64,000 nucleotides of DNA, taken from the NCBI RefSeq assembly GCF_900117415.1, contig NZ_FPEI01000002.1:298558-362557 (forward strand). Direction: 5' to 3'. The DNA is from Hyphomicrobium sp. CS1BSMeth3. GTDB taxonomy: Bacteria > Pseudomonadota > Alphaproteobacteria > Rhizobiales > Hyphomicrobiaceae. The translations under genes were made by a program, and so were the position numbers. How positions within the stretch are numbered: position 1 is the first letter of the stretch; each line of letters starts with the position of its first letter. Shown piece after piece: positions 1 to 64,000 of this stretch. The notes beneath the pieces are model-generated. The model was not told the origin of the DNA, ran no database searches, and saw only the letters and a program-made list of their open reading frames with translations.

Positions 1-2375
<2,375 letters not shown>

Positions 2376-2650
2376 GATGAGGAGCGGGATCCGCCGATGC
2401 TGCATCGAGGCCCGGACCAATTGGCGGTGCGGGCGGGCTGGCGGCTACGTGTATATGAAATCACCGGAAACTCAAGGACAGGGAACGCGGCCAATGGACC
2501 GATACGAGTCCGTCACACGGGCGCGCTGAGCCAACCGCGCATCGAAGCGCACAAAAAAGCAGAACGCCCGCTCCGGGGAGGGAGCGAGCGCACTGTTCGG
2601 TGATATCTGCTTCTGCCGGCCGCGCAAAATGCCGCTAGGCCAGCCAGAAA

Positions 2651-2845
2651 TCAGCCGCCGCCGGCGCCGGCGCCGGCGGCACCCTTGTTGAGCTCCGTCG
2701 AGACGTTGGTGAACACGCTCGTCAGGCTGCCGCTCACCAGGTTGAGCGACGCAATGATGGCAACCGAGATGAGGGCGGCGATCAGGCCGTACTCGATGGC
2801 CGTGGCGCCCGACTCGCACTTCGCAAAACGAACGAGGGTCTTCAT
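2651..2845 (-). CDS. Flp/Fap-type IVb pilin (64 aa)
   Basis: A 64-residue protein with the Flp signature: a short charged leader (MKTLVRFAKCESG), then ATAIEYGLIAALISVAIIA, in which the conserved Gly/Ala-x-x-x-x-Glu-Tyr sits at the start of one hydrophobic helix. Flp pilins are cut before this segment by the TadV-type prepilin peptidase and build tight-adherence pili. The tail ends in a Gly/Ala run (GAAGAGAGGG). The start at 2845 has a good GGAGAG ribosome site 8 nt upstream. No tad/cpa assembly genes lie beside it, so it must use a machinery encoded elsewhere. The upstream region is strikingly AT-rich. Confidence 0.92.
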   Translation of the reverse strand: MKTLVRFAKCESGATAIEYGLIAALISVAIIASLNLVSGSLTSVFTNVSTELNKGAAGAGAGGG

Positions 2846-3349
2846 GACAATTACTCTCCCACTCTGACTAACTCCGCGACCCCGTAGGTCGAAGCCCGCC
2901 GTCCATTGTGTACCCGGCTGAACTTGAGGCCACACTACGCCGCCCGAATTAATGACAAGTAAAAATGACATATTTTCGCGAAAGAAATCCACATTGGCAA
3001 ACAACGCATTAAATCTATGAGCGATGTTCTTTAGTAAACATCACCAATATCCACTCAAATATCATGGATTTTATTTTACACTACATCCTATGATTGGCAG
3101 TCACTCCGCGTATATCGTGGTTTATTACCAGTTAATATGATCATACAGAAAGTCATATGCGAGCATTTCGCCCACGCAGCACCCGAGCGGCCTGCTCGCT
3201 AGCCTGCCCAGACTGCCCCGGCGCACCAGATCTGCAGGAATGGCGGGCGCGCGCGCCAAGCGGATGCTTGGCCGGCTGCCGGCAGCGTGCTTCCATGCCC
3301 ATCAAGAGTGCAAGAGCTGCTCGCCGACAGACAGGGAAGGAACGCCTCA
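2846..3349. promoter_or_regulatory. Divergent intergenic region, AT-rich core at about 2935-3160
   Basis: About 500 bp between the pilin (minus) and the thiamine-diphosphate enzyme (plus) without a convincing gene. The stretch 2935-3160 is far richer in A and T than anything else in the window (for example TTTATTTTACACTAC near 3070), while 3160-3349 returns to local base composition. It probably holds the promoter and regulator sites of the pilin gene. I could not identify a sigma-54 or other specific promoter. Confidence 0.45.
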
Positions 3350-4978
3350 ATGAAATTGGGAGATGCCATAGCGACGATCCTCAAACAGGAGGGCGTCGAG
3401 TACATCATCGGTTATCCCGTCAATCACCTCCTCGAGCACGTAGCGAAGTTCGATATCCGCCCGATCATCGTCCGCCAGGAGCGGGTCGGCCTCCATATGG
3501 CCGACGCCGTGAGCCGCGTGACCTCGGGCAAAACCATCGGCATCTTCGCCATGCAGCACGGCCCTGGCACGGAGAACGCCTATGGCGGCGTCGCACAGGC
3601 CTGGAGCGAGAGCGTCCCCATCCTCGTGCTGCCCATGGGCTACCCGCGCCGCCTGGCTTGGGTCGAGCGCAACTACAATGCCTCGGTCTCCATGCGCTCC
3701 ATCACCAAGACCGCCGAGCCGATCACCTCCGCCAAGGAGATCTCGAACATCTTCCGGCGCGCCTTCCAGAACCTGAAGTCAGGGCGCGGCGGCCCGGTGC
3801 TCGTCGAAATCCCGACCGACCTCTGGAATGAGGAATTCGATCCCAAGGACTACATTGTGCCGCAGCGGATCCGCACCGGCACCGACCTCTCGGCCGTTGC
3901 CGAGGCCGCCAAGATGCTCGTCGCCGCCAAGCGGCCGGTCATCTACGCCGGGCAGGGCGTACACTGGGCCGAAGCCTGGACCGAGCTCAAGGAGCTCGCC
4001 GAGCTCCTCGCCATCCCCGTCACGACGAGCCTCGAAGGCAAGAGCGCCTTCCCCGAGACGCATCCTCTGTCACTCGGCTCAGGCGGCCTCGCGATCCCCC
4101 AGGCCGTGCGCACATTCCTCGACAAGTCGGACCTCATCTTCGGCATCGGCTGCTCGTTCACCGAGACGAGCTTCGGCGTGAAGATGCCGGCCGGCGCGCG
4201 CATCATCCAGGCGACGCTCGATCCCGGCGACATCAACAAGGACGTGCCCGTCGTGCTCGGCATTGCGGGTGACGCCAAGATCGTGCTCGAGGCCATGCTT
4301 GCGGAAGTGCGCAAGCTCCACGGCAACAAGCCAAAGGATGCGAAGGCCGTCGCCAAGGAGATCAGCGACACGAACGAGCCCTGGCTTGCGAAGTGGATGC
4401 CGAAGCTCACCAGCAACGACGCGCCGCTCAATCCTTATCGCGTGCTCTGGGAGCTGCAGAAGACCGTCGATGTCGCGAACACCATCATCACGCACGACGC
4501 CGGCAGCCCGCGCGACCAGCTCTCGCCCTTCTGGAAGGCGATCACGCCGCTCTCCTACATCGGATGGGGCAAGACCACCCAGCTCGGCGCCGGCCTCGGC
4601 TTCGCGATGGGCGCAAAGCTCGCCAAGCCCGATAAGCTCTGCATCAATGTGTGGGGCGATGCGGCCATCGGCTTCACGGGCATGGACTTCGAGACTGCGG
4701 TGCGCGAACGCATCCCGATCCTTTCGATCCTGCTCAACAACTTCTCGATGGCGATCGAGCTCAAGGTGATGCCGGTCTCGACCGAGAAGTACCGCGCGAC
4801 GGACATCTCCGGCGACTACGCGGCCATGGCCCGCGCCTTCGGCGGCTACGGCGAGCGGGTGGAGAAGCCGGGCGACATCGTCGCCGCCATCAAGCGTGGC
4901 GTTGCCGCCACCGAGAAGGGCCAGCCGGCGCTGCTCGAGTTCATCACGTCTAAAGAAGTCGAGGTCTCGCGGCTTTGA
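3350..4978 (+). CDS. Thiamine-diphosphate-dependent enzyme, acetolactate-synthase-like
   Basis: A 542-residue member of the ThDP enzyme superfamily with all three domains: the N-terminal PYR domain with the cofactor-activating Glu (IIVRQERVGLHMADAV), the central domain (VIYAGQGVHWAEAW), and the C-terminal PP domain with the metal/diphosphate motif WGDAAIGFTGMDF ending in LLNN. Such enzymes decarboxylate or ligate 2-oxo acids. Sequence alone does not say which substrate; it is not a clear IlvB, and no small regulatory subunit (ilvH) follows. ATG at 3350 was chosen because GGAAGGAA lies at proper distance; upstream in-frame starts lack one. It appears to be a single transcription unit followed by the 85-bp tandem repeat array. 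Confidence 0.85.
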   Translation: MKLGDAIATILKQEGVEYIIGYPVNHLLEHVAKFDIRPIIVRQERVGLHMADAVSRVTSGKTIGIFAMQHGPGTENAYGGVAQAWSESVPILVLPMGYPRRLAWVERNYNASVSMRSITKTAEPITSAKEISNIFRRAFQNLKSGRGGPVLVEIPTDLWNEEFDPKDYIVPQRIRTGTDLSAVAEAAKMLVAAKRPVIYAGQGVHWAEAWTELKELAELLAIPVTTSLEGKSAFPETHPLSLGSGGLAIPQAVRTFLDKSDLIFGIGCSFTETSFGVKMPAGARIIQATLDPGDINKDVPVVLGIAGDAKIVLEAMLAEVRKLHGNKPKDAKAVAKEISDTNEPWLAKWMPKLTSNDAPLNPYRVLWELQKTVDVANTIITHDAGSPRDQLSPFWKAITPLSYIGWGKTTQLGAGLGFAMGAKLAKPDKLCINVWGDAAIGFTGMDFETAVRERIPILSILLNNFSMAIELKVMPVSTEKYRATDISGDYAAMARAFGGYGERVEKPGDIVAAIKRGVAATEKGQPALLEFITSKEVEVSRL

Positions 4979-4987
4979 TTTCTTTTT

Positions 4988-5217
4988 GCCGCGGGCTGCC
5001 GGGAAGGGGTGCTATCGCCTCCTACCGTGGTGCCATGCCCGCGGCGGCCACACGGACAGGTCCGCACTCGGGGCCGCGGGCTGCTGGGAAGAGGCGCTTC
5101 GCAACCCTTCCGCAATGCTATGCCCGCGGCGGCCAGACCGCGGGCTCATAGTTTGCTGCCGCGAGCTGCTGGGAAGAGGTGCTTTCGCCTCCCCTCTTGA
5201 TGCCGTGCCCGCGGCGG
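4988..5217. repeat. Three-copy tandem hairpin repeat, 85-bp period
   Basis: Three imperfect copies begin at 4988, 5073 and 5158, exactly 85 bp apart. Each has a roughly 60-bp core that opens with GCCGCGGGCTGC (GCCGCGAGCTGC in copy 3), continues GGGAAG-A/G-GGTGCT, and closes with a near-constant TGCCCGCGGCGG. The ends pair as CCGCGGGC/GCCCGCGG, and an inner GAAG-GGT/ACC-CTTC stem can form. The remaining 25 bp of each period is less conserved. A single further copy lies at 38302-38361. The array sits between convergent genes (3350-4978 plus, 5253-6287 minus), as expected of REP-like intergenic repeats. Confidence 0.85.
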
Positions 5218-5252
5218 ACTTGCGGGCAGCTTGGCATTAGCCGCTGCGGGCG

Positions 5253-6287
5253 TTACTGCCGCGGCACGCTTGACGTGGTGATACGCGAGCGCTCCTGCTC
5301 ATGAGCCACCTCGGCCGCGATGGCCTCGCGGATCAACACATCGGGATCCGCCTCGGCCACGGGAGCAGCAGGCACCCGCGGCCGGGCAGCAACGGCGCGA
5401 ACGGGCGGAAGCTCGTTGCGCGCAACGGCCTGCTGCGGGGCCGGCATTGTACGCTCGGCCGTCGGCGCAGGCGCGACCACTCGCTGAGCGGCCGGCGCGG
5501 CGGACGCCACGTTCGCGGGCGCTGGCCGCGCTGCAATCGACACCGGTGCGGCCGCCGGCGGCAGCGGCTGGTCATATCCCATGGCCACCCGCGTCGCCTC
5601 CTCCTTCTTTCCCTGGAGCTGCAGGACCAGAGCGAGGTTCTGGCGCACGCGCGGATCGGCGCCCGTGCTGGCATTGGCCTGCCTCAGCATAGGCTCGGCC
5701 TGCGTTGCCTGCCCGTCCATGGTGTAGACGAGCGCGAGGTTGTTGATCACGCTCGGCTGGTTCGGCGCCAGGGCGCGCGCGCGCTCAAGGAACGGGACCG
5801 CCGCCTTGTAGTGCCCCTGCTGGGCAAGCGCGACGCCACGCGCTGAGAGAACGCGCCAGTCCGGCTTCGCAGGGTCGTCGGCCCGTTCCAGAAGCTGCTG
5901 CGCCATCGGGGCGTGGCCCTGATCCAGCGCCAGTCGTCCGAACTCCGAAAGGTACTCGCGATCCTGCGCATTATAGAGGTAGGACGACTGGAGCACCGCG
6001 AACGCCTCTGCCTTGCGATCGAGCGCCTTCAGGCTGCGGGCGTAGTTGAGCGCGGCCTTCCCGTTGCGCGGCTGGCCGGCATGCGCCTTGCCCCAATGCT
6101 CGGCGGCCTTCTCGGCTTCGGAACGCGGCACCTCAGCACCCGCGACCTTGGAGGTTCCAGGGACTTCAGGCTCGCTCGTGAGCAGACCGCTCGATTGTGA
6201 GCAGGCTCCCAGTGACAGCGCCAGCCCGGCGACCAGCGCCACCCGCGCCGCTGACGCGCGCGCCCGCAACGACAACCCGTACGTCAT
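5253..6287 (-). CDS. TPR-repeat lipoprotein (TadD-like)
   Basis: A 344-residue protein with a lipoprotein signal peptide whose lipobox LGAC places the lipidated Cys at residue 29. It has at least three tetratricopeptide repeats in the middle (for example WRVLSARGVALAQQGHYKAA and NNLALVYTMDGQATQAEPML). The last 120 residues are Ala/Pro rich and low in complexity. Architecture and length fit TadD-type pilotin or assembly lipoproteins, and an Flp pilin lies 3 kb away, so a role in tight-adherence pili is plausible. General TPR lipoproteins look alike, so the TadD name is an inference. It stands alone on the minus strand. Confidence 0.75.
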   Translation of the reverse strand: MTYGLSLRARASAARVALVAGLALSLGACSQSSGLLTSEPEVPGTSKVAGAEVPRSEAEKAAEHWGKAHAGQPRNGKAALNYARSLKALDRKAEAFAVLQSSYLYNAQDREYLSEFGRLALDQGHAPMAQQLLERADDPAKPDWRVLSARGVALAQQGHYKAAVPFLERARALAPNQPSVINNLALVYTMDGQATQAEPMLRQANASTGADPRVRQNLALVLQLQGKKEEATRVAMGYDQPLPPAAAPVSIAARPAPANVASAAPAAQRVVAPAPTAERTMPAPQQAVARNELPPVRAVAARPRVPAAPVAEADPDVLIREAIAAEVAHEQERSRITTSSVPRQ

Positions 6288-6442
6288 CGAAATTCATGCT
6301 CCCTGCCCAAGCCCGCGCATCGACCCCGCACGGACCGCCCTGGCGCGATATTTCGGCACAGCCGTCAATAAACATTTAAAGGATTCGGAGCACAACTGGA
6401 GGTTTAAATATAGAAGGGGATACACGCCATTGAGACGTCCCG

Positions 6443-6462
6443 AGAGCATCGAGAAATGCTCT
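6443..6462 (-). terminator. Hairpin just downstream of ubiE
   Basis: AGAGCAT and ATGCTCT form a 7-bp stem with a 6-nt loop 15 bp after the ubiE stop codon on the minus strand. No long U tract follows, so it is a possible rather than a clear terminator. Confidence 0.4.
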
Positions 6463-6476
6463 TTGTCATCAATGTG

Positions 6477-7256
6477 CTAAATGCGCCAACCCGAGTGAAT
6501 GGCAGCAACGCCGCCCGTCAGGTTGCGGACGCTGATATTTGCAAATCCGGCCGCCTTCACCAGCTCCGCAAAAGCTTGCTGATTCGGGAAATTGCGAATG
6601 CTCTCGACGAGATAGCGATAGGGCTCAGCAGCTCCGGCAGCGAGGGCGCCGAGGCGGGGAATGACCTCGAACGAGTGGAAATCATAGAGCTTGTCGAGGA
6701 TCGGCACGTCGACGTGCGAGAACTCGAGACAGAGGAAGTGCCCGCCCGGCTTCAGCACACGATAGGCTTCCGCCAGCGCCCGATCGATGTGCGTGACGTT
6801 CCGAATGCCGAACGCGATCGTATAGGCGTCGAACGACCGGTCGGCGAAGGGGAGCGCCTCGGCATTGCCAAGGACAGTCCCGATGCGCTCCGCGTAGCCG
6901 GCTTCGGCGATCTTGCGCTTCCCAACGGCCAGCATTTCGGGACTGATGTCGCACACGACCGCGCTGACGCCCGTCCCGCCCGCCGCCAGGGCCTTGAGCG
7001 CAATGTCGGCCGTACCACCCGCCACGTCGATGAGCCGGAAGGGCGTCGCACTCTTGGGCGGATTGAGGCGGACGATGAGGTCGTCCTTCCAGAGCCGATG
7101 CAGGCCCCCAGACATGAGGTCGTTCATGAGGTCGTAGCGCTCGGCGACGCCACTGAAGACCTCGTTCACGAGCCCCTGCCGTTCGCCCTCCGCGACCTCG
7201 CGGAAGCCGAAGGTGGTGCGCGCCGCGTCAGTTGATTTCTCTTGAGGGCCGTTCAT
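6477..7256 (-). CDS. ubiE: Demethylmenaquinone/ubiquinone C-methyltransferase UbiE (COQ5)
   Basis: A 259-residue class I SAM-dependent methyltransferase. SAM-binding motif I is [12 protein letters not shown]; the UbiE family signatures follow as [17 protein letters not shown] and [20 protein letters not shown], then RVLKPGG. It methylates the 2-octaprenyl-6-methoxy-benzoquinol ring during ubiquinone synthesis. Length and motifs are complete. In many Hyphomicrobiales ubiE precedes ubiB-coaBC-dut next to mutM; here mutM is close by but ubiB is absent and coaBC/dut lie 54 kb away, so the usual cluster is rearranged. It sits downstream of a 60-residue gene on the same strand, from which it is separated by a hairpin. 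Confidence 0.96.
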
Positions 7257-7274
7257 CCGCGGGACACTAGCGCC

Positions 7275-7322
7275 GCAGCGCGGGCCGCGATAGCCACTAA
7301 ACCGCCGCGGCCCGCACGCTGC
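7275..7322 (-). terminator. GC-rich hairpin between the 60-residue gene and ubiE
   Basis: GCAGCG-CGGGCCGCG pairs with CGCGGCCCG-CA-CGCTGC across a 15-nt AT-richer loop. It starts at the stop codon of the small gene, so it may attenuate transcription into ubiE. There is no U tract. The nearby 10-mer GGGACACTAG at 7261-7270 equals the outer arm of the paired-palindrome elements and may be a remnant of one. Confidence 0.4.
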
Positions 7323-7505
7323 TCAGGTCTCGCGCGGGCCCTGCATTAGGCGCAGCGCATTCTCGATCCGGCGCCAGTCCGAGGCCCCGGCTTTGTCGCC
7401 GGACTGCTCACAGTCCTTGGCCTTCTTGTTGGCCTCGACGATCGCCCGTGCGCCGTGGGCTTCAAAAAGCATGCGCGCTTGCGTCTGAATCTCGACTGCC
7501 TGCAT
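7323..7505 (-). CDS. Small conserved-looking hypothetical protein (60 aa)
   Basis: A 60-residue, soluble, mostly helical protein (MQAVEIQTQARMLFEAHGAR, then KKAKDCEQSGDKAGASDWRR). It is supported as a real gene by a strong GAGGAG ribosome site 7 nt before the ATG, by codon use like its neighbours, and by its position directly upstream of ubiE. No domain was recognised and no function is proposed. The amphipathic spacing and Asp-Trp-Arg-Arg-Ile-Glu segment suggest a short helical hairpin. Confidence 0.7.
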   Translation of the reverse strand: MQAVEIQTQARMLFEAHGARAIVEANKKAKDCEQSGDKAGASDWRRIENALRLMQGPRET

Positions 7506-7844
7506 TCGGGTATCTCCTCACGCTGTTTCTTTCCGATGCATTCCAGTCCCCAACACCCAAAGTTGCATATGGAGCCTGCGCGGGATGTTTCAACCGCAGG
7601 GCGCGCTAGTGTGATGATCGAGAAATTCGCTACCCCTCGCGGCACGGTATCGAGCGAATTTCTCGATCTGAATCACACTAGCAAGCCTATGATTCTAGTG
7701 TCCCTTTTGATTCCGAAGTTCGCTCGGGACGCCAGCATCGAGGTCATGCGAACTTACGGATAGGGACACTAGCAGCAAGCCTCGCGCCCGTGCGCTGAGT
7801 GGGCTAGAAGAGGCGGTCTCATTGCTCCAAAGGAGTGCTGCTCC
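7506..7844. promoter_or_regulatory. Divergent intergenic region holding a paired-palindrome element
   Basis: A 339-bp region between the minus-strand small gene and the plus-strand GlcG-like gene. Half of it (7606-7772) is the paired-palindrome element described separately. The remainder must contain two divergent promoters, which I could not pinpoint. The element therefore lies upstream of genes on both sides and cannot be acting only as a terminator here. Confidence 0.5.
7606..7772. repeat. Paired-palindrome element, copy 1 (167 bp)
   Basis: Hairpin A (7606-7681) has outer stem CTAGTGTGAT and inner stem GATCGAGAAATTCGC, with a 3-nt bulge (TCA in the stem orientation) in the right arm only. 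Hairpin B (7695-7772) has outer stem CTAGTGTCCC, a 4-nt bulge (TTTT) in its left arm, and inner stem around CCGAAGTTCGC with a few mismatches. Loops are 23-24 nt and the spacer between hairpins is 13 bp. The whole 167 bp recurs in inverted orientation at 24378-24544. Ends are CTAGTGT...ACACTAG. Confidence 0.92.
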
Positions 7845-8270
7845 ATGAAGCTCGCCGTGGCCCAGGGCATGGTCGAAGCCGCCCGCGCTCACGCCCGCCA
7901 GAAGGGCATGAACCCGCTCGTGATCGTCGTTCTCGATGCGCGCGGCGTGCTGAAGGTCGGTATTGCCGAGGATGGCACGAGCCTCCGGCGCGCCGACGTA
8001 GCCACGGGAAAGGCGCACGGCGCACTCGCCATGGGGCTCGGCTCGCGCACACTGCACACCCGCGCGCAGAACCAGCCCTATTTCATCGCGGCCGTAACGC
8101 ACGCCGTTGGCGGCTCGCTCGTGCCTGTGCCCGGCGGCGTTCTCATCCGCACGAAAGAGGGCGAGCTTCTCGGCGCCATCGGCATCTCCGGCGACAGCTC
8201 CGACAATGACGAGGAAGCCGCCATGGCGGGGATCGCCGCTGTCGACCTCGTCGGCGATCCAGGAAGCTGA
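7845..8270 (+). CDS. GlcG/HbpS-family protein
   Basis: A 141-residue single-domain protein of the GlcG/HbpS (DUF336) family, recognised from LVIVVLDARGVLKVGIAEDG near residue 25, the RRADVATGKAHGALAMG helix and the GGSLVPVPGGVLIR strand pair. Family members include haem-binding HbpS and the glycolate-operon protein GlcG; most are uncharacterised, so haem binding is only a possibility. AAAGGAG before the ATG gives a strong start. It ends 7 bp before mutM and is probably co-transcribed with it. Its promoter region contains the first paired-palindrome element. Confidence 0.85.
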   Translation: MKLAVAQGMVEAARAHARQKGMNPLVIVVLDARGVLKVGIAEDGTSLRRADVATGKAHGALAMGLGSRTLHTRAQNQPYFIAAVTHAVGGSLVPVPGGVLIRTKEGELLGAIGISGDSSDNDEEAAMAGIAAVDLVGDPGS

Positions 8271-8277
8271 ACCGCAC

Positions 8278-9150
8278 ATGCCCGAGCTGCCCGAAGTCGA
8301 AACCATCCGGCGCGGCCTCGAGCCCGTGCTCGTCGGCCAGCGTATTGCCCGCGTCGAGCAGCGCCGCGCGGATCTGCGTTTTCCTTTTCCGGAGAACTTC
8401 GGCAAGCGGCTCACGGGCCGCACGGTCGTCACGCTTCAGCGGCGCGCCAAATACCTCCTCGTGCATCTCGACGACGGCACGGTGCTCATCATCCATCTCG
8501 GCATGAGCGGGCGTATCAGCATCACAGGCCAGGGCCAACTCGGCGAGTTCACGCACAATCAAGGCAACCGCAACATCCACGATCATGTCGTGCTGCGCCT
8601 CGGGAGCGGCACCGAGATCGTCTACAACGACCCGCGTCGCTTCGGTCTCATGGATCTTGCGAGCGCCACCACGCTCGACACGCATCCCCTGCTTGCGGGC
8701 ATCGGCATCGAGCCCCTCGGCCCGGACCTCACGCCCGAGTACCTTGCTCGCCATGCGGCCGGCCGCCGCAGCGACCTCAAGAGCTTCCTGCTCGACCAGC
8801 GCATCATTGCAGGGCTCGGTAACATTTATGTTTGCGAGGCCCTTTTCCGCACGCACCTGAAGCCCTCGCGCGCCGCGGCCTGTCTCGCAACGCCGACCGG
8901 CAAGCCGAATGCGCGCACCAGCGCCCTCATTCCGCTTATCAAGGCCGTTCTTGCCGACGCGATCGAAGCCGGCGGCTCGACGCTGCGCGACTATGCGCAG
9001 GCCGATGGTTCGCTCGGCTATTTTCAGCACAGCTTCCAGGTCTATGGGCGCGAAGGAGAGCCTTGCCTGACGCCGACCTGCCGGGGCATGGTGCGCCGCA
9101 CTGTCCAGGGCGGACGCTCGACATTCTTTTGTCCCGTCTGCCAACGCTGA
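8278..9150 (+). CDS. mutM: Formamidopyrimidine-DNA glycosylase (Fpg/MutM)
   Basis: A 290-residue bifunctional DNA glycosylase/AP lyase that removes 8-oxoguanine and formamidopyrimidines. The catalytic N-terminus PELPEVETI (Pro2 nucleophile after Met removal, Glu3) fixes the start at 8278. The H2TH region carries LDQRIIAGLGNIYVCEALF, and the C-terminal zinc finger is complete (CLTPTC then CPVC). The length is normal. It follows the GlcG-like gene by 7 bp and precedes an enoyl-CoA hydratase by 57 bp, a gene order common in Hyphomicrobiales. Confidence 0.98.
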   Translation: MPELPEVETIRRGLEPVLVGQRIARVEQRRADLRFPFPENFGKRLTGRTVVTLQRRAKYLLVHLDDGTVLIIHLGMSGRISITGQGQLGEFTHNQGNRNIHDHVVLRLGSGTEIVYNDPRRFGLMDLASATTLDTHPLLAGIGIEPLGPDLTPEYLARHAAGRRSDLKSFLLDQRIIAGLGNIYVCEALFRTHLKPSRAAACLATPTGKPNARTSALIPLIKAVLADAIEAGGSTLRDYAQADGSLGYFQHSFQVYGREGEPCLTPTCRGMVRRTVQGGRSTFFCPVCQR

Positions 9151-9207
9151 CCACAATCGCGAGCGCCGACGCGCCGTACCAAATCACCGAGAGAAGAGGA
9201 AGCTCCC

Positions 9208-9981
9208 ATGGCCTACACGAACATCATGGTCGAGACGCGCGGCAAGGTCGGCCTTATCACGCTCAATCGGCCGAATGCGCTCAACGCACTCAACGCCGCG
9301 CTGATCTCGGAGCTCTCTCACGCCATCGACGGCTTCGAGGCCGATGACAACATCGGCTGCATGGTCCTCACCGGCAGCGAGAAAGCCTTCGCCGCCGGCG
9401 CCGACATCAAGGAGATGCAGTCCAAGACCTACATGTCCGCCTACAAGGAGGACTTCATTGGGAGCTGGGATCGCGTCGCGCGTGCGAGGAAGCCCGTCGT
9501 CGCCGCGGTCGCCGGCTATGCTCTCGGCGGCGGCTGCGAGCTCGCCATGATGTGCGACTTCATCATTGCCGCCGACACCGCGAAGTTCGGCCAGCCCGAG
9601 ATCAACCTCGGCGTCATGCCGGGTGCGGGCGGCACGCAGCGCCTCGCCCGCTTCGTCGGCAAGGCCAAGGCCATGGACATGTGCCTCACGGGCCGGATGA
9701 TGGACGCCGACGAGGCCAACAAGTGCGGGCTCGTGAGCCGCGTCGTCCCGGCCGACAAGCTCATCGACGAAGCCCTCAAGGTGGCCGATGTCATCGCCGG
9801 CAAATCGACTGTGATCGCCATGATGACCAAAGAATCCGTCAACCGGGCCTTCGAAACCACCCTCGGCGAGGGCATCCGCTTCGAGCGCCGGGTCTTCCAC
9901 GCCATGTTCGCGACCGAGGATCAGAAAGAGGGCATGACCGCTTTCGTTGAAAAGCGTAAACCCAACTTCAAGAATGCTTGA
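9208..9981 (+). CDS. Enoyl-CoA hydratase (crotonase family)
   Basis: A 257-residue crotonase-fold protein with the oxyanion-hole segment [11 protein letters not shown], the second one at [14 protein letters not shown], and the catalytic glutamate region [19 protein letters not shown]. These match short-chain enoyl-CoA hydratases that hydrate trans-2-enoyl-CoA in beta-oxidation. The C-terminal helix carries [16 protein letters not shown], typical of the hydratase branch. RBS AGAGGAAG lies upstream of 9208. In related genomes this gene is usually followed by rpsT and dnaA; here a terminator and rimP follow instead. Confidence 0.95.
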
Positions 9982-10127
9982 GCGGCGCTTATCCCTGGAA
10001 TTCCACGCTTTTTTGCACGCTGCACTGCGAGATTTCCAGGCAAGCCGCCGTTCAATCCTGCAGAAGGCACTTGCAAGGCCGTCCAAGGCTCGCTATCTTG
10101 TGATCGCTCATGATCATCTCAACTCTG

Positions 10128-10162
10128 AGAGTGGGCCCGCAGGGTCCGCTCTTTTTGTTTTT
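10128..10162 (+). terminator. Rho-independent terminator after the mutM-hydratase unit
   Basis: AGAGTGGGCCC and GGGTCCGCTCT pair (two G-U pairs) around a 3-nt loop and are followed by TTTTTGTTTTTG. This is the clearest intrinsic terminator in the window. It separates the mutM/enoyl-CoA hydratase unit from the rimP operon, whose promoter should lie within the next 45 bp or be fed by readthrough. Confidence 0.85.
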
Positions 10163-10205
10163 GTAGCTCTGATCTGGCATTATCGGAAATCGTCATCGGG
10201 CACGG

Positions 10206-10859
10206 ATGGAGCGCTTGAGCGGTCCGGCTGAAGAAGCACGTTTTGTTGTCGAGAACGGTGTAGCGGCGCGCGTGGCAAGCCTCATTGAGCCGGTTCTCGA
10301 AAGCATGGGCTATCGCCTCGTGCAGGTTCGCCAGATGGGCGGCACCGACGCCATTCTCGAGATCATGGCCGAGCGCTTGGACGGAACGATGACGGTCGAG
10401 GATTGCGAGGCTGTCTCGCACGCGATATCGCCGCTGCTCGACGTTCACGATCCCGTCGAGGGCAGCTACCGGCTCCAGATTTCCTCGCCCGGCATTGACC
10501 GTCCGCTGGTCCGCCCCGCTGACTTCGAGCGCTGGGCCGGCTATGAGGCCAAGATCGAGCTGAAGGAACCGGTCTCGGGGCGCAAGCGCTTCCGGGGACC
10601 GATCGAGGGATTTGCCGACGGCGAGGCGCGCATCGAGATCGAGGTGCCGGACGCCGGCCGACAGATCGTCGGGCTGCCGCTCGCGCTCATCGGCTCGGCG
10701 AAGCTCGTGCTGACCGACGAGCTGGTACGGGACACGCTCCGGCGCGCCAAAGGGAATGACACGACGGCCGAAAAGACCGACAAGCCGGCCCGGAAAGATG
10801 CACGAAGCAAAGACGCACGAAAAGATTCGAGACGAACTGACGTCACCAAAGTGAAGTGA
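10206..10859 (+). CDS. rimP: Ribosome maturation factor RimP
   Basis: A 217-residue RimP (DUF150, YhbC-like), needed for maturation of the 30S subunit. The N-terminal domain includes GYRLVQVRQMGG and VEDCEAVSHAISPLLD; the SH3-like C-terminal domain begins after the signature YRLQISSPGIDRPL. A lysine/arginine-rich tail of about 40 residues (PARKDARSKDARKDSRR) extends past the usual family length, as often seen in alphaproteobacteria. It is the first gene of the rimP-nusA-ylxR-infB-rbfA-truB operon; nusA starts 13 bp after its stop. Confidence 0.97.
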   Translation: MERLSGPAEEARFVVENGVAARVASLIEPVLESMGYRLVQVRQMGGTDAILEIMAERLDGTMTVEDCEAVSHAISPLLDVHDPVEGSYRLQISSPGIDRPLVRPADFERWAGYEAKIELKEPVSGRKRFRGPIEGFADGEARIEIEVPDAGRQIVGLPLALIGSAKLVLTDELVRDTLRRAKGNDTTAEKTDKPARKDARSKDARKDSRRTDVTKVK

Positions 10860-10872
10860 AGGGTGCCAAAGC

Positions 10873-12528
10873 ATGGCTCAGGCAGGCATCAGTGCGAACA
10901 GGCTGGAGCTTCTCCAGATCGCGGACGCGCTCGCACGTGAAAAGTCCATCGACCGCAAGATCGTCATCCAGGCGATGGAAGAGGCGCTGCAGAAAGGCGC
11001 CAAGGCCCGCTATGGCGCCGAGAACGATATCCGCTGCGAGATCGACCCGCGCACAGGCGAGACACATCTCTCACGCGTCATGACCGTCGTTGATGTGGTC
11101 GAGAACGAATCCCAGCAGCTCACGGTCGACGACGCCAAGCGCCGCAAGCCCGATGCTCAGGTCGGCGATCTCCTCGTCGACAAGCTGCCCCCGCTGGAGT
11201 TCGGCCGCGTCGCGGCGCAGAACGCCAAGCAGGTGATCGTGCAGAAGGTCCGCGAGGCCGAGCGCGAGCGCCAGCACAACGAATACAAGGATCGCATCGG
11301 CGAGATCGTCAACGGCACGGTGAAGCGCGTCGAGTACGGCAATGTCATCGTCGACCTCGGTCGTGCGGAAGGCATCATCCGCCGCGACGAGATGATCCCG
11401 CGCGAGAACGTGCGCCTCGGCGACCGCATCCGCGCCTATATCTACGACGTGCGCCGCGAGCAGCGCGGCCCGCAGATCTTCCTCTCGCGCACGCGCCCTG
11501 AGTTCATGGCCAAGCTCTTCGCCATGGAGGTGCCGGAGATCTACGACGGCATCGTGCGCATCATGGCGGTCGCCCGCGACCCCGGCTCGCGCGCCAAGAT
11601 CGCCGTTATTTCGCGCGACAAGTCGATCGATCCCGTCGGCGCCTGCGTCGGTATGCGCGGCCAGCGCGTGCAGGCCGTCGTCGCCGAGCTGCAGGGCGAG
11701 AAGGTCGACATCATCCAGTTCCCCGAGAACAACGACGCCGCGACGCTGGTCGTGAACGCGCTCGCGCCGGCGGAAGTGTCGAAGGTCGTGCTCGACGAAG
11801 ACTCCAACCGCATCGAGGTCGTGGTCGCGGAGAGCCAGCTCTCGCTCGCGATCGGCCGGCGCGGCCAGAACGTGCGTCTCGCTTCTCAGCTCACGGGCTG
11901 GGACATCGACATCCTCACGGATCAGGAAGAGAGCGAGCGCCGCCAGAAGGAATTCACCGAGCGCTCGCAGATGTTTATGGAAGCGCTCGACGTCGACGAG
12001 GTCATCGCGCAGCTCCTCGCGACCGAGGGTTTTGCCTCCGCCGAGGAAGTCGCGTTTGTCGATCCTTCGGAGATTGCCCATATCGAGGGCTTCGACGAGG
12101 ATACGGCGACCGAGATCCAGACCCGCGCGCGTGAATATCTCGCCCGCATCGAGGCCGAGCGTGATGCACGCCGCGTCGAGCTCGGCGTGTCCGATGATCT
12201 CGCGAAGATCGAGGGTGTGACGACCGCGATGATGGTCGCCCTCGGCGAAGCCGGCATCAAGACGCTCGAGGACTTCGCCGACTGCGCGACCGACGATCTC
12301 GTCGGCTGGACCGAGCGCAAGAAGGACAAGGACTCCGAGCCCGTGAAGCACAAGGGCGCGCTCGACGGCTTCGAGGTCGGGCGCAAGGAGGCCGAGGCCA
12401 TGATCCTTGCTGCCCGCGTCGAGGCGGGATGGATCAAGGCCGAGGACATCGCGCCGCCGGAGCCGGCGACCGAGGAAACTGCACCGGAAAGCGCTGAGGC
12501 CGGGGCTGACGCCCCCGCCAAGGCCTGA
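10873..12528 (+). CDS. nusA: Transcription termination/antitermination factor NusA
   Basis: A 551-residue NusA. Domain order is N-terminal RNA-polymerase-binding domain (residues 1-130), S1 domain ([20 protein letters not shown]), two KH domains ([18 protein letters not shown] and [19 protein letters not shown]) and two C-terminal acidic AR-type repeats ([19 protein letters not shown] and [19 protein letters not shown]) ending in an Ala/Glu-rich tail. It modulates pausing, termination and antitermination by RNA polymerase. It lies between rimP and ylxR, in the order found across bacteria. Confidence 0.98.
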
Positions 12529-12562
12529 TCCGGATTATGAGGACGGAGCGAACAGACTGGGT

Positions 12563-13303
12563 ATGGGCGCCGAAGCGGCACCAGAGCGTGACATGGACGC
12601 AGGTCCTGCCGACAAGGCAGCGGCCGAGCGCACATGCGCGCTCACGCGCCAGCCGCTGACGCCTGACGAGGGTCTGCGCTTCGTCGTCGCACCGGACGGC
12701 AGCATCGTCCCTGATGTGGGGCGTCGCCTCCCGGGCCGCGGCGTCTGGCTCTCCAACAGCCGTTCCGTCGTCGCCGAGGCGGCCCGCAAGGGCGTCTTCC
12801 AGCGGAGCTTGAAGCGCCCCGTAACGGTGCCGGAAGACCTCCCCGACCTCATCGAAAACTTGCTGGTCAAGCGGGTGATCGAGGCGCTGAGCCTCGCCAA
12901 CAAGGCGGGTCTCGTCACGACCGGCTTTACCAAAGTCGAGATCGCCGTTCAGCGGGGGACCTGCGCCTTTCTGCTGCATGCCAGCGATGCGGCCGAGGAT
13001 GGAGTGTCCAAGCTGGACCGCAAATTTGCGGCAATCCAGGCGAGCTCGGAGGCCGGAAGTGCGGAGAATAGCCTCGAGAAGCCCAATACGGAGCAATTGA
13101 GGCAACTGGTTTGGGATTGCCTGTCATCGGCCGAATTGAGCTTGGCCATGGGGCGTTCGAATGTGGTACACGCTGCACTGGCACGTGGCGGTGCGGCCAC
13201 CAGGTTTTCTCGCGAGGCAGAGCGGTTGAGGCGCTATCGGGCGCCCACTTCCGCTCATGCAACGCGCGAACCGGGTTCAAGGGCGAGATCGGAACAGGCA
13301 TGA
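12563..13303 (+). CDS. ylxR: YlxR (DUF448) RNA-binding protein fused to an L7Ae-like domain
   Basis: About 246 residues. The N-terminal part is YlxR/DUF448 ([20 protein letters not shown], then [11 protein letters not shown]). The second part, from [20 protein letters not shown], looks like the ribosomal L7Ae/L30e fold. This fusion is usual in alphaproteobacteria. YlxR binds RNA and in other bacteria influences RNase P and expression of neighbouring genes. The start is uncertain: ATG 12563 is used, ATG 12593 is possible. The last codons overlap the infB start (ATGA), pointing to translational coupling. The C-terminal 60 residues are basic and poorly conserved in appearance. Confidence 0.93.
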
Positions 13304-15948
13304 GTGAGACCAAGGAAACCCCGGATAAGGCCCCCGCGGCCGGCGCCCGCAAGCCGCTGAGCTTGAAGCGCACTGAGTCTTCCGGGCACGTCCAGCAGAG
13401 CTTCAGCCATGGCCGCAAGAACGTGGTCGTGGTCGAGCGCAAAAAGCGCCGGACGCTCACAGGCCCCGGCCAGGGCGAGGACGAGCCGCGTGGCCGCGCG
13501 GGTGGTGCCGCGACGGCTGGTGGTGCGCGCCTCGGCGATCTTTCCGCGGGTGAGCTCGACGCGCGCCGCAAGGCGCTCGAGCAGGCTGCCGTCGACGAGA
13601 AGATCCGCGTCGAGGAAGAGACCAAGCGCCGCGCTGAAGAGCAGCGTCTCGAAGCCGAGCGCGTGGCTGAGCGCGCCCGTGAGGAAGCTGCTGCTGCCGC
13701 CGCCGCCGCGGAGGCTGCGAAGAAGCAGCCCGTCAGCGAAGCTCCTCCCGCAACACCGGCTCCCGCTGCTCCTGCAGCCCCTGCGGCCGCCGCCGCGCCG
13801 GCTCCGCAGACGACAGCCCGTGCGCCGCAATCACCGGCCAGCGCACCGAAGCCCGCGAGCGGCGCAGGCGCACCCGCCGCGCAGAAGGCGCGCGACGGCG
13901 GTGCCCCCGCGACCGAGACACGCCGACCCGCCGAGACGACAGTCGTCAAGCGGCGCCCGATCGCCGACGAGACGCCGGACGACGATGACCGCAAGAAGAG
14001 GGGCGGCGCCAACCTCAAGGGCGCACCTCGCGCGCCCGTAAAGGTGGCCGACGATCGCCGCGAGCGCGGCAAGCTCACGGTCGACAAGCTTCTCAACGAC
14101 GAGCAGCGCGAGCGCTCGCTCGCATCGCTCCGCCGCAAGCGCGAGCGCGACGCGCGCCGCGCCTCCGGCATCCAGATCTCGCGCGACAAGATCGTGCGCG
14201 AAGTAACGATCCCCGAGGTCATCACCATCCAGGAACTCGCCAACCGCATGTCGGAGAAGTCGGTCGACGTGATCCGCTTCCTGATGAAGCAGGGCGCGAT
14301 GCATCAGATCAACGATGCGATCGATGCCGACACGGCCGAACTCATCGTGCAGGACTTCGGCCACACGCCGAAGCGCGTTTCGGAAGCCGACGTCGAGGAA
14401 GGCTTCGCGGGCGGTGAGGACACGGATGCAAACCTGCAGCCGCGCGCCCCGGTCGTCACGATCATGGGCCACGTCGATCACGGCAAGACGTCGCTGCTCG
14501 ACGCGATCCGCCATGCCAACGTCGCGAGCGGCGAAGCCGGCGGCATCACCCAGCACATCGGCGCCTATCAGGTGTCGACGGACAAGGGCCAGAAGATCAC
14601 CTTCATCGATACGCCAGGCCACGCCGCGTTTACGGCCATGCGCGCCCGCGGCGCCAAGGTCACGGACATCGTCGTGCTGGTGGTTGCCGCCGACGACGGC
14701 GTGATGCCGCAGACGATCGAGGCGATCAATCACGCCAAGGCTGCCGGCGTTCCGATCATCGTTGCGATCAACAAGATCGACAAGCCGCAGGCCGATCCGA
14801 ACCGCGTGCGCACGGAGCTGCTCCAGCACGAGATCGTGGTCGAGAGCATGTCGGGCGAAACGCTCGAGGTCTCGGTTTCGGCACTCAAGGGGACGAACCT
14901 CGACAAGCTGCTCGAAGCCATCGCGCTTCAGGCCGAGCTGCTCGATCTCAAGGCCAATCCGGACCGTCTCGCCGACGGCTTCGTCATCGAGGCCAAGCTC
15001 GAGCGTGGCCGCGGTCCCGTCGGCACGCTGCTCGTGCAGCGCGGCACGATCAAGGTCGGCGACATCATCGTCGCTGGCAGTGCCTGGGGTCGCGTCAGGG
15101 CGCTCCTGGATGACACCGGCCACAATGTCGTGTCGGCCGGGCCGTCCGTGCCCGTAGAGGTGCTCGGCTTCGACACCGCACCCGAGGCCGGCGACCAGTT
15201 CGCCGTCGTCGAGAACGAGGCCCGCGCCCGCGAGATCACCGACTACCGTATCCGCAAGCGGCGCGAGACGCTCGGCACCGCGGGCACACCGCGCACGCTC
15301 GAGCAGATGATGCAGAGCCTCAAGGAGACCGGCAAGAAGGAGTTCCCGCTGGTCGTCAAGGGCGACGTGCAGGGCTCGGTCGAGGCGATCATGGGTGCGC
15401 TTGCGAAGCTTGGCAACGACGAGGTCATGGCGCGCATCGTCCATTCGGGCGTCGGCGGCATCACCGAGTCCGACATCAACCTCGCCAATGCCTCGAAGGC
15501 GGTCATCCTCGGCTTCAACGTGCGCGCCAATGCGCAGGCGAAGCTTGCGGCCGACCAGCACGGCGTCGAGATCCGCTACTACTCGATCATCTACGACCTC
15601 GTCGACGACGTGAAGGCGGCCATGTCCGGCCTGCTCGCGCCGACAAAGAAAGAGGTGTTCCTCGGCTACGCGACCATCAAGCAGGTCTTCAACATCTCGA
15701 AGCAGGGCAAGGTCGCGGGTTGCCTCGTCACGGAAGGCAAGGTCGAGCGCGGCGCCAAGGTTCGCCTGCTGCGCGACAAGACGGTCATCCACGAGGGCAC
15801 GCTCGCCATCCTCAAGCGCTTCAAGGACGATGTGAAGGAAGTGCCGGCCGGCCAGGAATGCGGTATGGCCTTTGCCAACTACCAGGACATCCGCGAGGGC
15901 GACGAGATCGAGTGCTTCCAGGTGGAGACGATCGCGCGCACCCTCTGA
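13300..15948 (+). CDS. infB: Translation initiation factor IF-2
   Basis: An 882-residue IF-2. It starts with the alphaproteobacterial IF2 N-terminal motif ([20 protein letters not shown]), followed by a long Ala/Pro/Glu/Arg-rich linker and the IF2_N segment ([20 protein letters not shown]). The GTPase domain has G1 [10 protein letters not shown]3 DTPGHAAF and G4 NKID; domains III and IV are complete to [12 protein letters not shown]. The factor brings fMet-tRNA to the 30S subunit. ATG 13300 overlaps the ylxR stop by 4 nt. A hairpin follows at 15967. Confidence 0.98.
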
Positions 15949-15966
15949 GTACCGTCATGCTTCTGG

Positions 15967-15995
15967 AGGCGGATGGGCGATGAGCTCATCCGCCT
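15967..15995 (+). terminator. Hairpin between infB and rbfA
   Basis: AGGCGGATG and CATCCGCCT make a perfect 9-bp stem with an 11-nt loop, 19 bp after the infB stop; only TT follows. It may partly terminate or act as an RNA-processing or mRNA-stability site inside the operon. Confidence 0.45.
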
Positions 15996-16070
15996 TTCGC
16001 ATACGGCAAATTGTCGAACTGGAATTATTGAGGAGCTGGCGACGGTCCGAGCCCGGTGCCAGAGTTGAGA

Positions 16071-16514
16071 ATGTCACGACAGAAATCGAGCGCCGGCCGC
16101 GGGTCGGCTCATGGCGCTTCCGCCGGCCCGTCGCAGCGCATGCTCAGGGTCGGCGAGCTTGTACGCCATCGCCTCGCCGAGCTTCTGGCGCGCGGCGACA
16201 TCCATGACGACGTGCTGGCCGCCGCGGTGGTCACCATTCCCGAAGTACGCATGTCGCCGGACCTCAAGCTCGCGACCGTCTACGTCATGCCGCTCGGCGG
16301 CAACGACGTTGCGCCCGTGCTCGCGGCGCTGAGGCGCAATCAGAAATACATCCGCGGCGAGGTCGCCCGTGCCCTGAACTTGAAGTTCGCGCCGGACGTC
16401 CGTTTCCGCGAGGACGAGAGCTTCGAGGAAGCAACGCGCATCGATCGCCTGCTCGACAGCGAGCGGGTGAGACGCGACGTGAAGGGCAAGAACGACGTGC
16501 AGGGGGATGAATAA
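16071..16514 (+). CDS. rbfA: Ribosome-binding factor A
   Basis: A 147-residue RbfA with the KH-like core: [17 protein letters not shown], then [20 protein letters not shown], and [20 protein letters not shown]. It binds the 30S neck during late 16S rRNA maturation and cold adaptation. ATG 16071 is preferred with GAGTTGAG upstream; a GTG at 16056 would add five residues. The end overlaps the start of truB by 8 nt, so the two are coupled. The first 20 residues are basic and Ser/Gly-rich, longer than in E. coli. Confidence 0.95.
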
Positions 16515-17439
16515 GGTGGCGCGCCGCAAGAAGGGCAATCCGATCAACGGCTGGGTCGTGCTCGACAAGCCCGTCGGTATGACGTCGACGCAGGCTGTCG
16601 GCAAAGTACGCTGGCTCTTTCAGGCGCAGAAGGCCGGGCACGCCGGCACGCTCGACCCGCTGGCGACCGGCATCCTGCCGATCGCACTTGGCGAGGCGAC
16701 GAAGACCGTGCCCTACGCGGTCGACGGCCAGAAGGCCTACCGCTTCACGGTCCGCTGGGGCGCCGAGACCGACACCGACGACGCCGAGGGCCAGATCGTC
16801 GAGCGCAGCGACCTGCGCCCGACCCGCGCTTCGATCGAGGCGCTGCTGCCGAGCTTCCTCGGCGAGATCCTGCAGACGCCGCCCGCCTTCTCCGCGATCA
16901 AGATCGACGGCCAGCGCGCCTATGACCTCGCGCGCCAGGGCGAGACCGTGAAGCTCGAAGCGCGCCCCGTGCAGATCGACCGTCTCGAGCTCGTCGAGAT
17001 GCCCGATCACGAGACCTCGGTGTTTGAGGCCGAATGCGGCCGCGGCACGTACGTGCGCGCCATTGCCCGCGACATCGGCCGCACGCTCGGCTGTCTCGGC
17101 CATGTGACGGCGCTCCGGCGCACGCGTGTCGGGCCCTTCGAGGAAGCACAAGCGGTCACCATCGAGGAGCTGGAAGCTGCGGCTGGCCACGACGACGGCG
17201 GCGCCGAGATCAAGACGCTGCTGCGCCCGGTCGAGAGCGCGCTCGCCGAGCTGCTCGAAGTCAACGTCTCGCAGTCGGATGCGGCGCGCCTCGCGCGCGG
17301 CCAGCCGGTGCTGCTGCGCGGGCGCGATGCGCCGGTGATGAGCGGGGAGGCCTTTGCTCTCTCGAAGGGTACATTGATCGCGCTCTGCGAGATCGAGCGT
17401 GGCGAGCTGCGCCCGCTGCGCGTCTTCAATCAGGCCTGA
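16507..17439 (+). CDS. truB: tRNA pseudouridine(55) synthase TruB
   Basis: A 310-residue TruB that makes pseudouridine 55 in the T-loop of tRNAs. The catalytic aspartate motif is [14 protein letters not shown]; the [10 protein letters not shown] strand, the [20 protein letters not shown] segment and the [13 protein letters not shown] motif are all present, plus a C-terminal PUA-like part. It overlaps rbfA. In most related genomes rpsO and pnp follow; here the operon ends at truB with a 325-bp gap and a convergent pbp1A gene. Confidence 0.97.
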
Positions 17440-17764
17440 TAGCGAGATTATCTCGCCTACGCCGCCTTGGCAGTTCATGAGCGCGCGGGGCGCGCCGGCG
17501 CTGGCGCCGCCCCCGCGGAGCCGATGAGCGAAGCGAATAGCGGCGTGAGCGAAATAAACGCATGAGGCGCGGAGACCCTGGGCTCCGCGCCTCAAATCTT
17601 CACGCCGGGGAAGATGGTTTCTCCAGGGTACACCGATCATGCGCCGGTGGCCGTGAACTCGCTCTGAATGCAGCATTCATTGGGAATTCATTGGGGGGAC
17701 GTCTGCCCTTCGGTGAACGGCCAAGCGCTTGCTTTGGCCGCCGTCCCTGCGGACCGAGTAGCGC
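17440..17764. other. Convergent intergenic gap with one strong hairpin
   Basis: 325 bp between truB (plus) and the PBP1A gene (minus), with no gene I can support. It contains a GC-rich palindromic patch near 17492-17515 and the hairpin listed at 17564-17593. No rpsO gene or remnant was seen, although rpsO-pnp normally follows truB. Confidence 0.5.
17564..17593. terminator. Bidirectional hairpin between truB and PBP1A
   Basis: GAGGCGCGGAG and CTCCGCGCCTC form a perfect 11-bp stem with an 8-nt loop (ACCCTGGG). On the plus strand AAATCTTC follows; on the minus strand GTTTATTTCG follows a few bases later. It lies between two convergent operons and probably ends transcription from both sides. Confidence 0.6.
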
Positions 17765-20356
17765 CTACCAGAGCCCACGCCGCGTGCTGAGCGCGCGCGC
17801 ATCCTCGCCGCGACCACCGCCGCGCTCCGTGCGCGGGGCCCAGCCGCCACCGGGCTGTCCCTGCTGGCCGCCCTCCTGATCGGGCTGCTGCTGCTGCACG
17901 AAGCCGCCGGTCTCGTCGGTGAAGCCGATGATCGAGTAGGGATCATCCGGCTCCTCGTCCGGCTTGAAAGCCTCGAGCACACTGCGCTGATCGGCCGACT
18001 GCACGCGCAGGCCGGTCGACGGGTTCACGCGAACGAGCTTGATGCCGGGCGGAATGCGGAAGGGCGTCGCCGGCTTGTCGGCGAGCGCCATCTTCATGAA
18101 CGAGCCGAAGATCGGCACCGCGATCGCGCCGCCCGTCGCCTCTTTGCCCATGGGCTTCGGGATGTCGTAGCCGACGAACACGCCAACGACGAGGTCCGGC
18201 GAGAAGCCGATGAACCACGCATCCTTGGCGTCGTTGGTGGTGCCCGTCTTGCCGGCGAGCGGCTTGCCGACCGAGCGGAGCGCCGTCGCCGTGCCACGCT
18301 GCACGACGCCCTCCATCATCGAAGTGATCTGGTAGGCCGTGTGCGGGTCGATGATCTGTTTGCGGTCATCGGCAAGCTCGGGCTCCGGCTGGCCGTTCCA
18401 GCTTGCCTGCTGGCAGTCCTGGCATCCGCGATCGTCGTGCCGCCAGACGGCGCGGCCCCAGCGATCCTGGATGCGATCGATGAACGTCGGACGCACCTGG
18501 CGGCCGCCATTGGCGAGCATGGCGTAGCCAGCGGTCATCCTGAGCAGCGTCGTCTCGCCGGCGCCGAGCGCCATCGAGAGGACAGGCGTCAGCTCATCGT
18601 AGACGCCGAAACGGCGCGCATACTCGGTCACGAGCGGCATGCCCATGTCCTGCGCAAGACGCACCGTCATGAGGTTGCGCGAGTGCTCGATGCCGACCCG
18701 CAGTGTCGTCGGCCCATAGAACTGGCCGCTGTAGTTTTTCGGCCGCCACACATCGAGTCCGGCGCCCTGCTCGATGGTGATCGGGGCATCGAGAATCACG
18801 CTCGTCGGCTTGTAGCCATTGTCGAGGGCAGCGGCATAGACGAACGGCTTGAAGGACGATCCGGGCTGGCGACGCGCCTGCGCGGCGCGATCGAACTGGC
18901 TCAGCGCGAAAGAGAACCCGCCGATGCTCGCCAGCACGCGGCCGGTATGCGGATCCATGACGACGATGCCACCGCCGACCTCCGGGATCTGCATGAGCGA
19001 CCACACGCCCTGCGTCTCATCGGGGTTCTTGGGCGCAACGTAGATGACATCGCCGACATTCAGGACATCGCCGGCGCCCGGCGGCTTGCCGGGCTTCCTG
19101 TTGGCCCAGCGGACCTCCTCATAGGGCACCTCGACGGCCTGACGCTCGGGAACGAGGCTGCCGTCCTGGCGGCGTGCCGGCCGCAGCCCAACCACGGCCT
19201 TCTCGCGCTCGGCCTTGAGCACGACCCCTAGGCGCCACGGATGGATATCGTTCGGCGTGTCGATGGCGCCGAGCGGCACGCCCCAGTCGCCCGTGACGGC
19301 AATCTTGTCGACGGGCCCGCGCCAGCCACTCTTGCGGTCGAACGCGACGAGGCCCTCGACGAGCGCGCGGCGCGCGAGATCCTGCAGGCGGGGCGAGAGC
19401 GTCGTGCGGACGGAAAGGCCACCGCTGTAGAGCTTCTGCTCGCCGAACTGGGCGATGAGCGTGCGGCGCACTTCCTCGGCGAAGTAGTCGGCGGCGCGAA
19501 TCTGGGTGCCGAAGTTGCGGACGTTGACCTCGAGCGGCTTGGCCTGTGCTGCAGAGGCTTCGGCATCGGTGATGTAACCGTTCTCGGCCATGAGGGCGAG
19601 GATGGCATTGCGCCGGGCTACAGCCTCCTTGGCCCGCCGGAAGGGATGGTAGTTGTTGGGGCCTTTCGGGAGCGACGCGAGGTAGGCCATTTCCTCGAGC
19701 GTCAGATCCCTCAGCTCCTTGTTGAAATAGGTGAGCGCCGCCGCCGCCACGCCGAACGTGTTCAGCCCGAGGTAGATCTCGTTGAGATAGAGCTCGAGGA
19801 TCTTCTCCTTGGAGAACGACCGCTCGATGCGGATGGCGAGGATGGCTTCCTTGAGCTTGCGATCGGCCGTGCGCTCGCTCGTCAGCAGCATGTTCTTGGC
19901 AACCTGCTGCGTGATCGTGGAGGCGCCTTCCGCACGCCGCCGGCCGCCCTGCGCCAGATTGGTCGCATACCGAAGGCCCGCGCGCGCCATACCCACGAAA
20001 TCGAGGCCGTTGTGCTCGAAGAAGCGCTTGTCCTCCGCCGAGAGGTAGGCGCCGATCAGCAGCTTGGGCACGGTGTTGATCGGCACGAAAATGCGTCTGT
20101 CGTGCGCGTACTCGGCGATCAGCGAGCCGTCATGGGCGTGAATGCGCGTCGTGATCGGCGGCTCGTAGTTGGCGAGGCTCGCATGGCTCGGCAGATCAGC
20201 CGAGGCCTTCCAAAGGAAGTAGCCGCCGACCGCGGAGCCGGCGAGGAAGAGGACCACGCCCGAGGCGAATGCAAACCCGAGGAGGCTCAGCAGAAAGCTG
20301 CGGCGCTTGCGCTTCGGCTTGCGCTCCACGGGCGGCAATATCGGGGGTGGTCTCAT
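17765..20356 (-). CDS. Penicillin-binding protein 1A (bifunctional glycosyltransferase/transpeptidase)
   Basis: An 863-residue class A PBP. A basic cytoplasmic N-terminus is followed by one membrane helix (FAFASGVVLFLAGSAVGGYF). The GT51 domain has EDKRFFEHNGLD and ASTITQQVAKNMLLT; the transpeptidase domain has the Ser-x-x-Lys motif (GSSFKPFVYAAAL), the Ser-x-Asn motif (EHSRNLM) and KTGTT. It polymerises and cross-links peptidoglycan in the periplasm. The final 50 residues are Gly/Gln-rich (QQQQPDQEGGQQGQPGGG), an unstructured tail common in alphaproteobacterial MrcA. It is a single minus-strand gene, convergent with truB. Confidence 0.97.
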   Translation of the reverse strand: MRPPPILPPVERKPKRKRRSFLLSLLGFAFASGVVLFLAGSAVGGYFLWKASADLPSHASLANYEPPITTRIHAHDGSLIAEYAHDRRIFVPINTVPKLLIGAYLSAEDKRFFEHNGLDFVGMARAGLRYATNLAQGGRRRAEGASTITQQVAKNMLLTSERTADRKLKEAILAIRIERSFSKEKILELYLNEIYLGLNTFGVAAAALTYFNKELRDLTLEEMAYLASLPKGPNNYHPFRRAKEAVARRNAILALMAENGYITDAEASAAQAKPLEVNVRNFGTQIRAADYFAEEVRRTLIAQFGEQKLYSGGLSVRTTLSPRLQDLARRALVEGLVAFDRKSGWRGPVDKIAVTGDWGVPLGAIDTPNDIHPWRLGVVLKAEREKAVVGLRPARRQDGSLVPERQAVEVPYEEVRWANRKPGKPPGAGDVLNVGDVIYVAPKNPDETQGVWSLMQIPEVGGGIVVMDPHTGRVLASIGGFSFALSQFDRAAQARRQPGSSFKPFVYAAALDNGYKPTSVILDAPITIEQGAGLDVWRPKNYSGQFYGPTTLRVGIEHSRNLMTVRLAQDMGMPLVTEYARRFGVYDELTPVLSMALGAGETTLLRMTAGYAMLANGGRQVRPTFIDRIQDRWGRAVWRHDDRGCQDCQQASWNGQPEPELADDRKQIIDPHTAYQITSMMEGVVQRGTATALRSVGKPLAGKTGTTNDAKDAWFIGFSPDLVVGVFVGYDIPKPMGKEATGGAIAVPIFGSFMKMALADKPATPFRIPPGIKLVRVNPSTGLRVQSADQRSVLEAFKPDEEPDDPYSIIGFTDETGGFVQQQQPDQEGGQQGQPGGGWAPRTERGGGRGEDARALSTRRGLW

Positions 20357-20638
20357 AAATCTCGATCGATCCGGTCGTGCACGGATGGCTCTGTCTAGCC
20401 CCCGGCGTACGGAGAAGCAAGCACGCCTCCCGGTTTCATCCCGAGGTTACAATCGATTGTGTCATTAGCAGGTCACAGCGGGGTGAATGTCCGCAGCATT
20501 CTGCCGGCCATTGCACAAGACCTGCGCGTGCGTGGTTAATGCGCCTCTGCCCGCCCCCATTTTGTCCATCTTCTTGCTTCGCCGGGCCCCTGGATCGAGA
20601 GTTGGCGCCTCGACGACAGCACAGAATGGGGAAACACC

Positions 20639-21034
20639 ATGGACATCGAGGACCAGCGCAAGAAGGGCCGGGAGATTCTGGGGGAGGTCATCGGCGCCGC
20701 CTATCTCGAGCGGCGCGATGCTTCGACGAACGATTTCAACAGGCCATTGAGAGAGTTTTCCGAAACCTACGCGTTCGGTGACATCTGGGCCCGGCCGGGC
20801 CTGCCGCGCAAGGTCCGCAGCATGCTCTGCATGGCCATGCTGACGGCCATGGGCAAACCCGCCGAGCTGCGCCTCCACGTCAATTCGGCGATCAACAACG
20901 GCTGCACCGTCGAGGAAATCCAAGAGGTGCTCTACCAGACCGTCGCCTATTGCGGCATTCCGGCGACGATCGAGGCCTTCAAGGTCGCCGAGGAGGTATT
21001 GGCCGAGCGCGGCCTTATCCAGCGCAAGGGCTGA
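20639..21034 (+). CDS. 4-carboxymuconolactone-decarboxylase-like protein
   Basis: A 131-residue AhpD-superfamily protein related to 4-carboxymuconolactone decarboxylase: LREFSETYAFGDIWARPGLP, then LTAMGKPAELRLHVNSAINN and YQTVAYCGIPATIEAF. True PcaC acts in the protocatechuate branch of the beta-ketoadipate pathway. No other pca gene is nearby, and these proteins are often side-chain decarboxylases or of unknown role, so the exact reaction is open. A hairpin (GGCCGGCGCGG/CCGCGCCGGCC) follows between this gene and the convergent aminotransferase. Confidence 0.85.
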   Translation: MDIEDQRKKGREILGEVIGAAYLERRDASTNDFNRPLREFSETYAFGDIWARPGLPRKVRSMLCMAMLTAMGKPAELRLHVNSAINNGCTVEEIQEVLYQTVAYCGIPATIEAFKVAEEVLAERGLIQRKG

Positions 21035-21047
21035 CCAAGGCCGGTAT

Positions 21048-21071
21048 GGCCGGCGCGGACCGCGCCGGCCA
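21048..21071. terminator. Hairpin between convergent genes
   Basis: GGCCGGCGCGG and CCGCGCCGGCC pair with a minimal loop between the stop codons of the carboxymuconolactone-like gene (plus) and the aminotransferase (minus). No U tract on either side. Confidence 0.5.
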
Positions 21072-21082
21072 CAATCCAGCAA

Positions 21083-22468
21083 TCAGCCGACAATGCCTTC
21101 CTTGCGGGCCCAGTCGAGGCCGCGGTCGAGGGCGCGCGCCATGCGATCGAACATCGTGTTGACCTGCTCGGTGCTGATGACGAGCGGCGGGCAGAGCGCG
21201 ATCGTATCACCGCCGACGGCACGGCAGATCAGGCCCTCGTCCTGGGCGAAGACGCTCACCTTGGCGCCGACGCCCTGGCGCGGATCGAAGGACTGGCGGC
21301 TCCTCTTGTCCTTCACGAGCTCGATGCCGCCGAGCAGCCCGACGCCGCGCGTCTCGCCGACCAGCGGATGGCTGTCGAACTCCTTCAAACGCTTCAGGAA
21401 AGTCGGCGCCACCTTCTGCACATGGCCGACGATGTCGATGCGCTCGTAGATCTCGAGCGTCTTGACCGCCACGGCCGACGCCACGGGATGACCCGAGTAG
21501 GTAAAGCCGTGGGCGAACATGCCGAGCTTTTTGCTCTCGTCGACCATGGCCTGATAGACGTGCTCGGGCACCGTCACGGCGCCGAGCGGCATATAGGCGG
21601 ACGTGATCGCCTTGGCCATGGACGCCGTGTCCGGCGTCATCCCAAAAGTCTGCGATCCGAACATGTTGCCGGTGCGCGCGAAGCCGCAGATCACCTCGTC
21701 GGCGATGAACGCAATGTCGTAGTGGCGCAGCAGCGCCTGCACCTTCTCGAAGTAGGTCTTCGGCGGCAGGATCACGCCGCCCGCGCCCATGACAGGCTCG
21801 GCGATGAAGGCGGCGATGGTGTCGGCCCCCTCGCGCTCGATCAGGGCTTCGAGCTTGCCCGCAAGGCGCGACGCAAACTCCTCCTCACTCTCGCCGTCCT
21901 TGGCAAAGCGCCAGTAGTGCGGCGTATCAGTGTGCAGGATGCCCGGGATCGGCAGGTCGAAGTCCGCGTGGAAGATCGGAATGCCGGTCAGGCTGCCGGA
22001 GCCGATCGTCACGCCGTGGTAGGCGCGCAGGCGCGAGATGATCTTCTTCTTGTTCGGCCGCCCAATGGCATTGTTGTAGTACCACTGGAGCTTGATCTGC
22101 GAGTCGTTGGCCTCGCTGCCCGAGCTCGTGAAGAACACTTTCGAGGTCGGGCAGGGCGCGATCTCCTTGATCTTTTCCGCGAGCTGGATGGCCGGCTCGT
22201 GGCTGCGCCCGCCGAAGAGGTGCGTGAACGAGAGCTTCCTCATCTGATCGGCTGCCGCGTCGACCAGCTCGGTATTGCCGTAGCCGAGACCCGTGCACCA
22301 CAGTCCAGCCAGGCCCTCGATGTACTCCTTGCCCGCCGCATCCCACACGTGAATGCCCTCCGCGCGCTCCAGCAGCATGGGGCCGGTCGTGCGGTGCGAG
22401 GCGAGGTTGGTCGCCGGATGCAGCAGCGTCTCGACGTCGCGGGCGGCAAAGTTGGTGAGCGTAGCCAT
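21083..22468 (-). CDS. Class III (omega) aminotransferase, PLP-dependent
   Basis: A 461-residue fold type I, class III aminotransferase. Visible features are the PLP phosphate-binding turn (FFTSSGSEANDSQIKL), the aspartate contacting the PLP nitrogen in AFIADEVICGF, and the Schiff-base lysine in MAKAITSAYMPLGAVTV. The family uses omega-amino donors such as beta-alanine, putrescine or GABA with pyruvate or 2-oxoglutarate as acceptor; specificity cannot be read from sequence alone. ATG 22468 gives the expected N-terminus; the extra 38 residues that an upstream start would add are not typical. It lies divergent from the DUF1499 gene. Confidence 0.92.
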   Translation of the reverse strand: MATLTNFAARDVETLLHPATNLASHRTTGPMLLERAEGIHVWDAAGKEYIEGLAGLWCTGLGYGNTELVDAAADQMRKLSFTHLFGGRSHEPAIQLAEKIKEIAPCPTSKVFFTSSGSEANDSQIKLQWYYNNAIGRPNKKKIISRLRAYHGVTIGSGSLTGIPIFHADFDLPIPGILHTDTPHYWRFAKDGESEEEFASRLAGKLEALIEREGADTIAAFIAEPVMGAGGVILPPKTYFEKVQALLRHYDIAFIADEVICGFARTGNMFGSQTFGMTPDTASMAKAITSAYMPLGAVTVPEHVYQAMVDESKKLGMFAHGFTYSGHPVASAVAVKTLEIYERIDIVGHVQKVAPTFLKRLKEFDSHPLVGETRGVGLLGGIELVKDKRSRQSFDPRQGVGAKVSVFAQDEGLICRAVGGDTIALCPPLVISTEQVNTMFDRMARALDRGLDWARKEGIVG

Positions 22469-22616
22469 TGCGCCTATGTCCTGTTCTTGACGGGAACCGC
22501 GACTATGAGTAGCGCGGACGGGGCGGCTGACAAAGCCGATAAGGGCTGTGGAGCGCACAACGTTTGCGCACTTTGCAGTCAAAGATGCCGGTCACCTGGG
22601 ACGATCCGCCGACGCC

Positions 22617-23549
22617 ATGACGCTGGCTGCCTCAATGCCCCGGACGAAGTTCGCGACAACGGCGCGGCGCATTGCCTTGTTCAGCGCCGTGCTCATCCTG
22701 CTCGCGCTCGTCCTGCACAGGCTTGGCCGCATCGAGACGCCGCTCGCCATCGGCCTCGTGCTCACGGGATTTGCGGGGGCGGGCCTGGCGCTCATCAGCG
22801 GCATTGTGGCCGGCATCGTGATCTGGCGGAAGGGCTCGGCTGGCGCATGGAGCGCCGCCGCCGGTGTGGCAATCAGCCTTGCGATTTTCGCATGGCCTGC
22901 GAGCGTCGCTCCCATCTTCTTCAGGCTGCCCCCGATCAACGACATCACGACGGATCCCGAGCACCCGCCCGAGTTCGCCGCACTCGCCCGCGACCGGCCG
23001 AAGGCGGCGAACTCGATCGCCTACCATACGAACTTCGCCGAGATGCAGGAGCGCTACTACCCTGAGGTCCGCCCGCTGATCCTCGATCGCGCCGCCGAAG
23101 AAGTCTTCGACGCGGTCGGCGAGGCCGCGCGCCGTCTCAAATGGCGCATTGTCACCGAAGAGCCGCCGCAGGCTGACGGCACCGCCGGTCACATCGAGGC
23201 CGAGGACCGCACGCTCATTCTCGGCTTCACGGACGACGTGGTCGTGCGCGTCGAGAACGACGGCGGCTCGACCCGCGTCGACATCCGCTCGCTGTCGCGC
23301 TACGGCCACCACGACTTCGGCCGCAATGCGAGCCGCATCAAGGAATTCTACGCGGAGCTGCGGGCGCGGCTCGACGCCACCGTTCCGACCGCTGCCGCGC
23401 CACGCGGCAAAGCCAAGGCGCGCGGCACGAAGGTGCCGACTAGGGCACGGAAAGGCGCACAGGATCCAGCACAGGCCCCTCGCAGCGGAGCAGGCCCCGC
23501 TCAACCAGATGCTCGACGTGCGCTGCCACAGAAAGGGACGCGGCCTTGA
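22617..23549 (+). CDS. DUF1499 membrane-anchored protein
   Basis: About 310 residues. Three hydrophobic segments fill the first 110 residues (ALFSAVLILLALVLHRLG, AIGLVLTGFAGAGLALISG, VAISLAIFAWPASVAPIFF), followed by a soluble DUF1499 domain with DITTDPEHPPEFAAL and GFTDDVVVRVENDGGSTRVD-like segments ending in a conserved-looking phenylalanine-rich helix. DUF1499 proteins have no established function. The start is uncertain (ATG 22617, ATG 22635 or GTG 22548; none has a strong RBS). The basic, low-complexity C-terminus (KAKARGTKVPTRARKGAQ) runs 110 bp into the convergent MBL-fold gene, so the two 3' ends overlap antisense. Confidence 0.8.
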   Translation: MTLAASMPRTKFATTARRIALFSAVLILLALVLHRLGRIETPLAIGLVLTGFAGAGLALISGIVAGIVIWRKGSAGAWSAAAGVAISLAIFAWPASVAPIFFRLPPINDITTDPEHPPEFAALARDRPKAANSIAYHTNFAEMQERYYPEVRPLILDRAAEEVFDAVGEAARRLKWRIVTEEPPQADGTAGHIEAEDRTLILGFTDDVVVRVENDGGSTRVDIRSLSRYGHHDFGRNASRIKEFYAELRARLDATVPTAAAPRGKAKARGTKVPTRARKGAQDPAQAPRSGAGPAQPDARRALPQKGTRP

Positions 23550-24351
23550 CGAGTCTCGGGTCGATCCCGCGATAGATCACGGCGACGATTTCCGGGATCG
23601 TCGTCTGCCCGTTCTTGACGCATTCGAGGATGGACTGCTCGCGCATGCGCCGGTGCAGAATGTAGGCCTTCACGAGCCGTTGCGGCTCGTACACGCGCCC
23701 GCCGTGTCCCGGGAAGTAGATCTCGTCATTACGCTCGAGCAGGCGCTCCATCGCCCCGAGATAGGCGCTCATGCTGCCCTCGGGCGGCGCGACGACGCTC
23801 GTATTCCAGCCCATGACGTGATCGCCCGAGAAGAAGAGCCGCGTGCCTTCGAGCGCAAAGCAGAGATGGTCCGGCGCGTGGCCCGGCGTGTGCAGGGCCT
23901 GCAGCGCGAAGTCGCTGCCCTCCAGGCGGTCGCCGTCCTTGAGCACGATATCGGGCCTGAAATCATTCTCCACGTACTCGCCGCCGGCCGGGCTCGATTT
24001 GGTGCGGCCGGGGTTGGCGACCGTACGGCCGAAGCCCGCCGTCAGCGCGCCCGTGCGCTCCCTGAGCGCATCGAGGCCATCGACGTGGTCGTGGTGCGTA
24101 TGCGTGATGACGATGTGCGTAAGTTTGCGGCCCTGGAGCGCGGCAAGGATGGCGTCGAGATGCGCCGCGTCGGCTGGACCCGGATCGATGAGAAATACCT
24201 CGCGGCCCTCGCCGAGGAGATAGGTGTTCGTGCCCTTGTAGGTGAACGGGCTCGGGTTGTTGGCGACAATGCGCACGATGCCCGGCGCGAGCTGTTTCGC
24301 CTCGCCATAAGCGAACTCGATTTCTTTGCGGAAGGGCAGCTCTTCGGCCAT
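23440..24351 (-). CDS. MBL-fold metallohydrolase (LACTB2-like)
   Basis: A 303-residue metallo-beta-lactamase-fold hydrolase with the metal motif THTHHDHVDG, further ligands at HTPGHAPDH, SGDHVMGWN and PGHGG, and a C-terminal winged-helix-like extension (LVERGLLRCEG) as in LACTB2-type proteins. The animal homologue is an endoribonuclease; bacterial members are mostly uncharacterised, so only hydrolase is claimed. Its start is followed upstream by a paired-palindrome element. Its 3' end overlaps the DUF1499 gene by 110 bp. Confidence 0.9.
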   Translation of the reverse strand: MAEELPFRKEIEFAYGEAKQLAPGIVRIVANNPSPFTYKGTNTYLLGEGREVFLIDPGPADAAHLDAILAALQGRKLTHIVITHTHHDHVDGLDALRERTGALTAGFGRTVANPGRTKSSPAGGEYVENDFRPDIVLKDGDRLEGSDFALQALHTPGHAPDHLCFALEGTRLFFSGDHVMGWNTSVVAPPEGSMSAYLGAMERLLERNDEIYFPGHGGRVYEPQRLVKAYILHRRMREQSILECVKNGQTTIPEIVAVIYRGIDPRLVKAASLSVAAHVEHLVERGLLRCEGPVLDPVRLSVP

Positions 24352-24377
24352 CTGGTGTGTCCTGCGCTCACGTCAAT

Positions 24378-24544
24378 CTAGTGTCCCGATTCCGAAGTTC
24401 GCCAAACCTCGATGCTGGTGTGCCGAGCGAACTTCGGAATCAATGGGGACACTAGAATCACAATTTTACTAGTGTGATTCAGATCGAGAAATTCGCTCCC
24501 TACTGTGCCGCGAGAGGCGGCGAATTTCTCGATCATCACACTAG
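24378..24544. repeat. Paired-palindrome element, copy 2 (167 bp, inverted relative to copy 1)
   Basis: The reverse complement of this stretch matches 7606-7772 closely over all 167 bp. Here hairpin B comes first (24378-24455: outer CTAGTGTCCC, inner GATTCCGAAGTTCGC, 4-nt bulge in the right arm), then a 13-bp spacer, then hairpin A (24469-24544: outer CTAGTGTGAT, 3-nt TCA bulge in the left arm, inner GATCGAGAAATTCGC). In both copies the bulges sit on the two arms facing the spacer. It lies between the stop of the class D beta-lactamase and the start of the MBL-fold gene (both minus strand). Confidence 0.93.
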
Positions 24545-24596
24545 CCTGTTGTCATAGCCGAGGCGGCGCCGATTGACCATCGGCAGGCGCGCAGGC

Positions 24597-25415
24597 CTAG
24601 TAGACGCCGAGATGCGCGAGCAGGGCCCTGCCGATCTGAATGCGCTTCGGCGCATCTGCGGATTTGCTCATATCCATATTCAGCGCGAAGGCGGTTTTCC
24701 GATCCCCTCGCTCGACCCAGCCCGCCCACCAGCCGATCTTGCCATCCCATCCGGTCTTGGCGAACAGCGCGCGGCTGTCCTTCTCCTCGATGCGGATGAT
24801 GTCGCGGACGATCGCCTGCGAGCGCGCGCTCATGGGCAGGGTCTGCTCGGCGAACCGCGCAAGGAAGCGCGCCTGCTCGATCGCGCTGATCGCCAGCGGC
24901 CCATCGAGCCAGAAGCGATCGACGATCTCGCCGGTCTCGCGATTGCCATAGTCGAGCTTCGCGAGCCAGGCCTTGTAGCTCTCGAGGCCGACGCGCCGCG
25001 CGATCTCCTGGAAGACCGGCACATTCGAGGCCGCCACGGCCTCGCCGAGCGTCATATCCTTCTGCCATGCGGCGACCCTGCGCGGCTTGCCGTCATAGCG
25101 GAACACTTCATCCGCATCCTTCACGGCACCGACTTCAAGCGCGATCAGGCTGTTCGGGATCTTGAACGTCGAGGCAGGGACGAAGCGCGTCTCGGCGCGG
25201 CTCGCATTGAGCATGATGAGGCGATCGGCACGTGCGTCGAACGCAGCAAACGTCCCCGAAAAACCTTCGCGCGCGAACGCATCCTCGGCATCACCAAGCC
25301 TGATGATCTCGCTGGCACCTGCGGCGCCCGTTCCGGCCAGCGCAGCGGCCACAAAGCAACCGCCCGCCCTCAGCACGTCGCGCCGCGAGTGCCCTAAATG
25401 GCTTGTTTTGCGCAT
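24597..25415 (-). CDS. Class D (OXA-type) beta-lactamase
   Basis: A 272-residue serine beta-lactamase of class D. It has a Tat-like signal peptide (RRDVLRAGG then a hydrophobic stretch ending GAAGA), the nucleophile motif Ser-Thr-Phe-Lys in PASTFKIPNS, the Ser-x-Val motif in ASNVPVFQ, the class D hallmark YGN in LDYGNRETG, the KTG motif in KTGWDG and a WWAGW segment. Class D enzymes hydrolyse penicillins, some also oxacillin or carbapenems. Whether it confers resistance cannot be read from the sequence. ATG 25415 is separated from the stop of the upstream MBL-fold gene by only 2 nt, so they are translationally coupled. It is likely a resident chromosomal gene. Confidence 0.93.
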   Translation of the reverse strand: MRKTSHLGHSRRDVLRAGGCFVAAALAGTGAAGASEIIRLGDAEDAFAREGFSGTFAAFDARADRLIMLNASRAETRFVPASTFKIPNSLIALEVGAVKDADEVFRYDGKPRRVAAWQKDMTLGEAVAASNVPVFQEIARRVGLESYKAWLAKLDYGNRETGEIVDRFWLDGPLAISAIEQARFLARFAEQTLPMSARSQAIVRDIIRIEEKDSRALFAKTGWDGKIGWWAGWVERGDRKTAFALNMDMSKSADAPKRIQIGRALLAHLGVY

Positions 25416-25417
25416 AC

Positions 25418-26284
25418 TCAGAGCTTGTTCAGCGGCACTTTCAGATAGCGCACGCCATTGTCCTCGGGCTTCGGCAGATCGCCCGCGCGCATGTTCACCT
25501 GAATGGACGGGATGATCAACTTCGGCATTCCGAGCGTCTTGTCGCGTGCCTCGCGCATGGCGACGTACTCGTCCTCCGTCACACCGTCGCGCACATGGAT
25601 GTTGGACTTGCGCTGCTCGGCGACCGTCGTCTCCCAGGCATATGCGTCGCGGCCCGGCGCCTTGTAGTCGTGGCACAGGAAGAGCCGTGTCTCGGGCGGT
25701 AGCGCCAGCACCTTGCGGATCGAGCGGTAGAGATCGCGCGCGCTGCCGCCGGGAAAGTCCGCCCGCGCCGTGCCGTAGTCCGGCATGAAGAGCGTGTCGC
25801 CGATGAAGGCCGCATCGCCGAAGACGTACGTCATGCAGGCGGGCGTATGGCCGGGCGTGTGCATGGCATGGCCCGTCATCTCACCGACGCGGATACGGTC
25901 GCCGTCCTTGAACAACGCATCGAACTGGCTGCCGTCGCGCTCGAACTCGGTGCCTGCGTTGAACACCTTCCCGAACACGTCCTGCACGATCGTGATGTTG
26001 GCACCGATCGCGATCTTCCCGCCGAGCTTTTCCTTCAAGTACGGCGCCGCCGAGAGGTGGTCCGCATGGACATGCGTTTCCAGCAACCACTGCACGTCGA
26101 AGCTGCGCTCTTTCACGAAGGCAATGACTTCGTCAGCCGCCTTGGTCGACGTGCGCCCGGCGGCTGCATCATAGTCCAGCACGCTGTCGATGATCGCGGC
26201 GGCGTTCGACGCTGGATCCTTGAGCACGTAGCTCGCGGTGTTGGTCGGCTCGTCGAAGAACGAGAACACCTCTGGATGGAGCAT
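25418..26284 (-). CDS. MBL-fold hydrolase related to persulfide dioxygenase / Blh
   Basis: A 288-residue glyoxalase II-like metalloprotein. Metal ligands are seen at ETHVHADHLSAAPYLKEKLG, HTPGHTPACMTYV and GDTLFMPDYGTARADFPGG, the last characteristic of the ETHE1/Blh persulfide-dioxygenase group rather than glyoxalase II. Such enzymes use one iron and oxidise glutathione persulfide to sulfite; in plant-associated bacteria Blh is linked to sulfide tolerance. The exact substrate is inferred. It forms a two-gene unit with the downstream beta-lactamase (stop TGA, 2 nt, ATG). No rhodanese domain is fused or adjacent. Confidence 0.88.
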   Translation of the reverse strand: MLHPEVFSFFDEPTNTASYVLKDPASNAAAIIDSVLDYDAAAGRTSTKAADEVIAFVKERSFDVQWLLETHVHADHLSAAPYLKEKLGGKIAIGANITIVQDVFGKVFNAGTEFERDGSQFDALFKDGDRIRVGEMTGHAMHTPGHTPACMTYVFGDAAFIGDTLFMPDYGTARADFPGGSARDLYRSIRKVLALPPETRLFLCHDYKAPGRDAYAWETTVAEQRKSNIHVRDGVTEDEYVAMREARDKTLGMPKLIIPSIQVNMRAGDLPKPEDNGVRYLKVPLNKL

Positions 26285-26460
26285 AGGAACCTCCGTTCCG
26301 TCCCTGCTAGAGCATTCTCTTTCATTTAGAAGGCGAATGACGAATATTCAATACTGCTGATATGCATGCGCCCAGGTGCCGTTGACGCTCGCGCATGGTG
26401 GGTGCACTGTTTGATGAAAATTGCGCATCAGGCGCCCGAGGAAACGCTGAAGGAGCCCCC

Positions 26461-27915
26461 ATGACCGCCGGCATTCTGGCGTACGGCGCCTATATCCCGC
26501 GCCTCAGACTGCAGCGCCAGGCCATCGCCACCGCCAACACCTGGTTCAATCCCGCCCTCAAGGGCCTCGCCAAGGGCGAGCGCGCCATCTGCAATTGGGA
26601 TGAGGACACGGTCACCATGGCCGTCGAGGCGGCGCGCGACTGCCTCACGGGGATCGACCGCAAGAGCGTGCGCGGCCTCCAGTTCGCTTCGACCTCATTT
26701 CCTTTCCGCGATCGCCTCAATGCCGGCATCGTCGCCGAGGCCCTCGACATCGCGAGCCATGTCGCAGCCCTCGACGTGACCGCAAGCCAGCGCGCGGCAA
26801 CCTCGGCGCTGCTCAATGCGCTCATCGGCGGCGGGCCGACGCTGCTCATTGCCTCAGAGAAGCGCCGCGCCAAGACCGCGAGCCCCTATGAGATGACGAA
26901 CGGCGACGGCGCTGCGGCCGTGCTCGTCGGCGAGGGCCCCGCCATCGCGCGCCTCGTCGGCTCGGCAAGCCGCACGGCCGATTTCGTCGATCACTACCGC
27001 ACGGACGATCAGCCCTTCGACTACCAGTGGGAAGAGCGCTGGATCCGCGATGAAGGCTACATGAAGCTCGTGCCGCCGGTCATCGCGGAGGCGCTCTCGC
27101 GCGCGGGCCTCCAGGCGAGCGACATCACGCACTTCATCATGCCGGGCACGCTACCGCGCATTGCCGGCACCATCGCCAAGGCCGCAGGACTCCCCGAGAC
27201 GAGCGTGCGCGACAATCTTCAGGCCCAGCTCGGCGAAACCGGCGTCGCGCACCCGCTCATGCTGCTCGGGCATACGCTGGAGCAGGCCAAGACAGGCGAC
27301 CGCATTCTCGTCGTGGGTTTCGGCCAGGGCGCCGACGCGATCATCCTCGAAGCCACGGCGGAGCTCGCAAAGCTCCCCGCGCGCGCAGGCGTCAAGGGTC
27401 ATCTCGCGCGCCGCAAGGAAGAGACCTCGTACAATCGCTATCTCGCCATCAACGATCTCGTCGAGATCGAGCGCGGCATGCGCTCGGAAGTGGACAAGCA
27501 GACGCCGCTCTCCTCGCTCTGGCGCAATCGCGCGCTGCTGACGAGCTTCCTCGGTGGTGAATGCACGAAGTGCGGGACGATCCAGATCCCGAAATCCAAC
27601 ATCTGCGTGAACCCGAACTGCAATGCCATGCACTCGCAGGTGCCGCACGCGTTCGCCGACAAGGCCGGCCGCATCAACTCCTTCACCGCCGATCGCCTGA
27701 CGTTCTCGCCCTCGCCGCCGGCCTGCTACGGCATGGTGCAGTTCGATGGCGGCGGACGCATGATGCTCGACTTCACCGACGTCGATGCCGAAGCGCTCGA
27801 AGTCGGCCAGACCATGCGCATGATGTTCCGCATCAAGGACCACGACACGCAGCGCGGTTTCACCCGCTATTTCTGGAAAGCCGCACCGGCACCCACATCC
27901 TCGAAGGAGAGCTGA
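26461..27915 (+). CDS. HMG-CoA-synthase-like protein fused to a DUF35/OB zinc-ribbon domain
   Basis: A 484-residue protein. Residues 1-330 have the thiolase/HMG-CoA-synthase fold (GILAYGAYIPRLRL; GNGDGAAAVLVG-like TNGDGAAAVLVGEG; VVGFGQGADAIILEATA). Residues 345-470 form a DUF35-type zinc ribbon plus OB fold (ECTKCGTIQIPKSNICVNPN with four cysteines; FTADRLTFSPSPPACYGMVQ). In archaea separate thiolase, DUF35 and HMG-CoA synthase proteins form a channelling complex; here synthase and DUF35 are one chain and the thiolase is the next gene, 3 nt downstream. The usual catalytic cysteine is not present in the corresponding segment (DVTASQRAATSALL), so it may not be an HMG-CoA synthase at all. Confidence 0.87.
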   Translation: MTAGILAYGAYIPRLRLQRQAIATANTWFNPALKGLAKGERAICNWDEDTVTMAVEAARDCLTGIDRKSVRGLQFASTSFPFRDRLNAGIVAEALDIASHVAALDVTASQRAATSALLNALIGGGPTLLIASEKRRAKTASPYEMTNGDGAAAVLVGEGPAIARLVGSASRTADFVDHYRTDDQPFDYQWEERWIRDEGYMKLVPPVIAEALSRAGLQASDITHFIMPGTLPRIAGTIAKAAGLPETSVRDNLQAQLGETGVAHPLMLLGHTLEQAKTGDRILVVGFGQGADAIILEATAELAKLPARAGVKGHLARRKEETSYNRYLAINDLVEIERGMRSEVDKQTPLSSLWRNRALLTSFLGGECTKCGTIQIPKSNICVNPNCNAMHSQVPHAFADKAGRINSFTADRLTFSPSPPACYGMVQFDGGGRMMLDFTDVDAEALEVGQTMRMMFRIKDHDTQRGFTRYFWKAAPAPTSSKES

Positions 27916-27918
27916 GCC

Positions 27919-29124
27919 ATGGCTTCGGGCATCAAGGACAAGGTTGCGATCCTCGGCATGGGTTGCTCGAAGTTCGGCGAGCGGTGGGACAAGGAAGCCG
28001 ACGACCTCATGGTCGAGGCTTACGAGGAAGCACTCGCCGACGCCGGCATCGAGACCAAGCAGATCAATGCTGCGTGGCTCTCGACGGCCATCGAGGACCA
28101 GCACGTCGGCAAGTCGGGCGTGCCACTCGCGATTGCGCTGCGCCTTCCCTACATCCCCGTGACACGCGTCGAGAACTACTGCGCATCCGGCACGGAAGCC
28201 TTCCGCGGCGCCGTCTATGCCGTCGCCTCGGGTGCTGCCGACATCGCGCTGGCCATGGGCGTCGAGAAGCTCAAGGACACGGGCTATGGCGGCCTGCCGC
28301 AGCGCTCGCGCGGCGTGCTAAATGCCATGTCCTGGGCGAACTTCTCGGCGCCCGGCGCCTTTGCCCAGCTCGCGGCCGCCTACCGCACCAAGCACGGCGT
28401 CGCGCAGGAGGACATCAAGCGCGCCATGGCGCAGATCTCCGTCAAGAGCCACGACAATGGTGCCAAGAACCCCAAGGCGCACCTCCGCAACAAGATCAAC
28501 ATCGACACCGTGCTCGGCGCGCCGACCGTCGCCGAGCCGCTCGGCCTCTATGATTGCTGCGGCGTCTCGGATGGCGCCGCCTGCGCGATCGTGACGACGC
28601 CCGAGATCGCGAAGAGCCTCGGCAAGCATGACATCGTCTCGGTGAAGGCGCTCCAGCTCTCGGTCTCGAACGGTCAGGAGGCGAGCCACAATTCCTGGGA
28701 TGGCAGCCACTTCGTGACGACGCGCACGGCCTCCAAGCGCGCCTACACCGAAGCCGGCATCGCCGATCCGCGCAAGGAGCTGTCGCTCATCGAGGTGCAC
28801 GACTGTTTCTCGATCACCGAGCTCGTCACCATGGAGGACCTCTTCATCTCCAGGGAAGGCGAGGCGGTGAAGGACGTGCTCGACGGCTTCTATAACGCCG
28901 ATGGCGGCGTGCCCTGCCAGATCGACGGTGGCTTGAAATGCTTCGGTCACCCGATCGGCGCCTCGGGCCTGCGCATGATCTACGAGATCTATCTGCAGAT
29001 GCTCGGCCGCGCCGGCCCCCGTCAGCGCCAGGACGAGCCGCGCCTCGGCCTCACGCACAATCTGGGCGGCTTCCCGCACCAGAATGTGTGCTCGATCTCC
29101 ATCATCGGCCGCTACGGCGCCTAA
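27919..29124 (+). CDS. Thiolase family protein (archaeal-like acetyl-CoA acetyltransferase)
   Basis: A 401-residue thiolase of the archaeal-like/SCP2-related branch. The nucleophilic cysteine lies in ENYCASGTEAFRGAVYAV, followed by the characteristic HDCFSITELVTMED and CFGHPIGASGLRMIYE motifs; the GG-containing end (LTHNLGGFPHQNVCSISI) also fits. It would condense or cleave acyl-CoA. It begins 3 nt after the HMG-CoA-synthase-like/DUF35 gene, so the two are an operon and probably a complex. The stop codon TAA lies inside the outer stem of the third paired-palindrome element. Confidence 0.92.
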   Translation: MASGIKDKVAILGMGCSKFGERWDKEADDLMVEAYEEALADAGIETKQINAAWLSTAIEDQHVGKSGVPLAIALRLPYIPVTRVENYCASGTEAFRGAVYAVASGAADIALAMGVEKLKDTGYGGLPQRSRGVLNAMSWANFSAPGAFAQLAAAYRTKHGVAQEDIKRAMAQISVKSHDNGAKNPKAHLRNKINIDTVLGAPTVAEPLGLYDCCGVSDGAACAIVTTPEIAKSLGKHDIVSVKALQLSVSNGQEASHNSWDGSHFVTTRTASKRAYTEAGIADPRKELSLIEVHDCFSITELVTMEDLFISREGEAVKDVLDGFYNADGGVPCQIDGGLKCFGHPIGASGLRMIYEIYLQMLGRAGPRQRQDEPRLGLTHNLGGFPHQNVCSISIIGRYGA

Positions 29125-29285
29125 AGCGTCGGACCTTAAATGCGACCCACGCCTGGGCCGATCTCAAAGTCGCATTTAAGGTCCAAAGACGCTTTAGATT
29201 CATAATGTTCTAAAGCAACTTTGGACTTGAAATTCACTCCCCGCCCAGCCTCGAACTGAGGTGAATTTCAAGTCCGTTGCTTTAG
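29121..29285. repeat. Paired-palindrome element, type 2 (165 bp)
   Basis: Hairpin C (29121-29197): outer CTAAAGCGTC, inner GGACCTTAAATGCGAC, 3-nt bulge in the right arm. A 12-bp spacer follows. Hairpin D (29210-29285): outer CTAAAGCAAC, 3-nt TTT bulge in the left arm, inner GGACTTGAAATTCAC. Loops are 22-23 nt. The sequence is unrelated to copies 1 and 2 but the architecture is the same. It fills the gap between two convergent genes; the terminal CTAAA on each side supplies the TAA stop codons of the thiolase (plus) and the XRE regulator (minus). Confidence 0.92.
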
Positions 29286-30121
29286 GGCCGCCTCGCGCTA
29301 GCGATGGGCGGCTTCCTCGCGCCAGCAGCCGCCTTGCGCACGACCTCGGCCGTTGCCTTGTCGGCCGGATAGAACGCTTCGATCGCGATCTCGGCGAGCG
29401 TGATGTCGACCGGCGTGCCGAACACGGTCACCGTGCTGAAGAACGAGAGCAGGCCGTCAGGCGTCGCCAGTTGCAGCGGCACGACCACATTGCCGTAGTC
29501 GCGTTTGGGCGCCGGCATCCTGATCGCCCCGCCACGAGGACGCGGAAAGGCCTTCAGCTCGGCGAGCAGATCATTGAGCTTGGCATCCGCTGACGCATCC
29601 ACCTGCTGCGCAACACTCGCGATGATGAGCGCGCGCCACTCGTCGTAGTTCACGATCCGCGGCGCCATGCCTTCGGGATGGAGGCTGATCCGAAGCACAT
29701 TGAGCGGCGGCTCCAGGAGCTTTGCATCAATGCCGGCAATAAGCGGCCCGATCGCTGCGTTCGCGGCAACCAGAGTCCAATAGCGATCGACGGCGAGCGC
29801 GGGAAATGGCTCGTGGCTCTTGAGAACGACATCGATCGCCTCACGTTGCGCGGCGAGCGCGGGATCATCGAGACTGCGCTCCTGGTAGATGGGCGCAAAG
29901 CCGGCTGCGACGAGCAGGATATTGCGCTCGCGCAGCGGGATCGAAAGCCGCTCGGCCAGATGCAGGATCATCTCGCGGCTCGGCGCGGAGCGTCCTGACT
30001 CGACGAAACTCAGATGGCGCTGCGAGACCTCGGCCTCGAGCGCCAGCTCGAGCTGGCTCATGCGGCGGCGCTGGCGCCAGGTCCGCAGCAGGTTTCCGGC
30101 AGTGGGTGCATCGTTCGGCAT
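29282..30121 (-). CDS. XRE-family transcriptional regulator with MmyB-like ligand domain
   Basis: A 279-residue regulator. The N-terminal helix-turn-helix is clear (LRTWRQRRRMSQ, then LELALEAEVSQRHLSFVES). The rest matches the MmyB-type ligand-binding domain (DRYWTLVAANAAIGPLIAGI, LRISLHPEGMAPRIVNYDEW, VPLQLATPDGLLSFFSTVTV), which in studied members binds fatty-acid-like ligands. Start ATG 30121 places the HTH at residue 12-60 and has AGGGTCGCC upstream. It is transcribed divergently from the small membrane protein at 30255, its most likely target besides itself. The stop codon is contained in the paired-palindrome element. Confidence 0.9.
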   Translation of the reverse strand: MPNDAPTAGNLLRTWRQRRRMSQLELALEAEVSQRHLSFVESGRSAPSREMILHLAERLSIPLRERNILLVAAGFAPIYQERSLDDPALAAQREAIDVVLKSHEPFPALAVDRYWTLVAANAAIGPLIAGIDAKLLEPPLNVLRISLHPEGMAPRIVNYDEWRALIIASVAQQVDASADAKLNDLLAELKAFPRPRGGAIRMPAPKRDYGNVVVPLQLATPDGLLSFFSTVTVFGTPVDITLAEIAIEAFYPADKATAEVVRKAAAGARKPPIASARRP

Positions 30122-30254
30122 GGTGGCGACCCTAGCGATGGCCTGATCTCGATCCAATTACCTGGAGCGTAATCGACCACACGCACGGCTGTCGCCATCT
30201 TCGAGGGCATGAAGCCGCATCGAGGCTTCTTCACAAAGCCCACGGAGAGACACC

Positions 30255-30650
30255 ATGAGCCCCATCCACTCTAACAACACCCTCCAGAACATCCTCCTGC
30301 TCGACGCCGCAACGTGTGTCGGCGCCGGTGCCCTGATGGCTTTCGGATCGAAGTTCGTCGCCGGTCTCACCGGCATTCCGGTGCCGCTGCTCTATTGGGC
30401 GGGCCTGATCCTGTTCCCCGTCGCGGCGTTGATGATCTTCGCCGGCCTCCAGTCATCGCCGTCGCGCCCGATCGTCTGGCTGATCGTGCTTGGCAATGTC
30501 GGCTGGGTGATCGCGAGCCTCGGCGTGTTTGCCTTCGTCGCGCCGAATGCGCTCGGCACCATCTTCATTCTCGCACAGGCCGCCGTCGTCGCCGTGCTGG
30601 CACTCCTCGAGCACAATGCGTTGCAGCGACCTCACACGGCCACCGCCTGA
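30255..30650 (+). CDS. Small integral membrane protein (four predicted helices)
   Basis: A 131-residue protein with four hydrophobic segments (ILLLDAATCVGAGALMAFG; LLYWAGLILFPVAALMIFAG; IVWLIVLGNVGWVIASLGVF; TIFILAQAAVVAVLALLEH). No family name is certain, although the length and pattern resemble small DoxX-like or uncharacterised four-helix proteins. AGAGACACC upstream gives a usable RBS. It starts 133 bp from the divergent XRE/MmyB-like regulator, which suggests regulation by it. Confidence 0.75.
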   Translation: MSPIHSNNTLQNILLLDAATCVGAGALMAFGSKFVAGLTGIPVPLLYWAGLILFPVAALMIFAGLQSSPSRPIVWLIVLGNVGWVIASLGVFAFVAPNALGTIFILAQAAVVAVLALLEHNALQRPHTATA

Positions 30651-30670
30651 GACGTACAAATCAGGCCAGC

Positions 30671-31192
30671 TCAAGAGAGGCGGGCGACCGCCTCTCTCAG
30701 CGCGTTCGCAGTCGTGTCGTCGAAGGCGACGAGTTTCACCGCGAGATTGTGCCGCGGCGCTTCGACAGCGCACACCGATACCGCCTCCGCGCACGCCTCG
30801 CGCAGCGGATAGCCATAAATGCCGGTGCTGATCGCGGGAAAGGCAATACTGCGGCAGCCGTTCTCCGCAGCAACTTCGAGCGCCGACGCATAGGCACCGC
30901 GCAAGACCGCCGCGGCCTTCTCCGGCACGTACTCCGCATAGATCGGCCCAACCGCGTGCACGATGAACTGCGCCGTCTTGATACCGAAGGCCGGCGTGAT
31001 CACCGCATGTCCTGTCGCGCATTCACCGATCGCGCGGCACGCAGCATTCAGCTCCGCAACGCCCGCAGCGCGGAAGATCGCGCCGCACACGCCGCCACCC
31101 ATGGCGAGCGCGCTGTTTGCTGCATTGACGATCGCATCCGCGGGAACGCGCGTGATGTCGCCTTGGATGACGTCGATTTGTGCTTTCGACAT
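30671..31192 (-). CDS. Macro-domain protein (O-acetyl-ADP-ribose deacetylase type)
   Basis: A 173-residue stand-alone macro domain. ADP-ribose-binding elements are all visible: GDITRVPADAIVNAANS near the N-terminus, GGGVCGAIFRAAG, and the phosphate loop STGIYGYPLREAC. This fits the MacroD/YmdB group that removes the acetyl from O-acetyl-ADP-ribose and can reverse mono-ADP-ribosylation. GGAGG upstream supports ATG 31192. It is downstream of the small hypothetical at 31229 on the same strand, 37 bp apart, probably co-transcribed. No ADP-ribosyltransferase toxin (DarT-like) gene is adjacent. Confidence 0.93.
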   Translation of the reverse strand: MSKAQIDVIQGDITRVPADAIVNAANSALAMGGGVCGAIFRAAGVAELNAACRAIGECATGHAVITPAFGIKTAQFIVHAVGPIYAEYVPEKAAAVLRGAYASALEVAAENGCRSIAFPAISTGIYGYPLREACAEAVSVCAVEAPRHNLAVKLVAFDDTTANALREAVARLS

Positions 31193-31228
31193 GGCTTTAC
31201 CTCCACGCCGGCCGGCTCGCGGCGACAA

Positions 31229-31714
31229 TCACTGGGTTTCGACCCGGATATGCGGCCACCTCGCTGCGAGCTTCCTGGCCCAGGCCTCGAAGGGTGAGGG
31301 TATGACCTCACCGTCGAAATAGGGCTGCCGCACACCATCGAGATCATACAGATGGACTTCGTCCATGTTGTCGCTTTGCGAGACGATGCGGATCGCACTT
31401 ATGCGTGATGGGTGAATGCGCCCTTCCTTGCCCCCCTTCGCGCCGAACCGGTTCTGCCACCAGATCAGATCGCCGCTCACGAGATCGATCCGGCTTCCGC
31501 GCCTCGGATTCGCGACAAGGTGCGCGAGCCCTGCGAGCCCGAAGACGGCACCCATCCACCTTGCAATCGGCACCAGCCAGGGCGCACATTCGCGTCCCGA
31601 AGGATCGCAGTTCGTCGCCGGGTCGACCACCAAGCCGGCATAGAGAAACATGGCGCCCACGAGAAACAGTCCCCACCAGCGTAAGTCCTCGCGGGCGGTC
31701 CGTTCGTAGTGCAT
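31229..31714 (-). CDS. Hypothetical protein with two membrane segments
   Basis: A 161-residue protein with two hydrophobic segments in the N-terminal half (LRWWGLFLVGAMFLYAGLV; WLVPIARWMGAVFGLAGLAH) and a soluble C-terminal half (GDLIWWQNRFGAKGGKEGRI; LDGVRQPYFDGEVIPSPFEA), possibly a small beta-rich domain like bacterial PH domains. A Cys pair (TNCDPSGREC) would sit between the helices in the periplasm or lumen-facing side. No family recognised. It lies between the phosphodiesterase-like gene and the macro-domain gene, all on the minus strand. Confidence 0.65.
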   Translation of the reverse strand: MHYERTAREDLRWWGLFLVGAMFLYAGLVVDPATNCDPSGRECAPWLVPIARWMGAVFGLAGLAHLVANPRRGSRIDLVSGDLIWWQNRFGAKGGKEGRIHPSRISAIRIVSQSDNMDEVHLYDLDGVRQPYFDGEVIPSPFEAWARKLAARWPHIRVETQ

Positions 31715-31745
31715 CGGGCAACACCGCTTGTCAGTGGATCGGAGA

Positions 31746-32996
31746 TCAACCCCAGGCGATGGGCTTTCCTTCCATGTCGTCCGCAGGCAGGCCGAGGAAC
31801 GTCAATATCGTTGGCGCGATGTCGATCAGCGACGTGCGCTCCGTGCGTCGCGCGGGCTTGCCGGCGGGATGATCGACAATCAGGAACGGCCGCGTCTCGT
31901 CCGGCCCCCAGCCACCATGCTGGCCGAAGCCGAGACCTTTGAACTCCGAGCCATTGAAAGCGGCCCACCGCTGCCCGGCGACGCCAAAGTCGTTGGGCTC
32001 GGGCTTGCGGGCTAGGCTGATGCCCGCGACGAGCCCGCCTTCTGGCGCAATGCCGAGCTGCTCCAGCTCCACGCCCGTCGCGATGCCGCCGACCCAGGGT
32101 TCGTCCTTAAGCTTCCCGAGCACACTCTGCACGACGCGCTCGGCCTCGCCGATGGCGTAGAGAAGCGTCGCGGTTCCTTGCGTCGCAAAGCCGAGCTGAC
32201 CTGCTTCGCGCAGCGCGCTGTAGCCATTCTCGTCGAGCCACGCGGTAACATTGATGCCGTTGCCGACGGTCTCGTGCCCGTGATCGGAGCCGACGATGAG
32301 AAGAATGTCCTCGCCCTTGGCGCGCAGCGCATCGACCGTCGCCGCGACCTTCCCGACCAACTCGTCGATCTGCGCGAGCGCGGCCATGTGCGCGGGCGAG
32401 CCGATCGGCGCGTTGTGCATGGTGAGATCGGGATCGCCGAACCACATGACGGAGATCGCGCGCGGCCTTCCGCGCAGCACCTCGTCACAGAAGAGATCCG
32501 CCATGGCGATATCGCCTTGGAGACCTGCCTTGACCGGCAGCGGCGGCACCACCAATCCGCCGGGGCCGTAGGAGCCGGCACGATGGCGCACCTCGCCGTG
32601 CTCGTCGGGATCGAGGAAGTACGCCGCACCCGGCGACACATTCGAATAGGCGACGAAACCACCCTGCTTCGCCACGCGCTGCGACATGGTCGGCACGCGC
32701 AACGTGCGTCCGAGCGCCTTGCGCATGTGGCCGCGGAAGTCGGGCGGGCCGGCATCGCGCACGACAATGCGTCCGTCCTCCAGAAGCCCCATGCGGTTGC
32801 CATGCAGACCATGACGGATCGGCCGGCAACCCGTCGCGACCGCAGCGGCGGACGCTCGCGTCACCGAAGGGAAGATCGCGCGGTGCTCGGCGCAACGCAG
32901 GCCGCGCGCGGAAAGCGCTGCAAGCGCCGGCGTCCGCTCGGCACTGATCCAGTCGGTGCACAGGCCGTCGCAGTTGACATAGACCGCGCGCTTCAT
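31746..32996 (-). CDS. Alkaline-phosphatase-superfamily phosphodiesterase (nucleotide pyrophosphatase-like)
   Basis: A 416-residue metal-dependent phosphodiesterase or pyrophosphatase-like protein. The nucleophile threonine lies in IFPSVTRASAAAVATGCRP; metal ligands are seen in NCDGLCTDW, MWFGDPDLTMHNAPIG, GSDHGHETV and FGQHGGWGPDETRPF. No signal peptide is apparent from ATG 32996 (RBS GAGAGGGGAA), so it may be cytoplasmic. The substrate cannot be determined. It begins 14 bp downstream of the AhpD-like gene at 33010-33582 and is likely in the same transcription unit. Confidence 0.88.
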   Translation of the reverse strand: MKRAVYVNCDGLCTDWISAERTPALAALSARGLRCAEHRAIFPSVTRASAAAVATGCRPIRHGLHGNRMGLLEDGRIVVRDAGPPDFRGHMRKALGRTLRVPTMSQRVAKQGGFVAYSNVSPGAAYFLDPDEHGEVRHRAGSYGPGGLVVPPLPVKAGLQGDIAMADLFCDEVLRGRPRAISVMWFGDPDLTMHNAPIGSPAHMAALAQIDELVGKVAATVDALRAKGEDILLIVGSDHGHETVGNGINVTAWLDENGYSALREAGQLGFATQGTATLLYAIGEAERVVQSVLGKLKDEPWVGGIATGVELEQLGIAPEGGLVAGISLARKPEPNDFGVAGQRWAAFNGSEFKGLGFGQHGGWGPDETRPFLIVDHPAGKPARRTERTSLIDIAPTILTFLGLPADDMEGKPIAWG

Positions 32997-33009
32997 ACGG
33001 GTTCCCCTC

Positions 33010-33582
33010 TCACTTCTTCTTGCTTGCGACACGCGCCTCGATCTGGCTGACGAGCTTGTCACCGATCGGCGGATCGTTCGGGATATCGAGCGTTTCCGTC
33101 AGCCGCGCGAGCATGATGTAGAAGCCGGCGACGAGGATCAGCTCGACGATCTCGCGCTCGGAGAGATGCTTGCGCGCTTCCGCGAGCGAAGCCTCCGACG
33201 CACCGACATCGACGACGACCTCGCGCGTGAAGCGGAGCGCCGCCTTCTCGGCCTCGCTGAAGCAGGCAGCCCGGTCATCACCCGCCTTGAGCGCATCGAT
33301 CTGCGCCTGCGTGCCGCCGAGCGCCAGCACGATCGGCACGTGCTGCACCCACTCGTACTCGCCACCTTCGAGATTCACAGCGTGCAGGATGACCAGCTCG
33401 CGCAACAGCGGATCGAGCTTGAGCTTGCCGAGAAACGTGCCGCCGAGCTTCATGAGCGGCTTCAACGCGGTCTCGGCGTGCGCGATCATGTTGAAGATCC
33501 CGACCGGTGCCGGCAAGCGCGCGAGCATTTCGCGGACCTCGGCGGGCGCCTTGTCGAGGTCGGGATAGGGAATGCGGGTCAT
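33010..33582 (-). CDS. Carboxymuconolactone-decarboxylase/AhpD-like protein
   Basis: A 190-residue all-helical protein of the AhpD superfamily (PVGIFNMIAHAETALKPLMK; LLRELVILHAVNLEGGEYEW then VQHVPIVLALGG). The AhpD catalytic Cys-x-x-Cys is missing; Glu-Tyr-Glu-Trp...His is found instead, which places it in the non-peroxidase carboxymuconolactone-decarboxylase-like group. The natural reaction is unknown for most of this group. ATG 33582 has GAGGAG in front. It sits in a minus-strand run with GST and dehydrogenase genes, suggesting a catabolic context. Confidence 0.82.
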   Translation of the reverse strand: MTRIPYPDLDKAPAEVREMLARLPAPVGIFNMIAHAETALKPLMKLGGTFLGKLKLDPLLRELVILHAVNLEGGEYEWVQHVPIVLALGGTQAQIDALKAGDDRAACFSEAEKAALRFTREVVVDVGASEASLAEARKHLSEREIVELILVAGFYIMLARLTETLDIPNDPPIGDKLVSQIEARVASKKK

Positions 33583-33610
33583 TGAGCTCCTCGGCTGTCT
33601 TCGATCCCGA

Positions 33611-34246
33611 TCATACCGGGTCGAACTCCTGATCCTTCTTCGGGATGAGATCATAGGGGAGCGCGAAACCGGGCATGGCCTTCAGCCGCTCCGACCACGC
33701 GAGCAGGTTCGGCCAGCGGTTGATGTCGAGGCCGCCTTCGGCCATGAACACCATGCGCCCCCAGCAGGCGATATCCGCGATCGTGCACTGCTCGCCGACG
33801 AGCCATTGCCGGCCCTTGAGCCACTTGTCGATGAAGGTCAGTGCCGCCTCGGCCTCGGGCCGGAAGTAGGCCATGACCTCGGGGTGCACCTCGCGGAAGC
33901 GGCTGTAATGGCGCACCTTCGCGACATTGCTAATCGCATCAGCCTCCCAGGCGCACCACTCGCGCGCCGTCCAGCGCTCCTGCTCGTTCGCACCCTCGAA
34001 GTGGCCGGTCGTGCGCGCGAGGTAGTCGAGAATGATGTTCGAGTTGACGATCGTCAGGCCTTCGTGCTGCAGGACCGGCACCTTGCCATAGCGATTGCGC
34101 GCAATGTGCTCGGGCTCGTTCTGCACGCCCTTCTTGAGATTGACCGTGCGGAAGGAGAACGGCAGCCGCGAGAGCGAGAGATAGAGCATCGGCTTGTAGC
34201 TCGAGCTCGACGTGAAACTGCCGTAGATCGTGAGGCGTGACGACAT
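33611..34246 (-). CDS. Glutathione S-transferase family protein
   Basis: A 211-residue GST. The N-terminal thioredoxin-like domain has TIYGSFTSSSSYKPMLYLSL (Ser-rich active-site loop) and the cis-proline strand GKVPVLQHEGLTIVNSNIIL; the C-terminal helical domain contains WLVGEQCTIADIACWG, the GST N-capping motif. It would conjugate or otherwise use glutathione with an unknown partner. It is 28 bp upstream of the AhpD-like gene on the same strand and 67 bp downstream of the methylmalonate-semialdehyde dehydrogenase. Confidence 0.92.
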   Translation of the reverse strand: MSSRLTIYGSFTSSSSYKPMLYLSLSRLPFSFRTVNLKKGVQNEPEHIARNRYGKVPVLQHEGLTIVNSNIILDYLARTTGHFEGANEQERWTAREWCAWEADAISNVAKVRHYSRFREVHPEVMAYFRPEAEAALTFIDKWLKGRQWLVGEQCTIADIACWGRMVFMAEGGLDINRWPNLLAWSERLKAMPGFALPYDLIPKKDQEFDPV

Positions 34247-34313
34247 TTGGGCGTATCCTTTGCTGGCTCGCCTCTGTTCGCCGAGACGTTGCCTGGTTTC
34301 TTGTGAGACCCTG

Positions 34314-35813
<1,500 letters not shown>

Positions 35814-35960
35814 GGGACTTGAGATCCTGTCGAGAGTTACTGTCGCCGCCGAATGCATGGTGAAGTGGCGGCCGCCAGACTAGGCCCCGAGGTAGGCCCC
35901 GGCAAGGCGGCCAAACTGCGGCTCAGATGCCCGGCCCGCGCCGGGCAAGGATGCTGCCGG

Positions 35961-37013
35961 CTACATCACGATCACGCCCTTGCCGGTGGTCTGCTTGTCG
36001 AAGAGTTTATAGGCCTCGTCGGCCTGCTCGAGCTTCCAGCGGTGCGTGAAGAGATCATCGACCTTGATCTTGCGGTCGGCGACGAATGTCGCGCATTCCG
36101 CCTGGCCAACCGTCGAGAACGTCCACGAGCCGATCAGCGTCACCTGCCGACGCAGCAGATCGGGGCTTACGTCGAGCGTCACCTGCCCGCCCTCGCCGAC
36201 GAAGCAGGCCTTGCCCCACGTGCGCACGCTCTGCACAGCCTGTCGCCGCGCCTCCGGAGAGGACGAGGCATCGAGCGTCGCATGCGCGCCGAGCCCGTGC
36301 GTTGCCTGCTTGATGGCGCCGACGACATCGTTCGTGCTCGCGGGATTGATGGTGAGATCGGCGCCGAACTCCCTTGCGCGGGCAAGCCGCTCCTCACTCA
36401 CATCCAGCGCGATCACGCGCGCACCCATGGCCGCGGCGAGCTGAGTTGCCGAAAGGCCGACCGGTCCCTGGCCGAACACCGCGATGGTCTGATCGCCCGA
36501 AAGCTCGAGCCGCTTGAGTGCACCCCAGGCCGTGCCCGTGCCGCAGGAAATGGCCGCACCTGTCTCGAAGGAAAGCTCGTCGGGAAGCGTCACGAGCGTG
36601 CGCGCCGGCACCTTCATGTAGGGCGCGTGAGCGCCGTGGCCGGTCGCGCCATAGATCTCGGCAACGCCCTCGTTGCAGAGCTGCATCCAGCCCGTCGCGC
36701 AGTGCGGACACACGCCACAGCCGCGATAATGATGCACCATCACGCGCTGGCCGACGCGCGCCTCCTTCTCGCTGACGCCCTTGCCGACCGCAGCAACGAC
36801 ACCGCACGGCTCATGACCGGCGATGACGGCCCCCGTATTGCCGAGCCCGAGCAGCTTGGCGGCCTCGCCCGGCGCGGCCCGGTAGAACTTGAGATCGCTG
36901 CCGCACATGCCCGAGGCTTTGATCTCCAGAACGACCTCGCCCGGTCCCGGCGTCGGATCCTCGAATTCGCGGAGCTCCACGCGCCTGTCACCGGCAAAGA
37001 CCGCTGATTTCAT
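35961..37013 (-). CDS. Zinc-binding alcohol dehydrogenase (MDR family)
   Basis: A 350-residue medium-chain dehydrogenase/reductase. Catalytic zinc ligands are suggested by MCGSDLKFY and AGHEPCGVV; the structural zinc lobe has four Cys (GCGVCPHCATGWMQLC). The NAD(P)-binding Rossmann motif is VFGQGPVGLSATQLAA. It oxidises an alcohol or polyol of unknown identity; threonine or sorbitol dehydrogenases are the nearest well-known relatives. AAAGGAGGAAG before ATG 37013 is an almost ideal RBS. It is followed on the same strand by mmsA. Confidence 0.93.
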   Translation of the reverse strand: MKSAVFAGDRRVELREFEDPTPGPGEVVLEIKASGMCGSDLKFYRAAPGEAAKLLGLGNTGAVIAGHEPCGVVAAVGKGVSEKEARVGQRVMVHHYRGCGVCPHCATGWMQLCNEGVAEIYGATGHGAHAPYMKVPARTLVTLPDELSFETGAAISCGTGTAWGALKRLELSGDQTIAVFGQGPVGLSATQLAAAMGARVIALDVSEERLARAREFGADLTINPASTNDVVGAIKQATHGLGAHATLDASSSPEARRQAVQSVRTWGKACFVGEGGQVTLDVSPDLLRRQVTLIGSWTFSTVGQAECATFVADRKIKVDDLFTHRWKLEQADEAYKLFDKQTTGKGVIVM

Positions 37014-37244
37014 GGCTTCCTCCTTTGGTGCTGCGCCTCGCTACAGGACCGGGCGCACGTTGTTGTGCCCACCACAGTACGGCATCGGCGGCGCTTGTCA
37101 GCAGGGGACCGTCCCGCGCCTCGCGAAACACAGGCGTGCATGGCGGCGCGCCCCGTTGCCTTGGGCATCCCAGGCGTGCCAGGGTCCGCCGTCAGAACAA
37201 CGCTCGCTGCCGGTCACCGAGCAGCGCCATCCAGGGAGCACGAC

Positions 37245-38288
37245 ATGCCCAAGCTCAGGATCCTCACGCCTGCCGGCGCCTCGTTCACGGTCGCGGGCGG
37301 CGGCTATGGCTATGAGATGGAAGCCCTGGAAGGGCTCGACGCCGAGATCATCGAGTGCCCGGCGAGCGAAGAGGGTTTCATCGCCGCGGCCAAGGGCGTC
37401 GATGCGGTCTATGCCAAGGCCATGAAGTTCACGCGCCCGATGATCCAGGCGCTCGACAAGTGCAAGCTGATCGCACTCGGCACGGTCGGCGTCGATTATG
37501 TCGATGTCGCCACCGCCACCGAGAAGGGCATCCCCGTCACGAACTGCCCTGACACCTTCATCGAGGAGGTGGCCGACCACGCCATGATGCTGCTGCTCGC
37601 CGCCCATCGCCGCGCGCTCGAGCAGGACCGCATGGTGCGCGAGGGCCGCTGGTCGGAAGGTCGGCCGCAGGTGCTGCAGGTGCCGCGCCTCCAAGGGCAG
37701 ACGCTCGGATTCATCGCCTTCGGCCGCGTTGCCCGCGCGACGGCTGCGCGCGCGAAAGCCTTCGGTCTTCACTTGATGGCCCACGACCCCTTCCTCGACG
37801 AGCTCTCGATCTCGGCGCATGGCGTCGAGCCTGCGAGCCTCTCCGAGCTGCTCGCCAAGTCGGATTTCGTCTCGATGCACTTGCCGGCGACGCCTGAGGC
37901 CGTGGGCTTCCTCAAGGAGCACCACTTCCGCCAGATGAAGAAGACCGCGCTCTTCATCAACACCGGGCGCGGGCCGACGGTCGTCGAGAGCGCGCTGATC
38001 AAGGCGCTGCAGGAAGGCTGGATCGCAGGCGCCGGCCTCGATGTGTTCGAGATCGAGCCGCCGAAGCCCGACAATCCGCTGCTGAAGATGAACAACGTCA
38101 TTCTCTCGCCCCACAATGCTTCCGCCTCGGCGCGCTTCGATCCGGCGCGCAAGCGCCGCGTCGGCCAGGAGCTCGCGCTCGTGCTGACGGGCCGCTGGCC
38201 GATGTCGTGCGTGAACCCAACGGTGCTGCCGGCGAGCGGTCTCAGGCGCTGGCAGCCGGTCTCGATGGACCGCGGGCCGAATAGCTGA
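37245..38288 (+). CDS. D-isomer-specific 2-hydroxyacid dehydrogenase
   Basis: A 347-residue NAD(P)-dependent dehydrogenase. Family motifs are GTVGVDYVDVATATEKGIPV, the modified dinucleotide motif GFIAFGRVARATAARAKAFG (Gly-x-x-x-Gly-x-Val rather than the usual Gly-x-Gly-x-x-Gly), FINTGRGPTVVESALIKAL and the catalytic-His region LSPHNASASAR. It reduces 2-oxo acids or oxidises D-2-hydroxyacids such as glycerate or phosphoglycerate. The altered nucleotide loop is a slight oddity. It is transcribed divergently from the alcohol dehydrogenase; a copy of the 85-bp-array repeat follows its stop. Confidence 0.9.
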   Translation: MPKLRILTPAGASFTVAGGGYGYEMEALEGLDAEIIECPASEEGFIAAAKGVDAVYAKAMKFTRPMIQALDKCKLIALGTVGVDYVDVATATEKGIPVTNCPDTFIEEVADHAMMLLLAAHRRALEQDRMVREGRWSEGRPQVLQVPRLQGQTLGFIAFGRVARATAARAKAFGLHLMAHDPFLDELSISAHGVEPASLSELLAKSDFVSMHLPATPEAVGFLKEHHFRQMKKTALFINTGRGPTVVESALIKALQEGWIAGAGLDVFEIEPPKPDNPLLKMNNVILSPHNASASARFDPARKRRVGQELALVLTGRWPMSCVNPTVLPASGLRRWQPVSMDRGPNS

Positions 38289-38301
38289 GTCTTTGTTTAG
38301 C

Positions 38302-38361
38302 GCCGCGGGCTGCTGGGAAGGGGTGCTTCGCAACCACTTCGTGATGCCATGCCCGCGGCGT
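38302..38361. repeat. Solo copy of the 60-bp hairpin repeat
   Basis: GCCGCGGGCTGCTGGGAAG, GGGTGCTTCGCAACCACTTC and TGATGCCATGCCCGCGGCG follow one another, matching the cores at 4988, 5073 and 5158. The ends CCGCGGGC/GCCCGCGG are inverted repeats and GAAGGGGTGC/GCAACCACTTC can form an inner stem. It lies between convergent genes, like the array. Confidence 0.85.
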
Positions 38362-38435
38362 CCACGACGCCAGCTTGGCGTATGACGCGACGAAGCGGCA
38401 GAGCCGGTCGCTACACGGCTCGACCACGTCGGTAC

Positions 38436-39137
38436 CTACCGCGATTGAATTGCGCGGATCGCCACGATCGCGCATCCGTCACCGGCTGTCGGAAGCAGCA
38501 GATAGCTGAGATCCTCCGGCAGTTGGATGAGGGCGAGGCCGGCCAGATTGGCGACGGCCCGCCCATTTTTCATAAGATCGGCTTGTATGGCGTTGCATGG
38601 ACGAAGCGTCGGCATGACTTGCAAGGTCGTCGCCTCGCAGGCGCCGCCGACCGGGCTGTTGATGATGATGGAAGCGCCGCGCGGCGCTGCGGCGTGCGGA
38701 TAGCGGAGCGAGACGATCGAGCGGAAGGTCCCGTCATTCGGGCGCTTCTGATCCCAGAAGGAAAAGGCCTGATGCTCGCCATCCACGGCTTGGCTCGAGG
38801 CGCGGGCGAGCGTGTCGAAGCAGGCCGTGATGCCGCCGTTGTTCGCATGGACCTGAGGCTGCATCTGGCCTGCAGGCGTGCCGCGATCCTTGTCCGCATC
38901 CGGCTTCGGCGGATCGGCAGCCGCCTGCTTCTTCTTGGCTTCGGGCGCCTTGACGGACGATGACCAGGTATCGAGGCGCTGCTTGCCTTTGGCCTCCGTA
39001 GCCTGCGCCATTCGAACGAGCGCTTGTGGCTCCTTGCTGAGGTCGCTCGCACCGGCGGGCTCGAATGTGAGCGAGCCGCCAACGGCGACGAGCGCCACAA
39101 CGCCGATGGAATAACCTTGAATATGCTGCGGACGCAT
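38436..39137 (-). CDS. Secreted hypothetical protein
   Basis: About 233 residues with a signal peptide (GYSIGVVALVAVGGSLTF, cut after PAGAS). The middle is Lys/Ala/Pro rich and probably disordered (APEAKKKQAAADPPKPDADK); the C-terminal 120 residues look folded and contain three or four Cys (GITACFDTLARASSQAV; GGACEATTLQVMPTLRPCNA; GDGCAIVAIRAI), suggesting disulfides. No family recognised. It is downstream of the YadA-like gene on the same strand, after a hairpin, at the edge of the surface cluster. Confidence 0.7.
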   Translation of the reverse strand: MRPQHIQGYSIGVVALVAVGGSLTFEPAGASDLSKEPQALVRMAQATEAKGKQRLDTWSSSVKAPEAKKKQAAADPPKPDADKDRGTPAGQMQPQVHANNGGITACFDTLARASSQAVDGEHQAFSFWDQKRPNDGTFRSIVSLRYPHAAAPRGASIIINSPVGGACEATTLQVMPTLRPCNAIQADLMKNGRAVANLAGLALIQLPEDLSYLLLPTAGDGCAIVAIRAIQSR

Positions 39138-39179
39138 TTGCACGACCAAGCTCCATACACATAGATCAAGGGAGCCAAC

Positions 39180-39209
39180 GGGAGAGCGCGTCCGAGGACA
39201 CGCCCTCCC
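39180..39209 (-). terminator. Hairpin after the YadA-like gene
   Basis: GGGAG-AGCGCGTCC pairs with GGACACGCC-CTCCC with small mismatches, 25 bp downstream of the YadA-like stop on the minus strand. A U tract is lacking. Confidence 0.45.
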
Positions 39210-39233
39210 TCACTTCCCCCCAGAAACGCCCGA

Positions 39234-40052
39234 TCAGTTCAGCGTGAAGCTCACGCCGCCGCCGAATGCAGCTTCGCCGTCAGTGAAGCTCCCGGACACA
39301 TTCGCGCGCCACAGGCGATCCGACGACGTGTAGCCGAGGCCGATCGCGCCGGCGCCTTTGCCATGGAAAGCGCCGCCCCCCATGGCGACCGACAGCTTGC
39401 CCGGCCGGTCATCGAAGCGGAGCTGGGCGGCTGCCATGGAGAGCGCGCCAGCCGCGATGGCGATGTCGCGCACGTTCTCTACTCGGGTCTCGAGCCTACC
39501 GACACGGCTCTCGAGTCCACTGACGCGGCCGGTGAGCGCGTTGAGGTCAGTCCTGAGCGGCTCGACGGCGCCCTGGAGCTGGGCAACGTTGACGGCGTCG
39601 GTTGCCTCGGAACCAGCCGCGACGCCCGTGATCTGGCGTGCGCCCGTCTCTGTCCCGAACGACACTTCTCCCACTGATGTCTGAGGCGCCGTCAGATAGG
39701 CTGCCGTGTAGTCGGTCTGCGCGCCGCGCGTCGTTACCGACATGCCGCCGATTGCAATGCTGCTCGCGTGCGTGCTCGAAGCGCCGCCACCGATCGCGAT
39801 GCTGCCCTCTTGCGTCGCCGAGGATCCGATGCCGACCGCAATCGCGCTCGTGCCCGACGCCGTCGCGAACCAGCCGACCACCACGGAATTATCGCCCGAG
39901 GCTGTCGATCCATATCCAATGGCGGTGCTCCAGTTACCTGTCACGGTGTTGCCGCCGTAATCCACCTGCGCCTGCGCGCTGCCTGTGCCAGCAAAGAGCG
40001 CGCCCACGATCGCCAGTGCTCCAATCCACCGGCACCCCGAGTATCCCCGCAT
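39234..40052 (-). CDS. YadA-like trimeric autotransporter adhesin (short)
   Basis: A 272-residue trimeric autotransporter. After a signal peptide ([18 protein letters not shown]) come head repeats of the YadA type ([20 protein letters not shown] and [13 protein letters not shown]), a neck-like segment ([18 protein letters not shown]), a coiled-coil stalk ([20 protein letters not shown]) and a C-terminal YadA anchor of four strands ending in GGGVSFTLN. Three chains together form the 12-stranded outer-membrane pore. It is much shorter than most adhesins of this class, with only one stalk segment. It is on the minus strand of a surface cluster together with a porin and curlin-like proteins. Confidence 0.92.
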
Positions 40053-40221
40053 TCTACGTTCCTTCTCCAAAGTTCCTAAAAGCTGCACCTGACACGGCCA
40101 GGCAACTCACGCACCTCACTCTCCATGCTCGATACGCGGCCGCGTGCATGACTTTCGCTCCGGGAGAAGCCGACGCAGATTGCGCAATTTTTTGGGGTAC
40201 CTGCGGGCATGTCGGCATCCA

Positions 40222-41661
40222 TCAGAACGACTTGCGCAGGTACACGCCGACGTGCGGGAAGCCCGCGCTCGCCTTTTCCCCGCTCACGCCTACGTATCGG
40301 CCCTTGGCCTCGGTCGTCGTGTAGCCACCCTCGACGCCGAGCACCATGTTGGGCATCGGTATGAATTCGAGGCCGGCCTGCAGAACCGTACCGCGCACAT
40401 CAACCTCGAATGCGAGATCCGGCGCGACCGGCATATCGATGGCCGGGATCACTGGCTCGCCTTTCGAGTGCATCGAGACATTGAAGAAGGACGCATTGAG
40501 GTTCAGCTTCACGCGCGGCGCGAGCATGTGCTCGTAGGAAACGAGCCCCGACCATCCCGTCGAATTGAAGATCCGCCCGTCGCCGGCGGCGATATAATCC
40601 GGTGCGAAGAAGGGAACACCGAGATAGCCGAGAGCGCCCGAAGCCTGGGCGAACGTGAGGCCGAAGCGCCCGTACACGCCTTGCGCCCCCTGGCCGATAA
40701 GGTCCTCCCACTTCACGCGGTGCTGCAAGCCTGCGGACCAGGCCCAGCCCCACACGCTCTTTTCATCACCGCCGATGAAGTCCTTCATCACGTGATCATC
40801 CGCATGACGGATGGCGCCCGAGATATGATACAGCGTCGACGGGGTGGCGATGCGCGCCATGGCGACGATGTCCGGGATGTCCCCTCGGCCAGGGCGCGCG
40901 AGAATGCCATCTCCCATGAGGCGCCGCGTAGGGTCTTCCATGGCAATGCTGATGGATGCATTGCGCGACAGACCGACCGTGTATGAGGCGGCGAGAGTCG
41001 TGACGATCGACGTGTAGCCGGGGGTCACGACGCTCGGCAGACGATTGAAGCCGAACATGGATGGCTGGATGCCGAGCTTGAAGCCGTTCCACTGGACCCA
41101 GGCCTCGTCGAGCGCGCCATAGTAGTAGGAGTTCTCGATCTTCCTGAGATCGAAGACCATGCCGCCGTCATGGGTGTAGTGCGTGCGGGCATCTGCTGCG
41201 ATGCGGATGAAGCCGCGCAGAAGGCCCATATCCTCGTTCTGGGCCTGCAGCATCATCTGGGCGAAGGCGTACACGCCAGCCGAGGGATTCTTGGTCTGCT
41301 TGCTGACGTCGTCCTTGTGATAGTAGACGATCGGCGCCCCCGCGCCGGTGTTGAACAATGTCGGGATGCGCTGGCCGAGCATCACGACGTCGTGGTCCGT
41401 GAACTCCTTGCCCGAATAGACGAGGATGCCACCGCCCATTCTGGCGCAGAGCCCGCTGTCGCCGACGGCGGTGTAGTCGGGCCCGAAGGCCTTGCAGATG
41501 TTGTCGGCGCCGTCCTTCAGTGAGCTTGCTGCGGACGGCGGACCATCCTTCGCGCCCTCGGACAGCACTGCGACGCTCATGCTTGCGAGCGCCATGGCGC
41601 ACCCGAGCAGTGCGGCGCAAATGCGGGTGGCACGAGGCCTTCTCGAAACCAGTCGTGTCAT
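40222..41661 (-). CDS. Outer-membrane porin (Porin_2-like beta barrel)
   Basis: A 479-residue secreted protein with a signal peptide (ATRICAALLGCAMALASMSV). The N-terminal CKAFGPDYTAVGDSGLCARM resembles the two-cysteine start of alphaproteobacterial Porin_2 proteins (RopA/Omp2b type), and the rest alternates hydrophobic and polar residues as in barrels, ending in aromatic VGVYLRKSF, the C-terminal signal for BAM insertion. It probably forms a general diffusion channel, possibly specialised by cluster context. ATG 41661 has GGGGGG 10 nt upstream; longer upstream starts would spoil the signal peptide. Similarity to Porin_2 is partial, so the family call is moderate. Confidence 0.75.
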   Translation of the reverse strand: MTRLVSRRPRATRICAALLGCAMALASMSVAVLSEGAKDGPPSAASSLKDGADNICKAFGPDYTAVGDSGLCARMGGGILVYSGKEFTDHDVVMLGQRIPTLFNTGAGAPIVYYHKDDVSKQTKNPSAGVYAFAQMMLQAQNEDMGLLRGFIRIAADARTHYTHDGGMVFDLRKIENSYYYGALDEAWVQWNGFKLGIQPSMFGFNRLPSVVTPGYTSIVTTLAASYTVGLSRNASISIAMEDPTRRLMGDGILARPGRGDIPDIVAMARIATPSTLYHISGAIRHADDHVMKDFIGGDEKSVWGWAWSAGLQHRVKWEDLIGQGAQGVYGRFGLTFAQASGALGYLGVPFFAPDYIAAGDGRIFNSTGWSGLVSYEHMLAPRVKLNLNASFFNVSMHSKGEPVIPAIDMPVAPDLAFEVDVRGTVLQAGLEFIPMPNMVLGVEGGYTTTEAKGRYVGVSGEKASAGFPHVGVYLRKSF

Positions 41662-41778
41662 GGAGCGCAATCCCCCCGGCTTGGGTCGGACCGATCCCGG
41701 TCCGAAATGTCCCGGCACGCCGCCGCCGCGACGGAGCAGAAATCTGTGAGCGTCACGCTTCGCACGCGGCACCTCCCC

Positions 41779-42231
41779 TCAGCGCGCCCGCCCGAAGCGG
41801 CTGATCCAGGTGTGATTGCTGTCAGTGAGGGTGACCATGCTGAAGCCGCCGGTCATGAAATATGAGAGGTAGCCCTCGTCGGTGTTGCGGCCGCTGTATT
41901 GCGTCGGCAGATGCTTGTGGCCGGTGAAGCTGCCGGGACCTTCCTGCACGACGCGCGCCGCGGTGATCCATCCCGACTGATGGAGGCCTACTGCGTTCCG
42001 GCGCCCGCGCTGATGCGTCTGGATCTGGGCATTGTTCTCCCCGGACATCTGGACGGAGGAAATGCCGTTGATCGTGCCGTGCTGGTTGAGGCGCAGATCG
42101 GATTCTTTCTTCGTCGTATTCACCACGATCGCGTAGTTGAGCCAGGCACTTTGATCGATCGTGAGCGGCTCCGCGTGGGCACCAGCAGAAAGAAGCGCCA
42201 GAAGGACGGCGCCGGCTGCAGCATGTCGCAT
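41779..42231 (-). CDS. Curlin-repeat-containing secreted protein
   Basis: A 150-residue protein with a signal peptide (AAAGAVLLALLSAGAHA) and curlin-like repeats spaced about 20 residues: LRLNQHGTINGISSVQMSG, ENNAQIQTHQRGRRNAVGL and HQSGWITAARVVQEG. The Gln-x-Gly-x-x-Asn-x-Ala pattern is that of CsgA/CsgB-type amyloid subunits. The C-terminal 60 residues lack repeats. It could nucleate or be a minor subunit of a functional amyloid. CsgG/CsgE-like secretion genes are not in this window. AGAGGA precedes ATG 42231. Confidence 0.75.
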   Translation of the reverse strand: MRHAAAGAVLLALLSAGAHAEPLTIDQSAWLNYAIVVNTTKKESDLRLNQHGTINGISSVQMSGENNAQIQTHQRGRRNAVGLHQSGWITAARVVQEGPGSFTGHKHLPTQYSGRNTDEGYLSYFMTGGFSMVTLTDSNHTWISRFGRAR

Positions 42232-42417
42232 CGAAATCCTCTTGCGGTTACGTCACGCGTGATCTTCACGGGCAGCCGTAGCGATACAGTCGGTCGCAAC
42301 GGACGACAGAGAGCGCACGCAGGCAGCGGCTACGAAAGCAATCGACTGAACAAATTTCGGTCTGGCGGCCGGACGTGCGACGGATTCACGGAAGCCCGTC
42401 GCACGCCTGGTTTGCGC

Positions 42418-42756
42418 TCAGGGCAAGTAGCCATTCACGTCGACGTTCACGCGGACGCGCGACTCGTCGATGTAGGAGCCGACCGGATCCGAGATACGGA
42501 TGTCGCCGCCGCGCGATGCGTTGAAGGAGTCATTGAAGTACGGCATGATGAACGCGCCGCCATCGATCTTGATCAGCGGCTCGTTGCGCGGCGACTCGAG
42601 CGTCACGCGCTCGCCCTGGCCGATCTGGCTGAACGCCATCGCGCCGGCCATCTGCTCGACACGTGCGGAGTTCGCGATGCTGCCCCTCGATGCGCTCTGG
42701 GCGAGGGCGGGCGTAGCGATGGCGCAGGCTGCGACCACCAATAGCAACTTCTTCAT
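42418..42756 (-). CDS. Small secreted protein, paralogue 1 (possibly curli/HfaA-like)
   Basis: A 112-residue protein with a signal peptide (KKLLLVVAACAIATPALA). The mature part has SASRGSIANSARVEQMAGA, VTLESPRNEPLIKIDGGAF and GGDIRISDPVGSYIDESRVR. Its spacing of Asn, Gly and Ser and the Arg-x5-Ile-x-Ile-Asp-Gly segment vaguely resemble holdfast-anchoring HfaA, a curlin relative; this is an inference without search support. A near-identical paralogue lies 191 bp upstream. Both have GAGAGAG as ribosome site. It may be a surface-fibre component. Confidence 0.65.
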   Translation of the reverse strand: MKKLLLVVAACAIATPALAQSASRGSIANSARVEQMAGAMAFSQIGQGERVTLESPRNEPLIKIDGGAFIMPYFNDSFNASRGGDIRISDPVGSYIDESRVRVNVDVNGYLP

Positions 42757-42947
42757 GTGCTCTCTCATCTGATGGAGATTCGGGGCTGCTCCCGCCCCAG
42801 GGCACGCACGCGTACAAAGAGAGAAGCCGCAGCTCGCCGTTCGCGGATTGCATGCAATCCGCGCTCAACTGCAGAGGATCAGGCGATCAGCGGGAGTGTG
42901 CCGACAGAAGGTGCGCGGGTCGCGCCCTTGCCTACCGGCGCGCGTCG

Positions 42948-43295
42948 TCAGCCTGGATTGTTGTCCACGTCGATGGTTATCCGCCGACGGGATTCGTCGA
43001 CGAACGAGCCGACCGGATCGGAGATGCGTATGTCGCCGCCCCGCGCGTTGAAGGACTCGTTGAAATACGGCATCACGAATGCGCCGCCATCGATCTTGAT
43101 CAGCGGCTCACTGCGCGGCGACTCGAGCGTCACGCGCTCGCCCTGACCGATCTGGCTGAAGGCCAGCGCGCCGGCCATCTGCTCGACGCGTGCTGAGTTA
43201 GAGATGCTGTCCCTCGATGCGCTCTGATTGACCCGCTGGGCAAGGGCCGGCGTCGCGATGGCGCAGGCTGCAACCACCAATAGCAATTTCTTCAT
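42948..43295 (-). CDS. Small secreted protein, paralogue 2 (possibly curli/HfaA-like)
   Basis: A 115-residue paralogue of the protein at 42418-42756: the signal peptide KKLLLVVAACAIATPALAQ is identical, and the body differs at few positions (MAGALAFSQIGQGERVTLES; EPLIKIDGGAFVMPYFNESF; ARGGDIRISDPVGSFVDESR). It has a short insertion RVNQ after the signal. The C-terminus is different (ITIDVDNNPG). Clear tandem duplication. Function is unknown; a surface-fibre role is inferred from the neighbouring curlin-repeat gene. It is the upstream gene of the minus-strand group, whose promoter should lie in 43296-43500. Confidence 0.65.
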   Translation of the reverse strand: MKKLLLVVAACAIATPALAQRVNQSASRDSISNSARVEQMAGALAFSQIGQGERVTLESPRSEPLIKIDGGAFVMPYFNESFNARGGDIRISDPVGSFVDESRRRITIDVDNNPG

Positions 43296-43690
43296 CTGCT
43301 CTCTCTGCTAATGAAGTAACGGGGCTTCGGCCTGCCCCCAGGAACGCAACTAGAGGTAGTAGTACCCGATTCGCCATTTCGCGGTCTACGTGCAGCCCAA
43401 GTGTGAGCACAATTGTGGAATTACGGCCACACATGGCACCATTTAAGAGGACAGAGAAGCCCGGGCCTGCGCCGTTATTTCGCGCACAGCGTGCAAATTC
43501 CGGCATCGCCATGGGGAGAGCCGAGCTTCGCGCAGAGGTTGTTCTCTTGCCCCGCCGCGGCTCAATCTAGGATTTATCTCAACGTCCTGTGGATCAATCT
43601 TAGGTTGAATATTGTCGCCATGCGTCGAATCTGGCGCCGTGATCGGTGGTTGCCCTGCGTCCCGTCGTGGACGCCCTGGAGGATCGACGA
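43296..43690. promoter_or_regulatory. Divergent intergenic region with a CACAATTGTG palindrome
   Basis: About 395 bp between the duplicated secreted proteins (minus) and the AAA+ ATPase (plus), with no gene I can support. It contains the perfect 10-bp palindrome CACAATTGTG at 43408-43417 within an AT-richer patch, a candidate operator for the adhesion genes, which start 113 bp away. Nothing else was recognised. Confidence 0.4.
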
Positions 43691-44593
43691 ATGTCCCGGA
43701 TCACGAACTTGGCGCCAAATATTCAGCCGGCGCCGCCATCGCCCTTCGCCGGCCTGATCCGGATGCCTGGGCAGCTCCTCTGCCCGGACGGCATCGTGTT
43801 CGACGAGCTCGAGCGGGCGATCCGCCGGCATCTCTTCAAGCAAGTGCTGCCCTCGCTCAAAGGACGTGCCGAGCGATACCTGATCATTCAGGGCGCGCGC
43901 GGCACGGGCAAGACGGTGTCCGCAACCGATGCTTCGCTCCGCTATGGCTTCGCGGTGGCGCTGCTGCCGGCCTCCATGCTGGCAAGCGAGCACGAAGGCG
44001 GCGCCAGCGCCGTCCTCAACGACTTCATGACTTTCGCAGCCGAGACGTCTCGCGCGCGCAAAGCACGTATCGCGATCGTGGCCGATGACTTCGATCTCTC
44101 GATCTCCGCCGCCGATAGCCAGACCGGCAAGACGATCAACAGCCTCCTCGTGACCCATCAGCTCCAGCAGCTCGCCGATACACAGGAGCCGCGCAACTTC
44201 GACGACAGCGGCATGCCGGTGATCTTCACCGGCAACAATTTCACGACCATGCGCACCTCGCTCTTCCGCGACGGCCGCGCGACATGGCACACGCATCGTC
44301 CGACGCTCGACGACAAGCTCGTAATCGCCTTCCAGCTCTTCAATCCACGCTCATTCGAAGACCGCCGCGTGATCGAGCGGCTGGTGCGCGCCTATCGCGA
44401 TGAAAGCGTCGCCTTCTGGCGCGCGCTCCACAACGACCTGATGACCGACCGGCTCGACGACATCATCGCGCGCAGCCTCCCGGATGTGGCAACCGCCGAA
44501 GCCGAGTTCCGCCGGCCCGTGCCGCTCGACGGGGACAAGCTCTGGGCACTCGCGCGCGCCCGCGCCAAAACGAAGCCCGCTTCGTTCCTTTGA
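43691..44593 (+). CDS. Rubisco-activase-like AAA+ ATPase
   Basis: A 300-residue AAA+ protein. Walker A is GARGTGKT (residues 68-75) and Walker B IAIVADDFDLS (127-137). The following segments match plant/cyanobacterial Rubisco activase in order and wording: GKTINSLLVTHQLQQLAD, then VIFTGNNFTTMRTSLFRDGR, including sensor 1 and the arginine finger. The family remodels inhibited RuBisCO or related complexes. No cbbL/cbbS or other CO2-fixation gene is present, so the client here is unknown. GGAGG 8 nt before ATG 43691 fixes the start. The N-terminal 30 residues are Pro-rich and the last 60 form a separate helical lid. It is a single-gene unit convergent with the flavoprotein. Confidence 0.75.
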   Translation: MSRITNLAPNIQPAPPSPFAGLIRMPGQLLCPDGIVFDELERAIRRHLFKQVLPSLKGRAERYLIIQGARGTGKTVSATDASLRYGFAVALLPASMLASEHEGGASAVLNDFMTFAAETSRARKARIAIVADDFDLSISAADSQTGKTINSLLVTHQLQQLADTQEPRNFDDSGMPVIFTGNNFTTMRTSLFRDGRATWHTHRPTLDDKLVIAFQLFNPRSFEDRRVIERLVRAYRDESVAFWRALHNDLMTDRLDDIIARSLPDVATAEAEFRRPVPLDGDKLWALARARAKTKPASFL

Positions 44594-44611
44594 ACGTGAA
44601 AGCGCCGCCGG

Positions 44612-45778
44612 TCAGCCGGCGCGCTGCTTGCCGATGGTCGCGCGGCCGGCCATGTATTCGGCTGGTGCATTGACGGCTTCGACGGCGCAGAGCCTGCCCT
44701 CGCCATCCAGATGCGCGACAGCGAACTTCCCTTGCTCCATATCGCCGCGCACGTCGATGCGCGTCGCGCCGATCGGCAGCCCGGCAATCTGAAGCTTCAG
44801 GTCGTACTGGTCGGACCAGAACCAGGGCACTTCCGGCGCGGGCGCCTTGCCGCCGCAGATCGCAGCCGCAGCCTGTCGCGCCTGCTCGAGCGCGCTCGCA
44901 ACGCTTTCGAGGCGTGCGCGGCAGCTATAGTGCAGCAATGGCCGCTCTGTGCAGTCGCCGATCGCGAAAATATCTGGATCGCTCGTGCGCGCTTCGAGAT
45001 CGACGGCAATGCCATTGCTGCAGGTAATACCGGCAGCTTGAGCAAGTTCCGTGTTGGGAACGGCGCCCACACCGACGAGCACCATGTCGGCCGCTGCAGT
45101 CTCGCCGCTACTGAGCTGCACACCGGCTACACGGCCATCGCGCACATCGAAGCCGGTGACGCCCGTCTCGAGCTGAAATCTGACGCCCTGGCGCTCATGA
45201 AAGCTCTGCATGAACGCCGAGATAGGTGGAGAAGCGACGCGGGCGAGCAGGCGCGCCTCGCGCTCGACCACGAGAACGTCCATGCCCTTGAGGCGCGCTG
45301 ACGCTGCCACCTCCAGCCCGATGTAGCCGCCGCCGATCACGACGAGACGCCGGCCCGCGACGAGGGCGGCCTTGATGTGATCAGCGTCGGCGATCGTGCG
45401 AAGCACATGGACGTTCGGCAGATCCTCGCCGACGAGGCCGAGGCGTCGCGCCCGCGCGCCCGTTGCGAGAATGAGCGTGCGATAGCCGAGCGTCTCACCA
45501 CTCGCGAGCGTGATCGTGTGGGCGCCACGGTCGATGGAGCTCGCGCGCGCGTCGAGACGCAGCGTGATGCCGCGCTGCTCGTAGTAGCTCTGCGGGCGAA
45601 GGCCGACGGCAGCAAACACCACGTCGCTCTTCAGCCAGGCCTTCGAGAGCGGCGGACGCTGGTAGGGCAGGTAGGGCTCATCGCCGATGATGGTGATGGG
45701 CGCATCCGAGCCGAGCTGGCGCAGATTGGCCGCTACGGCGCCGCCTGCATGGCCCGCCCCAATGATCAGAATGCTCAA
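44612..45778 (-). CDS. FAD-dependent oxidoreductase (ferredoxin-reductase type)
   Basis: A 388-residue flavoprotein of the rubredoxin/putidaredoxin-reductase group. Two Rossmann motifs (LIIGAGHAGGAVAANL for FAD; VVIGGGYIGLEVAASA for NAD(P)H) and the FAD-closing motif DPDIFAIGDCTER are present, and the C-terminal domain (PWFWSDQYDLKLQIAGL) is typical of ferredoxin reductases feeding oxygenases or P450s. No ferredoxin or oxygenase gene is adjacent. The preferred start is TTG 45778, which has GAGGGAGAG six nt upstream; TTG 45805 adds nine residues without an RBS. Divergent from dinB. Confidence 0.9.
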   Translation of the reverse strand: MSILIIGAGHAGGAVAANLRQLGSDAPITIIGDEPYLPYQRPPLSKAWLKSDVVFAAVGLRPQSYYEQRGITLRLDARASSIDRGAHTITLASGETLGYRTLILATGARARRLGLVGEDLPNVHVLRTIADADHIKAALVAGRRLVVIGGGYIGLEVAASARLKGMDVLVVEREARLLARVASPPISAFMQSFHERQGVRFQLETGVTGFDVRDGRVAGVQLSSGETAAADMVLVGVGAVPNTELAQAAGITCSNGIAVDLEARTSDPDIFAIGDCTERPLLHYSCRARLESVASALEQARQAAAAICGGKAPAPEVPWFWSDQYDLKLQIAGLPIGATRIDVRGDMEQGKFAVAHLDGEGRLCAVEAVNAPAEYMAGRATIGKQRAG

Positions 45779-45938
45779 GGCGCTCTCCCTCGTATGGTCC
45801 GTCAATGATAGCGCGTCTGCGCGCCGCCGATCAGCGCTTCATTGCCACGCACGTCAAATGTGTGCGCCTCCCCGGGCAGTGGACATCCGCGCCGGGCAGT
45901 TCACCGTCCGTTCCGCTCGTGCTAGATGTATCGGCGCC

Positions 45939-47027
45939 ATGAGCGAGTCGTCGATCCGCAGGATCATCCACATCGACATGGACGCCTTCTACGCGTCCGT
46001 GGAGCAGCGCGACGATGCGGCCCTACGCGGCCGCCCGGTAGCCGTCGGGCACGGCGCTGCGCGCGGCGTCGTGGCGGCGGCGAGCTACGAGGCACGCAAG
46101 TTCGGCGTGCGCTCCGCCATGCCGTCGAGCACGGCGCTCAGGAAATGTCCCGAGCTCGTTTTCGTGAAGCCGCGCTTCGAGGTCTATCGCGCGGTGTCGC
46201 AGGAGATTCGCGCGATCTTCGCCGAGTACACGCCGCTCATCGAGCCGCTCTCGCTGGATGAAGCTTACCTCGACGTGAGCGAGAACCTGCGCGGCATTCC
46301 GACAGCCTCCGCCACCGCGACGGAAATCCGCGCCCGCATTCTTGCCAAGACGAGCCTGACGGCCTCGGCCGGCATTTCGTACAACAAGTTCCTGGCAAAG
46401 CTCGCTTCCGATCACCGCAAGCCCAATGGACAGTTCGTCATTCCGCCGGGCGCAGGCGAGGCCTTCATCGCGGACCTGCCGGTCGGCAAATTCCACGGCG
46501 TCGGACCGGTGACGGCGGAAAAGATGAACCGCCTCGGTATTTTCACGGGCGCGGATCTGAAGCAGCAAACACTCGCATTCCTCCAGCAGAACTTCGGCAA
46601 ATCCGGCCCCTGGTACTACGGCCTCGCACGCGGCGAGGATCATCGCGCGGTCGTGCCGGACCGGCCGCGCAAATCCTCGGGCTCGGAGACGACGTTCTCG
46701 CGCGATCTCATCGAGCCGGCCGAGATCGAGACCGCCATCTGCGAGATGGCCGATGATGTCTGGGCATGGTGCGAGAAGACGCACGCGCTCGGGCGCACGG
46801 TGACGGTCAAGATCAAGTACGCCGATTTCCAGATTGCAACGCGCAGCCGCACGTTCGACGCGCCCATCAATTCTCGAGAGGCCCTGCACGCGGCGAGCCT
46901 TCAGCTCGTCCGCTCGGTCTATCCATTGAGCAAGGGCATTCGCCTCGTCGGCGTGACGCTCTCGAGCTTCGGCGCGCGCGACGAAGCATCGACAGAGCAG
47001 CTCAGCTTGGCGCTTGCGGAAGGATAG
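45939..47027 (+). CDS. dinB: DNA polymerase IV (DinB, Y-family)
   Basis: A 362-residue Y-family translesion polymerase. Catalytic carboxylates lie in IHIDMDAFYASVEQRD and SLDEAYLDV; the fingers have AASYEARKFGVRSAMPSS, and two helix-hairpin-helix segments follow (GVGPVTAEKMNRLGIFTGAD). The little-finger domain contains TVTVKIKYADFQIATRS. The C-terminus ends LALAEG, shorter than DinB proteins with a beta-clamp pentapeptide; no clear clamp-binding motif is visible in the last residues except STEQLSLAL. It bypasses lesions under stress. It is the neighbour of the AAA-HerA cassette (convergent). Confidence 0.96.
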   Translation: MSESSIRRIIHIDMDAFYASVEQRDDAALRGRPVAVGHGAARGVVAAASYEARKFGVRSAMPSSTALRKCPELVFVKPRFEVYRAVSQEIRAIFAEYTPLIEPLSLDEAYLDVSENLRGIPTASATATEIRARILAKTSLTASAGISYNKFLAKLASDHRKPNGQFVIPPGAGEAFIADLPVGKFHGVGPVTAEKMNRLGIFTGADLKQQTLAFLQQNFGKSGPWYYGLARGEDHRAVVPDRPRKSSGSETTFSRDLIEPAEIETAICEMADDVWAWCEKTHALGRTVTVKIKYADFQIATRSRTFDAPINSREALHAASLQLVRSVYPLSKGIRLVGVTLSSFGARDEASTEQLSLALAEG

Positions 47028-47123
47028 GGAATGCGCCGGGCTGAGGAGCGGCGATAAGCGCCGGCCGTGAGCGCCTGTGGTCGCTCCTCACCCCGGTTAC
47101 GCCCCAGGACGTGGGACAAAGGG

Positions 47124-47155
47124 TTCCCCTCTCCCCGCGTGCGGGGAGAGGGGAA
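47124..47155. terminator. Long palindrome between dinB and the AAA-HerA gene
   Basis: TTCCCCTCTCCCCGC and GCGGGGAGAGGGGAA form a perfect 15-bp stem around GT. On the plus strand it is followed by A residues, so on the minus strand a U run precedes it. It lies between two convergent genes and may end transcription from both, although the U tract is on the wrong side for classic intrinsic termination. Confidence 0.5.
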
Positions 47156-47164
47156 AAAAATTCG

Positions 47165-50100
47165 CTACCCGAACAACCTGAGCTGTCGTTCGCCCTGACC
47201 TTTGGTCTCGAAGCCGAGCTGTTCGATGCGGTCGAACGGCACCTGTTCGGCCGTGATGAGCGAGCGCTGCGCCTTGAGCGCGCGCACGAGACCTTCCTGC
47301 ACGAGATGGAACTCGCCGACCGTCTGATGCGGCAGCACGGCGGCCGGATCGAGACCCGACTCGCTCTGGAAGGCTGCCTTGAGCTTCCTGAGTGCAGTAT
47401 CCTCGCGCACGCGGCCGATGAACCAGCTCGTGATCTGGTCGCGCGACTTGTAGTCGAGATCGCCCGGCGACTGCGTCGCGAGCATGAGGCCGAGGCCCGC
47501 GGAGCGCGCGCGCTTCAGGAGGCTCTGCAGCGGCTCTGCGGTCGCAGGCTTCGCGTTCGCCGGGATGTAGAGGTCCGCCTCGTCGAGCATGACAACGGCC
47601 TGCAGCTCGTCGTTCGGATTGCGCTGGCAGAAGCGCAGCGCCTCCGAAAGGAACTGCGAGACCCAGAAGAGGATGTTCTCGTTGTCGCCGAGGAAGCCTG
47701 TGTAGATGATCGAAAGGCGCGTGCGACCGTCTGGGCGCGCGTGCGGCCCGATGCCAAGCAGCGATTCCATGCGCAGCGGCTCGCCGCCCGTCTCAAAGAG
47801 CGCGGCATTGCGGTGACGGAGGCTGTCGAGCTGCGCGACGAGATCGCGGCGGATCTTGCCCGAGGGATCCATGCGCTGCGTCAGCTCGGTCAGCTCGGGA
47901 TCCTCGTCTTCCAGCAGGTGAATGAGGTCCGTGAGGCCGACTTCCGTGCTGAAGCGCGAGCCGAGAATGCGTAGCGCCACCGAAAGCGTGCCGGACTGCT
48001 TCTGGTGCGTCGCCGAGTTCTTGAGATGCAGCATGTCGCCGAGCGCCGCCGCCGAGAGATTGGCGAGGAGCTGCTGCTCATGCTCGGGAAGCTCGTTGAT
48101 GCCGGTCGGCAGCAGCGTGATCGAGATCGGCCGACCCGACGCGCGACCCGGCGTGTAGACAGCAACGTCGATGGCATCGCCGAGCCTCTCGCGCAGGCCG
48201 CTCGCCTCGCCGAAATCGTCGTCGCGATCGCGCCAGACTTCGGGATTGGCGTAGGAGCAGAGATCGCCCTTGCGGTCGAGCAGGATGACGGGCGTGCCGT
48301 TCATCAGAAGCTGCTCGATGAGACAAAGCGCGAGCGTCGTCTTACCGGAGCCCGAGCCGCCGAGCACAGCCGTGTGGCGCTTCAGAACATCCTTGTTGAG
48401 CGTGATGCTCTTGCCGCGTCCGCCGATCTCGCGACCGGCAAGAATGCTCGAAGAATTCGAACCGTGCTCGTCGAGGATGACGCTGATCGGCAAATCCTGC
48501 TCGTCCTCGCCCGCTGCGGGCGCCGGACCACCGGGATTGGACGAGGACCAACCCGTCCAATCGGCGAGACGGCTCTGCAAGCTCGGCAGGCTGAAGCCAT
48601 CGCGCGGCGGTGCCTCGGCCGGCAGCGGCGGCGGTCCCTTGGCCCAGGGAAGCGTGACGAGATTGCTCTGTTCGGCGGATTCGAGCGGGGCTTCCACGCC
48701 GCGGCGCTTCGCCGGAATGTCGCCCATGGGCATTGGGCCGGCGAGCAGGTCGAGGCGCAGGAGCTGCCCGAGTACGGAGAGGCCCGACAGCAGTTTCGCC
48801 TGCTCGAGCCAGCCGCCAAATCCCGGATCCGTGCGATGGCGCGCGTGGAATTCGCGCACCGTCATCATGCGCTCCCACTCGGTCATGGGCACGACGAGCG
48901 TGCGCCCGCCGCTCTCGCGGAATTTGCGAAAGGCCTGCGCCGTCTGGTTCTTGCGAGCCGGGGGATAGTCGCTCGCGCGCAGCATGACGGCACTTGCCGC
49001 GGAGAGGCTCGACAGAACCTTGTCGAGCTGGCGCTTCAAGCCGCCGCCCTGGGTCGGCCGATTGCAGATGAAGACGCGCGTCTTCTGCATGATGCCGGAC
49101 GCGTGCGTGACCGTGACATCCGCTGCCGGCAGATCGTCGCCGAGGTCGGCACGGCGCACGGAGAGCGTGACGGCACTGCCCCATTCGGCGCGCGCCAACT
49201 CCAACGCGGATGTGAGCACGCCGAGCAGCTCCTGATCGTCGGACGGCATCTCGGCTTCGGAAAGGCTCGCGAAACGCTCCCAGCTCGCGCGGAAATCAAT
49301 CTGGTTTGCCGATGCCGGCGCACTCTCGCCACCACCGCCGAGGCCGAAGCCAAGGGCGGCCGCGAGCGTCGAGATGAAGCCGGCACCATCCGTCTCCTCG
49401 GGCTCGTTGGCCGGCGCTTCCTCGTCGGCGGCACGGCTCTTGAGGCGCGCCTGCGCATCCTCGAGGAGGCGCCGCGTCGAGAGGCCGCCAAGCTCGGCCA
49501 TGAAATCAGCGCCGAAGAGTTTCGTCAGATCGACGGTCGTCGGATCGACGCCGCGCGCGATCGCGTGCTGCTCGACACGGCGCGAAAGAATGAGCCGCGC
49601 CTCGTCGGCCGTGCGGCTCTCGAGCAGCGCGACAGGGCCCGCCTTCTCGATGCGGTCGATGTAGGACTGCGCGAGCACGCCGCGCATCTGGTCGTAGAAA
49701 TCGCCGAGGCAGGAGATGACGATCAGCGCGCTCGGCACACGGTTCGCAATCTGGATGAGATCGCGCACGGCTTTCTGGAAGCGATCATCGGCATCAGGGA
49801 AGAAGCGCAGGTCCTCGACCTGATCGATGCAGAAGACGAGCGCCGCGCGGTCAACCGTCCACATGAGCTTGCCGAGGCTCTCGATGATCTCGAAAGCGCG
49901 GCCCTCGCCCGTGCTCGGATCGAGCGCGGCGACGGACGACTGCGACAGCTCGTTGAGCTGGCGGCCCTGCAGATACTGGCGCACGCGCTGGTCGATGCGC
50001 GGGTCGGCGCGCTGGAGATAGAGGAGCGCGCGAACGATGTTGATGTCGAGCTCCTGCTCGGCGAACGACGGGCTCGCGACGATCTCGTCGGCATAGGAGA

Positions 50101-50605
50101 TGATCAGCTTGGCGAGCTGGTCCTCGTCGAGCTTGGCTTCAGTCAGCTCGTTGAGCTGCTCGTCGTTGAGCGCGGCGGCGGCGAGCTTGTTGGTGAGCCG
50201 TGCAAGACCGCTCTCGCCCTCGTCATCGGGATCGTAGGGCTTCTCGAGCGAAGCCACGAGGCGGCGCAGGTAGTAGTCGGCATAGCTCGCGACGTCCGGC
50301 GTCATCTGCGCATAGCCGAAATAGGCCGTGCCGGCGCGATGGCTGGCCGTCCTGAGCGCGCGGATGAGATGCGTCTTGCCGGCACCGGACTGGCCGTGGA
50401 AGAGCAGCAGACGCGCGGGCGTCACGGTCCCTTCGGCTTTGACGATCGCGTCGAGCGCACTTTGAAATTTCGCGCGCGCGGATTTATGCACGGCCGCGAT
50501 GTCGACCGGGTCGGCATGCCAGACGTCGTCTTCCCAGGTGATCGAGTGCTCAAATGCCGACGCAAAACTCTCGACCGGGGCCGCGCTCTCTACTGCACGC
50601 TGCAT
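47165..50605 (-). CDS. Giant double ATPase: N-terminal AAA (Orc1/STAND-like) plus C-terminal HerA-type ATPase
   Basis: A 1146-residue protein with two complete P-loop modules. The first has Walker A GQSGAGKT (71-78), Walker B LVFCIDQVEDL (257-267), a sensor-like VISCLGDFYD and an Arg-rich lid, like Orc1/STAND ATPases. A middle region of about 300 residues (SAVTLSVRRADLGDD; KTRVFICNRPTQGGGLKRQ) has no recognised family. The second is HerA/FtsK-like: Walker A GGSGSGKT (749-756), AVVMLDEADLYI (1003-1014), SPGDLDYKSRDQITSWFIGR. HerA proteins pump or resect DNA. A partner gene is 47 bp upstream on the same strand. The function is unknown; DNA processing or a defence-like role is inferred. Confidence 0.85.
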   Translation of the reverse strand: MQRAVESAAPVESFASAFEHSITWEDDVWHADPVDIAAVHKSARAKFQSALDAIVKAEGTVTPARLLLFHGQSGAGKTHLIRALRTASHRAGTAYFGYAQMTPDVASYADYYLRRLVASLEKPYDPDDEGESGLARLTNKLAAAALNDEQLNELTEAKLDEDQLAKLIISYADEIVASPSFAEQELDINIVRALLYLQRADPRIDQRVRQYLQGRQLNELSQSSVAALDPSTGEGRAFEIIESLGKLMWTVDRAALVFCIDQVEDLRFFPDADDRFQKAVRDLIQIANRVPSALIVISCLGDFYDQMRGVLAQSYIDRIEKAGPVALLESRTADEARLILSRRVEQHAIARGVDPTTVDLTKLFGADFMAELGGLSTRRLLEDAQARLKSRAADEEAPANEPEETDGAGFISTLAAALGFGLGGGGESAPASANQIDFRASWERFASLSEAEMPSDDQELLGVLTSALELARAEWGSAVTLSVRRADLGDDLPAADVTVTHASGIMQKTRVFICNRPTQGGGLKRQLDKVLSSLSAASAVMLRASDYPPARKNQTAQAFRKFRESGGRTLVVPMTEWERMMTVREFHARHRTDPGFGGWLEQAKLLSGLSVLGQLLRLDLLAGPMPMGDIPAKRRGVEAPLESAEQSNLVTLPWAKGPPPLPAEAPPRDGFSLPSLQSRLADWTGWSSSNPGGPAPAAGEDEQDLPISVILDEHGSNSSSILAGREIGGRGKSITLNKDVLKRHTAVLGGSGSGKTTLALCLIEQLLMNGTPVILLDRKGDLCSYANPEVWRDRDDDFGEASGLRERLGDAIDVAVYTPGRASGRPISITLLPTGINELPEHEQQLLANLSAAALGDMLHLKNSATHQKQSGTLSVALRILGSRFSTEVGLTDLIHLLEDEDPELTELTQRMDPSGKIRRDLVAQLDSLRHRNAALFETGGEPLRMESLLGIGPHARPDGRTRLSIIYTGFLGDNENILFWVSQFLSEALRFCQRNPNDELQAVVMLDEADLYIPANAKPATAEPLQSLLKRARSAGLGLMLATQSPGDLDYKSRDQITSWFIGRVREDTALRKLKAAFQSESGLDPAAVLPHQTVGEFHLVQEGLVRALKAQRSLITAEQVPFDRIEQLGFETKGQGERQLRLFG

Positions 50606-50652
50606 GTTCTTGTTGTTCCTCGATACAAAGAAATGTGTTGCCCCTGGAGGGA

Positions 50653-51828
50653 CTACTCATCGACACGCACGAAGTGCCAGACCGTATTCTTGAAGACGGT
50701 GGCCGAGGCCTGGATGTCGTCGAGATCGCGCTTCTCGCGCAGATCCGATGTCCCGAGCACCAGAAGCCCTGTGCGATGTGCCTCCGTGAGCATCGCCTTG
50801 AACTCGATCTCGCTCAGTCCCCAACCGGCGTGCCGTTCGCGCACCGCGGTCCAGACTTGTGAGATGTAGACCTTGCGGCTGCCCGACCAGCCGCCGACCG
50901 CGAGCGGCCGCGCCAGAGCTTTCACCGCACGCGCGAACGCCTCGGGGCCGGGCCTTCCCGTTTCCACGGGCGCAGGCGCCGGTCGCAGTTGCTGGACGAC
51001 GGCCGGTGCATTTGTCGACGGCGCCACGGATGGCTTCGCTGGCGCCGGTGCGACTTCGGCCCGAGCCTGCGGCCTCGGCACCGCCATCGGCCACTCGAGG
51101 TCGCCCGTCACGAATCGGCGCAGCAGCGCGAGCCGCATGGCCTGCAACGTGGCGCTCGTGACGCCGATCGCTTCCGCTGCGAGCCCCGCGACGAGCCGGC
51201 TGTCCGAGCCGAAATCGCGCGGGCGCACCGAGAGCTGGCCCGCAAGCAACCGTGCTGCCTTCGCCGAGAGCCCTGACTTGGCCCCCAGATCGCGCTGAAG
51301 GCGATTGCCGAAAGCCCGATCGAGCGCCAGCAGCGCAAGGTCGTTCCTGAGCCGCGAGGCGCTCGCCGCAGAGCGCGGCTTGAGCCCGTGCGCCGCGATC
51401 ACGATCGCGCTTCTCAGCCCCTCGATCTTGCCGAGCGCCTTGAGGCGCCGAGCCGGCAAGCCCGGCGTCCCGAGCGCGCGGGCGATCAAGAGCCCATCGC
51501 GCACCGCCGCCCAGTCACCCAAACCCACCGGGCTCACGCCCAGGAAATTCTGCGCCTGGCGCCGTCCGGTCGCCGTCGCGTGCAGGCGATTGCTCCGCCG
51601 CACAGCGAACTGATCCTTGATATGCGCCGCCACCAGCCGCCCGAGCAGCAGCCGCCACTCCGCGGCTTCGACAACGGGACTGACCAAAGGTTGCAGGTCC
51701 CGCGCGAGCTCGGCCTCGCTGACGCCTGCCTCGCTGATCGACAGCCGAACCAGAACGAGCGCGCCAAGCCGCAGCGCATCGACTCGCGCCGGCTCCGCGC
51801 GCGGCGCGTTCAGTACCGCCACCGCCAT
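50653..51828 (-). CDS. Unknown partner of the double ATPase, with C-terminal winged-helix-like domain
   Basis: A 391-residue protein without a recognised family. Residues 1-260 look helical and Ala/Leu/Arg-rich (LRLGALVLVRLSISEAGVS; AAEWRLLLGRLVAAHIKDQF; AGLAAEAIGVTSATLQAMRL). A Pro/Ala linker (APAPAKPSVAPSTNAPAV) joins a compact C-terminal domain of about 85 residues (KVYISQVWTAVRERHAGWGL; EIEFKAMLTEAHRTGLLVLG; ATVFKNTVWHFVRVDE), which resembles a winged helix. ATG 51828 has AGGGGG upstream; a GTG 117 bp earlier was rejected because that stretch is a direct-repeat promoter region. It is the first gene of a two-gene operon with the AAA-HerA protein and may load it on DNA or gate its activity. 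Confidence 0.8.
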   Translation of the reverse strand: MAVAVLNAPRAEPARVDALRLGALVLVRLSISEAGVSEAELARDLQPLVSPVVEAAEWRLLLGRLVAAHIKDQFAVRRSNRLHATATGRRQAQNFLGVSPVGLGDWAAVRDGLLIARALGTPGLPARRLKALGKIEGLRSAIVIAAHGLKPRSAASASRLRNDLALLALDRAFGNRLQRDLGAKSGLSAKAARLLAGQLSVRPRDFGSDSRLVAGLAAEAIGVTSATLQAMRLALLRRFVTGDLEWPMAVPRPQARAEVAPAPAKPSVAPSTNAPAVVQQLRPAPAPVETGRPGPEAFARAVKALARPLAVGGWSGSRKVYISQVWTAVRERHAGWGLSEIEFKAMLTEAHRTGLLVLGTSDLREKRDLDDIQASATVFKNTVWHFVRVDE

Positions 51829-52446
51829 GTCCTTGCCCCCTAGCAAACCGCCGTCTGCCTCCGAGCTGTCCAACACAGGCGACAATGCGCACATGGCCGC
51901 GGTCGCGTTCGACCCGACCTTTACCCAGCACTCTTTACCCAGCACATGGGGATCTGCCGGTCGCGCACCCCTGCGCGCTCCACCGGACGATCGGGCAGGA
52001 TTTCTTGTTTCCCTCGCGAAATCCCAGCCGCCGGGCCCCTCAACCCGGACGAATCACCGTAGAATCAACAGCATTCTGGAAGAGTGCAACAAATCCGCCA
52101 AGCAAAATCGCCCCGAATCGGTCCGTCCCGGCAGCCGTGAGGGCATCAGGCCACGGCGCGGGCCAATTATATTTAACGACGAGGGCCCAATGGCCCCAAT
52201 AATGTCACGAAGATTCCATCTCTTATGCCCCGGCAGGACAGGATTCTCCCGCGTACTGTGCAGGTGAGGCGACGGGCCCGAACACTTCGGGCTCGTACAG
52301 GGGATCTGCAGAAAACGACGCGGCCAAGGCCCGGTCCTGACAGAGGGGAAATGATCTCCGTGCGCGCATCGTTAAGGGCAAATTAACTACCCGGCGGCAT
52401 AGTTAATGCTGGGTATGTTGCGCGTCGGACGGCAGGAGTTGAGCCC
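51829..52446. promoter_or_regulatory. 618-bp divergent intergenic region with TACCCAGCA boxes
   Basis: No gene is supported here. The 12-mer TTTACCCAGCAC occurs twice, 14 bp apart, at 51920-51931 and 51934-51945, about 92-117 bp before the partner gene. A third box in reverse orientation (TGCTGGGTA) lies at 52407-52415, 31 bp before the CAP-domain gene. This pattern suggests an operator shared by the two divergent genes. A hairpin (CGGGCCCGAA/TTCGGGCTCG) lies at 52273-52294. The part around 52160-52205 is AT-rich. Confidence 0.45.
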
Positions 52447-53106
52447 ATGTATCGCGTGCTGGTGGGGGTTACGGTCGCTCTCTGGACGACCGGTTGCAGC
52501 ATGAATTCGAGTGCCCTGACGGCCGGCTTCGCAGATAGCCCGAGCCTCTCGGCCCGACCGACCCGCCAAGCCTCTTTGGGCGGCGATCTCGACACCCGCA
52601 CCCCGACCCGCGTCGAAGGCAGCCAGCGCACCGCGAGCCTCGCGCCGAGCGCCAATCGCCCCTCCGAGCGCGCGCCCAAGGGGGCCCTCGCCGACCGCGA
52701 TTACTCCCGCGCCGCCCTCAATCCCGAGTCCGCCCGCGACGCCATCAACAATTACCGCCGCTCCAAGGGCTTGAAGCCCTTGAAGCTCGACGCCGAGCTG
52801 ACCACGGCCGCCCGCGCGCACGCCCAGGATCTCGCCAAGTGGGACCGCATCTCGCATTACGGCTCCGACGGCTCGAACCCCTGGGATCGCGTCAAGCGCG
52901 CCGGTTATAATGCCAAGCTCGCGGCGGAAAACGTCGGCACCGGCCAGGCGACGTTCGATGAAGTGCTCAAGGGCTGGCAGAACAGCCCCGGCCACAACAA
53001 GAATCTCCTCCAGCCAGAAGCCCAGCACATCGGCCTCGCCCTGGTCCACGATCCCAAGACCGAGTTCAAGACCTTCTGGACCCTGGTCATCGGCTCACGG
53101 CTCTAG
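52447..53106 (+). CDS. CAP/SCP-domain lipoprotein
   Basis: A 219-residue protein with a lipoprotein signal whose lipobox TTGC puts the lipidated Cys near residue 17. A Ser/Pro/Arg-rich linker of about 70 residues is followed by a CAP/SCP-like domain: AINNYRRSKGLKPLKLDAEL, AHAQDLAKWDRISHYGSDG with the conserved His, AAENVGTGQATFDEVLKGWQ and SPGHNKNLL with the second His. Bacterial members of this superfamily are mostly of unknown function. It precedes eno by 159 bp and may be independent. Confidence 0.88.
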   Translation: MYRVLVGVTVALWTTGCSMNSSALTAGFADSPSLSARPTRQASLGGDLDTRTPTRVEGSQRTASLAPSANRPSERAPKGALADRDYSRAALNPESARDAINNYRRSKGLKPLKLDAELTTAARAHAQDLAKWDRISHYGSDGSNPWDRVKRAGYNAKLAAENVGTGQATFDEVLKGWQNSPGHNKNLLQPEAQHIGLALVHDPKTEFKTFWTLVIGSRL

Positions 53107-53112
53107 CCATAA

Positions 53113-54546
<1,434 letters not shown>

Positions 54547-54741
54547 TTCGAGCCCCCGCGACAACGTGTGCCGCGCCTCCCCGACCCTGCGTCAACAACA
54601 CGTGGAAGACATGCGTGTTGGGGATGGATATTGACACGTTTTTGACATATAGGACCGCGTATTGGCGCTGCCTCTTGACTTGAAGTTAAGAAGCTTGCGT
54701 CACATATCCGGCGCTCAACCGGCAGCGATGGAGCCGCAGCG

Positions 54742-56232
54742 ATGATGTCCGTTCCGCAAACCCAGGACGCCGACACGCTGCAAACCGACGAACCCGACTG
54801 GTATGGCGATCGGCTCCGCGAGGAATGCGGGGTCTTCGGCATATTCGGCCACGACGATGCGGCCGCGATCACAGCCCTCGGGATGCACGCGCTCCAGCAC
54901 CGCGGCCAGGAAGGCTGCGGCATCGTCACCTACGACGGCACGCGCTTCAATCAGGAGCGTCGTCTGGGTCTGGTGGGCGACAACTTCTCTAAAGCAAGCG
55001 TGATCGAGCGGCTCAGGGGCCGCATGGCCGTCGGCCACAACCGCTACTCGACGACCGGCGACGTCGTTCTCCGCAACGTGCAGCCGCTCTTCGCCGACCT
55101 CGATACGGGCGGCTTCGCCGTCGGCCACAACGGCAATCTCACGAACGCGCTGACGCTGCGCCAGGAGCTCGTCTCTTCCGGCGCCATCTGCCAGTCGACC
55201 TCCGACACCGAGGTCATTCTCCATCTCATTTCCCGCTCGAAGAAGCGCCGCATCGTCGAGCGCTTTATCGATGCGCTTCTCCAGATCGAAGGCGCCTACG
55301 CGCTCGTCGGCCTCACCAACGACATGCTGATCGGCGCGCGCGATCCCGTCGGCATCCGCCCGCTCGTGCTCGGCCGTCTCGGCGAGGCCTACGTGCTCGC
55401 CTCGGAGACCTGCGCCCTCGACATCGTCGGTGCGCAATTCGTGCGCGAGATCGACAACGGCGAGGTGGTGGTGATCACCGCGGAGGGCGTCGAGAGCCAT
55501 CGCCCCTTCCCCAAACGCCCGGCCCGCCCGTGCATCTTCGAGTACATCTACTTCGCCCGCCCGGACTCCATCTCTGGCGGGCGAAGTGTTTATGAGGTCC
55601 GCAAGAACTTCGGCATCGAGCTCGCACGCGAGTCGCTCATTCCTGCCGACGTGATCGTGCCGATCCCGGACTCGGGCGTGCCGGCCGCCATTGGCTACGC
55701 GCAGTTCTCGAGCATTCCTTATGAGCTCGGCATCGTGCGCAATCACTACGTCGGGCGCACGTTCATCGAGCCCGAGCAGCGCATCCGCCAGCTCGGCGTG
55801 AAGCTCAAGCATTCGGCGAATGTCGGCGTCATCCGTGGCGCCCGCGTCGTCCTTATCGATGACAGCGTGGTGCGCGGCACGACCTCGAAGAAGATCGTCG
55901 ACATGATCCGTGACGCCGGGGCGAAGGAGGTCCACATGCGGATCTCGAGCCCGCCGATCAAGTATCCGGATTTCTACGGCATCGACACGCCGCGCACCGA
56001 GGAACTGCTGGCAGCAAATATGTCGGTCGAGCAGATGCGCGAGTTCATGGGCGCCGACAGCCTCGCCTTCCTGTCGATCGACGGTACGTATCGCGCCATG
56101 GGCTTCGACCGCCGTGATCCGAAGAATCCGCAGTTTACCGATCACTGCTTCACCGGCAGCTACCCGACGCGCCTCGTCGACCGCGATGGCTCGAACGGCT
56201 ACCAGCTCTCGCTTCTGGCCGAAGTGAGCTGA
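54742..56232 (+). CDS. purF: Amidophosphoribosyltransferase (PurF)
   Basis: A 496-residue glutamine PRPP amidotransferase, the first committed step of purine synthesis. A 28-residue N-terminal leader precedes the catalytic cysteine (ECGVFGIFGHDD), as in the Bacillus-type enzyme that cleaves its propeptide. The glutaminase domain continues with HRGQEGCGIV and TSDTEVILHLISRSKKRRIV; the phosphoribosyltransferase domain has the PRPP loop VVLIDDSVVRGTTS and IPDSGVPAAIGYA. Some Bacillus-type Fe-S cysteines are visible (ARPCIFEYIYFARPDS; DHCFTGSYP). A terminator-like hairpin follows at 56263. purL begins the next pur gene in the window, 6 kb further. Confidence 0.97.
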   Translation: MMSVPQTQDADTLQTDEPDWYGDRLREECGVFGIFGHDDAAAITALGMHALQHRGQEGCGIVTYDGTRFNQERRLGLVGDNFSKASVIERLRGRMAVGHNRYSTTGDVVLRNVQPLFADLDTGGFAVGHNGNLTNALTLRQELVSSGAICQSTSDTEVILHLISRSKKRRIVERFIDALLQIEGAYALVGLTNDMLIGARDPVGIRPLVLGRLGEAYVLASETCALDIVGAQFVREIDNGEVVVITAEGVESHRPFPKRPARPCIFEYIYFARPDSISGGRSVYEVRKNFGIELARESLIPADVIVPIPDSGVPAAIGYAQFSSIPYELGIVRNHYVGRTFIEPEQRIRQLGVKLKHSANVGVIRGARVVLIDDSVVRGTTSKKIVDMIRDAGAKEVHMRISSPPIKYPDFYGIDTPRTEELLAANMSVEQMREFMGADSLAFLSIDGTYRAMGFDRRDPKNPQFTDHCFTGSYPTRLVDRDGSNGYQLSLLAEVS

Positions 56233-56262
56233 AGCCGGTCTCACATCACTGAAACAATTGAT

Positions 56263-56290
56263 GGGCCCGCGCGCTGTGCGTTGCGGGCCC
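56263..56290 (+). terminator. Hairpin after purF
   Basis: GGGCCCGC and GCGGGCCC make a perfect 8-bp stem with a 12-nt loop, 30 bp after the purF stop, followed by TGCTGCTTTG. Probable terminator. Confidence 0.6.
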
Positions 56291-56380
56291 TGCTGCTTTG
56301 CGCGGTGAGGGCATTGCGCAAGAGCGCTTCCGTGCCGCACTATGTATGGACTTAATCAAAATTATCCCGGAAACGCCCTC

Positions 56381-56677
56381 ATGAAACTGATCGACGCCGC
56401 GCGCGTCATTCGCTCGAAGAACGCGGGGCCGACCCAGGTCACGCTCGACCTGATGTTCGACACCCGCGAGATGTACGAGCGTGCGCTCGCCGCGCCGAGC
56501 CTCAAGGCCGCGGTGATCGCCCAGCGCTTCAATGTCGCCGAGGCCGAGATCATTCCCTATCCGGCCGCCAACGCGATCAAGATCGTGCTGCCACGTCGCA
56601 TCATCGCCGGCACACCCGGCGACACCGACGTCTACGGCGCCCAGCAACACCGCCCCATCCTGGATCTCGAAATATGA
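56381..56677 (+). CDS. DUF4387 domain protein
   Basis: A 98-residue protein of the DUF4387 family (LIDAARVIRSKNAGPTQVTL; DLMFDTREMYERALAAPSLK; FNVAEAEIIPYPAANAIKIV). It has no known activity, but it is typically encoded next to a DUF1446/AtuA-like protein, with which it may form an enzyme. ATG 56381 follows a short leader; the stop overlaps the start of the DUF1446 gene (ATGA), implying coupled translation and likely a stable complex. Confidence 0.9.
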   Translation: MKLIDAARVIRSKNAGPTQVTLDLMFDTREMYERALAAPSLKAAVIAQRFNVAEAEIIPYPAANAIKIVLPRRIIAGTPGDTDVYGAQQHRPILDLEI

Positions 56678-58068
56678 GCGCGTTCGCCTCGACCATCGAC
56701 GCCTGGAAGCGCGAGAAGGGCCCGCTGCGCATCCTCTCTGCCTCCGGCCAGCTCGGCTATGGCATTCCCGAGCCCGCCTTCCGCGCCGGCCTTGCGCGGA
56801 AGCCGCACCTCATCGGCGCCGACATGGGCTCGGTCGATCCTGGCCCCTACTACCTCGGTGCAGGCAAGCTCGCGACCGCGCGGCGCTCCTCGAAGCGCGA
56901 TCTCGGCCTCGCAATCGTCGGCGCGGTGAGAAATCGCATTCCCTTCATCCTCGGCACGGCCGGCACCGGCGGCGGCGATCCGCATCTTGCCGAGACCATG
57001 GAGATCATTCGCGAGATCGCGCGCGAGAACGATCTCAACTTCCGCGTCGCCACGATCGGCGCCGAGATGCCGCGCGACGTAGTGAAGGCCGCCGTGCGCG
57101 CGAAGAAGGTCACAGCCATCGGCCCGATCAGCACCCTCACCGAAGCTGAGGTCGACGGCGCTGCCCGCATCGTCGGCCAGATGGGCATGGAAGCTTTCCA
57201 GCGCGCCATCGACCTCGAACCGGACATCATCATTGCCGGCCGCGCCTGCGATACCGCGATCTACGCGACGCTGCCGCAGCGTCTCGGCTTCCCCGTCGGC
57301 CCCGCCCTGCAGATGGCGAAGATCATCGAGTGTGCCTCGCTCTGCTGTGAAGGCGGTGGGCGCGATGCCATGCTCGGCACGCTCGAAGGTGAGAGCTTCG
57401 TCCTCGAAAGCATGAACCCGAACCGCCGCGCGACGCCGATGTCGGTTGCTGCGCACAGTCTCTATGAGCAGGCCGATCCGCTCTCCGTCGCCGAGCCCGA
57501 GGGCATTCTCTATCTCGCCGATGCCAAGTACGAGGCCGTGGACGAGCGCCGCGTGCGCGTGTCCGGCGGCCGCTGGGAGCCGGCCACCCAGTTCTCCGTG
57601 AAGATCGAGGGCGCAACGCGGATCGGCGCGCGTGCGGTGCTCGTCGCCGGCTCGACGGATCCTGTATTCATCGCCAAGGCGCAGGAGATCGCGGCCAGCG
57701 TCGAGGCCATGATCCGCGAGCTGGTGCCGCCCAATCCCAAGCGGCCCTACGAGCTCTTCTTCCGCTTTTATGGTCTCGGTGTCGTCGGCGGCCAGCCCGT
57801 GACGACCGTGCCCGAAGAGGTGGGCGTGCTCGTCGAATGCATTGGCGAGACCGAGGAAGAAGCCCGCGCCGTCGCCGCGACGGCGAAGCAGTACCTGCTG
57901 CACGCACCATTCCCAGGCCGCATCTCGACAGCCGGCAACCTCGGCTTCCCCTTCACGCCGCCGGAGATGACGGCCGGCGACGCCTATCGCTTCAGCGTCT
58001 ATCACATCATGGAGGTCGACGACCTCGCGCCGCTCTTTCCTGTCTCGATTGAAACCATCGGCAGATAA
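56674..58068 (+). CDS. DUF1446 / acyclic terpene utilisation AtuA-like protein
   Basis: A 464-residue DUF1446 protein (SASGQLGYGIPEPAFRAGLA; PHLIGADMGSVDPGPYYLGA; FILGTAGTGGGDPHLAETME; DIIIAGRACDTAIYATLPQR). AtuA of Pseudomonas is needed for citronellol/geraniol catabolism, but its reaction is not firmly assigned. Here there is no other atu gene (no geranyl-CoA carboxylase), so terpene use is only an analogy. It overlaps DUF4387 by 4 nt and is followed 29 bp later by an unusual SDR; the three form an operon. Confidence 0.9.
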   Translation: MSAFASTIDAWKREKGPLRILSASGQLGYGIPEPAFRAGLARKPHLIGADMGSVDPGPYYLGAGKLATARRSSKRDLGLAIVGAVRNRIPFILGTAGTGGGDPHLAETMEIIREIARENDLNFRVATIGAEMPRDVVKAAVRAKKVTAIGPISTLTEAEVDGAARIVGQMGMEAFQRAIDLEPDIIIAGRACDTAIYATLPQRLGFPVGPALQMAKIIECASLCCEGGGRDAMLGTLEGESFVLESMNPNRRATPMSVAAHSLYEQADPLSVAEPEGILYLADAKYEAVDERRVRVSGGRWEPATQFSVKIEGATRIGARAVLVAGSTDPVFIAKAQEIAASVEAMIRELVPPNPKRPYELFFRFYGLGVVGGQPVTTVPEEVGVLVECIGETEEEARAVAATAKQYLLHAPFPGRISTAGNLGFPFTPPEMTAGDAYRFSVYHIMEVDDLAPLFPVSIETIGR

Positions 58069-58097
58069 CGCCGCAAACGACATAAGGGAGGACGACC

Positions 58098-58871
58098 ATG
58101 GACCTGCAGCTTGCGGGCAAGAAGGTGCTTGTCACCGGCGGATCGAAGGGCATTGGCGTCGCCATCGGCGAAGCCTTTGCCGCCGAGGGCGCGAACGTCA
58201 TCCTCGTCTCGCGCAGCGCCGACTCTCTCAACGCGGCGGCTGACGACATCCGCTCGCGCCATCAGGCCAACGTCACGACGCACGCCGCCGACCTCTCGCA
58301 GGAGTCCGCGCGCGAGGCCACCATGGCGCGCTTTCCCGACATCGACATTCTCGTAAACAACGCGGGCGCGATCCCCGGCGGCAGCATTCTCGACATGAGC
58401 ATGGCCAAGTGGACCGAGGCCTGGGCGCTCAAGGTCATGGGCTACATCCACATGACCCAGCTCGCGCTTCAGCAGATGAAGCCGCGCAAATCGGGCACGA
58501 TCATCAACATCATCGGCATGGCCGGCCCGGCGCCGCGGTGGGACTACATCTGCGGCTCCACGGGCAACGCCGGCCTCAATGCCTTCACGAAAGGCATCGG
58601 CTCGGGCGCCGCGGACTTCGGCGTACGCGTGTTCGGCATCAATCCGGCGGCGACGCGCACGGACCGCATCATGACGCTCACGAAGACGCGCGCGCAGACC
58701 ACCTTCGGCGATGAGAACCGCTGGGAAGAGCTGCTTCAGGGATTGCCCTTCGGCCGCCTCAAAGAACCGCAAGAAGTAGCAGCGCTGACGGTCATGCTCG
58801 CGGCACCGCAAGTGGCGTATCTCTCGGGCACTGTCATCGACATGGATGGGGGCGGCCAGTATCGGCGCTGA
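58098..58871 (+). CDS. Short-chain dehydrogenase/reductase without canonical YxxxK
   Basis: A 257-residue SDR fold protein. The cofactor motif TGGSKGIGVAIGEAFA and the NNAG element (VNNAGAIPGG) are present. In the catalytic segment the Ser is not in the usual place (IINIIGMAGPAPRWDY) and the Tyr is followed by ICGST, so the Lys of YxxxK is replaced by Ser (YICGSTGNAGLNAF). The fold and the end GTVIDMDGGGQYRR are otherwise normal. Such SDRs may bind nucleotide but catalyse differently or not at all. Third gene of the DUF4387-DUF1446 operon; GGGAGGACG precedes the ATG. Confidence 0.9.
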   Translation: MDLQLAGKKVLVTGGSKGIGVAIGEAFAAEGANVILVSRSADSLNAAADDIRSRHQANVTTHAADLSQESAREATMARFPDIDILVNNAGAIPGGSILDMSMAKWTEAWALKVMGYIHMTQLALQQMKPRKSGTIINIIGMAGPAPRWDYICGSTGNAGLNAFTKGIGSGAADFGVRVFGINPAATRTDRIMTLTKTRAQTTFGDENRWEELLQGLPFGRLKEPQEVAALTVMLAAPQVAYLSGTVIDMDGGGQYRR

Positions 58872-58925
58872 GCACGTACTGGTCGGGGGCGCTCACTTTG
58901 GGTGGCTCATTGGGGGGTGGCTCGC

Positions 58926-60831
<1,906 letters not shown>

Positions 60832-60833
60832 GA

Positions 60834-60853
60834 GAAGGGCCTACGCGCCCTTC
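60834..60853. terminator. Hairpin at the serS/dut convergence
   Basis: GAAGGGC and GCCCTTC form a 7-bp stem around CTACGC, overlapping the stop codon of dut, followed on the plus strand by TTCTTTG. It likely ends transcription of serS and perhaps of dut. Confidence 0.6.
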
Positions 60854-61323
60854 TTCTTTGCTTTCGCCTTCGTCCCCGTCGAGCCAAAGCCGCCGGCACC
60901 ACGCGCGGTTTCCGACACAGCCTTCACCTCAACGAGCGTCGCCTGCACGACGGGCGCGACGATGATCTGCGCAATGCGCTCGCCGCGCTCGATCGTGACT
61001 GTTTCCGTGCCGAGGTTGATCAGCATAACCATGACCTCGCCGCGATAGTCGGAGTCGATCGTTCCGGGCGAGTTCAGCAGCGTGATGCCGTGGCGAATGG
61101 CGAGGCCCGAGCGCGGACGAACCTGCACCTCATAGCCTTCGGGAATTTGCAGCACGAGGCCCGTCGGCACGAGCTTGCGCGCGCCGGGCGCCAGCTCCAT
61201 CGGGCCGTCCTCGGGAACAGCGGCAACAAGATCCAGCCCCGCGGCACCCGTCGACTGATAGGCCGGCAGCTCCAGCCCCTCGGCGTGCGGCAAACGCAGC
61301 ACCTCGATCGTCACTTTTCCCAT
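60841..61323 (-). CDS. dut: dUTP diphosphatase
   Basis: A 160-residue trimeric dUTPase that removes dUTP and supplies dUMP. The conserved motifs are visible: AGLDLVAAV (motif 1), [19 protein letters not shown] (2-3), [11 protein letters not shown], and [13 protein letters not shown] (4), with a glycine-rich C-terminal motif GAGGFGSTG (5). The C-terminal Lys run (KAKAKKKGA) is common in this group. ATG 61323 is used; ATG 61335 is possible. It follows coaBC on the same strand by 50 bp, the usual coaBC-dut pair. Confidence 0.97.
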
Positions 61324-61373
61324 CTGCGCCCCCACAATTCTCGCCGCGCCCCCGCGCGATCAGGCTTCGCCAA

Positions 61374-62618
61374 TCAGGCCTCGCCTGTGTTCTCCGCGAG
61401 CCAAGCCGCCACGCGATCCATGAGCTGGCGCGCGACATCGCCCTTGTCCATGTCCGGCCAGCTCTCCACGCCCTCGGCGCTCACAATGTGCACGGCATTG
61501 CGGTCGCCGCCCATGATGCCCGTCGCGGGCGACACGTCATTGGCGACGATCCAGTCCGCGCCCTTGCTCTTGCGCTTCTTCTTCGCGTTCTCGAGCACGT
61601 TGTCGGTCTCGGCCGCGAAGCCGACGACGAGCGGCGGACGGCGCCCGGCCTTTGCCTGCCCGACCGTCTTCAGAATGTCCGGGTTCTCGACGAGCGACAG
61701 CGTCGGCGTCGCGTGCTTCGCATCCTTCTTGATCTTCTGATTGCTCGCATCGGCGACGCGCCAGTCCGCGACCGCAGCCGTGAAGATGCCGACGTCCGCC
61801 GGCAGCGCCGCCTCGACCGTCGCCAGCATCTCTCGTGCGCTCTCGACGTGCGACACGAACACGCCGTGCGGGATCGGCAAGCCGGTCGGTCCCGAGATGA
61901 GCGTCACGCGGGCACCGAGCGCACGTGCTGCGGCTGCGAGCGCATAGCCCTGCTTGCCGGACGAGCGATTGGCGATGTAGCGCACAGGATCGATGGGCTC
62001 GTGCGTCGGGCCCGCCGTGATCAGCACGTGACGCCCCGCGAGCGGCTGCGTCGCGCCAATGTGGTTGGCGATCTCGTCGCCCCAGAGGCGCTCGATGGCC
62101 GCGAGGATCTCGTGCGGCTCGGCCATGCGGCCGGGCCCCGCCTCATTGCGCTCGGCCATCTCGCCGGCATTGGGCCCGATGAAGTGAATGCCGTCCGCTT
62201 CGAGCGTCGCGGCATTGCGCTGCGTCGCCGCGTGCTGCCACATGCGCGGGTTCATGGCCGGCGCGATGAGCACGGGCTTGTCGGTCGCGAGCAGGACAGC
62301 GGTGGCGAGGTCGTCGGCATGGCCGCCCGCCATCTTGGCCATGAGGTCGGCCGTCGCGGGTGCCACCACGATCAGATCCGCCTCGCGCGAAAGGCGGATG
62401 TGGCCGATCTCGCGCTCCTCATCGACGTCGAAAAGCTCGGTCAGCACGCGCTCGTTGGAGATCGCGCTCACGGAGAGCGGCGTCACGAAGGCTTGCGCCG
62501 CCTTGGTCATGACCGTGCGCACGGAGAAACCGCGCTCGCGCGCGCGCCGGATCAGCTCCAGGCACTTGTAGGCGGCAATGCCACCGCCGATGATGAGAAG
62601 CAGGCGTCGCTCGCGCAC
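61374..62618 (-). CDS. coaBC: Bifunctional phosphopantothenoylcysteine decarboxylase/phosphopantothenate-cysteine ligase
   Basis: A 414-residue CoaBC, two steps of coenzyme A synthesis. The CoaC half has the FMN-flavoprotein start IIGGGIAAYKCLELIR and the PAMNPRMW substrate loop; the CoaB half has GPTHEPIDPVRYIANRS, SSGKQGYALA and DVGIFTAAVADWRVAD. Length and domain order are complete. It forms a minus-strand pair with dut. It begins 65 bp downstream of the purL stop, also on the minus strand. Confidence 0.97.
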   Translation of the reverse strand: MRERRLLLIIGGGIAAYKCLELIRRARERGFSVRTVMTKAAQAFVTPLSVSAISNERVLTELFDVDEEREIGHIRLSREADLIVVAPATADLMAKMAGGHADDLATAVLLATDKPVLIAPAMNPRMWQHAATQRNAATLEADGIHFIGPNAGEMAERNEAGPGRMAEPHEILAAIERLWGDEIANHIGATQPLAGRHVLITAGPTHEPIDPVRYIANRSSGKQGYALAAAARALGARVTLISGPTGLPIPHGVFVSHVESAREMLATVEAALPADVGIFTAAVADWRVADASNQKIKKDAKHATPTLSLVENPDILKTVGQAKAGRRPPLVVGFAAETDNVLENAKKKRKSKGADWIVANDVSPATGIMGGDRNAVHIVSAEGVESWPDMDKGDVARQLMDRVAAWLAENTGEA

Positions 62619-62683
62619 GGGTCTCTAGCTCCTGACTAACGGCGTCCAGTGTACCACCGTCGTCCGGTGGCCACTAAACACGA

Positions 62684-64000
62684 TCAGGAATTACGCTTTC
62701 CACTCATATACTCAGGCAGCCAGGCTGCGTGGCTTTTGCGGAGCTGGGCCAGAGAGAGCGGGGCTTCCCCCTTGAGTTGTATGGCATCGCCACCCGTCCG
62801 CCCGATGATGCGGACCGCGAGCCCGAGGAGGCGTGCCCGCTCGGCAATTTCCTCGGCTGTCGAGGGCGCCGCGGCGAGCACATAGCGGCCCTGGTCCTCG
62901 CCGAACCAGACGGCGTGCGGCGGCAGTTTGCCCTCATAGGGGAACAGCTCGGCGCCGCGGTTCCCGGCGAGCGCCATCTCCGCAACGGCCACCAACAGGC
63001 CGCCATCGCTCACATCATGGACGGCCGAGACCTTCTCCTCGCGAATGAGCGCGCGCACGAGATTGCCGGCCTTGATCTCGTCTTCAAGATCGACAGGCGG
63101 CGGCGCGCCCTCGTTCTTGCCCGTGACATGGAGCTGGTAGAGCGACTGGCCGAGGTGGCCTTCCTCATGACCGATCAGGATCAGCAGATGGCCGTCGTGC
63201 TTGAGCTTGATGTCGGCCGTCTTCGTCCAGTCGGGAACGAGGCCGACGCCGCCGATCGCGGGCGTCGGCGGAATGCCCTTGCCGTTCGTCTCATTGTAGA
63301 GCGAGACATTGCCCGACACGACCGGATAGCCGAGCGCGCGGCACGCTTCGCCCATACCTTCGACCGAGCCGACGAACTGGCCCATGATCTCAGGCCGCTC
63401 GGGATTGCCGAAGTTCATGTTGTCTGTGATGGCGATGGGATCGGCGCCGACGGCCGTCAGATTGCGCCACGTCTCGACCACGGCCTGCTTCGTGCCTATG
63501 ACCGGATCGGCGAGGCAGTAGCGCGGCGTGACATCGCAGCTCGCCGCGATCGCCTTCTTCGTGCCCGGCAGGCGCACGACGGCCGCATCACCACCGGGGC
63601 GCCCGATGGTCTGGCCCATGACCATGTGATCGTACTGCTCGTAGATCCAGCGGCGCGAGGCGAGATGCGGCCCGCTCATCATGGCCTCGAGCGTGCCGGT
63701 AAGGCTCGCAGCCGCCGGCACCCACTCGGCGAGAATGGTCTTCGGCGGATCGGTCGGCACCCACGGGCGCTGATAGAGCGGCGCCGAGTTCGCGAGCTTG
63801 TCGACGGGCAGATCCGCTTCGACCTTGCCCTTGTGCTTGACGATCATGCGGCCCGTATCGGTGGTCTTGCCGATGATCGCGAAATCGAGGCCCCACTTGC
63901 GGAACACGGCCTCGCCCGCAGCTTCCGAGCCGGGCTTGAGGATCATGAGCATGCGCTCCTGGCTCTCCGAGAGCATCATCTCGTATGCCGTCTTCTGCTT
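62684..64000 (-). CDS. purL: Phosphoribosylformylglycinamidine synthase subunit PurL (5' part outside the window)
   Basis: The visible C-terminal 439 residues match PurL: the ATP/metal segment MMLSESQERMLMILKPG near the edge, CDVTPRYCLADPVIGTKQAV, ITDNMNFGNPERPEIMGQ, ALGYPVVSGNVSLYNETNG, LLILIGHEEGHLG and HDVSDGGLLVAVAEMAL. The small PurL (about 740 residues) works with PurQ and PurS and makes FGAM from FGAR, glutamine and ATP. The gene reads into the window from the right; about 300 N-terminal residues lie outside. The C-terminus is complete (AAWLPEYMSGKRNS). Confidence 0.97.
   Translation of the reverse strand, partial: KQKTAYEMMLSESQERMLMILKPGSEAAGEAVFRKWGLDFAIIGKTTDTGRMIVKHKGKVEADLPVDKLANSAPLYQRPWVPTDPPKTILAEWVPAAASLTGTLEAMMSGPHLASRRWIYEQYDHMVMGQTIGRPGGDAAVVRLPGTKKAIAASCDVTPRYCLADPVIGTKQAVVETWRNLTAVGADPIAITDNMNFGNPERPEIMGQFVGSVEGMGEACRALGYPVVSGNVSLYNETNGKGIPPTPAIGGVGLVPDWTKTADIKLKHDGHLLILIGHEEGHLGQSLYQLHVTGKNEGAPPPVDLEDEIKAGNLVRALIREEKVSAVHDVSDGGLLVAVAEMALAGNRGAELFPYEGKLPPHAVWFGEDQGRYVLAAAPSTAEEIAERARLLGLAVRIIGRTGGDAIQLKGEAPLSLAQLRKSHAAWLPEYMSGKRNS

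Follow-up and report, generated by a model that had tools for sequence, protein, structure and literature searches.

MITEs of the DDE type are small, non-coding elements with inverted repeats and direct repeats of four bases at their borders. RIME sequences contain two large palindromes, about 106 to 109 bp. REPINs, as presented in the part of the source used here, are inverted pairs of palindromes that form a non-autonomous mobile unit and occur between genes in high copy number (Bertels and Rainey 2011, PMC3116915). According to excerpts of another paper (PMC8266576), the REPs of E. coli possess a bulged stem with a four-base tag at the foot of the hairpin, and TnpA-REP acts on the REP of one strand only. 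The CGTC-tagged REPs are abundant palindromes, present in alphaproteobacteria as well, often as dimers and apparently without a dedicated transposase, as stated in excerpts of Di Nocera and colleagues (2013, PMC3733652). RIME and AB/C palindromes are named in a passage of PMC2573895, and Br-REP1 and Br-REP2 of Bradyrhizobium are palindromic intergenic repeats according to parts of PMC5082802.

The element described here occurs twice in the window, which is the whole stretch of 64,000 nucleotides analyzed. It shares with REPINs, as far as the cited excerpts describe them, an inverted pair of imperfect palindromes, the intergenic location, the high copy number, the stem bulge, and the four-base tag at the foot. 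In these excerpts, however, REPIN hairpins have 20 to 50 nt and GTAG stands ahead of the palindrome, whereas the hairpins of the element have mostly 75 to 79 nt with CTAG at both feet. Unlike REPINs, it has a near-constant spacer of 13 nt, CTAG on both sides after insertion, and no Y1_Tnp match in its own genome. Abundance, an alphaproteobacterial host, frequent dimers, and the apparent lack of a dedicated transposase connect it to the CGTC-tagged REPs, but those carry the tag CGTC instead of CTAG and, in the excerpts, are shorter palindromes of 20 to 40 bp; the portion of the text of PMC3733652 that was available contained no word beginning with CTAG. Similar to a MITE, the element is small and non-coding with inverted repeats and four-base direct repeats at its borders, but a MITE has one pair of terminal repeats whereas the element is composed of two separate bulged hairpins, and no partner insertion sequence was found with the transposase models searched. 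RIME sequences are likewise intergenic repeats of Hyphomicrobiales with two large palindromes; as described, they differ in length. Br-REP1 and Br-REP2, palindromic and intergenic in the same order of bacteria, are short consensus sequences without CTAG ends in the parts of the source used. Among the matches listed in a search of the open-access literature, no paper dealt with a CTAG-ended double-hairpin element.

Anatomy of the two copies in the window

The features, with the neighboring genes as assigned by Pfam, are as follows.

6477..7256, minus strand, ubiE-type methyltransferase gene (PF01209), left neighbor of copy 1
7606..7772, plus strand, element copy 1 from sequence: hairpin A, 13-nt spacer, hairpin B, CTAG at both outer ends
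7606..7681, plus strand, hairpin A of copy 1 (sequence and folds): outer stem 7606-7615/7672-7681, inner stem 7616-7630/7654-7668, bulge TGA 7669-7671, loop 7631-7653
7682..7694, plus strand, spacer of copy 1, 13 nt, CAAGCCTATGATT
7695..7772, plus strand, hairpin B of copy 1 (sequence and folds): outer stem 7695-7704/7763-7772, inner stem 7709-7723/7748-7762 (interrupted), bulge TTTT 7705-7708, loop 7724-7747
7845..8270, plus strand, HbpS-like gene (PF03928), right neighbor of copy 1, which lies in this divergent intergenic region
21056..21061, no strand, empty site; the element is carried by the congener G004 at C10:39825-39991
23440..24351, minus strand, gene for a metallo-beta-lactamase-fold hydrolase (PF00753), adjoining copy 2
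24378..24544, minus strand, element copy 2, running from A to B on the minus strand (genome position C4:322935-323101)
24378..24455, minus strand, hairpin B of copy 2 (sequence)
24456..24468, minus strand, spacer of copy 2, 13 nt
24469..24544, minus strand, hairpin A of copy 2 (sequence)
24597..25352, minus strand, gene with a penicillin-binding transpeptidase domain (PF00905), the other neighbor of copy 2, on the same strand

The product of the last gene presumably resembles a class D beta-lactamase, as read by eye from its STFK and KTG motifs. The two inverted 167-bp copies had been noticed in a preliminary description and were confirmed by sequence; they are 87% identical in the search of the genome with copy 1. 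Most of the proposed geometry was also found. In both copies the sequence reveals CTAGTGT/ACACTAG ends, outer stems of 10 bp, the 13-nt spacer, loops of 23 to 24 nt, and a one-sided bulge toward the spacer of 3 nt in hairpin A and 4 nt in hairpin B. The exception was the inner stem of 15 bp, which is interrupted in hairpin B of copy 1, where the 3' arm reads GCGAACTTACGGATA; variants like this occur in other copies too. Four hairpins of this type were present in the window and none in 100 shuffles. Folding of copy 1 as a single strand gave z = -9.9 with DNA parameters and -8.3 with RNA parameters. A known structured RNA family was rejected because no Rfam model matched the window at its gathering score.

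Copy number, distribution, and covariation of the stems

A search of the genome with copy 1 returned copy 1 itself and, among 40 candidates scored, 39 further matches of full or nearly full length with at least 87% identity. A pattern search for exact ends yielded 38 pairs and 93 single hairpins, with 1 hit each in the respective control (a reversed pattern in the case of the pairs). This Hyphomicrobium-like genome contains at least 67 distinct, non-overlapping hairpin pairs. A covariance model matched 18 of the 24 genomes of the same family, own genome included, and none of 16 genomes from other families of the order. The preliminary description had named a lack of both additional copies and covariation as its refutation, but copies are numerous and, as detailed below, the covariation is strong. 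The copy number rules out a chance local duplication. The best identity between two copies of the genome was 95.8% and the median best identity 90.5%, so that no two copies are nearly identical and nothing indicates that elements moved very recently in this genome. The idea that solo hairpins mark the ends of larger elements was rejected: of 14 listed and inspected by eye, 4 were unrelated, 8 stood 13 nt from a decayed partner, and 2 had a partner that was cut short.

Plasmids of alphaproteobacteria from six other genera carry more divergent relatives, and the Agrobacterium relative possesses a spacer, CAAGTATATGATT, that is similar to the CAAGCCTATGATT of copy 1. Among 72,556 plasmid records, matches to copy 1 were found in 1 record, to the Agrobacterium relative in 8, to the Ochrobactrum relative in 7, and to the Martelella relative in 16; none of these matches came from Sinorhizobium, and one divergent family member had no match in the same records. 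The phage records searched with copy 1 gave no match. Scans of viral contigs returned 6, 42, and 50 stretches. In four contigs (L328, L331, L332, and L333) the two hairpins fold together as a pair, and the other stretches are chance-like or single hairpins.

The fold is maintained while the sequence changes. In a collection of 201 stem sets, 94.6% of the cells pair, a fraction biased by the detector, which required the fold; the search for ends only and the alignment of 39 copies are free of this bias. The number of pair types was 91 in the 201 sets and 65.2 in 200 shuffles, which reached no more than 72; double changes occurred in 871 cells, compared to 280 (at most 366) in the shuffles. In the 39 copies of the genome, 8 pairs exhibited double changes versus 1.9 in shuffles, and none of 500 shuffles reached 8. 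Paired hairpins had a length of 75 to 79 nt in 301 of 315 cases. Both bulges pointed toward the spacer in 29 of 31 pairs of the own genome and in all 27 pairs of G004, counted in the pairs of 20-kb stretches and the window. This strong covariation of the stems means that folding matters, and it fits recognition as a single strand without proving it.

At four orthologous pairs, 20 of 428 positions in stems and bulges had changed compared to 28 of 241 in loops and spacers (p = 0.0015, with a 3-base bulge gap scored as 3). The previously proposed selection on structure agrees with this difference and with the covariation. On the basis of these sequence comparisons, the slower change of stems and bulges suggests a constraint after insertion or, alternatively, repair between the arms. 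Stem conservation after insertion would not be expected if the element were purely selfish.

Full and empty sites

The element is mobile, as the preliminary description had considered. Empty sites, for which it had recommended a search, were found in 23 of 29 testable rows when the genome was compared with G004, and 6 rows were common to both genomes. When four rows judged to be paralogous or rearranged (own C3:581613, C5:771611, and C5:771892; G004 C4:493947) were dropped, 20 of 25 rows were empty, and the 5 common rows represented 3 distinct sites. Both copies in the window were among the sites empty in the other genome, that of copy 1 in G001, G003, and G004 and that of copy 2 in G004. Both flanks plus exactly 4 bases made up the empty site in 7 of the 23 empty rows and, among the 20 that were retained, in 6; this was the commonest value, and the other length differences ranged from -26 to 27. 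The four-base word was CTAG in 4 of 23 rows; the 19 rows without CTAG represent divergence or poor alignment. CTAG stands to the left of the element at own C5:1007558, whereas CTCG is found both to its right and in the empty site.

Two events were visible outside of this comparison. The Martelella plasmid copy interrupts a reverse-transcriptase gene of a group II intron, and in the intact counterpart of Rhizobium leguminosarum, with 85 of 94 bases matching, TCAG takes the place of CTAG-insert-CTAG. The phage-like contigs L331 and L333 are 94 to 99% identical in their aligned parts, but L333 contains 161 additional bases, which form a further element within the resident one, at its inner CTAG. 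Over 79 bases on one side of the junction and 89 on the other, the resident element is identical in the two contigs, and these form a before-and-after pair of one element nested in another at CTAG. The hairpin pair is present or absent at the sites as a whole, indicating that the pair is the mobile unit. CTAG on both sides and a single four-base word in the empty site fit a target duplication but would be expected just as well if an element with a CTAG end of its own inserted 3' of an existing CTAG.

Candidate movers and competing explanations

We assign a probability of roughly 0.6 to the explanation that these sequences form a non-coding mobile family of two hairpins, which inserts at CTAG so that this word flanks it on either side, and which is likely mobilized in trans. 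Direct observations are the repeat family with its borders, the occupied as well as the empty sites, the register of four bases, the nested insertion, and the covarying stems. The mover would be an enzyme that recognizes the folded hairpins of one DNA strand, and the unit may travel as single-stranded DNA, with the one-sided bulge possibly distinguishing the outer, active arm of each hairpin from the inner, inactive one. Single-strand transposition leads to the expectation of a strand bias; the bias was weak and uneven, with 40 of 59 elements in the own genome, 17 of 23 in G011, and 10 of 23 in G004. Since the four common transposase domains Y1, rve, DDE_Tnp_1, and DDE_3 had no match in the own genome, the enzyme probably belongs to another type. 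Insertion mostly between genes and often into a CTAG that contains the TAG stop of a gene, as in 29 of 97 elements, may render the element nearly harmless, which would make a high copy number attainable.

It is unlikely that the element is instead a classical MITE. In that case a DDE insertion sequence with duplication of CTAG (or TA) would have the outer 20 to 25 bp as its terminal inverted repeats, and the hairpins would only reflect a side-by-side arrangement of two inverted-repeat units. The four-base register with CTAG on both sides would fit the target duplication, and the TGT...GAARTTCGC-like consensus common to the outer ends also speaks for a MITE, but inner arms should then drift, and they stayed complementary through many stem types. 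The site at C5:1007558 needs a mutation under simple duplication. Moreover, DDE_Tnp_1 (PF01609), rve (PF00665), and DDE_3 (PF13358) had no match in the own genome or in G011; DDE_Tnp_1 matched in G002 and G004, and rve in G004. Of IS481, IS110, IS66, IS256, and Tn3, IS481 was the one searched. It targets NCTAGN, but its model NF033577 matched only once in the own genome, over 72 of 284 positions, and not at all in G002 or G011, and it was rejected as the mover. Even less probable is a strict REPIN, moved by a RAYT (a Y1 HUH transposase) that was lost from the own genome or is too divergent, despite the features shared with the REPINs of the cited excerpts. The suggested RAYT partner had to be abandoned for this genome, because PF01797 (Y1_Tnp) had no match there or in the element-bearing G001 to G004, G006, G009, G010, and G011, in a search with a control positive in 5 of 14 known genomes. 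The tag CTAG instead of GTAG and the longer hairpins also speak against it, as does CTAG at both feet of each hairpin when TnpA-REP, in the excerpts cited above, uses the REP of one strand. Y1_Tnp did match in the element-bearing G007 (once, with an internal stop codon) and G013 (twice), and a Y1 mover may thus exist elsewhere in the family; the 46 loci (138 kb) around transposase matches, these included, contained no element pair. Neighboring genes were candidates too. Among the clusters listed from 638 predicted proteins near elements, no recurrent neighbor resembled a recombinase, and a recurrent gene was rejected since these clusters belonged to widespread housekeeping and regulator families. 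The possibility that multi-copy genes conceal insertion sequences was likewise dismissed, as only one tandem pair had 75% identity or more among 750 proteins predicted in 0.86 Mb of the own sequence.

A host function, such as a bidirectional terminator, a stabilizer of mRNA 3' ends, or a site for a nucleoid protein, which was duplicated and selected while mobility was incidental, is very improbable as the primary explanation. It could account for stems more conserved than loops at orthologous sites, for the absence of elements inside predicted genes (0 of 92 sites), for the location at stop codons, and for the slight excess of same-strand gaps (67 of 92 compared to 663 of 1,084, p = 0.03). Most testable sites, however, are not common to congeners, convergent sites were not enriched (9 of 92 compared to 186 of 1,084, p = 0.08), orientation to tandem genes was 36 to 25 (p = 0.20), and copies also occupy divergent regions (16 of 92) and phage-like and plasmid DNA. 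With 67 tandem, 16 divergent, and 9 convergent locations among the 92 sites with both neighbors, simple termination is insufficient, as had been anticipated, and context and orientation rejected a terminator as the general role. For the mobile two-hairpin family, a secondary host role after insertion is possible.

We tentatively suggest, as a possibility that is rather doubtful at present, a widespread alphaproteobacterial class of double hairpins, moved by a transposase or host enzyme of a new kind that recognizes shape and CTAG and leaves the stems free to covary. If this is true, the class would thrive in genomes without the transposase domains by which repeats of this sort are usually mobilized. 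The element is an orphan with exact borders, a target of four bases, sites both occupied and empty, and a strongly constrained structure, but without a known mover. Once found, this mover would either add a new branch to single-strand (HUH-like) transposition or reveal a host enzyme. It would also explain many intergenic hairpins of this bacterial family, which may otherwise pass as terminators or small RNAs.

Anatomy and distribution of the element

The element occurs twice in the window, each copy consisting of hairpin A, a spacer and hairpin B:

7606..7772, plus strand, copy 1
24378..24544, minus strand, copy 2

Reading of the sequence bore out two inverted 167-bp copies at precisely the positions given before, as well as the 10-bp outer stem, the one-sided bulge of 3 to 4 nt toward the spacer and the loop of 23 to 24 nt. 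The 15-bp inner stem, ascribed to every hairpin in the preliminary description, was present in three of four; sequence and fold indicated an interruption in hairpin B of copy 1. In both copies, a hairpin A of 76 nt, a spacer of 13 nt and a hairpin B of 78 nt follow each other. The outer stem starts with CTAG, and the bulge on the spacer-facing arm comprises 3 nt in hairpin A and 4 nt in hairpin B. Folding was far beyond chance expectation (shuffles, single-strand folding), and Rfam models gave no matches anywhere in the window. Among the records listed, which may lack those of this genome itself, the UbiE protein adjoining copy 1 has its nearest named relatives in Hyphomicrobium, with at most 71% identity. 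At 23440-26284 of the window, a transpeptidase-domain gene resembling class D beta-lactamase is flanked by two metallo-beta-lactamase-fold genes, one assigned by Pfam and one by eye.

A search of the strain's own assembly (6.02 Mb, 6 contigs) with copy 1, as proposed previously, revealed many further copies: the 40 of 150 candidates that were scored were all of full or near-full length with at least 87% identity, and 34 additional matches were half-length and on the opposite strand. A pattern of the terminal sequences, blind to folding, found 38 pairs (complete two-hairpin elements; control, 1) and 93 single hairpins (control, 1) in this genome. A fold-requiring hairpin detector identified 67 distinct pairs here and 30 in the congener G004, within the sequence examined. 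The 31 pairs in the own 20-kb stretches plus the window had a spacer of 13 nt in 30 cases and 12 nt in 1, with both bulges inward in 29; the 27 pairs in the G004 stretches had 13 nt in 25 and 14 nt in 2, with bulges inward in all 27.

The suggested covariance model, built from 39 copies and run on 40 genomes, matched in 18, the own genome included. These were 18 of 24 genomes of the same family; none of the 16 genomes from other families of the order matched. Copy numbers per genome are lower bounds because at most 71 candidates were scored in each. In other genera of the family, stem sequences differed, the geometry was identical, and hairpin types were combined variously. More divergent relatives, alike in design and with CTAGTGG ends, resided on plasmids of Agrobacterium, Rhizobium, Ochrobactrum, Martelella, Aminobacter and Sphingobium (four of seven loci accepted as pairs by the detector, the remaining three assessed by eye); therefore, the zero outside the family reflects only the reach of the model.

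Two elements in the related genome G011 (C2:894925-895253; loci L257 and L260) lay head to tail with one CTAG in common, their A hairpins identical and their B loops different. The B loop, for example at loci L028 and L037, can contain GGGACACTAG, which repeats the element's own right end; one copy of the element, L314 (C5:1004934), was apparently shortened to GGGACACTAG.

Empty sites, insertions and landing places

About 0.79 Mb each of the own genome and G004, plus the window, provided 97 pairs with 500-bp flanks. A row was testable if both flanks matched side by side in the examined sequence of the other genome. The empty sites anticipated for a mobile element were found in 23 of 29 testable rows (own, 15 of 17; G004, 8 of 12), and 6 rows were shared. 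When four doubtful rows were dropped (own C3:581613 at 60-69% identity, and three rearranged ones, C5:771611, C5:771892 and G004 C4:493947), 20 of 25 were empty, and the 5 shared rows represented three sites. The sites of copies 1 and 2 were both empty in G004, that of copy 1 also in the related genomes G001 and G003. Conversely, window position 21056-21061 is the empty site of an element present in G004.

Empty sites differed from the joined flanks by -26 to 27 bases; the most frequent difference, exactly four extra bases, occurred in 7 of 23 rows. The four-base word was CTAG in 4 of 23; one site read CTCG, the element's right-hand word, unlike its left-hand CTAG, and the remaining words were diverged or poorly aligned. 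On a plasmid of Martelella sp. NC18 (L321, 2952-3120), a relative lies within a group II intron reverse-transcriptase gene and splits it. Without the insertion, the sequence of Rhizobium leguminosarum agrees at 85 of 94 positions, with a single four-base word at the junction, and that of Sinorhizobium meliloti at 73 of 94. Two phage-like contigs from separate IMG records, L331 and L333, 94-99% identical where aligned, provide the clearest case of movement: L331 carries one element (2534-2701) and L333 an element nested in another (3844-4172). For 79 bases to the left of the junction and 89 to the right, the resident element of L333 equals that of L331; the second element, of 161 bases, sits in between, with CTAG on each side. 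By eye, both contigs contain terminase-like genes. On these sequence comparisons, the element is evidently mobile.

Neighboring genes were predicted with a home-made gene finder. For 92 of the 97 pairs with predicted genes on both sides, 67 sites were same-strand, 16 divergent and 9 convergent, and none of the 92 lay within a predicted gene. Compared to intergenic gaps, same-strand sites were somewhat overrepresented (P = 0.03) and convergent sites were not (P = 0.08); orientation relative to tandem genes was 36 versus 25 (P = 0.20). The TAG stop codon of a gene was within the outer CTAG of 29 of 97 elements (A end, 16 times; B end, 14 times); away from elements, 114 of 1,452 genes ended in CTAG. 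A CTAG containing a stop codon would be a harmless landing place.

Candidate movers and known systems

The transposase models Y1_Tnp, DDE_Tnp_1, rve and DDE_3 had no match in the own genome or in G011 (3 contigs, about 30 element places); an IS481 model gave one own match, covering 72 of 284 positions, and none in G011. Among element-bearing genomes, Y1_Tnp matched in G007 and G013, DDE_Tnp_1 in G002, G004, G006, G007 and G018, and rve in G004. A recurrent recombinase-like gene adjoining elements was not found, and the 46 loci around transposase matches contained no element pair. The 750 own proteins examined included no multi-copy genes beyond one tandem pair (window 42418-43277), whose small proteins resemble each other (83% identity) and each have a signal-like start.

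By architecture, REPINs are the nearest relatives. However, the element is no GTAG-tagged short palindrome, and the own genome yielded no RAYT, the Y1 transposase that moves REPINs. Since these two defining features are missing, the element works like a REPIN or MITE and is assigned to neither class. No description of it was found in the open literature searched.

Maintenance and possible recognition of the fold

Among 315 distinct paired hairpins pooled from all loci examined, the bulge had 3 nt in 158 and 4 nt in 139, and the loop 22-25 nt in 299. In 201 distinct stem sets, 94.6% of cells paired, a fraction that is biased because the detector demands folding. The covariation looked for was strong: 91 pair types versus 65.2 and 871 double-change cells versus 280 when arms were shuffled among the hairpins (maxima of the 200 shuffles, 72 and 366). 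An independent count used 39 own copies selected by similarity or by ends; 97.9% of cells were paired versus 96.8% in shuffles, and 8 pairs had double changes, a number reached in 0 of 500 shuffles, versus 1.9. In 38 own A-B copies, mean diversity was 0.06-0.14 in seven of eight stem arms (the eighth, with 0.01, had served for copy selection). The bulges showed values of 0.09 and 0.22, the loops and spacer 0.25-0.29.

A mover would read a folded single strand, as in IS200/IS605 and REP systems, for which passages in two sources (PMC8266576, PMC6006769) indicate that the stem bulge and a four-base guide matter. We infer this folded strand as the form probably recognized because the inner arms stay complementary despite great sequence change. 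The bulge lies on the inner arm in nearly all cases and could mark outer versus inner ends. In own A hairpins (columns 3 and 77 of alignment A1), an outer CTCG was paired with an inner CGAG in 7 of 39, and this pair was broken in 7 other copies; guidance of target choice by the inner word would predict such a double change within the target word. A-to-B order was on the C-rich strand in 67 of 105 cases (P = 0.006), a weak strand bias due to the own genome and G011 and absent in G004. On C1 and C2 of G011, 19 of the best 24 A-to-B places listed were on the plus strand (P = 0.007).

Among the single hairpins listed from the own genome, three (C2:1005667, C2:919799, C2:1850069) are now perfect palindromes, with a second bulge copy gained or the bulge lost, as though one arm had been copied onto its partner. 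Intact hairpins may be due to retention by the host, to arm-from-arm repair or to the preference of the detector. At four orthologous sites, stems had changed at 20 of 428 positions versus 28 of 241 in loops and spacers, and the best pair of own copies was 95.8% identical. This stem conservation and the absence of near-identical own copies count against a purely selfish reading of the element.
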